64,000 bases of DNA from Ilyonectria destructans (lineage: Eukaryota; Ascomycota; Sordariomycetes; Hypocreales; Nectriaceae), in assembly GCA_020740775.1 (NCBI GenBank), contig JAHEWK010000031.1:1-64000 (forward strand). The letters are read 5' to 3'. This document shows, in pieces, positions 1-64,000 of the stretch. The notes beneath the pieces are model-generated. The model saw nothing but the letters and a program-made list of their open reading frames with translations, was not told the origin of the DNA and did no database searches. Within the stretch, counting starts at the first letter, position 1; every line of letters begins with the position of its first letter. The position numbers and the translations under genes were made by a program.

Positions 1-375
1 TCTGTGCTTTTAGTCAAAAGAGACCCCTGCGCTTCGTCACTTTGATCAATTTTGACAAATGGATCTCTGAGGATGGTCAAGGAAGTCGAATATAACTGTG
101 GTTCAGTTACATGGACAGTCCCTGCTCTCCAATAGTCACTTTCGTCATCTTAGTCAATTGAGTCACTTAAGGCAGAGCAGACAGAAATGGACGTGGACTT
201 GGCAACTTGGGCAAGAAGTGGACTAAGTCCGTGAGGGGTGTTTGATGAGATCGATGTTCTTCATTATCTAGATTTAAATACAACATCCTCCCCAAGATCC
301 TCGTCGTACATCGCCGTAAACCCCTCCGACGCCACAGACGTCCGATCTTAGCAGTACTGAACAGTAAAATTTTCA
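1..375. other. No gene recognised
   Basis: No coding sequence or repeat is recognised here. The last bases (about 368-375) read as a pyrimidine-rich stretch ending in CAG, which would suit a 3' splice site for the reading frame that follows. The upstream exon of that gene was not found. Confidence 0.4.
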
Positions 376-693
376 GTGTATGACCTGGCTTCTCTTCCTA
401 TACCCGATCTAGCAAAGTCTCTCGGCCGCCTTTCCCACGACCACTGGGTGTTTTTCACGTCAGCAACTCTGTGCGCGTCCATCGCCCTCTCTGGAGGAAT
501 TAACACCTCTGGAACGGCTGAAACGTTGTCGGTGTTTTGTGGGCTCCTGCTGAACTTTGCAGGAGTCTACTTGCTGAATATGCCGAGATTTGATCCTGAT
601 ATGTATCAGATGCTACCCACAATGGAGGATGCTACTGGCTCGGACACAGTCTCCAACATTCAGATTTCCATGACCAGGCATCAGAGGTCTTAA
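376..693 (+). pseudogene. NIPA-like membrane transporter, C-terminal remnant
   Basis: The open frame of about 105 codons resembles the last part of fungal NIPA/DUF803 magnesium-transporter-like proteins. The resemblance is a hydrophobic segment near residues 25-45 followed by a second one ending in GVYLLN, the typical end of the last membrane helix. The frame opens at GTG right after a CAG, so it is probably an internal or last exon rather than a true start. The long N-terminal multi-helix part of the family (normally several hundred residues) is absent from the window. I read it as a decayed or truncated gene. The family call rests on the VFFTSAT and GVYLLN motifs only. Confidence 0.4.
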
Positions 694-1986
694 TGCAACT
701 TTTGAAGCAGAAATTGACTTCAGGATATAAATGGGCTACTGTACTAAAGACCTCGTTGATGAGAACACTATAGACTGGGCCAGCCAATCGGGCAACTTAA
801 CTAGAGCCAAGACCGAGTTAAGACCAGCTGGTGAATCCCATGAACGAATTTAGAGGCGATAGCATCCGTGATCGTCGCTCCCATGTGAATGGCGTTGGCA
901 CAGTCAAGATAAAAGTTCAAGCGCGTTGAAGGGCGCCCAAACCGGGATTATTAAAGCAACTGTACACGTAGACTTCCTTTCCCATGGGTAGTTTAATAGC
1001 CCTGTAAAACAGACACGGCTCATATAGCTAGCCTAGAAAAATGGTAGCCCAAAAGCACGCCATTTGCCAAGGACCAAAATAGGACATGAAGCATGAGAAA
1101 ATCAATGCCAGAGAAAGAGCTACCTAAGCGAATGGCGGCTGAAAACATATGCCCACTACGTCATCCGGGTCGGCTCCGACCCTTCGTTGGCCATGGCGAG
1201 ATCCGCCGCAGCATTTTTGAAGGAGACTTGTTCTTGCTGGGCCAAGTCGGGGTTCGACGGAGGCGGGTGCAAGCTATCGGGCGGCCGTCATTTGCGCTCG
1301 GGAGCGGCCCTTCCCGGACAAAGCTCTTTGGCATGGCCTGCTTGAGGCTAGCTAAGAGTTAGCCAGGGAGGAGTAAGATTTTTACATGCAAATACGGGGC
1401 CGTGCCAATACTAAACCATAGCACACGCCTCTTGCTAGTGTCTGCACCCTCGGAGCATGAAGTGATCCGCATCCGACATCAGTCCATGAGCTAAGTTCTT
1501 CAGATATGCCCAAGTCCGCGCGCACCCTATCCTTATCAGAACTTGATTACACTGCCATCAGCTTTGAATTTTGGTTTTAATAAAGCACCCTTTCTCAGAT
1601 CCCGACATTCTGTGTTCTCCGGATATCACATCTCATTCACCACAGCCGACCCCCCCAGATCCGACCGCCAGCTAATCCCCTCTCGTAGCCTACCAATATG
1701 GCAGTCGATCTCAAACGGATGCCGATGCCAAAGGGAGATGCTCCAACTCGCCTCCGTACAACGCATCCCTCGCCCCTCTTCGGAGAGCAGTAAGCCGCCT
1801 CTCACTTCCAATTTACGCATCTACCGCTGACGGATATTCAGTGTAAGTCATGCCATTCTCGGAAGGTAAGTTGTACTCGGCCCTGAGTCTAGATGCGTCG
1901 GTTTCGAACAGTTCGCAATGATGTTCGCTACCTTTCAAGTAATACCTAACATCAAACCAGATCCGCTGTGACAAAACTTCTCCCTG
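694..1986. other. No gene recognised, 1.3 kb
   Basis: Only short open frames occur on both strands (the longest about 90 codons), with no recognisable domain, codon pattern or repeat. Likely decayed intergenic or transposon-derived DNA. Confidence 0.4.
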
Positions 1987-2349
1987 CTCCAAGGCTCGGA
2001 CCCACTACACTGCAAATCCACGTGGACCACATAAGTTGCCCATCTCTATTACATCCACCTCGTCGGCCTCAGATTACGTAATAATCCACTACACTTGGAC
2101 CTGAAAGTGGATGTAATGGAGTGGATTTAGGTGGATTTAGGTACAGTGGGATATTCCCCGACCCTGTACGGTCCAGAGTACTTATTTTTGTATATAATTG
2201 GCTATTAAATCGAGGTACCTGGACCCAAGTTAGCCGAGGTCGACCACCCCCATAGCTAATCTTATAACATTATACGAGAAACTACCACTATTGAGCGCGT
2301 TTTCTACAGATTTCCTGCTTTGTTTTTGCAAAAAAATAAAAATTTGTCG

Positions 2350-5016
2350 ATGTCAGCCAACCAGCCAGGCCAGCCAGGCCAGCCAGGCCAACAGCAGCAG
2401 CTCGAAGACCGTCTTTTCCGCTATTTCAGAGGCTGGAATCGGTCAGAACGCGCTCGTGATACTAGCTCTTGGCTGTGGGACTTTGGCTATGATATTCAAC
2501 GTCATGGCTTACGCAAATGGGCTTGCAAGGACTGTATCCTCGGAAATCGTCCCATTATCGCGAGTTTTACCTCTTCAGGTCTCCAGAACGCGGCAAATCA
2601 TTTATGGCGTGAGCACAAATCACCAGCACCAGAGGGAGAGAAAAAGAGCACAGCACAGCTGAAATCCGAAGGCGCACTGAAATCGAACCAGCCGACTATT
2701 TCCTCTGTTCTGAAACTGGACGTCAACAAGCCTACGGAACAGAATATCGCGAATAGCTTCATCTCACGCATTGATAAGCAACACTTTCAGCGTATGCTAG
2801 TCGAATTAATCGTCAGTAGCAACCAGTCCTTTTCCTTTGCCGAGAACCCCATCCTCCGAGAAATCTTCGACTATTTGAATCCCTCCGTTTCGATCCAACG
2901 CGCCAACTTGAGTGCCAGGGCTGTCCGATATAAGATCATTCAAGAGTATAACCGCCACAAGCAGAAGGTTGTCGAGGTGCTGAGGAACTCCCCTGGAGCG
3001 CTTCATATCTCATTTGATGGCTGGACGTCTCGAAATAAGCTTGCCCTCTACGGTATTGCTTGTTTTTTCAGAGATGAGAAGAATAGACCATGCAAAATCA
3101 TGATTGGGGTTCCAGAGGCTCATCGTCACTTCGGCTCAACGATCGGTGGGGAGGTTCTCGACGTCCTACACACTCTTAGCGTAAGTCCAGAGAAGATTGG
3201 CTATTTCACGCTCGACAATGCTGAAAACAACGATACTGCAATGGAGGTTATTGGTGCTGAACTTGGGTTCGATGGCCGACTACGCCGAGGACGCTGTATT
3301 GGCCACACAATTAACTTGTCAGCCAAGGCGCTCTTATTTGGCAAAAAAGCCGGCGCGTTCGAGCAGCAATTATCAGGCGCAGAAGCGTTATCTGATACCG
3401 AATACGCTCAATGGCGCAAAAAAGGACCAGTTGGCAAGTTACATAACATCGTAGTTGATGTGCGTATTAGCCATCGGCTAATTTACTTATTCAAGGAGGT
3501 CCAGAGGGTAAGCGGTTTTACTAAATCCTATTCGTCTCATACTAATTTGGTATATCTAACAGGACGAAATTAATCGCGCCACCACCCTTAAACTCCGATC
3601 GAAGAAACCACTCAAGCTAATTAACGATAATGACACGCGTTGGCTGTCACAACTCTACATGATCCGCAGGGCTCTACGGCTGAAAACCTCTATCGAACTC
3701 CTACTGATCAAGTATAAGGCGCAATGGGAGGACGAAAATCGGTCTAAAAAGACTGGCCAAGTAACACAAGCCAAGTTGGCGAAAAAACCACGCATCCTCC
3801 GAGACGAGAATCAGCTAACGGACAAAGACTGGGTGGTTCTTTACAATTTGGAGGCTATTCTGACTGTTTTTGAGACCGTGGTAAAGACGCTTGAGGGTGA
3901 TGGACACACCCGCAGGCGTAAGCAAGGCTGGACTGGCTCCTATGGCAATATCTGGGACGTGGTGCTTGGCTATTGTGACGGGACAAGAGCACGAACGAGG
4001 TCGAGTGCGACTTGGGCAAAATGATTGTTTACAAGGAGAGAAAGAGATTCCTAAGGAAAGCTCTGACTTAAGCTATTTACACAATATTCATAAAGTGAGA
4101 CTATTCATAAAGTATGAAAGTCACATGATCGTTCCCTCACAGCTATGAGCTGCTGCTTAACACACTGGAAGAATATAAGCAGCTTGCTGCTGATTTTCCT
4201 GATCCAGAGCACTTCCGCGTCGGAATCAACCTTGCTTGGGATAAGCTGGATGAATATTATCAGCGGCTGGACGAGACGCCCATCTACTATACGGCTATGG
4301 CGCTCCATCCAGCTTATCGTTGGGACTGGTTTGATGAAACGTGGGCTCATAAGCCTAGTTGGGTTGAAAAGGCAAAAGAGATGGTTGCCGACGTCTGGCT
4401 GTCCGATTACGCTCATCTCGAGGCTAGAACCAGCAGCAGCAGAGGCGACGACGAGCCACCAGCAAAAAGACCTCGGTTTTTCGACCCCTTCGAGAAGAAC
4501 AGTCGTCTGCCGAACTCAATACCAGCCTACTCAGCAGCTATTGTTGGTGACGAGTACCAAGCGTGGCAGACGGATCGTGACGCCAGCGACGGCAACGTTC
4601 GTGATCCAATTGGTTACTGGATCACTAAGCAAAGCAGATATCCTCGGTTATCCAGGATGGCCTTGGACTTCCTGACGATCCAGCCGATGTCAGCCGAGTG
4701 TGAGAGGTTATTTTCAGCTGCTGGCAAGATGGTCTCGGGGTTGCGTACGAACCTAGATGCTGAGATTATCGCCATTTGTCAGGTTTTACGCTCTTGGTAC
4801 CGTGCTGGCCTTATCAAGGACCTGGATCCATTGCTTAAGTCACACCTTGCAAGTAAGCTGGTTGCTGGTTATGGGACTCTAAGCGACGACGAGCTGGCGC
4901 TTGCTGAGTCAAAATGGCTATTGGAGGGCGAGAACAGCGCCACCGAGGTTGACGATTCATCACAGCAGCAACAGGCTGAAGAGTTAGTGTCAACCTCTGA
5001 AAGTGAGGCTGAATAG
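2350..5016 (+). pseudogene. hAT-A transposase, split by a solo LTR
   Basis: This would be a DDE transposase of the hAT superfamily acting on the hAT-A ends. The start is taken at ATG 2350. Exon 1 (2350-3507) carries a Gln/Gly/Pro-rich leader and a BED-like zinc finger with CKDC and a WREH histidine. It continues into the catalytic region: SFDGW with the first Asp, then IGYFTLDNA, then GHTINL. A 55-bp intron follows (3508-3562). Exon 2 continues through NDTRW to a C-terminal dimerisation region with RYPRLS and SAECERLFSAAG. The frame is cut at 3974 by a 168-bp solo LTR. Ignoring the LTR and one copy of its 5-bp duplication, the frame resumes exactly at 4147. It was therefore probably intact before the LTR landed. 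Confidence 0.85.
3974..4141 (+). mobile_element. Solo LTR, 168 bp, in hAT-A
   Basis: The segment starts TGTGACGGGACAAG and ends GTTCCCTCACA, the TG...CA form of a long terminal repeat. A perfect 5-bp duplication GCTAT flanks it (3969-3973 and 4142-4146). A second, nearly identical 168-bp copy lies at 55708-55875 with its own different 5-bp duplication. No internal retrotransposon sequence is present, so both are solo LTRs or very small terminal-repeat elements. The ends are also weakly inverted (TGTGA..GGGA against TCCCTCACA), so a small TIR element is a less likely alternative. Confidence 0.85.
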
Positions 5017-5189
5017 GCACCGACGAGGTTGTGAATAGCCTCAAAAATCCACTTATAAATCCACGTGTGTACATCCATTCCACTCCGGTCGAATATGTGC
5101 TACATCCACTATGTAATTGCCTAAAAAATCGTACATCCACTCTACTTGATCCCAAAGTGGAGTGGATGTAGTGGTTCCGACCCTTGGAG

Positions 5190-6256
5190 GGCCCACCATT
5201 CCGGTTACAAGTTGTCTGGTCTGTCTTAATTAGCCAGACAAGACTGGAACCGGCGTTAGCTCCCATGGCTGAGTTAAAACAGCTTGGCTGCAGCGAGATG
5301 TCCCTGCAAAACCAGGAAGCATCCCAAAGGCAATGCTATGCTGGCTAGTGCAAGAGCCACTGGGCGAAGTGTGCCAGATGAAAGTATTCTCGGAGACGTG
5401 CACAATCAAACTGTGAGACATACGGCTGGAAGAATGCAAGGGTTCCACCCCCCAACACCTATTTAACAATAAACAAAGTCAACCCCCTGTATATATACAC
5501 AAAAATTCAGATTGCCTCATTCATGCCATTGTTAAAAAGGATCTTGAGCGCGTCCAAAAGGTTGCTTCTATTATCATGCCCACCGGCTGACTCGTCGCCC
5601 ATCTCCCATTCACCAGGATCCCGGCGATGCCAGCAGAAGCTTTGTAGATGCTCTAGATGCATCTCGTTGGAGAGCTGAAGCAAAGCGTGGCCCTGAAAAT
5701 CATAGGGGAGGTAGTGATGTTTATGTGCCTGACTAGTCTCAGCCACTGTCTTGGCAGCTGAAAAGCAGGGCGATAAAGGCGTTGGTAAAGTGATATATGA
5801 TAATATTGTCTTGCATTCTTGCGGTCCAAGCGGCGCGACAAGCGGCGCGACAAGCGGCGCAACATATGATAGCACCCAGGGCAATCTTAAGGTGGTCTTA
5901 AATCAACAGAGAGTTTCTAAAATCTAAGACTGTAAAGCGGATCCAGTCCGCTCTACCCGAAGATGTCACCCATCTGGACCTGGGACCTGGTTCCATTATT
6001 CTGCCAAACTACTCAACTTCAACCACACGACGGAATCGTCCCACCTTACCCAAGCATCACACACCAGCCCAGCAGGGAATGGTCTATGCTGGGCTAGCCA
6101 AGGATGGGCTAGTGGTCACCTGACAGCCCTGCAGCCGGACACAGCCGCCGAGTCATAAGCGGACTGAAATTGAGCCGAACTAATCGATACTTCACTCCGT
6201 CATCAGCGCAAGCCAAGTGAAGCGGAGACGTCTGTTGCGGCTTCCGATGGGCGACA
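5190..6256. other. Intergenic; possible short ORF and a 12-bp triplet repeat
   Basis: A leftward frame of about 125 codons lies at 5507-5884, but no family is recognised and its start region is the repeat itself: the 12-mer AAGCGGCGCGAC occurs three times in tandem near 5829-5865. Its C-terminal half (HLQSF, then LLDALKILFNNG) could be a real protein tail, but this cannot be shown. Nothing else is recognised. Confidence 0.3.
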
Positions 6257-6979
6257 ATGACTAAAGAAGAGTTATTCCCCCAGTTCTGCCGGCTCCCCCC
6301 GGAGCTCCAAGCATACATCTGGAATATTGTCCTCTCCGAGCCTCACATTTGTCAACTCTGTTTCCGCGTCTTCGAAGTGCAGAACATAGAGCTTTGGGAT
6401 CGAGCCGTGCCACCGCTACTGCAGGCTTGCGCTGAATCGCGACGCTTAGCATTGAGCGTCTATCCAGACAAACTCTACGAGCAGAAGAACACTGACCTTA
6501 TGACGTACGCGCGGCCGGAACTGGACACTATTTACATCGGATCCGCGAACGATGGCGTCCCGTTCGAGTGGGTTGTTGAGGAGTTCAGCCTGAAATACGT
6601 GCCAACCATGGACATGTCACGGATCAAACACCTCGCGCTCGACATCGATTACTGGGAGCTTAATAGCGCGCGCGAGACGCTGCGTTTCTTGCCGTCATTC
6701 GACAGTCTTGAAACGTTGACCCTGGTGATTGAGGACGATACCTCGACGAAGGAGGCTCCGAGATTTGTCCAACTAGACCAGGAAACGGACATGGAACGAA
6801 TCGGCAGAAGTTGGCCTGGCAGTTGGCCTAAGGATGAACAAAAGTTGTTACACGAGATTCGGGCTGTCTTTGAAGACATGAAGAGCCAGGGAGAGTTTGA
6901 AGAAGAGGATTTAGAATGGACACTACCAGAGTTGAGAGTGAGGAAGCTTGTGGGGGTTATTAAGGGACGGAAGGCATGA
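6257..6979 (+). CDS. 2EXR domain-containing protein
   Basis: The intact single-exon frame of 240 codons begins at ATG 6257. The N-terminus (residues about 7-40) has the pattern F..F.RLPPELQ.YIW, the hallmark of the fungal 2EXR family, followed by conserved PPLLQACAESR and the Y.....YARPELDTIYIG stretch near residues 85-105. The family is large in Pezizomycotina and its molecular role is not known. The length is usual for the family. The C-terminus is acidic (EFEEEDLEW) and then basic. There is no signal peptide and no membrane segment, so it is probably soluble. It is one of the few ordinary intact genes in the window and stands outside any transposon boundary found here. Confidence 0.8.
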   Translation: MTKEELFPQFCRLPPELQAYIWNIVLSEPHICQLCFRVFEVQNIELWDRAVPPLLQACAESRRLALSVYPDKLYEQKNTDLMTYARPELDTIYIGSANDGVPFEWVVEEFSLKYVPTMDMSRIKHLALDIDYWELNSARETLRFLPSFDSLETLTLVIEDDTSTKEAPRFVQLDQETDMERIGRSWPGSWPKDEQKLLHEIRAVFEDMKSQGEFEEEDLEWTLPELRVRKLVGVIKGRKA

Positions 6980-8139
6980 TCATCAGAACTTTGGAGCTCA
7001 GAGTGGTCGCAGACGGTCGGAATGATGCCTGACCGCAGATTGTTCACACGGCAATCCATGCCCCGGCTTTGGACTATCAACGTTGGGCGGGAACTGAACG
7101 CGAGATCCTAGTGAGGCTCTTTCGAGTGGGCAACAGCCAGACTGCCATCAATTTCCCGCGGCAGCAGTCACGGCAGCAGTCACGGCAGCAGGCTTAGATT
7201 CACGCTCCGGCCACTGCTCCGACTGGAAATCCTCCCAACGCTGAGCATACCCGGCCAGAATCCACCGCTTTCACTTTCCTTGATGTTACTAAGATGTGTC
7301 TACTAGTCTCCGCCAGGTCTCGCTGTCCGACTCGCAAGCTGTTTCCCACCGCAGTACCTTCTCGTAGATTGGAGCTGGGGCCCGACTGAATATATTAGAC
7401 AGCCCAAAATACAATATACATCTATGGACTATCCCGGTGGAATTCCGCTGCTCCCTCTACCTAGTTCTGATTCTCATTGGAACAGCCCATCTTCGAACGA
7501 GGTTCAGAATATTCATTTTGTCATGCATTATATGCTTCACCTACCATGAAACCCGATGGGAATTCCTCATGTTCCTAGCTGGCATGGTGCTTGTTGAGTG
7601 GGATCTTTATCGTGGTGCTCACACCTCGGGCCCTAGGTAGAAGAGACTTGAGAGCGGTATATAGTAAGTCGAGGATGGACAAGGAGGAGAGAAAACGTGG
7701 AGAACAAGCCGCATTGAATCACTCATACCAAGCATTCACATTAGGCGTCTCTCACCAGACACTCCTTTGCAATCTTGCGAGGCACACTCTTACACCCAAC
7801 AAGGCTGTGTGTCGTGCATGCTGTGGTCAATCCCGCCTCCTTTTTCTTATTTCGATTAGACGCATTCCCATTCCCTTCTGTTGCTTTTTCTGCATCTCTG
7901 AGGACATTACAGAAAACACCACGTGTTTTTTGGGGCCTAGACCGTCGAGCTCCCTTCACCGCAAAGCAGAGGGTGACAGTGAACGTCTCAGAGTGTGACG
8001 TTCGAGGCCCAAGCCCGTTTCCCAACTTTCCCCCCCTAAAAAGGTTAGCCATGGTGGCCGACGAAGCGATTGGTGCAGGCCCGGGCCGGCGAACGCACAG
8101 TGAAAGCCACCCCCTCTGCCACGGACCAGGCCACTAGCA
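6980..8139. other. Intergenic and probable 5' leader of the next gene
   Basis: No convincing gene is seen. A short CGGCAGCAGTCA-type triplicate repeat lies near 7155-7192. The last 400 bp before 8140 hold pyrimidine-rich tracts and could be the promoter and leader of the Zn2Cys6 gene. Confidence 0.35.
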
Positions 8140-9165
8140 ATGCAGAGCACTGTCCCCGCTGCCACTGCTGCTGCCGCTGGGGCCGCCCCCTGTACGCGCA
8201 GCACAGTGCCCCTGACCCCGCTATCAGCCGCCTCCAGCTACAGCGGTAGGGCGTCAGGGGCTTGGTTGGACTGCGACGGTGACGGCGAAGGCGACTCGAT
8301 GGAGGCCATGGTTGGCCAGCGCAGCCTCAGCTTTCCCTTTGCGAACTTGACGTCGGCATCATTGCAGACGCAGACGACTCAAACACAGGCGCAGAATCGG
8401 ACGCAGACTCAGACGCAGACGCAGCCTCAGGCGCAGCCACTGCCTCTGCCAACCAGCTGGAACTCGCTGCTGAACCCCAGCTCGTGGCCCAGATTCGACC
8501 ACCACCTCCAACAACAACACCTCCATCAACACCTGCTCCCCCACCTGTCTCGTCCCGTTCCATGGGCAGCAGCAGCAGCAGCCGCAGCAACTGGGCCCCC
8601 AGACTCTGGCATCCTGCGCCCTGCTAATACGAATAATAATACTAAAGCGACTGCGACCCGACCCTCTGGGCGGCGCCAGCGCCAGCAGCCCACTCCGGCC
8701 CCCATCCCGGCCCCCATCCCAGCTCCAGCTCCAGCTCCAGCTCCAGCTCCAGCTCCAGCTCCAGCTCCAGCTCCAGCTCCAGCTCCAGCTCCAGCTCCAG
8801 CTCCAGCTCCAGCTCCAGCTCCAGCTCCAGCTCCAGCTCCAAAGCATGCCCCGTCGTCGTCCAGCACCACCGTCCACAGCCCGACCTCGACATCGCCAGC
8901 GTCCTCCAGGTCGTCCACATCCGAATCGGCCTCGTCTCGGGACGTCTCCCCGCGATCGAAGCCCAAGATGACTGGACGGCCGGCGAAGCGTCCGGCCGAC
9001 AGCGGCGACGACGAGAGCCCCGGCAACGGCAACGGAAACGGCCACGGTCCCGGCGCCAAGGTCAAGCTGCCGCGACTCGAGCGCGGCCCCGACGACTTCT
9101 CCAGCGTCGTCAAGAACCGCCTGCAGTCGTACACGCGCACCGGCCAGGCTTGCGACAGATGCAAG
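8140..9165 (+). pseudogene. Zn2Cys6 transcription factor, N-terminal exon only
   Basis: The frame begins at ATG 8140 and is very rich in Ala, Gln, Pro and Ser: a poly-Gln/Thr stretch near residue 75-100, a poly-Ala run, and a long Pro-Ala repeat encoded by the CCAGCT tract. A basic segment follows (KPKMTGRPAKRP). Near residue 335 it reaches TGQACDRCK, the first two cysteines of a Zn2Cys6 finger, and stops at a perfect splice donor GTAAGT at 9166. The next exon, which should finish the zinc finger, is not found downstream; unrelated sequence begins within about 70 bp. Intron 1 has therefore probably been cut by an insertion or rearrangement, leaving a 5' fragment of a DNA-binding regulator. 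Confidence 0.7.
8719..8838 (+). repeat. (CCAGCT)20 hexanucleotide tract
   Basis: Twenty uninterrupted copies of CCAGCT encode a Pro-Ala repeat within the Zn2Cys6 fragment. The perfection of the repeat suggests recent expansion or ongoing slippage. It also creates long open frames on the other strand (Ser-Trp and Leu-Glu repeats) that are artefacts. Confidence 0.95.
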
Positions 9166-9265
9166 GTAAGTTGAATGAACCCTTTTTTGCTTTCCTTACC
9201 TTCCCCTCTACATACCAAAAAATCTATGACAACTAGAGGTGACTAAGAATCACGCAAAAAGTCTC

Positions 9266-9728
9266 TTAGCCTAGGTCCAAAGACCTGACCACAATCTCAT
9301 CTCGAAGGGGCGATTGAGTGACCAGGATGAAGTTATCGCCGGACGGCGTTGGTGCTGCTGAGAGCCTCGAGCTAGCCCGGGTTCCCCTTCCGCGTCTGCC
9401 TCGTGTTCCTCTTCCCCTTGTATTTGTAGCTGTTCGTGATCGAGTCGATGACGGCATTGAAGCCTGTGTCTGTGACGGCATTGAAGCCCGTGATGTGGGT
9501 AAATCCGCCCCGATAGAAGTCTTGAAGGAAGTTAAAAAGGTCATTAAATGTGTGAAAATTCGGCGATCGGGGCAGTGGGGGGATTTCTGTTGATCTGGTT
9601 GATGGTCTAGGATAGGACTGCGCGTTGTCCGTAGGGAAATCGAATTCGCTCTGTGAGGCGTTGGAAAAATAATCAATCGGCGTGGAATTATCGTCACCGA
9701 TGGAGAGAGACTCGATTTCGCTATTCAT
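9266..9728 (-). other. Unidentified ORF, possible transposase N-terminus
   Basis: A leftward frame starting at ATG 9728 and ending near 9372 encodes an acidic N-terminus, then FHTFNDLFNFLQDF. This weakly recalls the FAR1-like N-terminus of fungal MULE transposases, but no catalytic part follows. A short direct repeat (GGCTTCAATGCCGTCA on the minus strand) occurs twice within it. The overlapping frame at 9266-9697 is Arg/Gly-rich (RGRGTRGRRGRG). It lies between the truncated regulator and the next ORF, so it may belong to whatever cut that gene. No function is claimed. Confidence 0.25.
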
Positions 9729-10294
9729 CTTAAAATTTCGATGAAAATGATATTGGGGATGTTATTGAGGAGTGATGTGCCTGAGGAACGTAAGTGACGA
9801 AGGTTCTTCCATATCTTTCTCGCCCTACTCTCGATGTCTCACTCCAATTGCGTTTGTGACTTGCCTCGTCCCATCTCTTTTTCCTACCCCTCGCCGCTCC
9901 TGCTTCATATCATCATGCAGCCAGATGCACGGCGCCCCAGATCTCCTTACCGCCCAAGACGGGCCAAGGGGAAGTCGGGAAAGTACCGCTGCGACCAGGC
10001 CCGCCACACCGACGTGAATTCTGCTTCTCGTACGTGCCTGGCAGGCCAGCGAGGAAGCCGCCATGGCTGTAGACGCCGCCTTTCGACGGTCGCCTCGATG
10101 CGGCGGTGGGCTCTGAAACAGGGCCCCCGAGGTTCCGCGCCACCGGCGACGTGACCTGCGTCAAAATCATCTCTAGGCGGCCCTCGTCTGGGCCTTCTTG
10201 ATACCAACCATGGCCGCATCGTTTGCGTTCTTTTGGCCTTTGCGTCTGTCCTTCCCATCTCCGCTGCGCAGATCTTTCGACGACAACCTCGACG

Positions 10295-10730
10295 ATGCCC
10301 CGCCAGGAGCCGATCAGAGCTCCGATCGATGAAATCCGCCGCACGCTAGAGGATCTCGATAGCCAACGCATCCGGAACGGAGCCCGCCAAGAGCCGGTCA
10401 GAGTCTCCCCTGACGAGGTGCGACGTACTTTAGAAGTCCTAGAACGCCGGAACACCCGAGGACGTCCACCTCGACAACATAAGGTTACTGTTCCGGAAGA
10501 TGAGCTCGCCCGTACGATGGCCGCCATCACGCAAGAACAGGCCGAGGAACGTTCACGGGCAAGGGCCGCAAGGCTACGAATGCAGGAGCAGGCGGTTGAG
10601 CCCGGCCGTCAAGGACCCGAAGAGACGCCGCTGACCCTGCCGCTGGCCACTCCCGAGGGCATCGTCCGGGCCCCACACATTCCCCCGCCCGACGAAGACC
10701 GCCCGAGGCATCGACCTCCGCCGCCTGCAC
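10295..10730 (+). pseudogene. Unidentified ORF with three internal repeats, cut by IE copy 1
   Basis: The frame starts at ATG 10295 and runs open to the exact left end of the IE element at 10731, where its reading passes into the inverted repeat. It encodes a basic, helical, low-complexity protein with three diverged repeats of a PxDExRRTLExL motif (near residues 8-20, 36-48 and 67-79). An Arg/Glu-rich coiled region and a Pro-rich tail follow. No known family is recognised. Sequence after the right end of the element (14307 on) does not continue it recognisably, so either the gene was truncated or the flank has been rearranged. Confidence 0.4.
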
Positions 10731-11021
10731 TACGGTCGCACATTACCACATGGGTGACAAAACCATGTACGAAAATGACTGGAGCTATTTCGCACATAGG
10801 CTTTCGGCGTTTTTATATGGGGCTACAGTATTGATATGATAGCGCACTGTTTTCAATGTAGCAAAGCTGATGCCATACCAAGCGGTGCTGATGCCATTCC
10901 ATCGGCGCCGAAGCTCCGATAATGCCGGTTCAGAGGGGGATATTGCAGCTGGAAGCCTTGGAAGGAGGTATGAATTCCGACCTCTACCACGATCTCGAAC
11001 CCCTGGTCTGCGTCTCGTACA

Positions 11022-12720
11022 ATGCCGAGGCCCCGTAAAGACTTGGAGGGCGTCAAGGACTGGATCCTCGAGCAGCGGCGAGAAGGACTATCCATTGACA
11101 CTATATGTGCCCATCTCCGCGACGATGGGCACGTACTCGACGCCAGAACCCTGAAAAGGAGGTTAGCGGAATGGGGTGCACAGGAGTACTCCCCCCTTCA
11201 CTCAAAGATTGATACCAACACCTTCGTCGAGCTGATCAAAGGCTACTTCTACCGATACGGATATAGCGACACTTCCATCGTCCGTGATCTCAAGCGACGC
11301 GGCATCGAGATCTCCGAGCGGACTGTACAGGAGTATCGTCTGAAGCATGGCATGAAGCGGCGCTTCCGAGATCTGACTGAACGACAGGATGCTATTCAAA
11401 AAGCAAGAGAGTTCCTCTTCCAAGACGACCGTCAATCTTCAAGCATCAGAGGATTTGGCAGGGGGTATCTATACCACTACGTCCGCATCCGTGCCGGCGT
11501 CCTTGTCGGCCAGAATACCTTATATCGCGAGTACCAAACGAACCCAGAGTGGAAGAAGCGGGCCGAACAAAGACGCCTTGCTGATTGGAAGCACCGGAAG
11601 AACTTCCAGGTTCCTGGGCCTAACTTCATGTGGTCTCTCGATGGGTACGAGAAGCTCAAGAACTTCGGCTTCTCTATCTACGCCTGTATCGACACGTACT
11701 CGAGAGCCATCATCTGGATATATGTCGGCAGGGGGAACATGACTGCGCTGAGTTCACTCAAACAGTTTCTACGGACCGTGTCGTACTCAGGGGTCCGGCC
11801 CCTTTTCACCCGCTCGGATCATGGTATCGAGACTCCTCTTTGGGCCGGAGCCCAGGCGATTCTCGCCGACCTTGATCAGACAGAGTTTCGGTATACCACC
11901 GATGATAACGACCAACGAGTCCATAGGCAGGGAGCGAGACTGAGCTCCTGTCATATCTGGGGCCCAAGCACATCGAACCAACGGATCGAGTCTTGGTGGG
12001 AAAAGCTACTTAAAGGTGTCAGTCAGCGCTGGATCGCGTTCTCACACGAGCTGATTGATAGCGGCCTCTTCCAACCAAACCGTCTTGCTCACCAGATCGC
12101 GGTGTATGCTCTCTATGGACCCATGATCCGTCAAGAGGTTGCGGACTTCACGGAGATGTGGAACGGCCATCGCATCCGGCCACAGAAGAATAGGGAGCAT
12201 CTCGTCGCCGGGATCCCAATGGATCTGTATAATACAAGCGAAGTGGAGAACTGGGCAGTCCATCTAGGGCCTGCGGCTCGAGATGGGCTTGCCCAGATGA
12301 TGGCCGCTGTCGATTCTATCGATATAGACGATCTTCTTGACCCAACAACAACAGACTGGTGTGATCAACAGCTCCGGGATCTTCAGTTCGGTGGTCAGCT
12401 AGATGGGGAGCTTGATCATAAGCGACCACACCTCGCAATCTACTTACGGCTTAGAGACAAGATTCAGGTTCATCTCGACTGCGGGGCAAGTCCGGTGCTG
12501 AGCATCCCAGAGAGTCCAGTTGGAGGGAAAGAGAGATTCATACGTAAAAAAGTACTCCATCGCACTCAAAAGCTAGCTGACAATGCTTTAGCTTCAGCTC
12601 CTCAAGCAGAACTACCTTAAGCCTATTAACAATAGCCTCTCCGGAACTGAGCTACCTGGCGATATTATCAATAGTGTGGACGAGCTGATGGGGGACCTGG
12701 GTCACCTTGAGCTAGAGTAA
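11022..12720 (+). CDS. Integrase-type DDE transposase, IE copy 1
   Basis: The start ATG 11022 opens MPRPRKDLE, shared with copy 3. Residues 1-50 form a helix-turn-helix resembling a Clr5-like fold (GLSIDTICAHL, then TLKRRLAEWG). A second HTH follows (GYSDTSIVRDL...ISERTVQEYR). The integrase core has D207 (WSLDGYEKL), D266 (TRSDHG) and E323 (NQRIESWW), a DDE triad of the rve/IS3-like kind. I place it with IS3EU-like eukaryotic transposases from memory. The long frame ends at 12620. Copy 3 suggests a last 52-nt intron at about 12549-12600, whose donor would read ATACGT here instead of GTGCGT, followed by a final exon ending HLELE at 12720. The catalytic core is fully open. Confidence 0.8.
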
Positions 12721-12723
12721 CTA

Positions 12724-13973
12724 CTATTTCCTCGTCTGTTTAAGAGGATGCCGACTACTTGGCCTCCTCGTATCAACTCCTCGGGTTCCAGCAGCGGGAC
12801 CATAGGCAGTGAAAGCAGGGCCAGCCGAGAGCTCCTTATCCTCTGCCTCTACCGAGAGTGCTGAGCTTATAGAGTCTCGAGCTCGTTTCTGACCCGCGCG
12901 GGTCTCGTCCACGTCGCTAGTAATAACCTCGATGTGGTCTTCTGCGCTAGCTCTCGAAGGAGGTAGAACTGGGCTCAGAGAGGGGCTCAAGGAGGGCAAG
13001 TTGAACTCGCTCCTGATTAACAAGGCTGGCTGTACCTTCACCTCGGCCTTGACTAACTCTTTCTTAATTCCCTTCTCCTCTGTGAACGGCTTTACAGCTG
13101 ACCTCGGTGTCTTGACATGACGAGGGGCCGCGACTTGTGGTCGAGGAGGCAATAGCTCATAGAAAACAAGGAACAGGAGATATCTGCCCTCTGTTTTACT
13201 GAAACGGGAAGGGCGTCCTCGCCGAAAAGCTCTGCGACTGTCTGTCTCTCCCAGTCGAGGTCGCTCAGCTCCGTGATACCCTCTTTAATATGGGCGTTCT
13301 GAACGAGTCTCTTGTCGAATTGAAGAACAGAAGAGAGGGCAGGCTTGTCCTTGAACTGAGGGAAGAAGATGCTGTCGAACTAGAAGTGGACAGGTAAAGA
13401 TGGTTCCTCGTCGACGAAAGGGCGCAAAGCGACCTTCAGCAGCTCTCTAGCCAAAGACCACTGGGGCTCCTCGTCTTCGTCTAGCATTTCCCATGGGTCA
13501 GGCCTCGCAAGGAAGACGGTGAGGCGCATCGAGATCTTTCGTCTGCTCTTGTTTTGGCTCTGTTTAGCCACAGCCTCACTGAGTTGCGACGAGCTCGCCC
13601 TCATGCCCCTCGCGATCCGACTCTGGGTAAGTTTGGCATCTCGATACACGGCGGAGGGCCGCGATGCTGCGAGGATACGGCCAGGGCCGTCTCCAGAGCC
13701 GGTGAAGATCGTCTGCGAGGGCGTGGAATGATCAGAGGCTGTTAGGTCGATAGACTGTATAGCGGAGGAGGTGGAAGCTGTCTCAACGTCTCGAAACGGG
13801 ACTGGCGAGCTGTCGAGGATGGAGATACTCGTGGGCCAACGTCTCCCGCAATATGGACACAGATTCGACCCTGGGTAGCTATCGCGGATGAAATCGTGGC
13901 TCCGTTGGTACGATTTAGGGGCCACGGTCTTCGGAACATCGGGACATGTCTGCGATAGGACGTGATCGGGCAT
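12724..13973 (-). pseudogene. Accessory protein of IE copy 1, damaged
   Basis: The leftward gene starts near ATG 13973 (MPDHVLSQTCPD) and converges on the transposase. The N-terminus has LCPYCGRRWP, possibly zinc-binding together with TCP about 27 residues earlier. Next comes SIDLTASD, a canonical-looking SUMO-interacting motif with acidic and Ser residues after it. A conserved middle domain (RLTVFLARP, then FFPQFKDKP, then TVAELFGED) is shared with copies 2 and 3. Two lesions occur: a TAG near 13380 where copy 3 has Trp, consistent with TGG to TAG, and a 1-bp deletion near 13200 after AELFGED. After the shift the frame continues as FLVFYELLPPRP and a Ser/Glu-rich tail to 12724. No known family is recognised. 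Confidence 0.65.
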
Positions 13974-14306
13974 ATCTACGTACAAGCCAAGGTCAGTCGC
14001 ACAATCTCATGATGGATAGACCCGAGCTTACTTAGGGAATGGATGGGGATAGCCCATAACAGCTATGGGGTGGCGATGGGCTGGATATTGACGCTGGTGT
14101 GGATGTGTGAGTGGAAGAATTGTGACGCGTCACCAGGAATTATCACGACATATTCCCTGGTGGAGATGCCATCTAAATGAAGAGATACCTTCCGGATAGT
14201 GTGCGGTACTGTAGTCTTGCAAGGGGGCACAAAATTACTAAGTATTTCCACATGGTTGAGGCTTCCCAAAAGGGTTATGTCACCCATGTGGTAATGTGCG
14301 ACCGTA

Positions 14307-15253
14307 CATGGGAGTCCACTGCATGGTTCCCGCCTATGTACGAGGATGAGCTCTGGAGCAGGAACCACAACTGGAAAATGAACAAGATCTTGATTTGGGA
14401 CGATTGACAACATTCGCCCTTGGTTCTTTTCTCACTTTCGGAATGACGGTCGATTGTAACAGCCAACGCACAATGAACTCGGAACCATCAATCTATTACT
14501 TGAATCTGAAACATCAACTCAGAGAGAGCTGCTTAAAGATGTTTCCCACTCTCTCGAATGATTCCCTCGCGCGCGCGGGCCTCATCATGCCGCGACCATG
14601 AGCGCTGCTGACTCTCTCGTCCAACTCGCCCCAGCGCATCCATCTGTCTCACAGACAGCAAGCCCGCTTCGCCACCTTCAGGTATGCCAATCCCCAAGCA
14701 CCGCTCAATTGTCTCTAGGGAATGGAGAACGACCTCAGAGAACAGCACAGCATGCACTGAGTACACGGTTCTGCCAGTAGCAAGTCTCCAAACCTGAGGC
14801 CTGGAATAGGGGGTTTTGGCTCGGTCGCGATTCGCTCGATGCGCGCAGTCAGGTGCTTTAGAGTCAACTTGCAGAGGGATATGAGCTGGATGAAGATGCT
14901 CGTGATCGTCAGCGCGAGGGGGGCCAATACGGTTCCGAGCCTTCCGAATCAAATGTATCTTTTGCAAAACCCCAACACGGTCTTGATGGGTCATTCGATC
15001 CCTTGCGCTTCAGTAGAGCATCTCACTGTCAAACTGTAGACCTGGGATGGCCGCTGTGGCGACTGGAGAAGGATATCATTCAAGTTTAGCACTTGTTGAC
15101 GGCAAGCAGTACCTGCACCGCGGGGGGTGCAAATACCAACCACGTGACTCGTGCACCGCCGGGGGTGCAACCAAGATCCGTTATCTAAGAGGCATTTTTG
15201 GCCTTTGATAACATCCCTACTGCAAATTGGCCCTCAATTCAATGGTCGACAGC
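14307..15253. other. No gene recognised; two GC-rich hairpins
   Basis: Short frames on both strands show no recognisable family. Near 15112-15175 two similar palindromic motifs, GCACCGCGGGGGGTGC and GCACCGCCGGGGGTGC, lie about 40 bp apart, perhaps protein-binding or terminal sites of an unknown element. Confidence 0.35.
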
Positions 15254-15669
15254 TTATTCAGCCGAAGGCTGACTCTACATTATTCAGCCGAAGGCTGACT
15301 CTACATTATTCAGCCGAAGGCTGACTCTACATTATTCAGCCGAAGGCTGACTCTACATTATTCAGCCGAAGGCTGACTCTACATTATTCAGCCGAAGGCT
15401 GACTCTACATTATTCAGCCGAAGGCTGACTCTACATTATTCAGCCGAAGGCTGACTCTACATTATTCAGCCGAAGGCTGACTCTACATTATTCAGCCGAA
15501 GGCTGACTCTACATTATTCAGCCGAAGGCTGACTCTACATTATTCAGCCGAAGGCTGACTCTACATTATTCAGCCGAAGGCTGACTCTACATTATTCAGC
15601 CGAAGGCTGACTCTACATTATTCAGCCGAAGGCTGACTCTACATTATTCAGCCGAAGGCTGACTCTACA
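15254..15669 (+). repeat. 26-bp tandem array, 16 exact copies
   Basis: Sixteen head-to-tail copies of a 26-bp unit run from 15254 to 15669 with no visible mismatch. Each unit contains the stem-loop CAGCCGAAGGCTG followed by ACTCTACA. The same 13-base hairpin in the opposite orientation (CAGCCTTCGGCTG) occurs once at 17102-17114, just after the Helitron helicase remnant. The unit has no variable spacer, so it is a minisatellite rather than a CRISPR. It may be built from a transposon terminal hairpin. Confidence 0.95.
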
Positions 15670-16579
15670 TTAGTTCTTAAGTTTTCCCGAATAATGAGGG
15701 TTTGGTGCAGACAGGGATAAATAAGTTTCTCGGGATCTGATTGGTCCAAATTTTGTATTGCCAGTCGCTAAAGAAGGCTGGATTGGTTGGCAGCTGTAGA
15801 AAAGGTGGGTATCCGCAAGCCACCATCTGTCACTGCTTCTTTGTTTACTTCTTTGTTTACTTCTTTGTTTATCCGTACCATCGCCAAATTTGCCTGGCGA
15901 TCTGTTCGTTTGCTTGGCCAAGCAACCTTTCTTCCATTATCGATCCCGATGCACCGTATGACTGAGGATGGATTCCGATTCTAGGGGTAATATGAGCCCT
16001 GGATCTGATTTTGGAGTCCATTGCCCGTCTTGCAACCAAATAAAACCAGCAAGTGACTTCACTAGCAGGAGGAAATGATGGAAATCTGCCAATCAAACTA
16101 CAGCCTGCCTGGAATGCCGGGACCAGCGCAATTCCGAGGTAACTGACATCATTGGTATAGTCTATATGCCTCCCTAACCTGATCAAGCGTGCCAGATCCA
16201 AAGGTGCGGTCCTGACGTTGAGGCACCTGGCCGTCCGTCCTTCCTCAGCTGAGAGATCTGCCCCGAAAAGAACCGACGGAGATGCTGGCCTATCGCCTCC
16301 TAATGAGAGATCCGGAACCCAGCCTACATCGCCACTGAAGCTACGGCAACTTCATACAGCTAGGAGTTTATTCGGAGAGTCAATTAGCCAGCCGCACATA
16401 GTGCTGGGGACTCCAATTCCACCAACCCAACAAAGCACGCGGCATTTCCGTGCTCTAGCTCCCTCACCTCCCGTGCAGCCAACGGCGCATCCAATCGCCT
16501 CACATTCTGACCCATCTACTGTCCGAAGCAGCACAACTGGTTTGGATTACTCTTACTTGGCTGCTAGGTTCCACAGGGC
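15670..16579. other. No gene recognised
   Basis: A frame of 135 codons at 16218-16625 is Pro/Ser-rich and has no recognisable domain. A 13-bp repeat (TTTGTTTACTTCT) occurs in tandem near 15840-15870. The region may belong to the Helitron remnant that follows, but shows no homology I can recognise. Confidence 0.3.
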
Positions 16580-17064
16580 CGGGAAGCATCCGAGACCCTC
16601 CCTGTGTTATCATGATGGAGTTTGACAAATACAGCGGACCGGTATTCCTGACCACCGCTGATGGCAAGAAGATTGTGCCGACTCTCCCAGTGGAGAGGGA
16701 CTTCCTCATCGGAGCCACTCTCTGCGCTCGCACCCAGTTTCCCCTGATCGTATGCTACGCAACTACCGTGCACAAGTCACAAAGCATCACCGAAGACATG
16801 ATAGTTACAGATCTGTCCTGCCGGGACTTTCAGACTGGTTTAAGCTACGTGGCTGTCTCTCGCGTGAAAACGCTCGGCGGTCTGATGTTGGAACAGTTGG
16901 ATGCACCATTTGATCGTAATCACCTGGTCTACGGGTCTCCCCCGGATGGCATGAAGATGAAGATGAGGGATCAGGAGCTTAGGAAGCGACAGGTGCTCAT
17001 ACGGAATCCGTACATGTCACATAATACGAAGAATGGCCATGGCAATGGATCAGTACGTAGATAA
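16580..17064 (+). pseudogene. Helitron helicase, C-terminal remnant
   Basis: The segment encodes the end of a PIF1-type helicase of the Helitron kind. DPPCVIMMEFDKYSGP is followed by VPTLPVERDF, then YATTVHKSQS (motif V region, normally TVHKSQG) and SYVAVSRVKTLGGL (motif VI with its arginine). Everything before the last 160 residues is missing, including the Rep endonuclease and Walker A and B, so it cannot be active alone. It is on the plus strand and is not closely similar to the large Helitron at the right end of the window (which has KIQGET and YVQLSRCTSLDG). It therefore represents a different Helitron family. Confidence 0.8.
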
Positions 17065-17101
17065 TGCAGTAGTAGTAATAGGTTCCCGGCCCGCGGACAC
17101 A

Positions 17102-17157
17102 CAGCCTTCGGCTGAGGCTACCCCATGCACCCAATCGCCGCTCCAATGTGCATGGGG
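17102..17157 (+). other. Paired hairpins after the Helitron remnant
   Basis: A stem-loop CAGCCTTCGGCTG lies at 17102-17114. A second with a 10-bp stem, CCCCATGCAC (17121-17130) against GTGCATGGGG (17148-17157), follows. Helitron 3' ends typically carry a short hairpin shortly before the terminus, so one of these may mark that end. No clean CTRR terminus was found to fix it. Confidence 0.4.
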
Positions 17158-18402
17158 TGACGGAGTATTTTATATTTCAAGTAAGTAAGTTCATAATGCC
17201 TCAAACTTGGTTTACTTGATCTACTTGAAATACTATATTTCATGGGGTTTCCTGTGCGGTTCTGGGCGGGGCTCCTAATAGTGTAACCAGTGCGTGTGAA
17301 AGCCTCAAATTGCTCATTTAGTCTGTTTGACTTGGCCAAACTAAACTACCAGTTTGCCTGAGATTCGCATACGGCACTGAATAGCCCCACTTGCGGCCTG
17401 TCACTCCTCGTACCTCCCTGGCTGCCTCTAGTGGACTCCCGTCTTCAATAAAAAATATATGGCATGGGAAAGGGAGAGTAGACGAAAATAATTAAGAGAT
17501 AAATAGCTTTCGAGTGGATTAGATTTGCCTTAATCTGCGCCTTGGGTAGGGACGTAATCTACCACATTGGCGGAGAAGATGTGGCCAAGGTTTAGCATCA
17601 TGCACTTTCTCGACCGCAAACAAGAACTTGGCAATATTATCTCACAGCGTGGTGGAATTGATACAAGGCGAGAGCTCCCAGAGAGACAATGACTGTATTC
17701 TTAACTAGAATGAGTGTCATTCTCACGGAGAGACCAGCGTGATTGGCATCTCAGCTGTTTCGCTCAATAGGATTATGCGGCTGGCTTACCCTAGGCGCTG
17801 GAGAGAGGCTGCCTGGCGCCCCGCCTCAACTCTCTCCTGTAAAAATTTTTCCTTGGCACCCGCTGTTAGCGTTTTGCTAGAGGAAAAACTTTTGCAGGCC
17901 AAAAATGGCGGCAAGTGCTCCGTTTTAAGTGGCTGAGCATAAATGAACACTACTAGGGTGTCAGAAAATGAACTCTACCCCCGGGAAAGTGGGGCTTGAA
18001 AATGAACTCTAGTAGGGTTCTGAGGTTACAGCATCTGTAGGGTGTTTTCGACTCGAGCTTAACCACCAAGTCCGGGGGCGAGATGTCCAGTTGGCCCAGT
18101 ATCAAATCACGCAGTGCTGCCATCAAAGAGTGTATAGATTGATACTCTCCGGTCGGCGCACCTTCTACGATACTAACGGTCAGCTCTCTGCTAATCTCTT
18201 CGACGGACGACCTTGTTCTGTTTCCTGAGAAGCTGGCTCTTCATGGCTCTTCGCTTCTCTCGCCCTGAGGGAGCTGGACGCTCGGAGCAGACTAGATAAA
18301 CACCGCGCGCTGCTAGGTCGGACCGCCTTCTGGGATGGGATCTCTGACAGCGGAAATAGAAAGGCAGCCAGCAAGAACTCGCAGAGCGCGGCTGGCAGGA
18401 TG
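17158..18402. other. No gene recognised; short repeats
   Basis: No confident coding sequence. Near 17941-18015 the phrase AAAATGAACTCTA occurs twice, with mirrored CTACTAGGG and CTAGTAGGG nearby. Leftward coding of the kinase remnant may originally have reached into 18170-18400, where frames are interrupted by stops. Confidence 0.35.
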
Positions 18403-19140
18403 TCAGTATTTAGGAATAACATGTAGAGACTGGGATAACGGACCTCCGAGCAGCCTCTCCTGGTTGGATATCTCAGTGATGGCGGCTCGGTATTTTGAAT
18501 GGAAACTGATACGGCCTGGCGCACGATCCGAAACGTCCCTCCTCCACGGATTCCCTTGTGTTCCAAACGACCAGGGAAGTCTACCGAATGCAACCCTGAA
18601 GAGACTAACGCCGAAGGCCCACACATCAGTCCTCCCGTCGTATTCCGAACTTTCGTGCTCCGGGGAGTGAAATCCTATAGTTCCATTGGTGCCCGGTCGA
18701 GCTGGGATGGTCTTCCTCCCGTGGTGAATCTTCTCGATCGAGTCGAGGTCGAGAAGAACAGCGCGGAGTGGACGTGGAGGGAGTTCTGATGAGGCTTCAT
18801 TGTGGGCGTGATCCAGCCGCAGGTTTACGAGACCAATGTTTGTCGGCTTGATATCTGTGTGGACGAAGTCGTGGGCGTGTAGAAAGGATAGGCCTTGGAG
18901 ACAGTCGCGGAGTATCAGTTCCAGTTTTGTGCGGCTACCACCGTCAGTGACCTGAGCTTGTAGTCGTCAAGATAACCTTACTGCGTTTGTAATGGTACCT
19001 TGTCCAAAGTGATGTCGACAAAGGGTTCTAGCACGATATGAAACTCGTGTATGTTGCCTCCCATGTGGATGGTCTCAACGCAGGTCAAAATGTTGGTCTG
19101 CCTCTCCATGGTGGCAATCTGCGAGATGCAGGCTTTCTAT
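18403..19140 (-). pseudogene. Protein kinase-like C-lobe remnant
   Basis: Read leftward, the sequence encodes FHIVLEPFVD (hinge region), then an apparent short intron near 18940-18990, and then the kinase C-lobe. The C-lobe motifs are FVHTDIKPTNIG (catalytic loop, with Thr in place of the Arg of HRD), LLDLDSI in the DFG position, GTIGFHSPEH in the APE position, and DVWAFGVSLFRVAFGRLPW (helix F). The N-lobe with the Gly loop and the Lys is missing: homology stops at about 19140, where repeats of CCATAC begin. The frame ends at a stop at 18403. This is probably a fungal Ser/Thr kinase-like gene truncated at its 5' end. The altered HRD and DFG suggest weak or no activity even when whole. Confidence 0.65.
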
Positions 19141-19490
19141 CCACACTCCATACTCCATACAGACCCGTATGGAATATGGAATATGGAATGGGCCTCGTAT
19201 GGAAGCTTATTCCATACGTATGGAATACAAAAAATGACGTCATCTCACACTACCACTATCGTAAAGAACCAGGTTTGGGAGCTCTGCAATTCAGTAATTG
19301 TACAGTGATTTGCCTGCCGTCGGCTGCAGACAGCGCTGACATTGAAGTATGAACCAGCATAGACGAAGGTTTGGGATCACTCTGAAACAGACTACAATAG
19401 CGGGAATAATATTTTTACTTTTCAGTCTTGAAAAGAATCAGGTGTTGAGCCCCGCCACCTTTCCATACTACCAACCTTCCTCCTCGTTCT
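19141..19490. other. CCATAC/GTATGG repeat cluster at the kinase break
   Basis: From about 19141 to 19225 the motif CCATAC or its complement GTATGG occurs about eight times in both orientations, including TTCCATACGTATGGAA, a 16-bp palindrome. Such clusters are usual in the subterminal regions of fungal DNA transposons, so an undetected element end probably truncates the kinase here. The remainder to 19490 shows nothing recognisable. Confidence 0.45.
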
Positions 19491-19694
19491 TACGGAAGGC
19501 CATAAGGGGCAGTGTACCAAAACCCCAAATTGATGTTTTTTAGGATGGGGTCACCCCCTCCGTCCGGCCCCGTTTGTAGGATAATATTGCGTCGCGTTTT
19601 TTTCCGCGAGTACGTACCTCCTCCCTCACCTCGCCGGCCTCTTTCGATCCCATTCGCAAGCCTTTTCACGCAATACGACCCAATACGCAACATC

Positions 19695-20487
19695 ATGGCC
19701 GGCGCCAGCGGAAAGAAGAGGCCCCCCCGTCCTCCCAAGAAGGATCCCAAGAACACCACTATGGGCCCGAATGATGCCGACCCCCTCGCCGAGGATTTGG
19801 GTGACCGCGCAGCCTCGCTGCTCCCTAAGGAGATCCTGGGTATCGACACCCGTACTTTCGCGTACAAGGTCGAACAGCCCGAATCGAACCCGGACCTTAC
19901 AGTTTGGGCTTTGATCAACGCTTTGAAGGGGAGCACCACCAAGGGGCAATCTGCTGTCGACTCCACCAAGGTACTTGGTTCTATACTAGCTCGGTTGATC
20001 ACGTACTAACCCGTACTAGACCGTCCGCGAGCTTCGGGTTCGCGTCAAGTCTAGCAACAAATCGCTCGAGGATACCCCCTACACTCTCAACTTTGCGAGC
20101 AGACAGAACTGCGATGCTATGCTGCGTCATCTGTACGGTGACGAACGGGAGGATACGGAGCGCTGCCTCAAGTGTACGAAGCGCAACGGGGCCCTCATCG
20201 GCTGCGTGGTTTCTGAAACCAATCCGGCTTGCGCCAATTGCGACTGGAACCGATCCGGCGCCGCCTGCTCCTTTACGAGTGAGTACGCTACAATACGCAA
20301 CCAAGCTTGATACTAATTCGGTACAGGTAAGAAGCGCAAGGCCAGCGAGGCCGATGATGACGACAGCGATGATACGGACCCGTTCGAAGGGATTGACCGC
20401 AAGACGTGCGCGCGGCTTGCCCAGATCTTCAAGGAGGCTGCTGACCGCAAGAAGAGAAAGAAACACACCATTTCGAAGGCGGATTAA
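19695..20487 (+). CDS. DUF3716-like cysteine-rich protein carried by IE copy 2
   Basis: Three exons (19695-19970, 20020-20278, 20327-20487) join in frame with GT-AG introns of 49 and 48 nt, giving 231 residues. The start is ATG 19695 (MAGASGKKRPPRPPKK). After a basic N-terminus and a helical middle there is a six-cysteine cluster, CLKCTKRNGALIGCVV...CANCDW...ACSF (residues about 144-178). This spacing resembles the fungal DUF3716 family and suggests zinc binding. A basic tail follows (SKKRKASE and RKKRKKH), a likely nuclear localisation signal. The gene is inside the inverted repeats and reads the same way as the transposase. Copies 1 and 3 lack it. It may be a DNA-binding helper or captured cargo; its function is unknown. 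Confidence 0.7.
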
Positions 20488-20631
20488 GGTATTTTGCCCA
20501 ATACGTAAACGTACGAACCCCAACTACCTTTTTTTCCCCAAAGTCCGCTGTCATTTCTTCGCTCTCTGAGCTGGAAATTTCGATTTAGGATTTGGCGCGA
20601 ATAATACTTTCGCGAACGGCTGATTCCGTCG

Positions 20632-20660
20632 GCGTACGGAGGCGTACGGCAAAGTACGAT
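20632..20660 (+). repeat. CGTACGG motifs upstream of the IE copy 2 transposase
   Basis: GGCGTACGGAGGCGTACGGC is a direct pair of the CGTACGG motif, followed closely by AAGTACG. The same motif occurs at 23939-23945 and 24015-24021 near the right end. It contains the TACGG of the element termini, so these are candidate transposase-binding sites. Confidence 0.5.
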
Positions 20661-20886
20661 ACCACTTTCTTACCGGGGGTCTGAAATTTCCGCTCGATTT
20701 TCTTTTTCGCTTGTGACCGTTCTAAATTGTGATGTTCCATTTATGGCAAAGTAAAGCTCCGTATGCACCCGTATTGCGCTATTTGATAACTCCCTCGGCT
20801 AGGAAAATTATATCGCGCAATCCAAACTTAAAACTTCGTCCTCCGTTTAGCTACGTACGACCACCAACGAAAACAGGCGGCACAAA

Positions 20887-22507
20887 ATGGTTCGCCCTTC
20901 CATTGACTTATCTTCGTTTCGCCTCCAGATTCAACAGTGGAAAAATGACGAAGGTCTCACAGTTCAGCAAATCATCCGGCGTCTTAAGGTCGATTTTCAT
21001 ATCGAAGTTAGCCGTATGACGATGTATCGCAACCTCAAGGCCTGGGGCACCTCTTTGACCCAACACACACAAGACTCTGAACGACTACGTGAGCGTATGC
21101 AAGAGCTTTTCTTCCATATGGTCTTAAACGATCACTTTATGCTTCTGCAGCTACATTCTGAAGGCTTTATCATCACGAAGACTGGGCTCTCACGGATACG
21201 GCGAGAGCTTGGCCTTTGGCGACGCCAAACCCTTGAGATGGTCACAGAGAGACTTACCGAATTGCGCCGTTTTTTTACAGACGAGGCCGAAAAGAACACA
21301 AAGCTTGAGAGCTATGGGCGTACATATCTCTACGTATATGTCCGTCAACACCAGCATGTCTTAAGCCGCCGAGCGCTATACGAATGCTTTCGTGACTTTT
21401 ATCCTGGAAGCATTACAGAACGGTGGAATACGATGCGGTATCGCCGAACTGGATGGACTGCCCCAGGCCCTGACTTTATCTGGTCCCTCGATGCATATGA
21501 TAAACTGAAGGCCTGGGGCTTTGAGATTTATGCTTCCATTGATGCTTACTCCCGGTTCATTACGTGGTTCTACGTGGGCATATCTTCTAGTACATCACGA
21601 AGCGTTGTTGCGCAATATCTCCACGTTCTCTCACAGCGGAAAACCATGCCAAACCTTGTCCGTTCAGATCGTGGCGGAGAGACAGTCCTGATGGCTGGAG
21701 CACATTATTACCTTTCGAAATCGCGCGTGCGCGTACGTGATGGTAATCCGCAAGATGTGCGCTTTCAGGACTGTTAGATCTATGGCAAGAGCACGCATAA
21801 TGAGAAGATTGAGAGCTGGTGGCTTAGGCTAAGTAGAGGCAGGGCTAAGTTCTGGCGGGCATGTATCTGGCATTATCTCCCCGTTTAATCTGATATTAAC
21901 TTGAGCTTAGGAGTACTTCTCTGAAATCACGGAACTCGGATACTTTACAAATGACTCCTTACCCGATCGTATTGCGATGCTCTATATCTTTATGCCACTT
22001 CTACGTGCGGAGTTTGCCGAGTTCGTACTTATGTGGAATTCGCATTATATTCGCAAACAGAGCAACAGGCCACATGTTGTTCCAGGGCAGCCATGGACTC
22101 TCTACTTCCAACCCGAGGCACGGCAGGTTGAAAGTTTCGCGGAAGTCATCCCTCAAGACCGATTATCTACGCTTCAGAATATCTTCGCAAGGGACCATAT
22201 TGACCTTGACGCTTACTTACCGGAGGAGACGATAATAGTTTGCGAAAAAATCCTACAAGGCCAACAGGATGAACCAAACGATCCAGCGCAACGGCCAAAG
22301 CTCTCATTGTATTTATTTCTACGGCATCATCTACAGCAATATATCACGAACAAGGAAGTACCAGCGCTGGGGCTATTAGTGACACCTACGGGTGGCCTTG
22401 ACCGCGTACGGGATCATTTGGCGGCTCACGATATTGATGCTGCTTTACTTTTGGAACGTATTGAGGAGGAAGAGATTGAGGAGGAAAGCCCCCAAGTATA
22501 CGACTAA
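20887..22507 (+). pseudogene. Integrase-type DDE transposase, IE copy 2, one in-frame stop
   Basis: From ATG 20887 (MVRPSIDLSSF) the protein has the same plan as copy 1. There is an N-terminal HTH (GLTVQQIIRRL, then MYRNLKAWG), then the integrase core with the first Asp in WSLDAYDKL, the second in VRSDRGGE and the Glu in NEKIESWW. Sequence identity to copy 1 is low, so it is a distinct subfamily. A TAG at 21775-21777 interrupts it between the second Asp and the Glu, where family members have an aromatic or His codon (DC-stop-IYGKS). Alignment to copy 1 also implies a short intron at about 21858-21910, possibly of GC-AG type. The C-terminus ends in a Glu-rich tail at 22507. One base change would explain the stop. 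Confidence 0.75.
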
Positions 22508-22534
22508 ATACAATAAAAGCAATTTTCACTCGAA

Positions 22535-23640
22535 CTAATCCCAATTCTTCTTTTTTCCCCTCCCAATGCGAACAGGAAGCTTCCTCTCTGGTGAAGCAAC
22601 GTGGATAGCTGACTGGTCAGTATCGCTCACAAAAGGATCACTCAATGCAGTGTCGTTAGTAGCCGAATCCCCGCTATCGTCAGCCTGAACCTCAACCTGA
22701 TCCTCAGTCTTCACAGGGCTTGGAGCTTCCTCCTTCAACGCTATAACGGATAGCTTCGGCGCCTTTGATTCCTCCTTAATAGTCGATCCGGGCTCTGATT
22801 TAATCGTACGTGTAGTTTTGCGTTTGCCAGGGTTCGGCGGTAATCTCTCTGACTCTAAATCGGAGGGTAGGCGATCAATCGCTCGCTTGCGACCCCGTAC
22901 GGCTCGTAACGGCATTGGTGACTCGTTTTCAGGTCGAGGCCTCGCGTTGAAGAAGCAAAAGTTCAAATTGACTGTATCACGCTTTGCAGCAATTGTGATA
23001 TTTGTCACACGAAAGAGATCCGCAAGCGTTGTTGTAGAATACGCAGCATCAGCGAACTCTACGGGGCCAGATGTAGCCCCAACGGTTGACACGGAATGAA
23101 CGACCTTCCAGTCCTTGACCGCGAATCTTGGGTCACATTGCTCAACGATGAAGTGTATCATCGAGCTATGGGATTGGAATCTTCGCCCCATAACGATTTC
23201 AATATTTCCCGTACGCTTGCCAACTAGCTTTGGTACCTTATCGTATACTTCGGTCTCGATACTGTCGATGATATTGTCATAATAGCCATCGCACAACCAG
23301 AACATGGCATGCAATTCGACAACTATGGGGTCCTTATGCCCCTGTGTGCCTGCGATGCTGTTCTGACGGTTCTGTACGGCTTGGACCATGGCGTTCTGGT
23401 AGGTATCAGGCCTCGGCCGTGTTCGTTGAGAAGGAATCGTCATAGCATTGCCTCGTGAGTTGGTATTCTGTGCCGTAATATTCGTCTTAGATGAGGGTGA
23501 ATCGGCTGTGAGATCGATAGAAATAGGGGTAACGGAGGTACTAGACGAGACCGTAGGGAGTCGTTGAGCGCAATGCGGGCAATAAATGGTGTAACGGGCT
23601 AGGCCCTGCTGGGCAAGGAGGTGCCTTGTCCTCTTGCTGG
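22535..23640 (-). CDS. Accessory protein of IE copy 2
   Basis: A long open leftward frame covers 22535-23640 and includes the internal Met at 23443. The N-terminal part has YTIYCPHCAQRLP, matching LCPYCGRRWP of copy 1, followed by ISIDLTADSPSS, which matches the copy 1 IDLT motif and looks like a SUMO-interacting motif. The middle domain (IHFIVEQCDPRF, then TTTLADLF, then LNFCFFNARPRPE) corresponds in order to that of copies 1 and 3. A basic segment (RGRKRAIDR, and GKRKTTRTIK) and a Ser/Glu-rich tail end in RGKKKNWD. The true start is unresolved: a separate first exon may begin at ATG 23878. No stop interrupts the shared region. No known family is recognised. Confidence 0.65.
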
Positions 23641-23931
23641 TCTGAGCACTGTTGCTCTGTCGACGACTTAGTCTATTTTGTCGAAGGATTTTCTGTCCCT
23701 TTCTCTTTCTTCTTCTTCTTTCCTCAGCTCGTATGTAAAACGCATGAGGACTATATAGCTGTAATTTACACTATTAGAACCCTTCACAAATGGCTTGAGG
23801 GAACTTCGTACGTATTTCCACATGACGGGTGCGATCTAGTGGACAATACTCCGTGGGAGGCGATAAAGGTATATCCATTATATGAGGCAAGAGAAGGATA
23901 AGAGAGCAATTCGCTTCCCAATTGTGCCGTG

Positions 23932-24058
23932 CTTCAACGTACGGATTAAATACCTCAGCAACCCCTTGCTAAATTAGGGCACACAAAACGCAGCCAAATC
24001 TTACCGTACTTCAGCGTACGGACTCTAGTCCCTTTAGCACCACTTTACTAAATTAGGC
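23932..24058 (+). repeat. Imperfect direct repeat near the right end of IE copy 2
   Basis: Two related blocks of roughly 50-55 bp each contain CTTCA(A/G)CGTACGGA(T/C)T and end in CTAAATTAGG (first about 23932-23988, second about 24008-24058). They sit between the accessory gene and the right terminal repeat and look like paired binding sites for the element's own protein. Confidence 0.6.
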
Positions 24059-24216
24059 TAAGAACATATCCCCCCATAGAAGGGTTTTTGCCTTTACGGC
24101 AGAATGCGGGCTTAATTGTAATTAAACAGGAGGATAAAGCGACATTGGCGTTAGCCTAGTAATGGAAAGATTGAAAGTTTGGGGTTTTGGTACACTGCCC
24201 CTTATGGCCTTCCGTA

Positions 24217-25501
24217 TTATTGGGCTATTTCGCGCACCCTCTGATAGTTGTTTCTGTCCAATCCTGCCCGCCCCTCTCAACATGAAACCCGTCGCGATCC
24301 CGAAATGAAACTCGCATTATGTAATACGCGTTAGATAAGCAATTGTTGTATCCGTTACGGTCAATTTGATCAAATGGATAGTGTTCTGTTGAATTGGTGG
24401 CATGTTGGAACACCAGGACTCCAGGGAGTCACATGAGAAACAGGAGATTGTCAGGCGATTCGGAAGGGGCTCGCCGAGCCTTCGGCCGGCTGGCCCGTAT
24501 TAGGAAGAAAAGGAAAGCAAGACCTCCCTGATAAAAAGGGGGGGAGCTACAGTGAACAGATACACAATACACACACATGTTCAAGGTCATCATTTGGTCA
24601 TACCAGCAATTCGACATGTTCAAAGCAGTGATGATGATGTTGATTGTTGCTTGGGCCCGGATCCCCAGGGCCGATCAGAGAGGGGTTTTCTGACACCCCC
24701 CTGACTAAGGTCAGGATATCGATCTATCAGAGGTTTCGTAATACAGGGTTACAATCCAACAGCAATCAATTTGGTGCACATCGCCGGAATCCAACTGTAC
24801 AGGGGCATCTTGCGATATCCTGATAAGCAGAACTTGTCGGATCCGTTACGGTCAATTTGATCAAATGGATAGTGTTCAAAGCAGTGATGATGATCTTGAT
24901 TCTTGCTTGGGCCCCGTTGGGCCCGGCCGGTCAGAGAGGGGTTTTCTGACACCCCCTCTGACTAAGGTCAGGATATCAGTCTATCAGTCTATCAGAGGTT
25001 TCGTAATACAGGGTCTCAATCCAACAGAACTTATAAGCTTCAAAAGCAATATAAAGCTGAATAAGGTCTAGAGCCGTTTTTGCGCTGGTGCTATTCCTAA
25101 AGGAGTTTAGATCTGACCGCGAAAATCGAATGCGGTTTAGTTTTGACCGCTAAATTCTGATTGGTTATAAGACACAGAGTCGACGACGAGGTCAACAACT
25201 TGCAATACAAATACAGCGACAACAATGAAAGAAAAGCGGTTAATGAGTCAATGGGATGGGTTAGAAGGCTCTAATATGTGACTTGAGCGTGTTTAAAATA
25301 ATTTTTATTTGTTTTTGGTTCTCACGGACTGTCGGGACTTTTCCGTTTGCGAGCCTCTCATCTGCCGGCTAATATCGTAAAAATTATTGCTGCTTCAGAT
25401 GAGCTGAGCTTGAAGTAGACATTTGGCGTGCGTCGCTGACCCGACGGGCATCCCGATTCATTGGATGACTCTTTTAATTCCCTATCACTTGTATATGCAT
25501 G
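24217..25501. other. Non-coding region with duplicated blocks
   Basis: No gene is recognised. Two similar blocks of about 150 bp lie at 24617-24762 and 24873-25027 in the same orientation. Both run from TGTTCAAAGCAGTGATGATG to CAATCCAACAG. A 36-bp phrase beginning CCGTTACGGTCAATTTGATC occurs at 24351-24386 and 24842-24877. These are probably pieces of an old element duplicated in place. Confidence 0.6.
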
Positions 25502-25503
25502 TA

Positions 25504-25835
25504 CCCGTTGGATCATGTGTGGGGCAAGCCCCAAGGCGATCCAACTAAGCAAGCTTAGTTGGCCACAAAATTGCGAGACAGCCACAAAACTGCGAGACAG
25601 GATCAAAGATCACATGAATTTTGCTATCAGATTGTTAACCGAAGAGAGCCCGATGCGATTTTCGAGAGCCAAATTTTTGAGCCGCAGATATACCTTTTGT
25701 ACTAACAGATTTACGCTAATTTCCCCGCCAACTCTGATGCTGTCTCGCGTTTTTGTGGCTGTCTCGCAATTTTGTGGCCAACTAAGCTTGCTTAGTTGGT
25801 TCGCCTTGGAGCTTCGCTCCACATGAACCAACGGG
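25504..25835. mobile_element. 332-bp MITE with long inverted repeats and TA duplication
   Basis: The first and last roughly 100 bp are inverted copies. The shared core contains CCAACTAAGCAAGCTTAGTT and then CCACAAAATTGCGAGACAG. The ends read CCCGTTGG at 25504 and CCAACGGG at 25835, each flanked by TA (25502-25503 and 25836-25837). A TA duplication points to a Tc1/mariner/pogo-type source. The 130-bp centre has no coding capacity. It lies 173 bp left of the pogo element, whose ends also start CCCG, but the two terminal repeats are otherwise different. Confidence 0.8.
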
Positions 25836-27418
25836 TATACCTCGCGCTAAAAGCTAACCAGAAAGAGTCTGGAATTCCCCGCACTTGCTGCTCCTGAACC
25901 AAGTCTGTGGAAATAACGGTCAACTTGTTTTTACTGAGTGAGCCTCCAAAAATCTGCTCGTCTTTTCTCTGAGGCAAGTTCTATATCGATGTAATTGAAA
26001 ATGAAGTCTACCCGGCGGGTTGACTAAGCCTGCGGCCGAGGCCCCCACCTCTCCTGGCGGAGAGGTGGTATCACAACCCGTATCTGCGTCACTTGCGTAT
26101 CCGCTTCGTGCCACTTTGAACTATCACAACTTCGTCAATTTAAGCTCCCTTGACTTCAAATTGAAGATATATCTTCTTATCAATCTTATTTCATCATGCC
26201 CCAAAATTTGGAAAAGTCCCGACAGTGTGCGGCCCGCGCGGCCCGTGCCTATCTCTCCGGCGACTACGTCACACGTACAACGCGGGGGAATCTTGCACCC
26301 CTGTAACGGGCTGTGCCCGTAGGTGGCCTCGGGAACCCTCGGCCTTTCGTGGCCCACTTTTACCTTTAAGCCACCATGACGAGTATATTTATGGATGGAC
26401 CTCCTCTACTCTCTTTCTCTTCTTCTTCTTTCCTTAAGTTTGGTATACTCTGTAGAGTGGCCTAGCTAGTTGCAATACACTACCTTGAGACCGTTACAAC
26501 CCCCGCGCCAGCTCTCAATCCTTGATATGGCCGCCTTACACCACGCCAGCGGGCCTCTTACGAAGAAATATATACGGCTGTTGAAAGAAAATTTGCCTCT
26601 TCCAGGTGATAATAAAGGCGGCAATCCACCTGCCCTTTCACAGGCTGAAGAGAAGGCGTTGGTTACGTATATCCGTACCGTTGAAAAGAGCGCATTTGCG
26701 GTCACAGAGAACTCTATCCGCAACTACGCCAACTTCATAAGGAAATACCGTATCAAAGGCCCTGTGACGCCGGTCTCGAAGTCTTGGGTCCGGCGGTTTA
26801 AAAAGAGGCATCCGGAGCTGCAGTGTAAGGCGCCAAAAATCAAGGAAATTGCACGAGCTGGAGCAGAGCTTGATATCGAAAGACTGGAAGCTTGGTTTGA
26901 AGAATATGCTGCAGTCCTTAAGGAGCTGGGTATTACTCCAGCTAATCTATGGAATTTTGATGAGACTCCCTTACAGCTAGGGTGGGTTGATTCTTTTATG
27001 CGGATTTTTTCAACCCGGATGAAGAAAAATACAAGGCCTGTGACTTTTCAGCCGGGAAATAAAGAGTCATTGACATCAAGTGGATGTCACAGGTCTTTTT
27101 TGGTGCGGGGTCGCCCGCCGACCCCGCAGATTACCGCCGTGCCCTTGACATCACCCCAAAAGTACGGATGTCAACTCCGCAACACCGTTGCGACCGAAAT
27201 ACTGGATATACGAGGGTGAAAGCTATACCGTCCGATAGCGCCTATTCCGGTGATCAAATGCACGTTCTTTCATATTGTGGAGTCGCTTGGTTCAATTGTT
27301 ATGGTGGTTTAAAATTTCACCCGCCTGCACCGGCCTAGCCCCAGGTCACACAAAAAACAAACATTTTGCACCAAGTCAGTCAATAAACCCCTGATTTTCG
27401 ATCTACAGTAATACCTAA

Positions 27419-30244
27419 TTACAGACTTCTATACCAATTCCTGGCCTTCCTGTCGTTCCTAATGGATTTGAACACTTTGTCAAGCGAATTAGATTTCCGT
27501 TCCGCATCCATTTGCTTCGCTACTACGTCCTCCGCGATATGCTCTGCTGCAGCCCGCCGAGTAACCTCGTCAATGATCATCTTTCTAGTAGAGAAATACT
27601 GCTTTTCAGAGGATGGTCGCCAGTGGGTTCCCCAGTCGCGTTCAAGGCTATCCACAGAGGGCATTCCGCCTAGGCCGTAGCGCCACAAACGTAGCAGATC
27701 CTGAACCGTCTTAACGGCTCGCGGGAGCTTATAGCTCGGGGGTTGAGATCTTTCTGCAACTGACTGACTGGCTTCCCCATTTCCCTGACCCTGCTTTGGC
27801 GCAGCCGCAGTTTGTGTGGGAGGAGTAGTATCAACGGGTCGGGCCAAGGGCGTGGGAGTAGTTTCCGGGGATACACGGCGCCTCTGCTGACGCGGTTCAT
27901 GGCCGGCGTGCACCTCCCATTGCAAGGTAGCCTTAGACCTTCCAGGGGTCCACGTGACTGTAAAGGAACCGCCAGTCAGGTCGTCCATCTTGGTGGCTAG
28001 GATCTGACTAGCCGCCATCAGCTCAGTGTACCTCTGTTGAGCTAGTTGCTCAGCCGCCAACTGCTGGGCGGCTACGGTTCGAAGTTGAGCTGCGACTACC
28101 GGGACTGCTTTCTGAATGGCCGTGACGTGTGATACCTCCTGCGCACGTTTGCAAGCGTCCTTGATTTGGACCGCGAACGCTGCGAACTCCGAACAGCGAA
28201 AGACCGGCTCTTCGAAGATGGGGTGGAAAGGGTAGTGCTCGCGTAGGAAAACCGCGTCCTGCAGGACCACTTCTCGTAGCCACTCCAGTAGTTCCAGAAA
28301 AGCACCAGCAGCCATATTGGCTTCAACGCCGAGCTTCACGGCTTCCTCTGAACTAGGGTCATCGTGTGCTGCCTTCCACTTATCTAGTTCAGGCCAGACC
28401 AGAGCTAATAGGGAGGCAGGCGGTCGCACAGTAGCACGTGGCACAAAGTAGGTTCCTGACCACTCTGGGTCAAAGTCGGCCACTGCCCGCATAAACTCGA
28501 ACGGTAGGGAGGTAAGGTAACAGCCAGTCATCTGATCCCCGTTATTCCACCTGCCCGCCCGGCGAATCTGTGAGCAGTTAGTTAGAGTAGGTGTAAAAGT
28601 AGATAGGATCGTGTAATAGGCAGGGGGTTGTGTAAAGCGTGGCCACTTTACTAGGGCTGAATATGCAATTTTGGCTGACTTTAGCCGAATTTGCAATTCC
28701 TCCATACAAATTTCCACAGTTCAGATATGCCCAGTGCTATACTGACATCCGCTATACCTAGTTGCACTACGTACCTGACCTTCGGCCACGCCTGCAATAT
28801 CTGCATTCTGCGTGCCGGCTACCCGAGGCGCGTGGCTGACTTTGCTGACCTTGATACCTGCCTTCTCATAGAAGCGGGAGGTCCAGTCACGAGCAGTCTG
28901 ATACGAGAGGGGAGCTATATAATAGTCAGGAAGTGTTGGGGACGGAGGGCGAAGTTACGCGGTGGCACAACACAACACTAACCTTTCGGCTCCTTCGCTG
29001 ACCGCCGCAGGACCTTTATCCCGTACCAGTCTTCGCTTTTTCCAAAGACTGGAAATTTCTCAGCCTTTTCCGCCTGCCAACGCCAGAAGAAGAAGAATGC
29101 TAATGCGCCGATAAGACAGGATCTCGGATCTCGGTGGCGGAGGGCAGCGCCGTATTCCATCCGCCCGTGTTGGTTCGTCTTCCCGCCGTTCATCACAACG
29201 ATCAGTGCCTTCGTAGTAAATCCTTCAGTTTTGAGACCTTCGTTTGGAAGGCCGAGGCAAAAGCAGTCCGCCAGTTCCATCGGGAGCCGGTTACTCGACC
29301 GTAGCAACATGTGATTCCCGAACAGAAAGTCGACCTGGGTCCGTAAGGCGCTGCCGATAGATATCCGATCTCGTTCAGCCCAGGCTACGGCGGTGTGGTC
29401 TGGTATCTGCGCCGGCGAGTATACATCTCTTAAGGTCCCCACGCCTCTATCGGTATACTCTTTTCGCTTCTTAGACCACGTAGTGGCTAGGATACTGCGC
29501 TTGAGAGCTTTCAACGCCACGCCTTGTGGCCGCAGCGCAGGGTTGATCCCCCTAGTTTTCTGCTCATCGTAGAGCTTTTGGATCGCTGAGACGTACCCAC
29601 GTACAGAATTATACTGCAGTTTAAGCTGGGACTCGAATATTTCGAAGTCAGAGTCAGAGCTACTGCTACTACTACCATCCTTACCACCAACATAGATGGT
29701 GTCCCCTAAAATAGATGTGAATGAGCTGGGGTCCCGAGGGCCAGACTGCTCCACGGCAGCAACTGCTTAGCTTACCTGGTGCATATTTCCGTCGTTTCGC
29801 AGCCTTTTTCGCTTCCTGTTCCTCGAGGTGATGTTTCCTTTCATGTGCGGCCCTCTTTCCCTTCCTTGGAGCCCGGGATACTACAGCCTCTTTCATAAAG
29901 AGCAGTAGTTTGCCTTCATCGACGAGATCTCCGGGCAGCTGTTGACCAGATGGAATCGGGTCCTGTGGAGGCCATCCTGCAGGTATAGCAGGCCAGTTTT
30001 GCTTACACCAGCCCTGCTTATCGTTACTAGGAAAATCCAAGGTAAAATAGAGCCTCCTCTGTGTATATAGGTGTTGCAGATGCATCTGCATCTATCTGCA
30101 TGTACTAACCTGCCATTCCTTCTGCTTAGGCTTGTAATTCCTCAACGTATTCGGCGGCGTGGTACTTTCTAGATCCAGTAGGTAGTGCTCGATAGCCGCC
30201 CTAACCCTGGGATCCTTAATTGCGTTCGAATCCGTAGATTCCAT
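27419..30244 (-). CDS. Crypton tyrosine recombinase with GCR1-like C-terminus
   Basis: Five exons on the minus strand (30244-30110, 30058-29776, 29705-28983, 28914-28775, 28567-27419) join in frame through GT-AG introns, giving 809 residues from MESTDSNAIKD. The recombinase part has a first-box arginine in HMLLRSSNRL (about residue 280), the HxxR box in SHAPRVAG, the RAGRW box, and a likely nucleophilic tyrosine in GCYLTSLP. The order is that of fungal Crypton and Ndc10-like proteins. A Gln/Ala-rich coiled region follows, then a GCR1_C-type DNA-binding segment (YGLGGMPSVDSLERDWGTHW, about residues 700-720). No stop or frameshift is present, so the gene looks intact and could mobilise the insertion. 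Confidence 0.88.
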
Positions 30245-30394
30245 TGCGTTGTGGTGGCGGGTTATGGTTGGTCGGTGATGGGGATAATTGATGCTCCTGC
30301 CAAAATGATGGTGATCTGTCCAAAAATGAAGGCCCTGCACCGCCTTTGGCGGCCACGGACCCTCAATTTCGGCCTGAAACGCCGGTCATCCGAG

Positions 30395-30448
30395 CGAATC
30401 CCTATTGAATTCTGAAGGACCGGGCCTTCAGATTTGAACAGGGATTCG
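30395..30448. repeat. 54-bp stem-loop near the Crypton right end
   Basis: CGAATCCCT (30395-30403) pairs with AGGGATTCG (30440-30448), and inside it TCTGAAGG (30411-30418) pairs with CCTTCAGA (30425-30432). It lies 64 bp inside the Crypton right boundary, upstream of the recombinase start, and may be a recombinase-binding or regulatory site. Confidence 0.6.
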
Positions 30449-32513
30449 TATGGGGGCCGTGCGGTCATTCGGCGACCGGACGACCCGTCGTCGGGCGCGA
30501 AGACCTGTGACACCAGTGGATGCTATCAATGCAGCCGGCCGGGCAATTCCTTCCTTTCTTATTCTCAGTGCAAAGGTATTGCTAGAGGAATATGCCCTAG
30601 CTGATATCAATGAGGAAGTGGTCCTCACACAGACCTCTACTGGCTTCAATAATGCCCATCGAGCCCTGCAGTGGCTGCAGCACTTTAATCGTCATTCCTT
30701 TGCCCTGAGCGATGACTTCAAGGGCTTTTCTATCAAGACCTGGTTCGGATATGACTCTGACTTATCCCGTAGTCAGTGGGATGAAAAGGTAGCTTATACG
30801 AAGTCATATATGACCAGGAAGACAAAGCCGGTATTCCGGCTGCTGATGATGGATGGGTTTTCTGCTCATGAAGACCCTGAATTTATCTGGTATTGCAATA
30901 AATTGGACATCATCCCATTCCGGCTTCCTTCACATACCAGCCATCTATTGCAGCCTCTAGATGTTGGTGTTTATCAGCATCTAAAAAAGGAACAGCGTAT
31001 TGCCCTTGCCGACTTCATCACGGCCGGCGGTATGCGAATTACTCGATATGACTTCCTCAATCAGTGGGACCGGCTTTTTGAAGCAGCATTTCGGCCCTGT
31101 TATATCTATGCCGGCTTCGATAAATCAGGTCTTATGCCATTGAAGCCAGAGATGGTATTAGGGCCACTACGTCGGGCTGCTTTAGATCTCGAAGAGCCCT
31201 TATTTCCTAAGCTTATTCACAAAGGAACAGTCTCACCGAGGAAGGCAAAGAGGAACTTTTCAAAGATAGAAAATAAGCTTGAGATTCTAAGCAGCCCTAC
31301 GAGAGCTAGAGTTGATGACGTTGCTGCCTGCCTTGACCTTGCAATTATCACTCAATCAGCCCACAAGCAGATAATTTATCTTCAACGGGAGCGTATTCGA
31401 GTTGAAGCCCGCCGTACGAAGACATTGAGACGCATCCGGGTTGACGATGGTGCCTTTACTATAGCTCAGATACGTGAGAAGGTTGCAGACCGAGGCTATG
31501 AGGAATGGGCTAAGGAAGCTAAAAAGCAGGCTCGTCAGCAGGAAGCTCAGTGGCGTGAGATGAGGCAGGAAGAAGCTGCTAGACTGAAGGCTGCTAAGGC
31601 AGAAAGACCTCGCCTGTACGGTCGAGCTGCTGCAAGGGCAAAGGAGGCACAAGAGGCAGCTGACGCAGTTGCCTTGGAAGAATATCGCCAAAGCCTCATT
31701 ACGCCAGAGGACCTTGAGATTATTGAGAATGCAAGGCGGCGATGGAATCAAGCTAATGATGACACACGAAGCTTCTATTATTCAACATTCTCAAAGCCAA
31801 CGCTGGATGCTATTCCAGAGGTTGCTATGTGGTTGCAAAGCCGGGCTACAATTATATGTGCCCCCTCTACGAACTACGGTATAGATGAGGCTGATGGAGT
31901 TGATGAGGCTGATAGCGTTGATGGCGTTGATGGGGCTGACGATGCCGATGACTTCCTCTCTGTCGTATCGTCATTGGAATTACCGGTCTTGCACAACGAG
32001 GAAGACTATGATAGTGATGATATTGAGATCATTACTAACACGCAGATTGATGCTACAATGCAGTCTTTTTCAAATATCCAACAACGGGCAAATGAGGAAG
32101 AAAACAGCGCTCAAAGTCAGCAGCAAATACACACAGAGAGCTATGGGGGATTTGGTTACGAACGCATGCGTAATACCTATTCAGATGACGAAGAGGCTGA
32201 GCCCTCTATTCTCGTAGGAGGCCGGCAAATTCGGGTCCCAAAGGTACGGCAGCGGGGCTAGGGTCAGGGTTCAATCAGCCACAACATTTTAGTCTTTAGA
32301 GAAAAATGTAACAGGACCTCGATATCAATTGATCAGAAGTATACGATTCACATGATATTTTTATTTTATTTTGATGACCTCAAATGAACGTGGTGGCTTA
32401 CACCAAAGTGGCACGAAGCGGATACGCAAGTGACGCAGATACGGGTTGTGATACCACCTCTCCGCCAGGAGAGGTGGGGGCCTCGGCCGCAGGCTTAGTC
32501 AACCCGCCGGGTA

Positions 32514-32817
32514 GTAAACCGTAAGCTGACTGGTTTATGTTGGCAGCTGAAACGAGGCGTAACGTACTGAGCGTGGGGTGGCGAATCACGTCTGATAATG
32601 TTAAGAAGTATTCTTGAGTAATCAAATTGTATTGAAAGCTGAGGTAGCTAGAGTGTCTGTCTAAGGGTTGTTGTGTGGTCTTTTATAGGCATGGTCTGGA
32701 GAGGATCTCACGATGTCCATCGTGAGATGCCGTCGCATTCTCACTCGCACGGAGTGAGAGAGTGACCGGGACGACGGGTTCCGGAGTGAGCGGTAATACG
32801 TTGATCCGTGCCGTGAC
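32514..32817. other. No gene recognised
   Basis: Flank to the right of the pogo element. A small palindrome CTCACGATGTCCATCGTGAG is visible at about 32706-32725. Nothing coding is recognised before the pogo-like fragment that follows. Confidence 0.4.
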
Positions 32818-32979
32818 AAATATCACCTCGCCAGCTGGTACCAAGAAAGCAACCTTCCGGGAGATTTGGCTATTGCGACAACTCAAAATGGCTGGACCGA
32901 TAACGAGACGGGTCTTGAGTGGCTCAAGCACTTTGACCAGCACACAAAGACCTGATCCAACGGCCGCTATCGTCTTCTA
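32818..32979 (+). pseudogene. Fragment of another pogo-type transposase
   Basis: The translation reads WYQESNLPGDLAIATTQNGW, then TDNETGLEWLKHFDQHT, a stop, and NGRYRLL. This is the central part of a DDE_1 domain immediately before the second catalytic Asp. Only about 54 codons remain, and a TGA interrupts them. It is from a different pogo family than the neighbour at 26011-32511, whose matching stretch reads QTSTGFNNAHRALQWLQHFN. Confidence 0.7.
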
Positions 32980-33614
32980 ATCTGTCAACCTAGCACTGAT
33001 ACACAAATGCAGACATTGAACAAAAGATCAGTGTAGATTGAGGACTAAAAGCCTTAGCCTCCCTATCTAAAAGGAGCGACGAAAGTCGGTCTCTTATACC
33101 TGTGTTCAGTCTACCGATCTCATAGGCACCAGGCTGTTGCCTGTCGTTAGTGATGGTGTAGCGTTCAAGCTGACCGTGAAGCTATTCACGATGGTTGTGA
33201 TCTGTGAAAGGCTGGACAGGAGTTTGTTCAACAGGCTGTTGCCGTAGGATTGTCTATCTAAAGCTAAAGAGAAGAGAAGAAGAAGAAGAAGGGAACCCCT
33301 TTCCTCGTTGCTAAATAGTAATATAGTCGCTAGGATAAGATAGGTGAAGGTATAGGCGAAGTCCGGGCTTCGCCGCTACTTCGCCGATAAGTCGCCCCAC
33401 TTCTCAGTTAGCTGGGTTCCGGCCGGCAAAGCTGGAACCCGAACCCAGGCCTCAGCCTGTAACAATCTGTCGGAAAGCTAGCGTAGCACTCTGATATTAA
33501 TCGTGTATATTATATTGTATATCTGTATTCTCCTCCTCTCTTCTTATTCTGAGGTATCAGAGCAAGCTTTATATACCTGTTCTGTGCTGTGTAGAATCAG
33601 CTAGAAGCTGCTTC
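32980..33614. other. Non-coding; possible LTR remnant
   Basis: AT-rich sequence with a GAAGAAGAAG tract near 33272-33290 and GC-rich inverted pairs (GGTTCCGGCCGGCAAAGCTGGAACC at about 33415-33440). GGTATCAGAGCAAGC at 33553-33567 resembles the start-Met tRNA primer site of copia-type elements, so 33460-33552 could be the end of an LTR, but no partner was found. Confidence 0.25.
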
Positions 33615-34175
33615 CTAAGCCTTGTGGCAAAGTGCTAGGCAACTGATCACATGACCCACCCGGTCTGATGCCGGGTGCATGGTCCAATCTAACACTATCT
33701 CCCTCCTCAGCCGGCTTCTCAACGGTGCCGTCATACGTCCTGCACTGCTAAATGTCCTCTCGCTCTCCGCAGACGACGATGGGATGGTGAGCATATCAAC
33801 CGCCATCAGAGACAGTCGCGGGTACCGATTCCTGTTGATTTTCCACCAGTCAATCGGTCTGCTTCTGTAGTGGTGACTGTTGACAACATCCTCAGCACAG
33901 TACCGAGCATATTCGTCATCAGCAGTCGCTCCCGCTGTCGTGTGTTTCGTCTTTCGGGTGCTCTTGCGGGCACTGGACGCTGCCAAGGACGAACCCTGGG
34001 CGCATGGCGACCCAGCTACACTCCTGGCAAGTCTCCGCTCAATGTAATCCATTGAGGCCTCGTCAGATGTAGCGAAGACTTCGTAGTCAACGTCGCATTC
34101 CCTGTAACTCTCCCAGATCTCCAAGAGCTTGGCTTCGTACTCTAATCGCCAACCCTTGGCCTTACAGGAAGGCAC
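33615..34175 (-). pseudogene. hAT-B transposase, C-terminal fragment
   Basis: The leftward frame encodes the hAT C-terminal dimerisation region: DWWKINRNRYPRLSLMAVDML, then SSSAESERTFSSAGRM. It is preceded by a linker rich in Ser/Arg/Lys. The upstream catalytic part is missing: its coding start runs into the left end of hAT-C at 34186, so hAT-C has landed in or beside this older transposase. Similarity to the other hAT copies in the window is at motif level only, so it is a separate family. Confidence 0.8.
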
Positions 34176-34296
34176 TCGAGACCACCAGGGTAGGGAATCA
34201 ATCCACGACTTCCACGGTATTGATCAATATATTGACTTCGATCCACGTCAACGTCAATCCACGAGACCTGTTGTTATGTAATCAACCCATCCACGG

Positions 34297-34342
34297 TGGG
34301 TCTTGATATTTGCACCATCGATGGTGCATGTATCAAGACCCA
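34297..34342. repeat. 46-bp near-perfect palindrome
   Basis: TGGGTCTTGATA (34297-34308) pairs with TATCAAGACCCA (34331-34342), and the centre TGCACCATCGATGGTGCA is itself a perfect palindrome. It lies in the left subterminal region of hAT-C. The phrase ATCAAGACCCA recurs at about 34503. Confidence 0.85.
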
Positions 34343-35116
34343 GTCAAGCGAGGCCAAAAGAAAGCGATCCAGGGAGAGAAAGTGGGGCTTTACTTTGTGG
34401 TCAGGATTGAAGGTGGCAGAAATGTAAATAGCATAGCGTATTCCATGGCCCTATGAGATCCGTTCTCCCGGGCGTAATAAATCTACTACTACTACTACTA
34501 CTATCAAGACCCATCCACGGTTGGGGGCTCGTGGATTGAGATGTGGATTGACGTGGACGCTAGTCAGGGTACGGTCGCACATTAGGACATGAGGTGCAAA
34601 ACCATGTGGGAATATGAAGACCCTTACTTTCCACACAGGATTTCATAATTCACACCAGTTTTATTATGGCGATCCGTATGATTTATGTGTCGCACTATGT
34701 AACTTGTAGTGTTTCATCCCCATTCATCAGGTTGAGACGTTGACCCAGCTGTCGTCCAACTGGATCAACGGGCTCAAGCCGCATGCAAGGGCAGTCGAAC
34801 CACTATCTCCGAGACATTAACTCGGAATCCTACGTTACCATTAGACCATATGGGGCCTATTTGATGTATCTACCTGTTTAACTAAACCAAGAACCGCGTT
34901 GGGGAGAGAATAATCTCACGGGCCTGGCATCCAGTAGCCCGGTGTCCAGCTTACGGGTCCGCGGGCCGTAGCTCCGTGACAAGACATACGCAGGCCCTCA
35001 CCGCCTCTTCTGAGCTCTCGTCTCTTGACTGTTCTTTGCTTCCATCACGTCAACGAGTTGTCCATCTCACCAGTTATCCCTTAGCTTACCGCTGTGCCCT
35101 CAGCCCGTTACACAAG

Positions 35117-36814
35117 ATGCCACGGCCTAGAAAGGACCTGGAGCCTCTCAAGGACAGGATCCTTGAAGAGCGGCAACGAGGCCTCACGTTGGATACTATC
35201 GCTGCCCATCTCCGCGATGAGGGATTCGACGTCGAGGTTACCACGCTCAAGAGGAGGTGCCGTGAGTGGGGTGTTGCCGGGAGAAGTACCTTGGCCTCAC
35301 AAGTCGCTACAGACGACCTGGTAGCCCATATCTCTCGATACTTCTTCCTCTACGGGTACAGCGACACCTCCATCGCGCGGGACCTCCAGAGGAAGGATAT
35401 CACGATCTCTGAGCGGACGGCCAAGGAGTACCGCCTACAAAACAAGATGAAGAGACGGTACCGAGACGCCGCCGAACGACAAGAAGCTATCGACAAAGCG
35501 AGACAGTTCCTAGACCAGGACGACCGTCGGTCTTCTGCCGTGAGGGGATTCGGAAGGGGCTACTTGTACCACTACGTTGGAATCCGCGCCTGTGTTCTCG
35601 TTGGACAAAACGCCTTGTACCGGGAGTACCAGACGAACCCTCAGTGGAAGCGACAATCAGAGAAGAGGCGCCTTGCTGACTGGAAGCATCGCCAGAACTT
35701 CAAGGTCCCTGGCCCCAACTTCATGTGGTCTCTCGATGGGTATGAGAAGGTCAAGAGCTTCGGCTTCCATATATACGCCTGCATCGACGCCTTCTCGCGG
35801 GCCATCATCTGGATATACGTCGGTAGGGGTAACGTCACCGCCTTGAGTACCCTCAAGCAGTTCCTCCGTACGGTCTCCTTCTCAGGGATACGTCCGCTCT
35901 TCACCCGGTCAGACCATGGCATCGAGACTCCTCTGTGGGCTGGGGCTCAAGCTATCCTCGCTGACCTTGACCAAACTGAGGTCGTGTATATGAGCGAAGA
36001 CGAGACCGAGCGAGTCCATCGACAGGGACAGAGACTAAGCTCTTGTCACATCTGGGGACCAAGCACAAACAACCAGAGGATCGAGTCTTGGTGGGAGAAG
36101 CTCCTCAAGGGTGTGACGCAACGCGGATCTCTTTCTCGCACGAGCTTATCGATAGTGGGCTTTTCCAGCCCAACCGGGAGGCTGATCAGATCGCTGTTTA
36201 TGCCTTGTACGGGCCAATGATCCGTCAGGAAGTCGCTGACTTCACGGAGATGTGGAACGGCCATCGTATAAGGCCTCAGAAGAACCGGGAGCACCTCGTC
36301 TCTGGTATCCCTATGGATCTCTACAACACTGACGCGGTAGAGAAGTGGGCGGTCAAGCTCGGGGGTTCCGCCTTGGCTGGCCTCGATGAGATGCTACAGG
36401 CTGTGGACGCTGTTGATATCGACGATCTCCTTGATCCAGGAACCCTAGAGTGGTGTGAGGAGCAGCTGAACGACCTAGCTTTCGACGGTCAGTTGAATGG
36501 AGATCTTGACCATAAGCGTCCACATCTCGGGACATATTTAGAGCTAAGGGACCGCATCCAGGGCCATCTCGGGTCGCAGAGAGAGCCCCGTCTCTATATT
36601 CCCGAGACTCCGACGGGTGGGACGGAAAGATTCGTGCGTACAAGAGCAAACCACGTAAGGGTATCACAAACTGACGGTAGCTAAGCTACAACTCCTTCAG
36701 CGGAACTATCTTAGCACTTCTGGTGATAGTCTCTCCGGGACTGACCTCCCTGCGACCTTTGTTAGTGGGGTAGACGGGCTGATGGAGGATATGACTCACC
36801 TTGAGCTAGAGTAG
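35117..36814 (+). pseudogene. Integrase-type DDE transposase, IE copy 3, frameshifted
   Basis: ATG 35117 opens MPRPRKDLEPLKDRILEER, almost the same as copy 1. The two HTH regions and the integrase core are present (D in WSLDGYEKV, D in TRSDHGIE, E in NQRIESWW). After LLKGVTQR near 36123 a single base is missing relative to copy 1 (CGCTGGATC against CGC-GGATC), and the frame shifts. The remaining C-terminal part continues in another frame from about 36124 as ISFSHELIDSG and onward, with MWNGHRIRPQKN. A last intron of about 52 nt starting GTGCGT precedes a final exon ending HLELE at 36814. One base deletion is thus the main lesion. The protein would be about 550 residues if whole. Confidence 0.85.
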
Positions 36815-38100
36815 CTAGCCTCACGTCCGCTTCTTCTTCTTCTGTTGCTCGGAGCTTGGACGTCGTGCCATGAAGCCCCGGGTCCTCGAAGCAGGGTAGG
36901 CAACAGCTCTCGAAGCAGGCTCACCAACGACGTCGTTAACCTCATCGTCTGATCAGACCTCCCTCGCTTAGGAGAGAGACCAGGGGAGCTATTAGCCGGA
37001 CGCCTCTTTGCTTTTGGGTGGGCAACCACACCGGCCACGTCGTCTTCTACGGGAGGAACTGAGGCAACGCTCCGTTCCGGGGATGGAGATAGAGACAGAG
37101 AGTTGAACTCGGTATCGATAGCAAGAGGTTCCTGCGCGTGTTGTTTAACGCCTCTTTCTTGCATGATCTCCTTACCCTTCCTCCGACTCGCTAGCATACT
37201 TTGAGGTCCTGACTCGGCGGGTGACTGGAGACTGTGGCCGTGGGTAGCGGCTCGTAGAAGACAAGGAATACATGGTACTGCCCTTCAATTTTGCTGTATC
37301 GAAAAGGACAGTCTTCTCCAAATAGCTCCCCAACTGTCTTCTGGGTGTAATTAAAGTCGCCCAGCTCCGTGATGCCATCACTAAGATGGGCGTGATGAAT
37401 GAGCCTGTTCTCGAACCCAAGGTAAGGAGCTATCACAGGCTTATCCTGGAATTGAGGGAAGACGATCTTGCTAAGCCACAAGGCAACAGAGATGGTCGGC
37501 TCGGAGATAACGTAGCGCCTCAGGGCTACCTTCAGTACCTCCCTCGCCAGGATCCATGGAGGGTTGTAGCCTTCTTCTACTATCTCCAACGATTCAGGTC
37601 TCGCAAGGAAGATCGTTAGGCGTGTAGAGATCTTCCGCTGGGTCCTCTTGATGGCTTGCTTAGCCGCCGCCTCGGTCAGTTGCACGGAGCTCGCCCACAC
37701 ACCTTTCTCGATACGCTGCGAGCAAGGGCCGCGTCACGGTATGCGGGCTGCTGAGACCCGGCGAGGATACGCCCAGGGCCATCTCCTGAAGACGCGAAGA
37801 TCGTCCGAGATGGTGTTCCTCTTCTTCCTGAAGAGGACGTTCCTCGGCTAGACGCCGCGATGCTGGTGGACGTCGAGGCGGGCGTAGATATTTCCGCCAC
37901 TGTCTCTTCTGTTGAGGCCCAGATCGGAGAACTGTCGAAGATCGTGATACTCGTGGGCTAGCGTACCCCATAATAGGGATAGCAACACGGCTTGGGGTGG
38001 GAATCTCTAATATAGTCGTGGCCCTTGTGGTAAGCCCGCGAGACGAGGTGCTGTGGTATGTCGGGGCAGTTCGTGGTCCACATATGGCCTGGCAGCTTGA
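36815..38100 (-). pseudogene. Accessory protein of IE copy 3, damaged
   Basis: The leftward gene converges on the transposase. The best preserved part is 37191-37700: ISTRLTIFLARPESLE, KIVFPQFQDKP, TVGELFGEDC and FLVFYEPLP, which define the shared domain of this family. Upstream the frame changes near 37715 (after ILAGSQQPAYRDAALARS). The N-terminal motif reads CCYPYYGVR-stop-PTS where copy 1 has LCPYCGRRWPTS: one Cys has become Tyr and a Trp has become TAG, changes of the G-to-A type on the coding strand. The IDLT motif is not preserved. A TGA at 37191 ends the main frame, after which a recognisable Ser-rich tail (EFNSLSLSPSPE) continues in the same direction. Confidence 0.65.
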
Positions 38101-38638
38101 CACGCGATTAGGGACGACTAAGGTCAATTGAGGTGATATAAACTTACTGTAGAAATTAGCGATAGAAGAGAATATACGGACGAAATCAATTAATCCATTA
38201 GTTGGTGAGAAAAAGAGGGGTGGCAGGGCCGTTGGTATGCGGATTGGGTTGGATCGTAGGTCAGGTTGGGGGGGCCGGAAAAAATTACCTGCCCAGGCTC
38301 ACGTGCTGGTTGAGGTGTAGGGGGATGAAAAGGCACTTGGATCATAGTGTGCTACACTGTAATTCAGCAAGGGGGTACTGCTGACTCAGTATTTGGACAT
38401 GGTCACGTCATCCGAAAAGAGTTATGCACCTCATGTCCTACCGTGCAACCGTATCAGGGGTATGTGCGCCTTGATATATTTCGTTAATATTTGCTATGTA
38501 TCTCTGCGCAAACACTAACGCATCTAACCAGGTAATACCTCCGACGCGTTCTGACACGTCGTGACGCGTTATAACGCCTGAACCCAAATGTCTCCTCATT
38601 TACTCAATTCGTACGGTCCGTAACCCTTCAATTTCGAG

Positions 38639-41212
38639 ATGGCGGACTTATGTCTTGACCCTAAACTACCGACCAACAACGATGGCCATGCCGGGGTCCC
38701 TCGGCCTGCTCTGGATCCGGAACCCGAAGTCCTCCAACCTTCTACTTGGGCACCAACAAGTGATGAGGAGCGGAGGATGTTCTGCGTCTGGAAGGGATTC
38801 ACGCTGGCCGAGCGCAGCAAAGATACCCTATCATGGGTATGGAATTACGGGGTCGAGATTCAATCTAAAACATCCCGACGATGGATCTGTATGCCATGTG
38901 TGCGCCAGAAGACCCCCACGCCGCAGTCATATGAATCCAAAGGCACCCAAAACGCTGAACTCCACCTCTGGAAAGCTCACGGCTACTGGGATCCATCAGG
39001 ACGACGATCAACACCGTCAGAGAAGAAAGGAGGCAAGAGGTTGCTTGCTTCTATTTCGGACTTCATGAGCCTCAAACGCTCCGATCCAAAGGATCAAGCG
39101 CTGGCCAATAGCTTGATCAAACGCTTCGATCGAGGAGAGTTCCAGAAGCTCATTGTCAACTGGATAGTCGAAAGCCAGCAATCGTTCAAGCAGGTTGAAC
39201 ACCCTCGATTGCAACAGATTTTCGAATACCTCAATCCGGCGGTCAAGGTTACGAGTGCACACATTACGGCGAAGACCGTGCACAGACTGGCGGTTCAACA
39301 ATTCGAGCGATATCATTGCACGGTCCAACAGGTCTTGAAGTGGTCGCCGGGTCAGATCCACATTGCTTTTGACGGCGCAAGGACTAGGAATCGTCACGCA
39401 TTATATGGCGTGACGGCTGTCTTCAGATACCACGAGAATCAGCTCCAAAAAGTCGTGCTCTGCATTCCGGAGCTGGTAGAATGACATACTGGCGAGAACA
39501 TTGCCGCCGAGATCCTCGAGATCATTAGGCCGTTTGGCATCGAGGACAAGATCGGTTACTTCACTCTCGATAATGCAACAAATAATGAAACGGCAATGAC
39601 AGAGATTGCAGAAGAGCTGAAGTTCGACCCAGTTCAACGGCGCGTTCGATGCATGGGACATATCCTTAACCTTGTTGTTAAATCCCTTCTCTTTGGAAAG
39701 GATGTTGATGCGTTTGAGAAGTCTCATCAAGGGGGAACCTTTGGCGAGAGCAACCCATGACGAGTGGATGCGGAAGGGTCCTGTCGGGAAAGCGCACAAC
39801 TTCGTCGTTTGGGCCCATCGGTCCGACTTACTGACTCAGTTGCTTCGTCAACTGTAATAAGACTCATTTGCAGCTTCTGGCGATCCTGAAGGAGGAAAGC
39901 AACGGCCAGCTGACGTTGTCCTTGATAACGATACTAGATGGTTATCCCAATACTACATGATAAAACGAATGCTTCGCTTGCAGCCCTTCTACGAAGAATT
40001 CATCGTGTAACGGGTCAGGCCCACTTGGCTGGCGGCTCTGCCGCCAAGCCTGAATTCTTCTCCACAGCGCCATCGAGTTGATTCTCGAATCTTCTATATT
40101 AAAGAAGATATAACGCGTCTTCACGCACCCAGTTTGTATTTACATTCTTTCCTTTCTTCATCTTGAAAGTAAACAGCATAGGGACTAGTTAGTTGAATCA
40201 ACTCGCTAGAAGCCTTTCACACATCGTCAAAGCCAAGAGGCTCTCCCAAGACGCTCGGAAGGGTGAGGGAGGACAGAAGTTTCCTCCCTGCCTCGAGGAG
40301 TCGAGCTTCATCAACGAGAGCGATTGGGCGGTGTTGAGAACGTTTGATGAGATCCTCTCCGACTTTCACGTCGTTGTGCAAGTACTTCAGGGAGATGGAC
40401 AGCCGCGATATCGATCGTCTGGAGTTAGGGAAACCTTTGGCTCTATGGTTGATGTGCTGGAGGCGTTCGAATTCCTACTTGGGAAACTCGAGGACGCAAA
40501 ATCGCATATTGAGAGTCATCCTGAGCCGGAGCAATTCGGTGTCAATATCAACCTTGGCTGGACGAAGCTTGATAAATATTACAATACTTTGAGGGATTCT
40601 CCAGTATACTACGCCGCTGCCGCCTTACACCCAAGCCTACGATGGGACTATTTCGACGAGGTTTGGGGTCAACAACATCCGGGTTGGGTCGATGAGGCGA
40701 AGGATATCGTGCAACGTCTTTGGGATACGGAATACAGAGACCTACAGATCACAGTCACGTCTCCTGAAGGTCCGGTTGTAAAGAGGCGAAAGACGACCTT
40801 GTCCTCCTTTGATCGGTATCGTAACCGCTACCGTCAAAGCCAACCGTCCGCTGCTCAAGCGGATGAATATATCCGCTGGCAGGCCAGTGTGTCTGGGAGC
40901 GACAAGGACATCGCAGACCCAGTTGAGTATTGGATTCTGAAGAGGTTTGAGTACCCGAGGCTATCTCGAATGGCCCTTGACGTCATGACAGTGCCGGCCA
41001 TGAGCTCAGAGTACGAGAGACTATTCTCCGCCACCGGGTTGATGGTCACGCCCCTCCGAAACCGCTTAGACGCTGGCACGATTGGGCTAATCCAAACGCT
41101 GCGATCTTGGTTACGCGCAGGCATTATCGAAGATGTCGATAACATACTGCTTGATGATACAGCGCTGGAGGAGTCTGTTGAACGGGGTTATTCGGATGAA
41201 TGTGAGGAGTGA
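38639..41212 (+). pseudogene. hAT-C transposase, interrupted
   Basis: The frame from ATG 38639 (MADLCLDPKL) has a BED-like finger (CMPCVRQKT, and LWKAHG with His), then HIAFDGARTRNRHALYG at the first catalytic region. A TGA at 39482 follows PELVE where relatives have Arg (CGA to TGA is one change). The reading continues as HTGENIAAEILEII and IGYFTLDNATNNETAM. A frameshift occurs near 39720, and after NDTRW-like sequence an insertion near 40009-40190 separates the next part. The last part (40193-41212) is open, with NESDWAVLRTFDEIL, SYNxxxx-like helices, RYPRLS-type EYPRLSRMALDVM and SSEYERLFSATG. It is clearly non-functional, with at least three lesions. Confidence 0.85.
40009..40190 (+). mobile_element. 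Possible solo LTR inserted in the hAT-C transposase
   Basis: Coding homology stops after EEFI near 40006 and resumes by 40193. Between them the sequence starts TGTAACGGGTCAGGCCC, an LTR-like start sharing its first nine bases with the solo LTR at 55708. No clean 5-bp duplication or CA end was found, so the boundaries are approximate. Confidence 0.4.
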
Positions 41213-41418
41213 GGCAATATACAGGTTCGGTAGCTTCAAAAATTGCCCGAATAGGAAATCCGATTTAGTGTGACAGGGGTCTTCCACGGGTTCAATATTA
41301 TGGACATCAATCCACGGATAGCCCTGTGGACATCAATCCACGAGCACTCTGCTGAGTAAGCCGTCAATTCAATCCACGAAGTCGGATATTGACGTGGATG
41401 GATTGATTCCCTACCCTG

Positions 41419-44342
41419 GGAAGAACCAGGGCGATGGGAAGTTTACAGCCCTTGACCCCAAGTGGGCTACTGGTCTTGATTCCCGTGGAAAAGTTACCTT
41501 TCAGGATATGGATGGGGATGGATACGCCGACTATGTTATGGTAGAGAGCAGCGGCCAAGTCAAATGGGCGAGAAATACGCACAACAACGGCAAGGACCCT
41601 GACAAGCGCAACTGGGAGACGGCAAAAACGATAGCGCCGGGCCCTCAGGGTATACCCTCTGATAGAGCTCGGCTATACGACTTGGATGGAGACAAGAAGT
41701 CCGATTATGTGATTGTCTACGCAGGCGGCGCCGTCAGGGCGTTCCGGAATCTTCATGGCGATGGTGAGGACCGCACGTGGGGGGATCTCGGCACCATCGC
41801 GCCGGGAGTTTCAGGTGTTACGGGCGACATGATTCGGTTCGCAGACACGGATGGCGATGGGCTGGCGGACTTCCTCGCTGTAGACTCAGACGGAAGCATC
41901 AAAATGTGGAAGAATACCGGTACTGGCTTCAGCGCAAAGGGCGTGACTTTCCGCCTCGCCGATTTGACGGGCGACGGGAAAGCCGACATCATTGCTGTCG
42001 ATTCCAAGGGACGAGCGCAGGCATGGCTCAACAAGGGCCTGGGCAACGCCTGGGAAAGCATTGGCGAGATCGCACCAGGTCTCAACGAGGATCTCTCGTC
42101 GTCGAGGATTGAGTTCGTCGACGTCAATGGAGATGGGCTCGCCGACTACCTCGTCATCTATGGAGGTGGTGCTGTCAAGGCGTATCTCAACAATAGTAAT
42201 ATCCCCGATGCTGGCAAAAGCCGCACCTGGCAGCCAGGATTGACTATTGCACCCGGCGTTGGCGAGCCTGGTCACAAGATTCAGTTTGCTGATCTAAATG
42301 GCGATGGGTACGCCGACTATATCGTTGTGTTCGACGGAGGTGCTGCCGATGTCTATCTGAACCAGAAGAATATTCCCCCGAACGGAGGGCGTATCTGGGC
42401 GGACAAAGAGACCGTATCGGGTGGCGTTGGCGCCTCTGGCAACAAGATCGTCTTTGCGGACATCAACGGCAATGGTCTGGCGGAGTACATTGTCCAGTAT
42501 GACGGCGGCGCGTCAAAGGGGTACAATAACACTGGGAACATCCCCGATGCTGGGAAGTCACGCAACTGGGAATACATGGGGACTATTGCGGCCGGCGTCA
42601 GCCCGCAAGGCCCAGTTGTCTACGCTGACATTGATGGTGATGGTAAAGCCGATTACCTGGTTGTGTTTGACACGGGCAGAATCAACGCGTATATCAACTC
42701 GTGCGACTGGAGACCCATCCCATCAAGTGGCAATGACAACGGTGGCAATGACAACGGTGGCGATGGCGGCGATGGTAATGGTGGAGGGGTTGGTAATAGC
42801 GGTGATGACGATGGTGATGATGGAGGTGTAGGTGGACCGACTCGCACCAACACTGCGCCCTGGCCTATAGTGACCGGCCGTGGACACTGCGATGGCCCTG
42901 ACTGCGAGGATGGCAAATGCACCGGTAAGCAAAGCCCCATTGCGTGCCAGGTCTGTACGCATTACGAGTCTGACTGACCCTTGTAGGTGTTCTCTGTGGG
43001 AGCTTTGATTGTGAAGGTGATGATTGCTACAACGGCTATTGCATTGGGCGCGACTGTACCGCCATCGGCTGCATTGGTCCAGGCTGTAAGAACGGCCAGT
43101 GTGTTGGCCTAGGCTGCAAAACTACGGGCTGCCTTGGAGATGATTGCGATCCCTCATCGGGTCGCTGCAAGGGGCCCAAATGCGTCTCCATACACTGCTC
43201 CGGCCCACAGTGTGGAACAGACGGCGTCTGCATCGGACCGGGTTGCTCTAAGCCCATATGTTTCGGTATCAACTGCTCCAATGGCGTGTGCCTTGGGGCA
43301 GGATGCCATCCTGCTGGCGGCCAGGGGGGTGGTGGTTCCAACGCTGTAAGTCGTTACACTCTTTTGAGTCGTGGTTCATATGGATCGTCTAACAAGTCTT
43401 TGCAAGCCGCCGCCCGCTCCTTCACAACCAGAAGGCTGCGAGACCACGACCTTCGAAGCCTGCAATACTCGTTGCACGTATTATTCTACAACAACCAAGT
43501 GCTCAACCGACTGTAATGGTACGTGATTTCTGATTTTACCCTTTCTGCCTCCCTCTTCCAATTTCTCATAGTCCATGGACTCGTTTTGACCGACTCACTC
43601 ACTGTTTAAGACATCGAGGCCTGCACTCGCCCAACCGACAGTTCAACAGCCACAACAAAGACATGCCCCATCCCTGTCGTGACCAACGACTGGGTAGAAG
43701 ATGACCCAGATGGTCCAGCACCCACTCTTGGCGACGGTGGTCTCAACGGCGAGTGGAACAGCGGGAAACCGAACGTTTCGCAGGGAACGAGACCGACCCA
43801 AACCAAAACTTCGGCGCCTGCAAGTCCAACCAAGACGAAGGCACCCATGAAGAGAAATCAGCCCGTTTGCAACGACGAAAGTGATTTCCCGGGCCACGCC
43901 GACATACGTGCGGAGTCTGTTGAATCCCTTGCTTTTGATTTTTGCGATATTGCAAGCCTTTATCAGGCAATCGGCCCAGGTCAAGAAATAAAAGAAACTT
44001 TGTCTGATAAATACGGCATCAAATTCCGTTATTCCATCAAGTGGATCGAGGGCTGCATCACTACGGTGGACAAGCAGGAGGTGATCTACCCACTCACTGA
44101 GGACGATCGGGATTGGCCATGGGGCTCAGAATGCTGGGTTATTTTTCGCGATAGCTGGGAACTATGTGAGTCATTTCGTTTGCAGTTACCTGATATTTCC
44201 ATACACTGACATGAACGTAACAGGCAATAATGGTGGAGTAGCAGGGTATTCAGATGCAGCATGTCTTAGATATCAGTTGGATGCAGGGATCTGGCATGCA
44301 TCATTGCCATTGCTCTGTAGTCTCATAATAACCTTGAGTTGA
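41419..44342 (+). pseudogene. FG-GAP/VCBS repeat and Cys-rich protein, 5' truncated
   Basis: Five exons join in frame: to 42924, 42987-43345, 43407-43518, 43611-44165 and 44224-44342. Exon 1 encodes about eight FG-GAP/VCBS repeats of the DxDGDGxAD type (for example FQDMDGDGYADYV, FADTDGDGLADFL, YADIDGDGKADYL), forming a beta-propeller with calcium-binding loops. A Gly/Asn/Asp linker follows, then a Cys-rich stretch with repeated C.G..C..G.C.G..C spacing, then a Ser/Thr/Pro linker and a C-terminal domain with conserved cysteines. This is a secreted, wall- or carbohydrate-associated protein type; fungal relatives usually have an N-terminal catalytic domain and a signal peptide. Here the 5' end abuts the right end of hAT-C, the open frame runs back into it, and no signal peptide is seen, so the start is missing. 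Confidence 0.75.
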
Positions 44343-45070
44343 TTTGGGGAAAATTGTAAAAAAATAAAGACAGAATTGGTATCAGATGCTGCCAGAGATC
44401 TAGACTTCTTAAATTTCGATGCCTGTACCTTCGTTGTCACGGCCCAGGTTAGGTCCAGGCGATCAAGACCGGCAATGAAAACACCATACTCACTACGGAC
44501 CATTTCAAAAGTCTTTACCGAGCGATCCACCTTCAAGTACAACGCAGATCTCATCGAGCAGAAATGAGTCTGAGGAGATCGCTTCGGAGGGTACCGCGCC
44601 CTCTCTTCGACGTTAAAAGGCGGGTGGCAGGGAGAATTTGAAGTGCTGATAGAAGACTAGACGCAAGATCCTGTACATTTGCATACTGGTTAGAGGACCA
44701 CATTGCAACGAGGCTGGCTTGTAATACCCACCGTCTTGGTCAAGCTGATCCAGCGTGTCGCGTTCGCGCGAGATGATGCCCCTACCTTCACAGGTCAAGC
44801 TGAACAAAGAGCGGAAGGCATCGAAGCCTTTCCCAATGGGATGTTTCTCTATTATTTTCGACCGCGATTGATCTGCCATGGCGGATGGGATGCTCTCAAA
44901 CGGGGGAGATGGAAAGGACCAAAAGAAGTCGCGTTTCGCCGCATTTCGCTTGGCGCTGAAGTTCGCGCGCCCAGCCACCCAGACCGTAGTGGGCCTGCAA
45001 AATTTTCCACACTAGTGCTAACAGCCGCTAGTCAGGAAGAATTTTTACAGGAGAGAGTTGTCCAAACTGC
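44343..45070. other. No gene recognised
   Basis: Frames at 44703-45074 (plus) and 44613-44978 (minus) overlap each other and show no recognisable domain. The right part may be the decayed 5' region of hAT-D. Confidence 0.35.
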
Positions 45071-46750
45071 TTAGGGGTCATCGGTTTTACAGTTCAGTTC
45101 GTTTCTGAAGATCACGGTCTGCAGTCCCTCGTGGTGAGAATAGAGGAGCTGGAAGGACAACACAGCGGCGAGAACATGGCAGAAGCCATCATGGAGTTCA
45201 TACGAGAATATGGAATAGCGTCCAAAGTTGGATACTTCATGATGGATAATGCTAGCAACATGAACACCATGATCGACAAAGTCTCCGATGACTTGGAACA
45301 TGAGTTCTATCAAACAGGATGGATTTGTTGAGACAGCTTGTTGACGATGGAAGATCTTGATTTCTAGCTAAGGGACGGGCCTAGAGCCCGTCTTTTATAC
45401 AAGATGAAGACGGCTGCTGCCGGAGGCGGCAGTCCGCCGCCGACGCACAGGGGCCGGGGCCTTGTGGGTCCCGGGGACCGGGATCGTGGTCACAGGGCCG
45501 TCGATGTGGTCTGAGATAAGAGGAGATAGAAAGGAAAGTCGCGTTGTTCGTCTGACAAGTTCGATGTTTTCTACGACCCTCTTCCTCACCGACTTCGCTG
45601 TTTGGGCCATATCATTAATCTGGCCGTAATGGAATTTCTCATAGGAAAGCGACCACCCACGACAGATTCCTACCATGGCCCGTCCAACGAGGAAGTTGAG
45701 CAAGGGAGAAAGCGAGGGGCGATAGGCAAACTTCATAATATCGTAGTCTATATTACTTGAAGCCCCCAGCGGCTTCAAGCGTTCACCATCCTTAGCGGCG
45801 GTCTTAGGTTACGGCGTGATAACGACACTCGTTGGAATTCGTGGTACAAAATGGTCGAATGGGCTCTGAGGTCTAAGGTCAGGCAAGCTATCACCATCTT
45901 TTGTGCTCAAGAGCCGGCTCTGCAACAGGATGTCCTGACTCCTTCCGACTGGGCAACTTTGACCGAGATTTGCAAATTTCTCGAGCCGTTTCAAGATGCC
46001 ACAATGGCCAACGAAGGCAATCGAAATTCCATATGTGACGTTCTGCCAACTATGGATTATCTTCTTCATCACATTGAGACATCCAGGGAGACCACCGCGG
46101 TCCCTCATTTGGCGACCATAATGGAGACTGCCTGGGCCAAACTAGCCGACTACTATGAAGTGACAGAGGATTCTCCAGTGTATTCAGCAGCAACGGTCTT
46201 AAATCCCTCGCTTAAGTGGGCATACATGGAGAAGACTTAGGAAGATAAGAAGGAATGGATCGAGAAGGCTAAAGCTCGCGTAGAGCAGCTGTGGAGCAAG
46301 ACATACAAGCCAACCACACCCAGTCCCATTCTCCGTCAAAGCGGTGCACCAGAACCCACTACGAGACGGCTGAATGGATACAAGATCTGGATGAAAGAGC
46401 AAAAGGCCACGATTTTGAACATGGATGATGACGAGTACGAAGTATACTGTCGCGAACCTGTGATGATGATATCGGATCCTTTGAAATGGTGGCTCGAACT
46501 GGCTCAGCGAAGAAGATTCCCTAACCTGTCCTTGATGGCCATCGACATTCTATCGATTCCGCCTATGTCTGCTGAGACAGAGCGACTCTTCTCCAAAGCT
46601 AGACTGACAGTCACCGACCAGCGAGGATCTATGAAAATTGAAACTTTGAATCTTTTGGAATGCCTACGATCCTGGGACAGGAGCGCTCTGATAGCCCAGT
46701 CGGAAGTAAGTTTTGCATTCTGTGAGGTGTACATACCATTTTCTAAGTAA
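45071..46750 (+). pseudogene. hAT-D transposase remnant
   Basis: Reading rightward: VIGFTVQFVSEDHG and GENMAEAIMEFI, then KVGYFMMDNASNMNTM, the region after the first catalytic Asp. About 260 bp of GC-rich foreign sequence (about 45328-45595) interrupts before CLGHIINLAVMEFLIGKR resumes. NDTRWNSWYKMV follows near 45830, then LEPFQDAT, then the helical region and a TAG near 46238 after YMEKT. The C-terminal dimerisation region has RRRFPNLSLMAIDIL and SAETERLFSKAR. The N-terminal BED part and the first Asp are missing. It is thus a decayed copy of another family, interrupted by an insertion that starts TGTTGAGACAGC and may be an LTR. Confidence 0.75.
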
Positions 46751-47919
46751 TGAATTCTAGCATGGCTACGTTGCTCCGGCAGCTACGGATGCTATGCCTG
46801 ATGTTTAGGAACTTTGTGGGTAGGCTGGCGGAAGAGACATGATCAGGTAATAGTGTATTAGTTATGTGGTGGGTAGCTTGGGGCCAGAGGTAGAAGGGAG
46901 AGCTAGACGTCGTTTATGAGGTCTAGCCTATTAGTCTAGACTGTAGTCTGTATTGTAGTCTGGTCTAAAGGCGACAGACGGACTAATAGTCCAGTCTGGG
47001 CATCTCGGCTAGACTGCTGGTCTAGTCTGGGCATCTCGGCTAGACTGCTGGTCTAGTCTGACCAAGTCGGACGGACTAAATGGACAGTCTGGGGAGTTTA
47101 GACGGACTGATTGGACTATTGCGAGCACTGGGGTAGGTCTCGGTCTGGTGAGCTTTGGATTACAGCCGCTGTCGCTCGTGTCCTCACACGAAGCCATGGG
47201 GATATTAGATTTGAAACTGTTTGGGTAGGATGACAGCTGATCTGATGAGTACTAGCCTTTTGCTCTACGGTGTATTATGAAATCTGTATGAATCTAGAGG
47301 GAAATGCACTCCGCATGTGCTACAAGCCCATCTTAACCGAGGTACTCTAGTCCGCTAAAGCCACTCAACTGCGGACGTTAACAAAGCGTTCATTCTTAAA
47401 AAAGACTTTCTGGATCTATGAAGTAGGAGATCGACCGCCGTAGATTTAGTGTGACCTTGATTTTCGGAAGAGTGACGTCCCAAAGTAGTCGTGAGTCAAT
47501 ATGCCTCCTATGGTGTGCCTGTCAGAGGGATATGAGTTGACATAGACCAGTGCAACATTTCGCATTGCCTCGCTTACGTAGCCTGTTCTACGTCGTAAGC
47601 AACTCCCGTAGACAGGAAAGACCAGATAGACTGCTTTTATTGAAGTTGTCGACCGCGGTATAGCGCAGGATGCTAGTATAGTGGTTGGCTAAAGCCTAGA
47701 GATCTCACCGGTTCCAATATCCAATCTGAACCGCGGCACGTTGGGTACTTCTACGCAAGCTTTTGGCAGAAGCAGCTGATTTCCAAGCAGCCAGAATAAG
47801 CCACCGTTGAAGTATGGGTATGGGCGATCGTTTCCCGCTCCCGGAGACCCTCTCTGTTGGCCAATCTTGTTCTGGCCAGCGGGCAGGCTTCGAAGCGTTC
47901 GGCATTCGGCATACCTAAT
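46751..47919. other. Non-coding region with a 31-bp tandem repeat
   Basis: At 46993-47060 a 31-bp unit AGTCTGGGCATCTCGG followed by CTAGACTGCTGGTCT is repeated twice plus a partial third. The surrounding 46920-47110 is dense in AGTCT/AGACT and GGTCTAG motifs in both orientations, resembling the subterminal region of a hAT element (possibly hAT-D). No gene is recognised from 47110 to 47919. Confidence 0.5.
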
Positions 47920-50614
47920 CTACAGCGCGGTAAACCCAGCTTGCTCTAAGCCCTCCCCACTGGGCATCACCGGCTGCCCACGCATGAAAAATGGCCGTAA
48001 CAGCGGGTTTTCCATATTAACTTCTGCATTCGAGCTTGTCTGTGCATTAGCAGGACCCAGCGTCGCGCCTCGCGCCGACTCCGAGCTAGACAGAGGATCA
48101 GCTTTTTGCACGCTTCGCGCGAAAAGGTTCAGACCGCTTCTATGAAACTGAACTATCCTCTCGAGATCCTCGGGAGGGGGGTCGCCACAGTCGACCTCGA
48201 CTTCCGTTCTCCACTCCTTTACGAGGTACTGCAATATATTCAATGCCTTCTTTGCAGAGTGGTGTGACGATGCCATCTCTGTAAGATCCGCCAAGCTTTG
48301 GCTGATTGCCTTCGAGACTTGTGGATCAAGCTTCACGGCTCTCTCTACGGGTGTCTGAGTTGAATCACTCAAGCCCGGCTGGGTAGATATGGCGCTAATA
48401 GTGAGTTGCGTGATAGATGATGTTAGTACGAAATACGGAACGAAGGACGGCGTCCTGCGCAGGGTATATAGCTGCGAGTATGACTTGAGAAGTCTCTGAA
48501 TGGCAACTGTTGCTTGTATGCAGAGGTCGCGCGGGGATATCTCGGAGCCGATAATCCGCAGTTTGACCAAAGGCTGAAAGAGGAGGAGGATAGCGAAATG
48601 GTAGTACATACTTCTCAGATTTAGCGCTATCGATGGAGGAAGCTTCTTGGCGCGCTGACTTACTGGGTGAACAGCACAGCCGGGGTGAAATTATGGCCGA
48701 GCCTAAGAGTCTCTGGGGTCTGGTCGTACCAAGTCAGGTATTGAGTATAGTGACTCAATAAGTCCCTCGCTTTCAGGGGGTTTGTCGGCGAATGCAGGGT
48801 GTATAGGGCTTGGTGAACTAGCTCACTGAGTTCGCAGAAACATTTATAAACCGACCGCACATTGGATGGCTGTTCCCACGAGCGCTGCAGGCGAGTACCT
48901 TGGTTCGTTAGCGTGTGCGACGAGCAGAACCAACACTTTTGGCGAGAGACTTACCGTCGTCAGTATAAGGCACCCAGAGGGATGTTTCGATGTCATCAAT
49001 AATAGCCGGTTTGGGGTGAAGATGTGGAAATTGAGAAAACTGGGGTAAGGAACCGGTAGCCAAGGACCACGCGCTAGAAGGTTGCCGTTAGCGGGGAGAG
49101 CAGTCTAGTCGTCAAAAGTAGACCGACTCACTGATCCAGTGCAAAAGCCCCCCAGAAGGTGGCCGATCGTACGGCAACCCCATCCTCGTCTCCTTCGTCG
49201 TTACTACGGTGCAGGCCCATCTCGATAGCCAGCCGTGCGCTCTGGCCGGCGTAGTACCAGCCTTCTGAGTCCCTACCACAGCTGGCTTCTCTGATAGACA
49301 TTATGCCGAGCGCCTGGACCGTCGTAAGGGAGTGGTGATCCGTTTCCTGTGAAAGGAGCCTCTGGGACTCCTTAAAGAAGTGATCGCCGGACGAGTAAGG
49401 GTCGCTTGGATTAGTCCGAGTTACAGGCTGCGTTGAAAAGCGGCAACCTAGCGCAAGAAGGGCGTTAGTAAGTATAGGCGAGCAGTATCGGCGATGACCA
49501 TTCTGGAAGTCTCGGAGAAACTGCTCCTTGCTGAAAGTGGCAAACGTTGGGTACTCCCAGCAGAAATATAAGGCCAGCAGGTGTTTAACCAAGTCAGTGT
49601 CCTCGGTGATCCTGGTCCATATGGCAGGTGACTCTATCTCCGGCTCCTTTAGCTCCGGCATGTCTTGCTTGATTTTGTCCGATTGTAGGCTTTCGGGCCG
49701 GGAGGTGACGCAATTTTGCGTCGAGCCATGTCTGTTTGCCGTGCAGCTTATAGCACCCAAGTCGGAGTCGCTGCTTCGAATAAGGCCCTCCTGGCTATCG
49801 GACGGGGACTGCCACGGGCTGTTCTGGCTCAACTCGTTCCACAGGCTTGATTGCTGAGCAGCTACGGGTCCCATAGTTCTAGGCCCAATGCCCATGACAG
49901 CGACGTTTTCTAAGCGAATGCCTTCCATCCCCAAGAGAGGAGCAACATCTGACCCAACAGGGATGCTAGCCTCGGTATGCTGGGAAGAAGTAAGCAAGGG
50001 GGCGCCACCCGAGGTCGGAGCCCCATCAAGCCATTCTGATATTGCTTCAATGGAGTGGCCGCTGCGTACACTCAGCAAGATATCCTCCTGTAAGTCTGGC
50101 CGTGTGAGCGCGGCGAAGATTTGCTCGCTGGAGCGCGCGTGGCGGCGAAGACCCTCAATCTCAGTTCGTAGATTCTCCTTAGACTGGTGCACGGGAACCT
50201 CATAGACGCATCCAGCGCCCTTATGTGCCTTGCAGCGTGCGCAGGGCTTCTTTCCATCGCACTGAGGGTATAGTACGGAAGCATTAGCTCGTCCGATCAA
50301 AACGAGGTAGACGGAGTCGTGGGCCACATGACCAGTATTACCTTCGCGCGCTTCCTGCGACACTCGGTGCAAGCGTTAGGCGTGATAACCCCGAGACCTC
50401 GACTCCGTTTGGAGAGTTTGCAACTAGCCGCCTCGCCTGATGAGGATGGAGCTTTTGAAGACAGGCCAGAGGGAGGCTTTGAACCGCCCTGGATTGGCGT
50501 TGCTGGTGCATGAGAAGCTGAAGCGCTCCGAGGAGCGCTGCCTGCGCTGGGCTGGTTGAAACCCAACGGGCTCTGGCTGCTGCTGTCTTCTTCGGCGTCC
50601 ATTGAATTGAGCAC
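47920..50614 (-). CDS. Zn2Cys6 transcription factor with fungal-specific TF domain
   Basis: Five exons on the minus strand (50614-50342, 50261-49132, 49073-48955, 48898-48664, 48610-47920) join in frame with introns of 53-80 nt. The start is ATG 50614 (MLNSMDAEEDSS). The zinc cluster spans intron 1: ACTECRRKRAK then CDGKKPCARCK...GCVY, six cysteines with the normal spacing and basic residues between Cys 2 and Cys 3. A heptad-like segment follows (ENLRTEIEGLRR). The fungal-specific TF middle domain includes YFCWEYPTFATFSKEQFLRDF and LGCRFST, then WYYAGQSARLAIEMGLH, AWSLATGSLPQF and DIETSLWVPYTDD. No stop or frameshift is present. It is a nuclear regulator; its target pathway cannot be told from sequence. 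It is the best preserved ordinary gene in the window. Confidence 0.88.
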
Positions 50615-51114
50615 TGGGTCAGATCGAACACAGTTTCAACAAGCCGCGGTTGAGATCAGGAATGATAGCGAACTGCTCTCTTGCAGTAATATCGTAGCTG
50701 CAGGTACACCAGGATCTGGCGCGCGGCATTGACACTTGCTAAGGGGACGACCTGATGCACGAGATAGCTCTTAACTGTTGAGCGCAAGTAGCAGAAGAGG
50801 ATCATCGAGGCGCGCAGGCATCAAGCGGTTCTTTGCAGTAGTAGTCGGCGCGGCGAAGATGTTGGAGAAGGAACATTTCAGCGTACGTGATGACATCACT
50901 ACAAACCGAGGAGGGAGGAAAAGTGGGTCAAGCCTTGGATCAGCACTATGGTGATCTGACTGTTCCCGCATGGAGAGAGGCTTTCGAAGACATATTGGCT
51001 GGAGTCTTGTTTGCTCTCGCAATTCCGATTGACGGACTAGACGGGAATATAAACTTTTGTTTGTAGACACTGTTGTGAGGTGATGACGGGGCTCCGGGCC
51101 AGTGACGTCAATTT
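50615..51114. other. Upstream region of the Zn2Cys6 gene
   Basis: Probable promoter and leader of the leftward regulator. No motif is distinctive enough to name. A frame at 50771-51226 on the minus strand has no recognisable domain. Confidence 0.35.
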
Positions 51115-52547
51115 CACATGTGCTTTGTGACGCTGCCCCACTATGACGACCATGACAACGACGACAGCCGTGAGACGTCAATTTCACATGTGCGCGACGC
51201 TGAGTGACGTGAATGAAGCAACTCAATTGCCCCTTGTCAACATGTATTCTGCGCTCCTCCTGCTACCATACAGCTTCTCCTTTCCCCGCAGCGGAATTCC
51301 TTCCACAGTGGAAATTCCCTCACAACGGCACTCTACCGCAAGTGGAAATTTACCAAATCGAGAGACAGCTGGACTTGGTTGTCGCCACTGGTCCGGATTG
51401 AAGCCGTCCACGTCATCACTAAAAGCCACACTCACGTTGGTTCTCTAGGACCTTGCTGCGGGTCTGTAGGTCCTTAAATCGGTCGAGAGAAATAGATTTC
51501 GAGCGCCTAAATTGCTATACCCTTGAGGTTTCTATTATCCTACTTGGTCATTTACTTAGGTCATTAATTAATGATAGATACAGCGGTAGGAATAGTAGTG
51601 AGCCGAGCACGCATAAACAGGTGCTACACAGTTGCCATATATACCAAAGAGAGGGTCCTAATCCTCGTAGTAAGAACTGCATACAATCCGTCACTGGATA
51701 TAGGTCTTCCTGGCTAGTAATGTAGTACTTGGCTCTACTAGGACAAGGACTAGCAGTTGCTAGGCTTTTATTGCTCTTCTCAAGGCTATTTTCAGCTTCA
51801 TTAGATGGCGACTTTTGTGTGAGTTGTAGAACGGTAACAAGCCGGACGGAGGCTTTATAGAGAGGAATAAACCACACTGCAAAGGTCTGCCGAAGTGATA
51901 CGTAAAGTAGGCCGCTGCCCTGGTCGAATGCTATATGGGTATTAGCATTGCGATGAAGCCTCCACGACCGTTAAGCTTACCAGCGGAGTCAATATTGATA
52001 TCGATGTGCGGGCTAAGGGTGCGATACCATCAGTAGATAGCAAGCAATATCCATTGAGAGTTAATACCGCTAGCCAGAGAGATTGAGCCCTTAGAAAAGG
52101 ATGGAATATAGCAGTAAGGGTGCGAAAACGATACATTTGGTAGAAAGTAGTGTGATAATGTAACCTCTTGTTGTTTAGGGCTCCTGCGCGAGAGTTTTGA
52201 TAATGCTGGGGATTTCCTCAACTGTATGAATTAGCGTTAGTCCCGAGCTGTACTGTGTGCGATCTTACCGGGATGCTCCATTTTTGGCTCCCCGTGTTGG
52301 TTTGGTATTCAAGCTTGTGATTATGATGTCCAACCGTTGATACTGGCACGTCGCAAGGGAATAGTATTTATAAGACCTGGTAGCTGGGAAATAGTCGTTT
52401 GTTTCACGTAAGATTAAAGCAATTGATAAATATGGGTTCTGGGGGGATTGGAATGTATTCTCTGACTACCTTACTAGATTCTATTAAATCAGGGCCGTCA
52501 TAGTTGTCATGGTCGTCATAGTGGGGCAGCGTCACAAAGAACATGTG
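51115..52547. mobile_element. Non-autonomous TIR element, 1.43 kb
   Basis: Ends are inverted copies over about 45 bp: CACATGTGCTTTGTGACGCT from 51115 and the complement of the sequence ending at 52547 (differing by one or two bases near the tip). Both continue through GCCCCACTATGACGACCATG. No coding sequence is seen inside. The phrase GACGTCAATTTCACATGTG just at the left boundary recurs at 51175-51193. No target duplication is evident, so the superfamily is unknown. Confidence 0.65.
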
Positions 52548-52815
52548 GATGCAAGTTCCTTTTCTTTAATCTATACCAAGAACATGCACCTCTGGCTTTG
52601 GTCCCGATCCGTTCCCCAAGTTTGTTTGCATTGAGGTTGTCTGTGGGGAGAGATAGATAGTTTCGGCCATGCCCCCCGGGGCCTAGGGGTAGAAATAAGT
52701 GTACTTACTTAAATCCGATATTTAATTGCCCAGAGGGAGTATATAGACCTCTACCCCTTAGGGTAGAGAAGATAGCTGTGCAACTACTTTAATCCTTCTT
52801 CCCTCCTACCTCACC
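52548..52815. other. No gene recognised
   Basis: AT-rich sequence with a small inverted pair, CCCCGGGGCCTAGGGGTAG near 52676 and CTACCCCTTAGGG near 52753. Nothing coding. Confidence 0.35.
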
Positions 52816-54845
52816 CAGGGTTCCGATCAACTCCATCAACTCCACGAATTGTGTATATGGAGTGGAGGTGTAGGTCCACCAAACCGAGCGCGTAGATTGT
52901 AGTAGATTGATCAATATAAGGGTCAAATGGAGTGTATGTACACCGTGGAGATAGCGACGCTATTCTAAAATAGGAAAAGGATGAAGGCTGAAATTGTATG
53001 GTGTTAGTATTACGACTTTGTTTTCTGGAGGTTGATACAACTCCACCAATTACAACTGTACCCCTTATTCAGCTACGCAACCACGCACTGCTTTTATCGT
53101 GAACCTCGCCTTCGCTCTTCTCGTCGCCGTCGCCCGCGGTGACGAGTTGTGAACGTTCCTTTTCTTCGCATACAGGTAAAAACAACGGATCCAGCTCGTC
53201 GATCAGCCCTGCCCTCAGCCAACTCCGCAATACTTGGGCCATCGAGATGGTACGCGCGTCCAATCTGTTTCTGCATGGCGTCACCATACGCCCTGCCCCA
53301 GAAAGGAGGCTCTCACACTCCGCTGACAACGACTGTATCGTGAGAAAATCGAGAGCCATTCGGGAGAGGCGCGGATATCGGAGTCTCTTCTCGTGCCAGT
53401 ATGCAATCGGATCAGCGACTATACGGTCCGTCTTTTCTCTCGTCTGTTGCTACACTTCGTATTCATCGTCAAACTCGAAGGCGTTATTGTCATCGCTGGA
53501 GTCTCGTGATATAGGCTGTTCTCTGCCGCTCTCACTAAATTCCTGGAAGCTATTGAGATAGAGCCGCTGCCTCTTCGGAGGCAGCTCTTCAAAAGAGTCC
53601 CTCTCCTGCGCCGCCGGCGTCAACTCATCTTCATAGTCACGATACTTACAATCCCACACTTCCTGAACCTTCCTCTTGGCATTGTTCACCCAACTGCGCC
53701 GGGACTTCCACTGCTTCTCGAACCACCTCCAACGGAAAGCTGGATAGAGTGCCAGCGCAGTGTAATATATAGAAGTCTCATCCAACATATTGTAATAACT
53801 ATCCAGCTTCATCCACGCGTTATTGATGCCGACCTTGAAGTGTTCTAGGTCAGGAAAACTCTCCGCCATAATCCTCCCATCCTCCAACTTATTCAACAGA
53901 AACTCAAACCCCTGGATCACATCCCATATGTTACCATACGAGCTGGTAAAGCCACACTTTCTCTTTCTCGCAATGCCGTCACCTTCCAGGACTTTGATCG
54001 CATCCTCATAGAATTTCAGGAAGGTGTAGATGTACTGGAACGCCTCCCAGTCTTGGCTGGTGAGGAGGTTCTCGGCCTGGCAAATTCGCGGCAACGTAGC
54101 CGACTTCTTGAGTTGATGCATGCACTTTGAGATATTCTCCTCCGTGAATTGCGCCTTGTATTTGATGACGAGGATATCAAGACAATCGCGGAGATCTAAG
54201 GTGCGCCGGATTATATAGAGTTGGGAGAGCCATCGCGTATCGTTGTCGACCACCACCAAGAGAGGCTTCCAATTGCAACCTTGAAGTATTGGAGATGTTA
54301 CAATATCAGCTAGTTGAATATCCCGAAGAAGGTTCGTCAGCCTGTCGCTTCTGTGGATATCAACTACAATATTATGTAACTTGCCAACAGGACCCCGTCG
54401 TCTCCATAGATCCCACTTCGCCTGAGATAGCGCTTCCGCGCCAGAGAGCTGCTCTTCAAAAGCCTCAGAATCTTTCCCAAATAGCAAGGTCTTTGCAGAG
54501 AGAATGAGGATGTGGCCGAAGCAACGCCCTCGTCTGGAGGGTCCATCGAAGTTGTATGTGTTGCCAATTGCGCGCATTGCCGTATCGTTATTATCGGCGT
54601 TATCCAGAGTGAAATATCCAACCTTCTGCGCAAGCCCGTATTCGTCGATTAACGCAACAACCTCATCCGCGATATTATCACCAGTGTGGCGCGTTATTAA
54701 TTCCGGAAGGCCTAGGACCACCTTGCAAGGTCGATTCTCGGGGTTGCGAAAGAAGCAACGTACACCAAATAGAGACTTTCTGTTGTTGGACCGCCATCCA
54801 TCGAAAGAGAAGTGTACAGCCAGGAAGCTACTTCGCGCATTCGGT
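52816..54845 (-). mobile_element. hAT-E, truncated at its 5' side
   Basis: The downstream end is probably CAGGGTTCCGATCAACTCC at 52816, which starts CAGGG as hAT termini often do and is followed by repeated AACTCCA and GTGGAG motifs. The transposase occupies the rest. No matching inverted terminus was found at the other side: hAT coding stops near 54845, where a sirtuin-like sequence on the opposite strand begins. Confidence 0.55.
53069..54845 (-). pseudogene. hAT-E transposase, N-terminus missing
   Basis: Leftward coding begins near 54845 with VHFSFDGWRSNNRKSLFG (first catalytic Asp). It goes on with KVGYFTLDNADNNDTAM, GHILILSAKTLLFGKD, GPVGKLHNIVVDI, NDTRWLSQLYIIRRTLDL and a long open stretch to EYEV, where a TAG lies near 53450. 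Beyond it the frame continues as RYPRLSRMALDFL and SAECESLLSGAGRM to the stop at 53069. It closely resembles hAT-A in motif order. The BED finger and N-terminal 200 residues are absent. One nonsense codon and the 5' loss make it inactive. Confidence 0.85.
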
Positions 54846-55069
54846 ATCCGCCCTACGACCTTTCTTGAAAACAAGACTGATGAGGCATACATCAGCTTAC
54901 TATCGCTCGCCATCGCCCGCGAGTTATCTAAGCGCATTAAGTTGGTGAAATATAACTCGCTTGAAGATGCCGTGGACCTGATCCAGCAGAGCAAGAATAT
55001 TATGGTCATAACCGGCGCTGGTATCTCAACCTCATTGGGGCTGCCACCAGTTTTGGCGTTTCGGCGATA
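54846..55069 (+). pseudogene. Sirtuin (SIR2 family) fragment
   Basis: The rightward translation contains ISLLSLAIARELSKRIKLVK, then SLEDAVDLIQQSKNIMVITG and AGISTSLG. This is the start of the SIR2 catalytic domain as in fungal Hst1/Sir2-type NAD-dependent deacetylases, including the NAD-binding GAGIS. The sequence departs from the family directly after SLG, where GIPDFRS should follow, and ends at a stop at 55069. Only about 70 codons remain, so it has no activity. It lies back to back with the truncated 5' side of hAT-E, with no element boundary between them, which suggests a rearrangement or capture of a host gene piece. Confidence 0.75.
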
Positions 55070-55300
55070 GAGATGCGGACGGAATGGCTCGGGATAGTCA
55101 AGTCGGGACAGTCAAGTGACAGGGATTAATGCGCTAAGCAAGGGTTACACGACACCGTCCTTAAACAAGATGTTGGATTAACCAGCTGAGCTATTTTAAC
55201 CAAAAGTTAAGGGTACCCCAAGTATTACTATAGCCAGTGTTAATCAGGTCCATAATCCAACACAAGACATAAATAGGAATAACTCGGTCTTGACATCGAG
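55070..55300. other. No gene recognised
   Basis: Short intergenic stretch between the sirtuin fragment and the small leftward gene. Near 55090-55125 AGTCAAGT-type words recur. Nothing else is visible. Confidence 0.35.
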
Positions 55301-55543
55301 TTAAGATCCACTAATATACATTCTTGGGTGGGTCGTTGCTGCAATTCCAACTGAGTGCCGACGCTCCTCCTCGTACCAAGTACTTAGGGCCTTGCCGTCG
55401 AACATTACTTCATCATCCTCGATGGCGGTGGGTTGGACCCAGGTGTAGGCGTCGGGGTTGACTTCTGGGGCGGAGGGGTCGAGGGCTTGGAGACCTGGGA
55501 GGAGGTAGCAGGTTGCTTCTGGTTCTGGAGGTGGAGGAGTCAT
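55301..55543 (-). CDS. Small hypothetical protein, 80 residues
   Basis: ATG 55543 lies in a good fungal context (TTCGCCATGA) and opens MTPPPPEPEATCYLLPG. The frame continues through DDEVMFDGKALSTWYEEERR to a stop at 55301. It is acidic, Pro-rich at the start and has no signal peptide or membrane segment. DDEVMFDGKxLS...EEER recalls a short motif that I have seen in fungal hypothetical proteins, but I cannot name the family. The solo LTR at 55708-55875 lies about 165 bp upstream, probably in its promoter. Confidence 0.45.
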   Translation of the reverse strand: MTPPPPEPEATCYLLPGLQALDPSAPEVNPDAYTWVQPTAIEDDEVMFDGKALSTWYEEERRHSVGIAATTHPRMYISGS

Positions 55544-55707
55544 GGCGAAGGCAGATATGTGGAGTCGATTCAAGATGATGTTCGAAGTGGTGAAGATGTT
55601 GACTGAAGGAAGATCAGGCTGTTTAGGAAATGGGCTTCGGGGTTGGCGTTTTGCTTCTTTTAATCCTAGGTCTGACCTGCGCGAGATATGGAGAGTTGGT
55701 CGTCGAG

Positions 55708-55875
55708 TGTAACGGGACAAGAGCACGAACGAGGTCGAGTGCGACTTGGGCAAAATGATTGTTTACAAGGAGAGAAAGAGATTCCTAAGGAAAGCTCTGA
55801 CTTAAGCTAATTACACAATATTCATAAAGTGAGACTATTCATAAAGTATGAAAGTCACATGATCGTTCCCTCACA
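55708..55875 (+). mobile_element. Solo LTR, 168 bp, second copy
   Basis: The segment starts TGTAACGGGACAAG and ends GTTCCCTCACA. It is flanked by a perfect 5-bp duplication TCGAG (55703-55707 and 55876-55880). It differs from the copy at 3974-4141 at only a few positions, for example TGTAAC against TGTGAC near the start and one base near AGCTAATTAC. The same length and orientation show one family with at least two solo insertions in this window. Confidence 0.9.
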
Positions 55876-55928
55876 TCGAGTATGCAGCCTTTGTTTGGGA
55901 TGAGGAACAAAGGAGAAGGGCGGAATCT

Positions 55929-58692
55929 CAGTGCTGGATAGACACGCTATGAAACTGAAACTGGGGTGAGTTTCAGTTTCATGAAACCGGACGCCAGTAT
56001 AGTTTCAGTTTCATATGAAACCGGTTTCAGTTTCATATGAATCAATATCTAATTCCTTTGTTTTTTCCCCCCCTGTCTTTGGTAACCTCGGTGCCGACAT
56101 ACACCTTACCACTGGGCACCTCAAAGATGTCTCGCATTGCCTGCCTACCTATGCTACCAATTCGCTAGCCTCGCCATCGCTTTCTTCCCCCTTGCCCACC
56201 TCAATATCTTCTTGGAGAATCCTTACAGCCGCGTCGATATCCTCCGCTCCTCTAAACACCCCTGCAAGAAGCGGCCTGCTTTTCCCCTTTGGAACCCTTA
56301 TCCAGCTTTTAATACACTCACATGCCTCTACCATTTTGGCAGATATGCTACTTCTATCCCATATAACCTGCCGTCTTACGCCTGAGAAAATTCGCTCTAC
56401 TTCCGTAGACATCGGAGGAATGCAGAATATGTCAACGGCCATACGGCAGAGGAGGGGAAAATTCTCTTGCTGGGTCGGTTCAAGCCACCACTGTAAGGCC
56501 GTTTGTTGTCCAATCCCAACTTATAAGCCCTGCGAAGTATCGTCAAAACCTGGCCATTAGGTAGAAGGCTTCAAATTACTTATATAAATAAAGCAGTCGA
56601 ATTTATCCTTCACCTCGCTCGCTGTGCTGTACACCTTCTGCCTCCAGCGATCGAACTCGTCGAGTTCTTGCCCTTTCTCCTGTTGCTTATCTTGGAGCTG
56701 GTAGCTCTTGTACTCTGTGGACTAAATCTTTCTAACAGACTTCACGGTATTGCTAACCCAGGCTGGGTTTCTCTTCCACTGCTCACTCAGATAGCTCTTT
56801 CGGAGTGCTGGGTGGAGGAGGATACCAGCCACGTACACGAGGGCCTGTTCGGTAAGCTGGTAATACTTCTCGAACTTTAGCCAAGCCACATAAAAGCACG
56901 CGTAGAAGCGTGGGTTACTGAAAGCCTTATCTTTAGCCTGCGTGAAGTGATGATAGAGGAAATCCATATAAGATAGAACTTCATCGAGTGTATTCTTCCG
57001 GCCTTAGTATACTGAGATCTGGTGAAATAGTTGTAGAAATATATAGATGTCTCGGAGCTCGTTCTAGTTGTTGTAGTCCAATATATCTTTCTCGATCTTG
57101 GTATGATTTTCTTAAATCCAATCCATAAACTTTGCCCGCCTCTTAATTGCCACGTCAATAAGATAAAACCATGAATTCCAGCGTGTATCATTATCCCTCG
57201 GCAAGGCCCTGCTAACCTTAGCCTTGAAGTTGTTGCAGATGCTGGTAGAGCTCCTTGAATACATGCACAAGTTGTGCAGCTTCCCCAGAATATTAAACTC
57301 CCGCCATTCCTCGGTGGCTTGTGTCTTTATAATAACGCCCCCTTCTTCTTTTTCGGATAGCCTGCACAGTCGCTTATACGCCTTATCAATCTCTTCTTGC
57401 TTATCCTCCTGAATCTTCTTTGCTTTACTCCGGAAAAGGAAGGCTTAAACAATGAGGTTTATAATATGGCTACTGCAGCATAGTCGCCTGGCAACCGGAT
57501 CTAAACCATCAATCTCTTTTGCGACGTCGTCAAGTATAGTATCATTAGCATCGTAATTATCCATCGTAAAGTAGCCAATCTTATTGCTGAGGTCGTACTC
57601 TTCGACAACCTCCAGGAAAGTCTTGGCTTGTAATTTCCCATTGTGGCTTCCTTTAAACTCGCGCAGTAACAATAACACTTGAGCGACTTCTCTAGTCTCC
57701 GCATCTACAAAATAGACTACAATTGCCTGATATGCTGCCTTCTATTCCGATAAGGTCTACATATTAATAGTAAAGTGGACCATAGAAGAGAGAGAACCAT
57801 AAAGCTTATTGACGAGGCCTTATTTGTGTTGAGTGAACGTCTTTCCGAGAAGTTTCAGTACCGCTCTGCAGCTGTGTAGGAGGACGTCCCGGGCTATATA
57901 GTTACAGGAGAGGATAACAGCGTAAAACTCGAGGTACTCGATGAATATGTGGGCAATATTGCGAACTGCAAGAAGCCTGGCAAGAGCTTCCTCGAATATA
58001 GGAATATTAATAGTATTTGCCAAATATTTTTCCTCGTTGAGGTCTCGATTGGCTTGACGTTCCTCCTGCCTTCCAAACAAATCCGTGATGGTGCCATGTT
58101 GCTGCTTCTTCAGATCCGACCTTTCGGCATACTCTATAACACGGATGCCGTGAAAGTCCCGCAGGTGCTTGCGGGCTCGGCTCATGTTCGTCGTTACCGA
58201 ATTAGGCTTTTTCGTGGAGTCGCAGTGCTTGCAGTACCAGATTTCGTGGTATGAAGAATCACGAGCTTTCTCTCCTCTCTCTTCATAAGGGTCGCGCGCC
58301 TCGTTCCAAGTGCTGTTGTTTGTACGGCCTTTGGTGCGCTTGCCAGCCCGATCAGAGGGAGAGCGATTCAATGCGCGTTTCGCGGGAACGGAAGAGTCAT
58401 GCGATGCAGGTGCCGGAGACTCGTCAGAAGGCTTTGAGAACAAGGGAGAAGGCGAAGCTGAGGACATTTTTACGATTAGCAAGTTTCGAACTGCGTTGAA
58501 GGCATTTGCTTGCAAAATATTCTTGGTTAAGTACTAAGATATTTGGGACTTATCGGGCGTATATGAAACATATGAAACCGACTGAAACATATGAAACTGG
58601 GAGGGTTACAGTTTCATATGAAACCGGGTCCAGGGGCTGTTTCAGTTTCATATGAAACAGTATGAAACAACACGCGTGTCTATCCAGCACTG
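55929..58692 (-). mobile_element. hAT-F transposon
   Basis: Terminal inverted repeats of 19 bp bound the element: CAGTGCTGGATAGACACGC from 55929 and its complement ending at 58692. Both subterminal regions are packed with a TTTCAGTTTCATATGAAACC motif in both orientations (about 55955-56045 and 58560-58665). A leftward transposase fills the 2,764-bp element. Flanking octamers (CGGAATCT and GAGTTAGG) do not match. Confidence 0.85.
56149..58467 (-). pseudogene. hAT-F transposase with many nonsense codons
   Basis: Leftward coding starts at ATG 58467 (MSSASPSPLF). A BED finger (WYCKHCDS...HLRDFHG) is followed by a degraded catalytic part (KIGYFTMDNYDANDTI, CSSHIINLIV, LPRDNDTRWNSWFYL) and the C-terminal dimerisation region (NFPLLCRMAVDIF, then STEVERIFSG). 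At least seven in-frame stops occur, all TAA or TAG where Gln is a plausible ancestral codon in several cases. This would follow from C-to-T change at CpA, the pattern left by repeat-induced point mutation. The first 230 codons are still open. It is the most heavily mutated hAT in the window. Confidence 0.85.
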
Positions 58693-58824
58693 GAGTTAGG
58701 TGTAATGTATTAAGTTGGTTTGGATCTAACTTATCTGATTATATATATATGATTTTCTATCCGTCTAGTTACCTACTTCTATTTATAGATAAGAAGCCTA
58801 TTATCTAAATTACATTAGTTACTG
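58693..58824. other. 3' flank of the Helitron helicase
   Basis: AT-rich sequence between hAT-F and the helicase stop, with an ATATATATAT tract. The Helitron 3' end, normally a hairpin and CTRR, was not found; hAT-F may have inserted near or in it. Confidence 0.35.
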
Positions 58825-61800
58825 CTAGTATTGTGCAAATGGATATGACAACAACGATAATCGGGCCTCATTTACTGTCCTCTCGCACAACTGTTCCAGC
58901 CTAGCCTCGCCATCAAACATTTCCTGTGGTATTTTATTCCCGACTATGTCCTGCACCCGTGCCTTTGACAGCAACATAATACCATCAAGCGATGTGCACC
59001 GCGATAGCTGCACATACAGGCTGTACGGATCACACTTTCCTGGCTCGAGTTGTCCAGTTGTGGTATTCAACTTTGTTCCGGTTCCTCGCAGCTCCAGCGC
59101 AATCTCGAGGAGGGTTTCGCCTTGGATTTTGTAATCGGTGCATGCGAACGCTGCAGTGCAGGGAAGTCCTCGACGACTCACTTCGTGCCTCTGCCAAGGC
59201 CTCCTCTTGGCCCTCTTCTTCTTCTCAATGGGTATTTGGGCACTTGTTGGAGTAAGCAGGATCGTGCCGGGTGGCATGTCATCAAATTTGAACTTCTTCG
59301 TTGACTCGGATAACAGGATAATGCCGGCAGGTGGTCCAAAGTGGAGGATAATGTTCGGGGCGAGTTGATACCCTGGGAATCTCTTGGCGTCTGGTATAAC
59401 TTCCAGTGCTTTGTACTTGGCCCCGTTCACGAGCTTGAGGCCTGGGTTTATATTCTTCGTCACTACCACCGGCATGCCAGGTACGAACATGAACGTGGCC
59501 GGCACACAGATCTTGCTGTCATCTCCGACGCTGGCCATGAGCGTAGCTTCTTCCTCCGTTACCGGCAATGTATTGGGTTTACCCCAACGGTGCTGGGGTA
59601 GAAATATCCGGACTGGCTTCTGGTGGTGCCTCTGGAAGGCCAAGACCGCATCCATGTTCAAGCTCCATCTGTTGCTGTTAAGGGGTGTAACTACTGTGAT
59701 GCCCTTGCCCCATGGTATGGCTCGGCCTTCCTGAAAGCACCGGCTGTTAAGAAGCTCCATGTCGGACTCGTCTTGCTGCCCCTGCCGGATCCGAGTCAGC
59801 AGCCGCTGCAGCTCCGGGTCCCCCGCTGCGCGCACCTGTTCGGTGAGCATAACGACGGTGGTAAATCGAGTCCAGAGTGCGTGCGCCCTCATTTCGTCCG
59901 CAATCCTGAGGGCGGACCATGGCGTCAATAGCGACTTGTTTTGCACTGGGCGGAATTGGTGGAAATCTCCTGATAGTAGTACCACTTGGATGCCGCCAAA
60001 ATCTTGATTCGATCCCCGGGCGGCGCAAAGTCGCTTGTTGATATCGGAAAGGGTCTGGAGGCCCAGCATGCTCACCTCGTCAATGATAAGCAGCCACTTT
60101 TCTCTCCATCTTTTTCGAGCATCACCGTCCACGTAGGTTACCGTGGTGCCATCGTCGGCATTGCCGTTGGATGCGTTGGGTTGCATCCCACAGGCGGAGT
60201 GAATAGTCACGCCGTTGATCCGCGCTGCTGCGGCCCCCGATGTCGCCGTCATAAGCAGCCTGTGCGATACGTCTTTACTAGCGAACAATTCCGCCAACGC
60301 CTCGATGACCCTGGACTTCCCGGTGCCGCCCTCCCCACCCACGAACTCGCATAGTTGTGCGTTATCATTGTTCTCGACATTACTGCTATCGAAATCATCG
60401 CTGTTATCTTCGTCCGGGATGGTATCGAGATGGCGACATACTAAAAGGAAGGCAATTTCCTGCCGCTCGTTCAAGGTGAACCTCCTTGCAATCTCCCGAC
60501 CGCAATGGAGGAATGTTGTCGACGGTCCAAAGGCGACCCTGGCACTGGGTCTTTGGGTGTTCCGGGTGTCTGTTTCTGACATTTCTATAATATCTTCTCC
60601 CGCGCCCGCGAAGGTATGGTTCAGTGATGCTTCTGCGCCGGCAGCTGTGATTTGCGTAATCTGAGCTCCATCAGTGCCTTGGATTCTTTTCACAATTTCC
60701 TTGTCAGCTTGATCCTGCTTGCTCTTGATCCCTCTAAGCTGACGTTGCGTTGGGAGCTCGCTCCTGGCTACCATGTTTGGCTGGCACTGCTCTGGGTTCT
60801 CTGCGGAAGCGACAGTCTCGACATCATCCGCAAAGTCGGTGATATCTGCTTGAACTTCGCGGAGCTGATCTAGCATCTGCAAAAGATGCTCCGAACCAGC
60901 GGTCACCTGGTTAGGAGCTGTAGCACCTCGTACTGTCTCAATCAATCGGCCAAGCTGGCCAACCTGGTCTGGGCGATATGCTTTTACTGGGCCTGCAGGA
61001 TCTTGGAGATCATACCCCATAGCGTCGATATCATCCAAAACGGCGTCGTCCCCCGCAGCCGCCCACTGCTTTGCGTCTCGCCGCGCATCTTCCGCTGATC
61101 GCTTCAAGAGCTGGATGTTGCCTGCGATAGTCTGGAGTCTTTTGGGGAGTCGCTGTCTCCAGTGTTCCCAGATTTCGTTGATGTCACCAGATGCTGCTGT
61201 AATCAGCGCTCTCAACAAGTCAAGACAAGACAAGCCAGAGCTCTGGCTTGTCTTGTCTTGATAACTTAGCGGTCTGTCTTGACTTGACTTGGCTTGACTT
61301 GATATCTTGTCAAGCCTATTCAAGACGTGTTAGTAAGCAGGCCGGCCATCGTGAGCAGGGATGGACATCTTACGAATCGAATGCATCTCCCGCAGATTCA
61401 TATCGAATCGAATGTGCCTTCCGTAGATTCGATATCTATCGAAAACCAAGACTCGATAGAACGACCAATCGCGATGCAGGTAGCTGGTACCTGGGTTCAA
61501 TGGTAATTTGGGCTTGGGTATAGGTCCCTGTGACAAAAAGCGATGGATGAACCTGGGAAAATGATGAATACCGTACTGGTCAATACATTTGTGTTGGAGG
61601 AAACTACCTATTTGTCTCTAGAAGGTTCTGTGGTCATTACGACCCCTGTCAGCTAGGTCTATATAAGACCTAGGCTTCCGCTCCTTCTGTAGCTAGAGAG
61701 AAGATCAATTCATTCCTTAAGGGCCGCGCGTGCGGACAACAATTTGACTTATCTAGTAGACTTAGAGAGTGATATTATTCGGTTGGGACCTCTTTCTTCG

Positions 61801-64000
61801 CCTGGGTTTGGATCCGGATAAAATCTTCCCGGATCTTTCACCTTCAAATGGCAGTTGTTTGATACAGGACAGACATTATTCAGGATGTGAGATAGACATA
61901 AGACCCAAGCCGGAAATATTGGTCTGATCATACAAAAACTAGCACCGATAGAAAGCCCTCGGCGACAGAAATCTAGAGGGACTAATTTTTTGTCTGCATT
62001 TCTTCCATTCTACAGAAAAATCGGCATCTGTTCTTGTTGCTCATGTGGGAGCAATTGCTCGAAGTATCCCTCCCTACCCTATACCCCGCGAAAAGTAGCA
62101 AACGCGTCGCTTCCGGCTGCGGCGGATCTCGTGTTCAGGGTCGAGGGCTGGCTGGCCGTCTCGGTAACTGCTTCCGAGAGGGCGGTCACCGAAGAGGTAT
62201 CGTCAATATCGGACATCTTGACGGTGATGAGCGTGGTGCTCGGGGCTAACTTTTGGCCGTGCCAGCAGGATTTTACCATCCAAGCCACCGTGGCTATGAC
62301 CACCATAGGGTCCCTGCTTACCAAGCCGGTATCAAGACAAGTCAAGCCAGCTAAAAAAGCCGTCTTGATTGATAAGATGGTCATCTTGACTTGGCTTGAC
62401 TTGACTTGGCTTGTCTTGTCTTGGTTAGACTTGTCTTGTTGAGAGCGCTGGCTGTAATAAACTTCTCCCATGGTACGAAGAGTGCAAGGTGCTGTACTGC
62501 AGCTCTATTACTAATATCAGTACATGCTCTTTGTTTATCTGTACTGTTATATGGCTTGTGCTTACCTGCGGTATTTGTCTGCGTTTGAATCAATATCAAA
62601 GTCCATATCGAGAAAGCCGTTAATGCACGGCACTGCATACTTCCCCGGGGGTCTTAGAACTTGCACCCAGTCCCTTCCCGGCTTCCAGTTCCTTTCAAAT
62701 TCTATCTTCACCAACTCCTTGGAAGATGAATCTATCCTCTTTTGTAATTTAACAAGCGACACGTAGTCATAGAAGCATAATGTCTGCAGCACCTCTCCAC
62801 GGTGGTGGTAGGATTCAATGTATGGCAGCTTCTTCCCATCGCTTCCCACCAAGACCCTCTCCGCGCTGGCTTCCGCGTCGTTGCCATTGCCATTGCCATT
62901 GCCACCTATGTTCTCGATAGGTCGATCATCGCCGTCGCCTAAAGTGCTACTGCATTGCTGGAGATACTGCCAGCGTCGGAGTATTGCCCAGTATATCGAT
63001 GTCATATTCACATATGACCATTGTTTGGTACTCGAGAACTCACTTGGGTAATCGAGGAAGCGCGCAATCACCTCCACCTGCGATAATGGCCGCTCGGTGA
63101 ATATTCTGTTTGCGATTCTCATCAGATACTGGCGGTTTATATTTGCCTTGGCTTCGTAGTTTGTAGTTGTTGCACCCAGCCCGACGGCGCTGGTTGTGCT
63201 GATACTCGGAAAGAGCTCTGCTGCTATGGCCACTCTCTTCCAGATCGGATCTTGGATCTTTGTGGCGTAGTTTGTCAAGTAGCATATCAGAGCCATTGTC
63301 TTGCTTTGGGTTCCGATGAAGGAGATGTCGTGATTGTGCCGCAGCCCAACCGCCATTGGCTTGTTCCATCGGTTGATCATGGGATGTGAGCGTTGGAGCC
63401 GAAGTATGCCATCTGCGCCAAGTTCGCTTTTTGCGAAGAGCTTCCAAGGCGCATGGAATCGACACGTGGGCTTCTTTTCTCCCTCCTTGATATGAGAGTA
63501 TTTGACACAAGTTGCAGTGTGGACGTGCATCTGGACCCTGCCCGCGCAAAAGTGGGCTTCATCGTCAAACTGTTCAGAGAAGCGTCCCGTATCGATCATC
63601 AAGTGGGATATGTTGTCGTAAACTACCCTAGTCTCGCTCTCCTCACTAAAGGCAGCGGACTCGTCCAGATCCTAGATAATAGTTTAGCTTCCGACCTACG
63701 TTGGCCTTTGGTTATATGGATATATGGGTGCACATACCTCGGTAAAGACAGAATCGACATATTTCAGGATTCCTTCCCGTTCCATCGCCGCGCTCTCATC
63801 ATCCTCCCCGTTTCCATGACCACCGATGAAGTTTCCGAGCTCCAAGTTCCCTTCGAGCCATAGCAAACCGTGGACATGAAGAGCACCGCGTTCGTTGGTC
63901 TCGACAGCGGCAAAATACTGTCCAATCTGACCAAGCACAGATTCCTCCCCAACCTTGACGTAATGCTCAAAGAACATCTCTACTTCGCGGTGGAAGAAGA
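58825..64000 (-). mobile_element. Helitron, right (5') part beyond the window
   Basis: A leftward Rep-helicase gene occupies the last 5.2 kb of the window and continues past its right edge, so the 5' terminus is not visible. A 1,247-bp hAT-type element (61204-62450) interrupts it. No Helitron 3' terminus could be fixed between 58693 and 58825. Confidence 0.85.
58825..64000 (-). pseudogene. Helitron RepHel protein, partial and interrupted
   Basis: Exons on the minus strand: 64000-63738, then 63671-62566, then 62505 through to 58825 with the hAT-type insertion inside. Introns of 66 and 60 nt are in frame. The Rep part has the HUH motif GALHVHGLLWLEGN and a two-tyrosine motif ICYLTNYATK. A Cys/His-bearing CRFHAPW lies between. 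The helicase part (58825-61203) has Walker A GGEGGTGKS, Walker B LLIIDEVSML, motif III LLSGDFHQFRP, motif IV TEQVRAAGDPE and a motif VI YVQLSRCTSLDG. Without the insertion and one copy of its 8-bp duplication the exon reads straight through (WEKFITA to ASGDINEIW), and no other lesion is seen in the visible part. The protein nicks and unwinds DNA for rolling-circle transposition. Confidence 0.88.
61204..62450. mobile_element. hAT-type non-autonomous element in the Helitron
   Basis: The ends are inverted: CAGCGCTCTCAACAAGTCAA at 61204 and the complement of the sequence ending GTTGAGAGCGCTG at 62450. A perfect 8-bp duplication GCTGTAAT flanks it (61196-61203 and 62451-62458), the hAT signature. 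Subterminal regions on both sides repeat AAGTCAAGACAAG and its complement. It is 1,247 bp. The only notable frame is a leftward one starting MSDIDDTSSVTALSEAV near 62228, ending at 62079, which could be a transposase N-terminus. The rest of a transposase is absent, so it must depend on another copy. Confidence 0.95.

Follow-up and report, generated by a model that had tools for sequence, protein, structure and literature searches.

An accessory gene linked to the transposase of IS3EU-like elements in Ilyonectria destructans: a predicted SUMO-associated partner

Results

Three transposable elements of common plan

The window analysed here, a stretch of 64,000 nucleotides (positions 1 to 64,000 of contig JAHEWK010000031.1, Ilyonectria destructans assembly GCA_020740775.1), contains three copies of a transposable element in which a transposase gene and an accessory gene lie between terminal inverted repeats. 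Their features are as follows (window coordinates).

10731-14306, forward: copy 1, whole element of family A, 3576 bp, bounded by inverted repeats
10731-10764, no strand: copy 1, left terminal inverted repeat beginning with TACGG (34 nt, 97%)
14273-14306, no strand: copy 1, right terminal inverted repeat (34 nt, 97%)
11022-12551 and 12610-12720, forward: copy 1, transposase exons, predicted intron 12552-12609 (Pfam rva_4; splice model)
11640, 11817 and 11988, forward: copy 1, starts of the catalytic D, D and E codons
12724-13973, reverse: copy 1, accessory gene, disrupted by a premature stop and a frameshift; intact in other copies, e.g. L003
13731-13754, reverse: copy 1, SUMO-interacting-like motif SIDLTASD
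13042-13068, reverse: copy 1, SUMO-site-like motifs IKKE and VKAE
19491-24216, forward: copy 2, whole element of family B, 4726 bp, bounded by inverted repeats
19491-19529, no strand: copy 2, left terminal inverted repeat (39 nt, 100%)
24178-24216, no strand: copy 2, right terminal inverted repeat (39 nt, 100%)
19695-19970, 20020-20278 and 20327-20487, forward: copy 2, exons of a third, DUF3716 zinc-cluster-like gene, 231 aa (splice model; Pfam match at 20116-20274; exon homologous in L009)
20887-22507, forward: copy 2, transposase with an in-frame stop, second part 21977-22507 (Pfam rva_4/rve)
22535-23668, reverse: copy 2, accessory gene with open core and tail (302-aa ORF at 22535-23443) and a 5' end unlike that of L009
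23495-23521, reverse: copy 2, SUMO-interacting-like motif SIDLTADSP
22946-23332, reverse: copy 2, core of the accessory gene; a model of the relative P0001 weakly resembles a ubiquitin-like (beta-grasp) fold
22703-22804, reverse: copy 2, accessory tail with four SUMO-site-like motifs (IKSE, IKEE, LKEE, VKTE)
34570-38453, forward: copy 3, whole element of family A', 3884 bp, TCAGGG on both flanks
34570-34602, no strand: copy 3, left terminal inverted repeat (33 nt, 88%)
38421-38453, no strand: copy 3, right terminal inverted repeat (33 nt, 88%)
35117-36708, forward: copy 3, transposase, frameshifted; D, D and E codon starts at 35735, 35912 and 36083
36815-38101 (approximate), reverse: copy 3, accessory gene divided over different frames, with a core ORF at 37191-37700

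The inverted repeats of all three copies lie exactly where the initial annotation had placed them, and are of the form TACGG..CCGTA (33-39 nt). When as many as 3 mismatches are allowed, the repeat pattern of copy 1 recurs at 89 sites in the genome versus 0 for a reversed control, and therefore the repeats are not due to chance; small non-autonomous copies are represented among these end sites by one 235-bp repeat pair (C16:744061-744295).

Comparison of the transposase cores with rve-type Pfam profiles gave rva_4/rve matches in all three copies (E values of 3e-28, 1e-11 and 1e-15 for copies 1, 2 and 3, respectively), which upholds the earlier description of the rightward genes as DDE integrase-type transposases; of the N-terminal HTH domains attributed to them, only weak Clr5/HTH matches were found, above the Pfam cut-off in copy 3 alone. 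The triad D-58-D-47..56-E is present in seven transposase frames (those of copies 1 and 3 plus five relatives). As had been stated, copies 1 and 3 are close relatives and copy 2 is distant, the transposase identity to copy 1 being 68-72% for copy 3 versus 33% for copy 2. The leftward accessory genes converge on the transposases in the three copies, also in agreement with that description, and the stop codons lie 3 bp apart in copy 1 (12718-12720 versus 12724-12726, given splicing of the predicted last intron) and 27 bp apart in copy 2.

At least one gene is damaged in every window copy, while intact relatives reside elsewhere in the same assembly. The damage affects the accessory gene in copy 1, the transposase in copy 2 (where the 5' end of the accessory gene also departs from copy L009), and both genes in copy 3.

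Families of elements and their recent movement

The 71.7 Mb assembly containing the window was searched for related elements, which were split by transposase identity into families labelled A (copy 1), A' (copy 3), B (copy 2), B2, B3, B4, D, B5 and C. Family A comprises at least 19 full-length transposase copies (copy 1 included) that are 97-100% identical and have thus moved recently. Exact 6-bp target duplications flank 8 of 14 family A copies; in three copies the flanks are swapped in a three-way cycle (C30:327520, C15:54067, C18:138074), and three of the 14, among them window copy 1, have no matching flanks. The duplication at copy 3, TCAGGG, is likewise of 6 bp. Among 19 elements of families B, B2 and B3 with both ends, an exact 5-bp duplication was identified in eight and a 6-bp duplication in one, and two B2 copies (L021 and L023) have mutually swapped 6-bp flanks. 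No target duplication was found at the flanks of window copy 2, and no exact one at L032 (family D) or L033 (family A'). The near-identical full-length copies, together with the target duplications, show that these elements have moved recently.

Copy 2 is longer than four other family B copies (4726 bp versus 4522 bp). In group C the left end reads TATGG; at L029 and L054 this end was found, though not the right one, at L055 only the right TACGG end was found, and at L056 neither. No end pair was detected at L024, L028, L030, L031 or L034, the right end of L030 lying beyond the stretch examined.

Families B, B2 and B5 are densely studded with a CCGTACG-like motif, with 16-20 TACG/CGTA per kb versus 4-8 in flanks and other families; no elevated density was seen in A, A', B3, B4, D or C (one element each). 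These internal repeats copy the tip of the element's own inverted repeat, and would suit an end-binding protein or a silencing-related DNA-binding protein equally.

Linkage of the accessory gene with the transposase

When the hit lists of the genome searches were merged by hand, a transposase lay no more than 5 kb away at 108 of 119 accessory loci and, conversely, an accessory gene at 108 of 123 transposase loci; random placement would give such proximity in about 2% of cases. This linkage holds across groups whose transposases are just 33-49% identical. The proposal that the accessory gene is tied to this transposase is therefore borne out by the counts in both directions, by their persistence across divergent groups and by the dN/dS values of the accessory gene (0.24-0.53, see below).

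The 15 transposase loci with no accessory hit consist of 11 fragments, two nearly full-length loci that contain seven and nine stops, and a pair of near-complete frames (L055 and L056), the four near-full-length loci all belonging to group C. The accessory gene may be needed for movement, as the initial annotation suggested, although in the sequences of L055 and L056 the transposase frame is kept and no accessory frame was found. The one accessory locus without a transposase that was inspected (L034, by eye) is degraded to a fragment and adjoins a hAT-like frame.

The accessory protein

Intact accessory proteins have approximately 380-416 residues (416 in the L003 frame), and a Pfam search with six of them returned no family above the cut-off. 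They share a plan consisting of an N-terminal Cys-His-Cys-Cys motif, a motif of the IDLT/VDLT type, a core, and a tail in which [VIL]KxE recurs. The pattern C-x(6-15)-H-x12-C-x2-C is present in all nine examined proteins that have the N-terminus, and IDLT/VDLT in eight of the same nine by plain count (metagenome protein P0007 included), the exception being B5. The B2 copy L014 has lost the first cysteine, which is retained in its relative P0002 of Ilyonectria robusta, a protein 97% identical to it.

Profile comparison joined the accessory proteins of family B with those of B4 (98%), B5 (96.5%) and A (95%). The match between B and A spans the charged tail and the latter half of the core, and its score may therefore be inflated by composition; direct comparison of A with B4 or B5 gave no match; the group C protein is joined to the others by position and motifs only. 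Outside the genus, the family A protein is 95-96% identical in Fusarium nematophilum and F. oxysporum and 85% in F. solani, the values for the last two species covering about half of the protein.

The dN/dS of the accessory gene is 0.24 (A/A' core, where a dS of 1.4 means near saturation), 0.32 (B/B2) and 0.53 (B4/D), and that of the transposase exons 0.13-0.20. Both genes are under constraint, the accessory gene less so. The structure model of the family A accessory protein is of low confidence (pLDDT 33), and Foldseek found no fold match at E 0.001; as a lead only, the core model of P0001 weakly resembles the ubiquitin-like (beta-grasp) fold.

The motif [VIL]KxE, which resembles a SUMO-attachment site, occurs 30 times in ten accessory proteins, versus means of 3.0 in global and 3.5 in local shuffles, and none of 2000 shuffles reached 30. 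The ten-protein set omits P0003, P0005, P0006 and L032 (near-duplicates or fragments); its members are related and therefore amount to fewer than ten independent tests. In six transposases there is no excess (2 occurrences versus 1.1-1.2 in shuffles). A residue V, I or L precedes KxE in 30 of 40 cases in the accessory proteins versus 3 of 12 in nine control proteins, and the reversed motif occurs only five times in the same ten proteins. Taken singly, seven proteins gave p<0.005, with 0.047 for A, 0.18 for B2 and 0.33 for B4; the lowest value among the nine controls was 0.064.

A third gene encoding a DUF3716 protein

The elements had been described as two-gene transposons, a plan that does not hold for copy 2, where a third, rightward gene with a DUF3716 match is intact in the splice model. 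In the genome as a whole, 46 of 53 DUF3716 matches lie within 5 kb of these transposases, and DUF3716 thus gains a home in these transposons. For each of families B, B2, B3, B4 and B5, one scanned locus has the match upstream of the transposase, and B4 (L030) and D (L032) loci have it in a second gene at the far end; both positions are occupied in four B4-type loci. An upstream gene in the D element was seen by eye. Judging from gene positions, family A has no room for a DUF3716 gene.

Discussion

Relationship to known transposable elements

With TACGG..CCGTA termini, inverted repeats of 33-39 bp, 6-bp duplications in family A and copy 3 and an rve-like core, the elements described here fit the IS3EU type. 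In the literature, IS3EU elements are characterized by TAYGG..CCRTA termini, repeats longer than 30 bp and 6-bp duplications (PMC12730594), or by TA..TA termini with 6 bp as the usual duplication (PMC10045372). The agreement extends to the termini, the repeat length, the rve-like DDE core and the 6-bp duplications of family A and copy 3, whereas the family B clade differs in its mostly 5-bp duplications and DUF3716 gene(s), and the elements as a whole in their SUMO-motif accessory gene. Two other assignments were rejected: Ginger1, since the N-terminus is of the HTH type (e.g. Clr5), the HHCC (zinc) integrase domain is absent from the Pfam matches of the transposases, in which an rve-like core is present, and the duplications are of 5-6 rather than 4 bp; and IS481EU, whose duplications are of about 4, 15 or 25 bp.

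According to the initial annotation, a fungal transposon with this gene pair is not known to have been described. The fit to IS3EU, together with published multi-gene IS3EU elements of ascomycetes and rusts (PMC10853768, PMC12730594), means that the kind was already known. Styx, an IS3EU-related ascomycete element of Zymoseptoria in which DNA-binding motifs occur in two of the four ORFs, is compared here by its description only: it shares with our elements a DDE transposase accompanied by genes with zinc-type DNA-binding motifs (GATA and CCHC in Styx), repeats (36 bp), a 6-bp target duplication and recent bursts, and differs in its DUF3577 gene and greater length of 7.9 kb (PMC10853768, where an ancestral two-protein IS3EU is also suggested). 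When the accessory alignment was used as a search profile, none of the proteins matched was named from Zymoseptoria, which is weak evidence. Rust IS3EU elements carry TET/JBP and alpha-kinase genes; like ours, the TET-bearing ones have a second gene opposite to the transposase, TAYGG termini and 6-bp duplications, but that gene encodes the alpha-kinase, with TET/JBP lying between, and the word SUMO is absent from the main text of that source (PMC12730594). IS3EU is, moreover, the commonest DNA transposon of Colletotrichum lupini (PMC11645255).

The accessory protein was not found in print in the literature on DUF3716, on SUMO and transposases and on IS3EU, fungal IS3EU being covered in part. 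Within the literature searched, the SUMO-motif accessory family, its linkage to DUF3716 and the 5-bp clade appear to be new.

Possible role of the accessory protein

The reading that we favour, with a probability of about one half, is that the accessory protein is an ancient, predicted SUMO-linked partner of the IS3EU-type DDE transposase and probably assists movement of the element. The Cys/His motif may bind zinc, together with either DNA at the ends of the element or the transposase. SUMO would be bound by the IDLT motif and attached by the host to lysines of the tail. In this way the transposase and both ends of the element might be gathered with host factors of repair or chromatin that bear SUMO, with the DUF3716 zinc-cluster protein acting in the B-clade families (B, B2, B3, B4 and B5) as a putative further DNA-binding subunit. 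A transposon gene family that had lacked annotation is thus given a concrete and testable candidate function and, if the SUMO link is true, offers a simple gene pair in which to study host post-translational tagging in mobility or in escape from silencing, in fungal elements that look recently active.

A broader formulation is more tentative, and we consider it somewhat doubtful. These elements may represent a clade of eukaryotic DNA transposons with a dedicated SUMO adaptor, in which a zinc finger, a SUMO-binding motif, a ubiquitin-like core and a series of SUMO acceptor sites would together draw the host SUMO machinery to the element; the adaptor would be the first known SUMO-based transposition partner, a target and reader of SUMO and not a SUMO protease, assisted by DUF3716 subunits reading the CCGTACG repeats.

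The main rival, in our view unlikely, is that the accessory protein is an anti-silencing factor that acts on SUMO-dependent heterochromatin or RIP-like silencing, and so permits expression of the element, outside the cut-and-paste reaction itself. Plant VANDAL elements encode VANC anti-silencing proteins associated with motif accumulation, which the studding of B, B2 and B5 with CCGTACG-like motifs recalls. Both systems combine a transposon-borne partner protein with accumulation of a short motif; the transposase classes, however, are unrelated, and a motif-binding protein is only putative here. The faster evolution of the accessory protein relative to the transposase points in the same direction, as does the capture of TET/JBP by other fungal IS3EU elements, for which a role in silencing escape is suggested by the author of PMC12730594. 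However, families in which the motif has not accumulated, such as A, carry the accessory gene as well, and the motif, being the tip of the element's own repeats, is equally suited to an end-binding protein.

It is still less probable that an acidic/basic disordered tail yields the [VIL]KxE and IDLT motifs as by-products and that the protein is an ordinary DNA-binding helper (serving nuclear import or end binding) with no SUMO link, comparable to that of Harbinger elements, which are two-protein systems. As is typical of disordered tails, the model of the tail has low confidence and shows no secondary structure, and two of the ten proteins have no individual motif excess, but the overall excess is not reproduced by composition-preserving local shuffles, by the reversed motif or by the nine controls. 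As to a passenger gene with no part in movement, L055 and L056 do combine a transposase frame with no accessory frame, but both come from one divergent group, with no repeat pair found at either, and the linkage across 33-49% identical transposase groups, together with dN/dS values below 1, makes this explanation very improbable.

Internal motifs and gene content

The tip of the inverted repeats carries the same motif, TACG/CGTA, as the internal repeats of families B, B2 and B5, where its density reaches 16-20 per kb (fetched loci L009, L014 and L031, and 19491-24216 of the window); in the flanks and in the other families, represented by one element each, it is 4-8 per kb. In the B5 stretch there are 35 instances of CCGTAC, vs 3.5 in shuffled sequence.

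Elements of families B4 and D contain four genes, counting a second DUF3716 gene. Such second genes were located at the far end of two elements:

L030:4826-5500, second DUF3716 gene
L032:276-1094, second DUF3716 gene

Seven DUF3716 matches in the whole assembly (G000) have no transposase of the IS3EU-type family within 5 kb, and some of them may be host genes:

C2:631759
C3:98184
C4:1035133
C26:157158
C26:163348
C38:142371
C74:1607983

Between copies 2 and 3, the window also holds frames (26470-27219 and 30450-32261) that, judged by eye, resemble pieces of a pogo/Tc1-like transposase.

Rearranged, decayed and shortened copies

Three family A copies in G000 (C30:327520, C15:54067 and C18:138074) form a three-way cycle of swapped target duplications. 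This pattern suggests that the contigs either underwent ectopic exchange with one another or were misassembled. The members of this cycle correspond to the following loci:

L005/L038
L048/L049
L052/L053

In family B2, the target duplications of L021 and L023 are reciprocally swapped. Two further family A copies lie at nearly equal coordinates on separate contigs (C2:2161821 and C4:2161804), perhaps reflecting a duplicated chromosome end or an assembly duplicate.

The family A copy at C4:2116814-2118256 is strongly decayed, with 49 stops in its transposase, as expected from repeat-induced point mutation; G000 also has intact copies. A MITE-like pair of family A inverted repeats, 235 bp long (C16:744061-744295), is the sole short pair among 89 end sites.

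Relatives of the accessory proteins

The closest named relatives of the family A accessory protein, 95-96% identical, come from Fusarium nematophilum and F. oxysporum (P0008, P0011; in F. oxysporum over about half of the protein), whereas that of family B2 is 97% identical to P0002 of Ilyonectria robusta. This contrast in protein identities suggests possible horizontal transfer.
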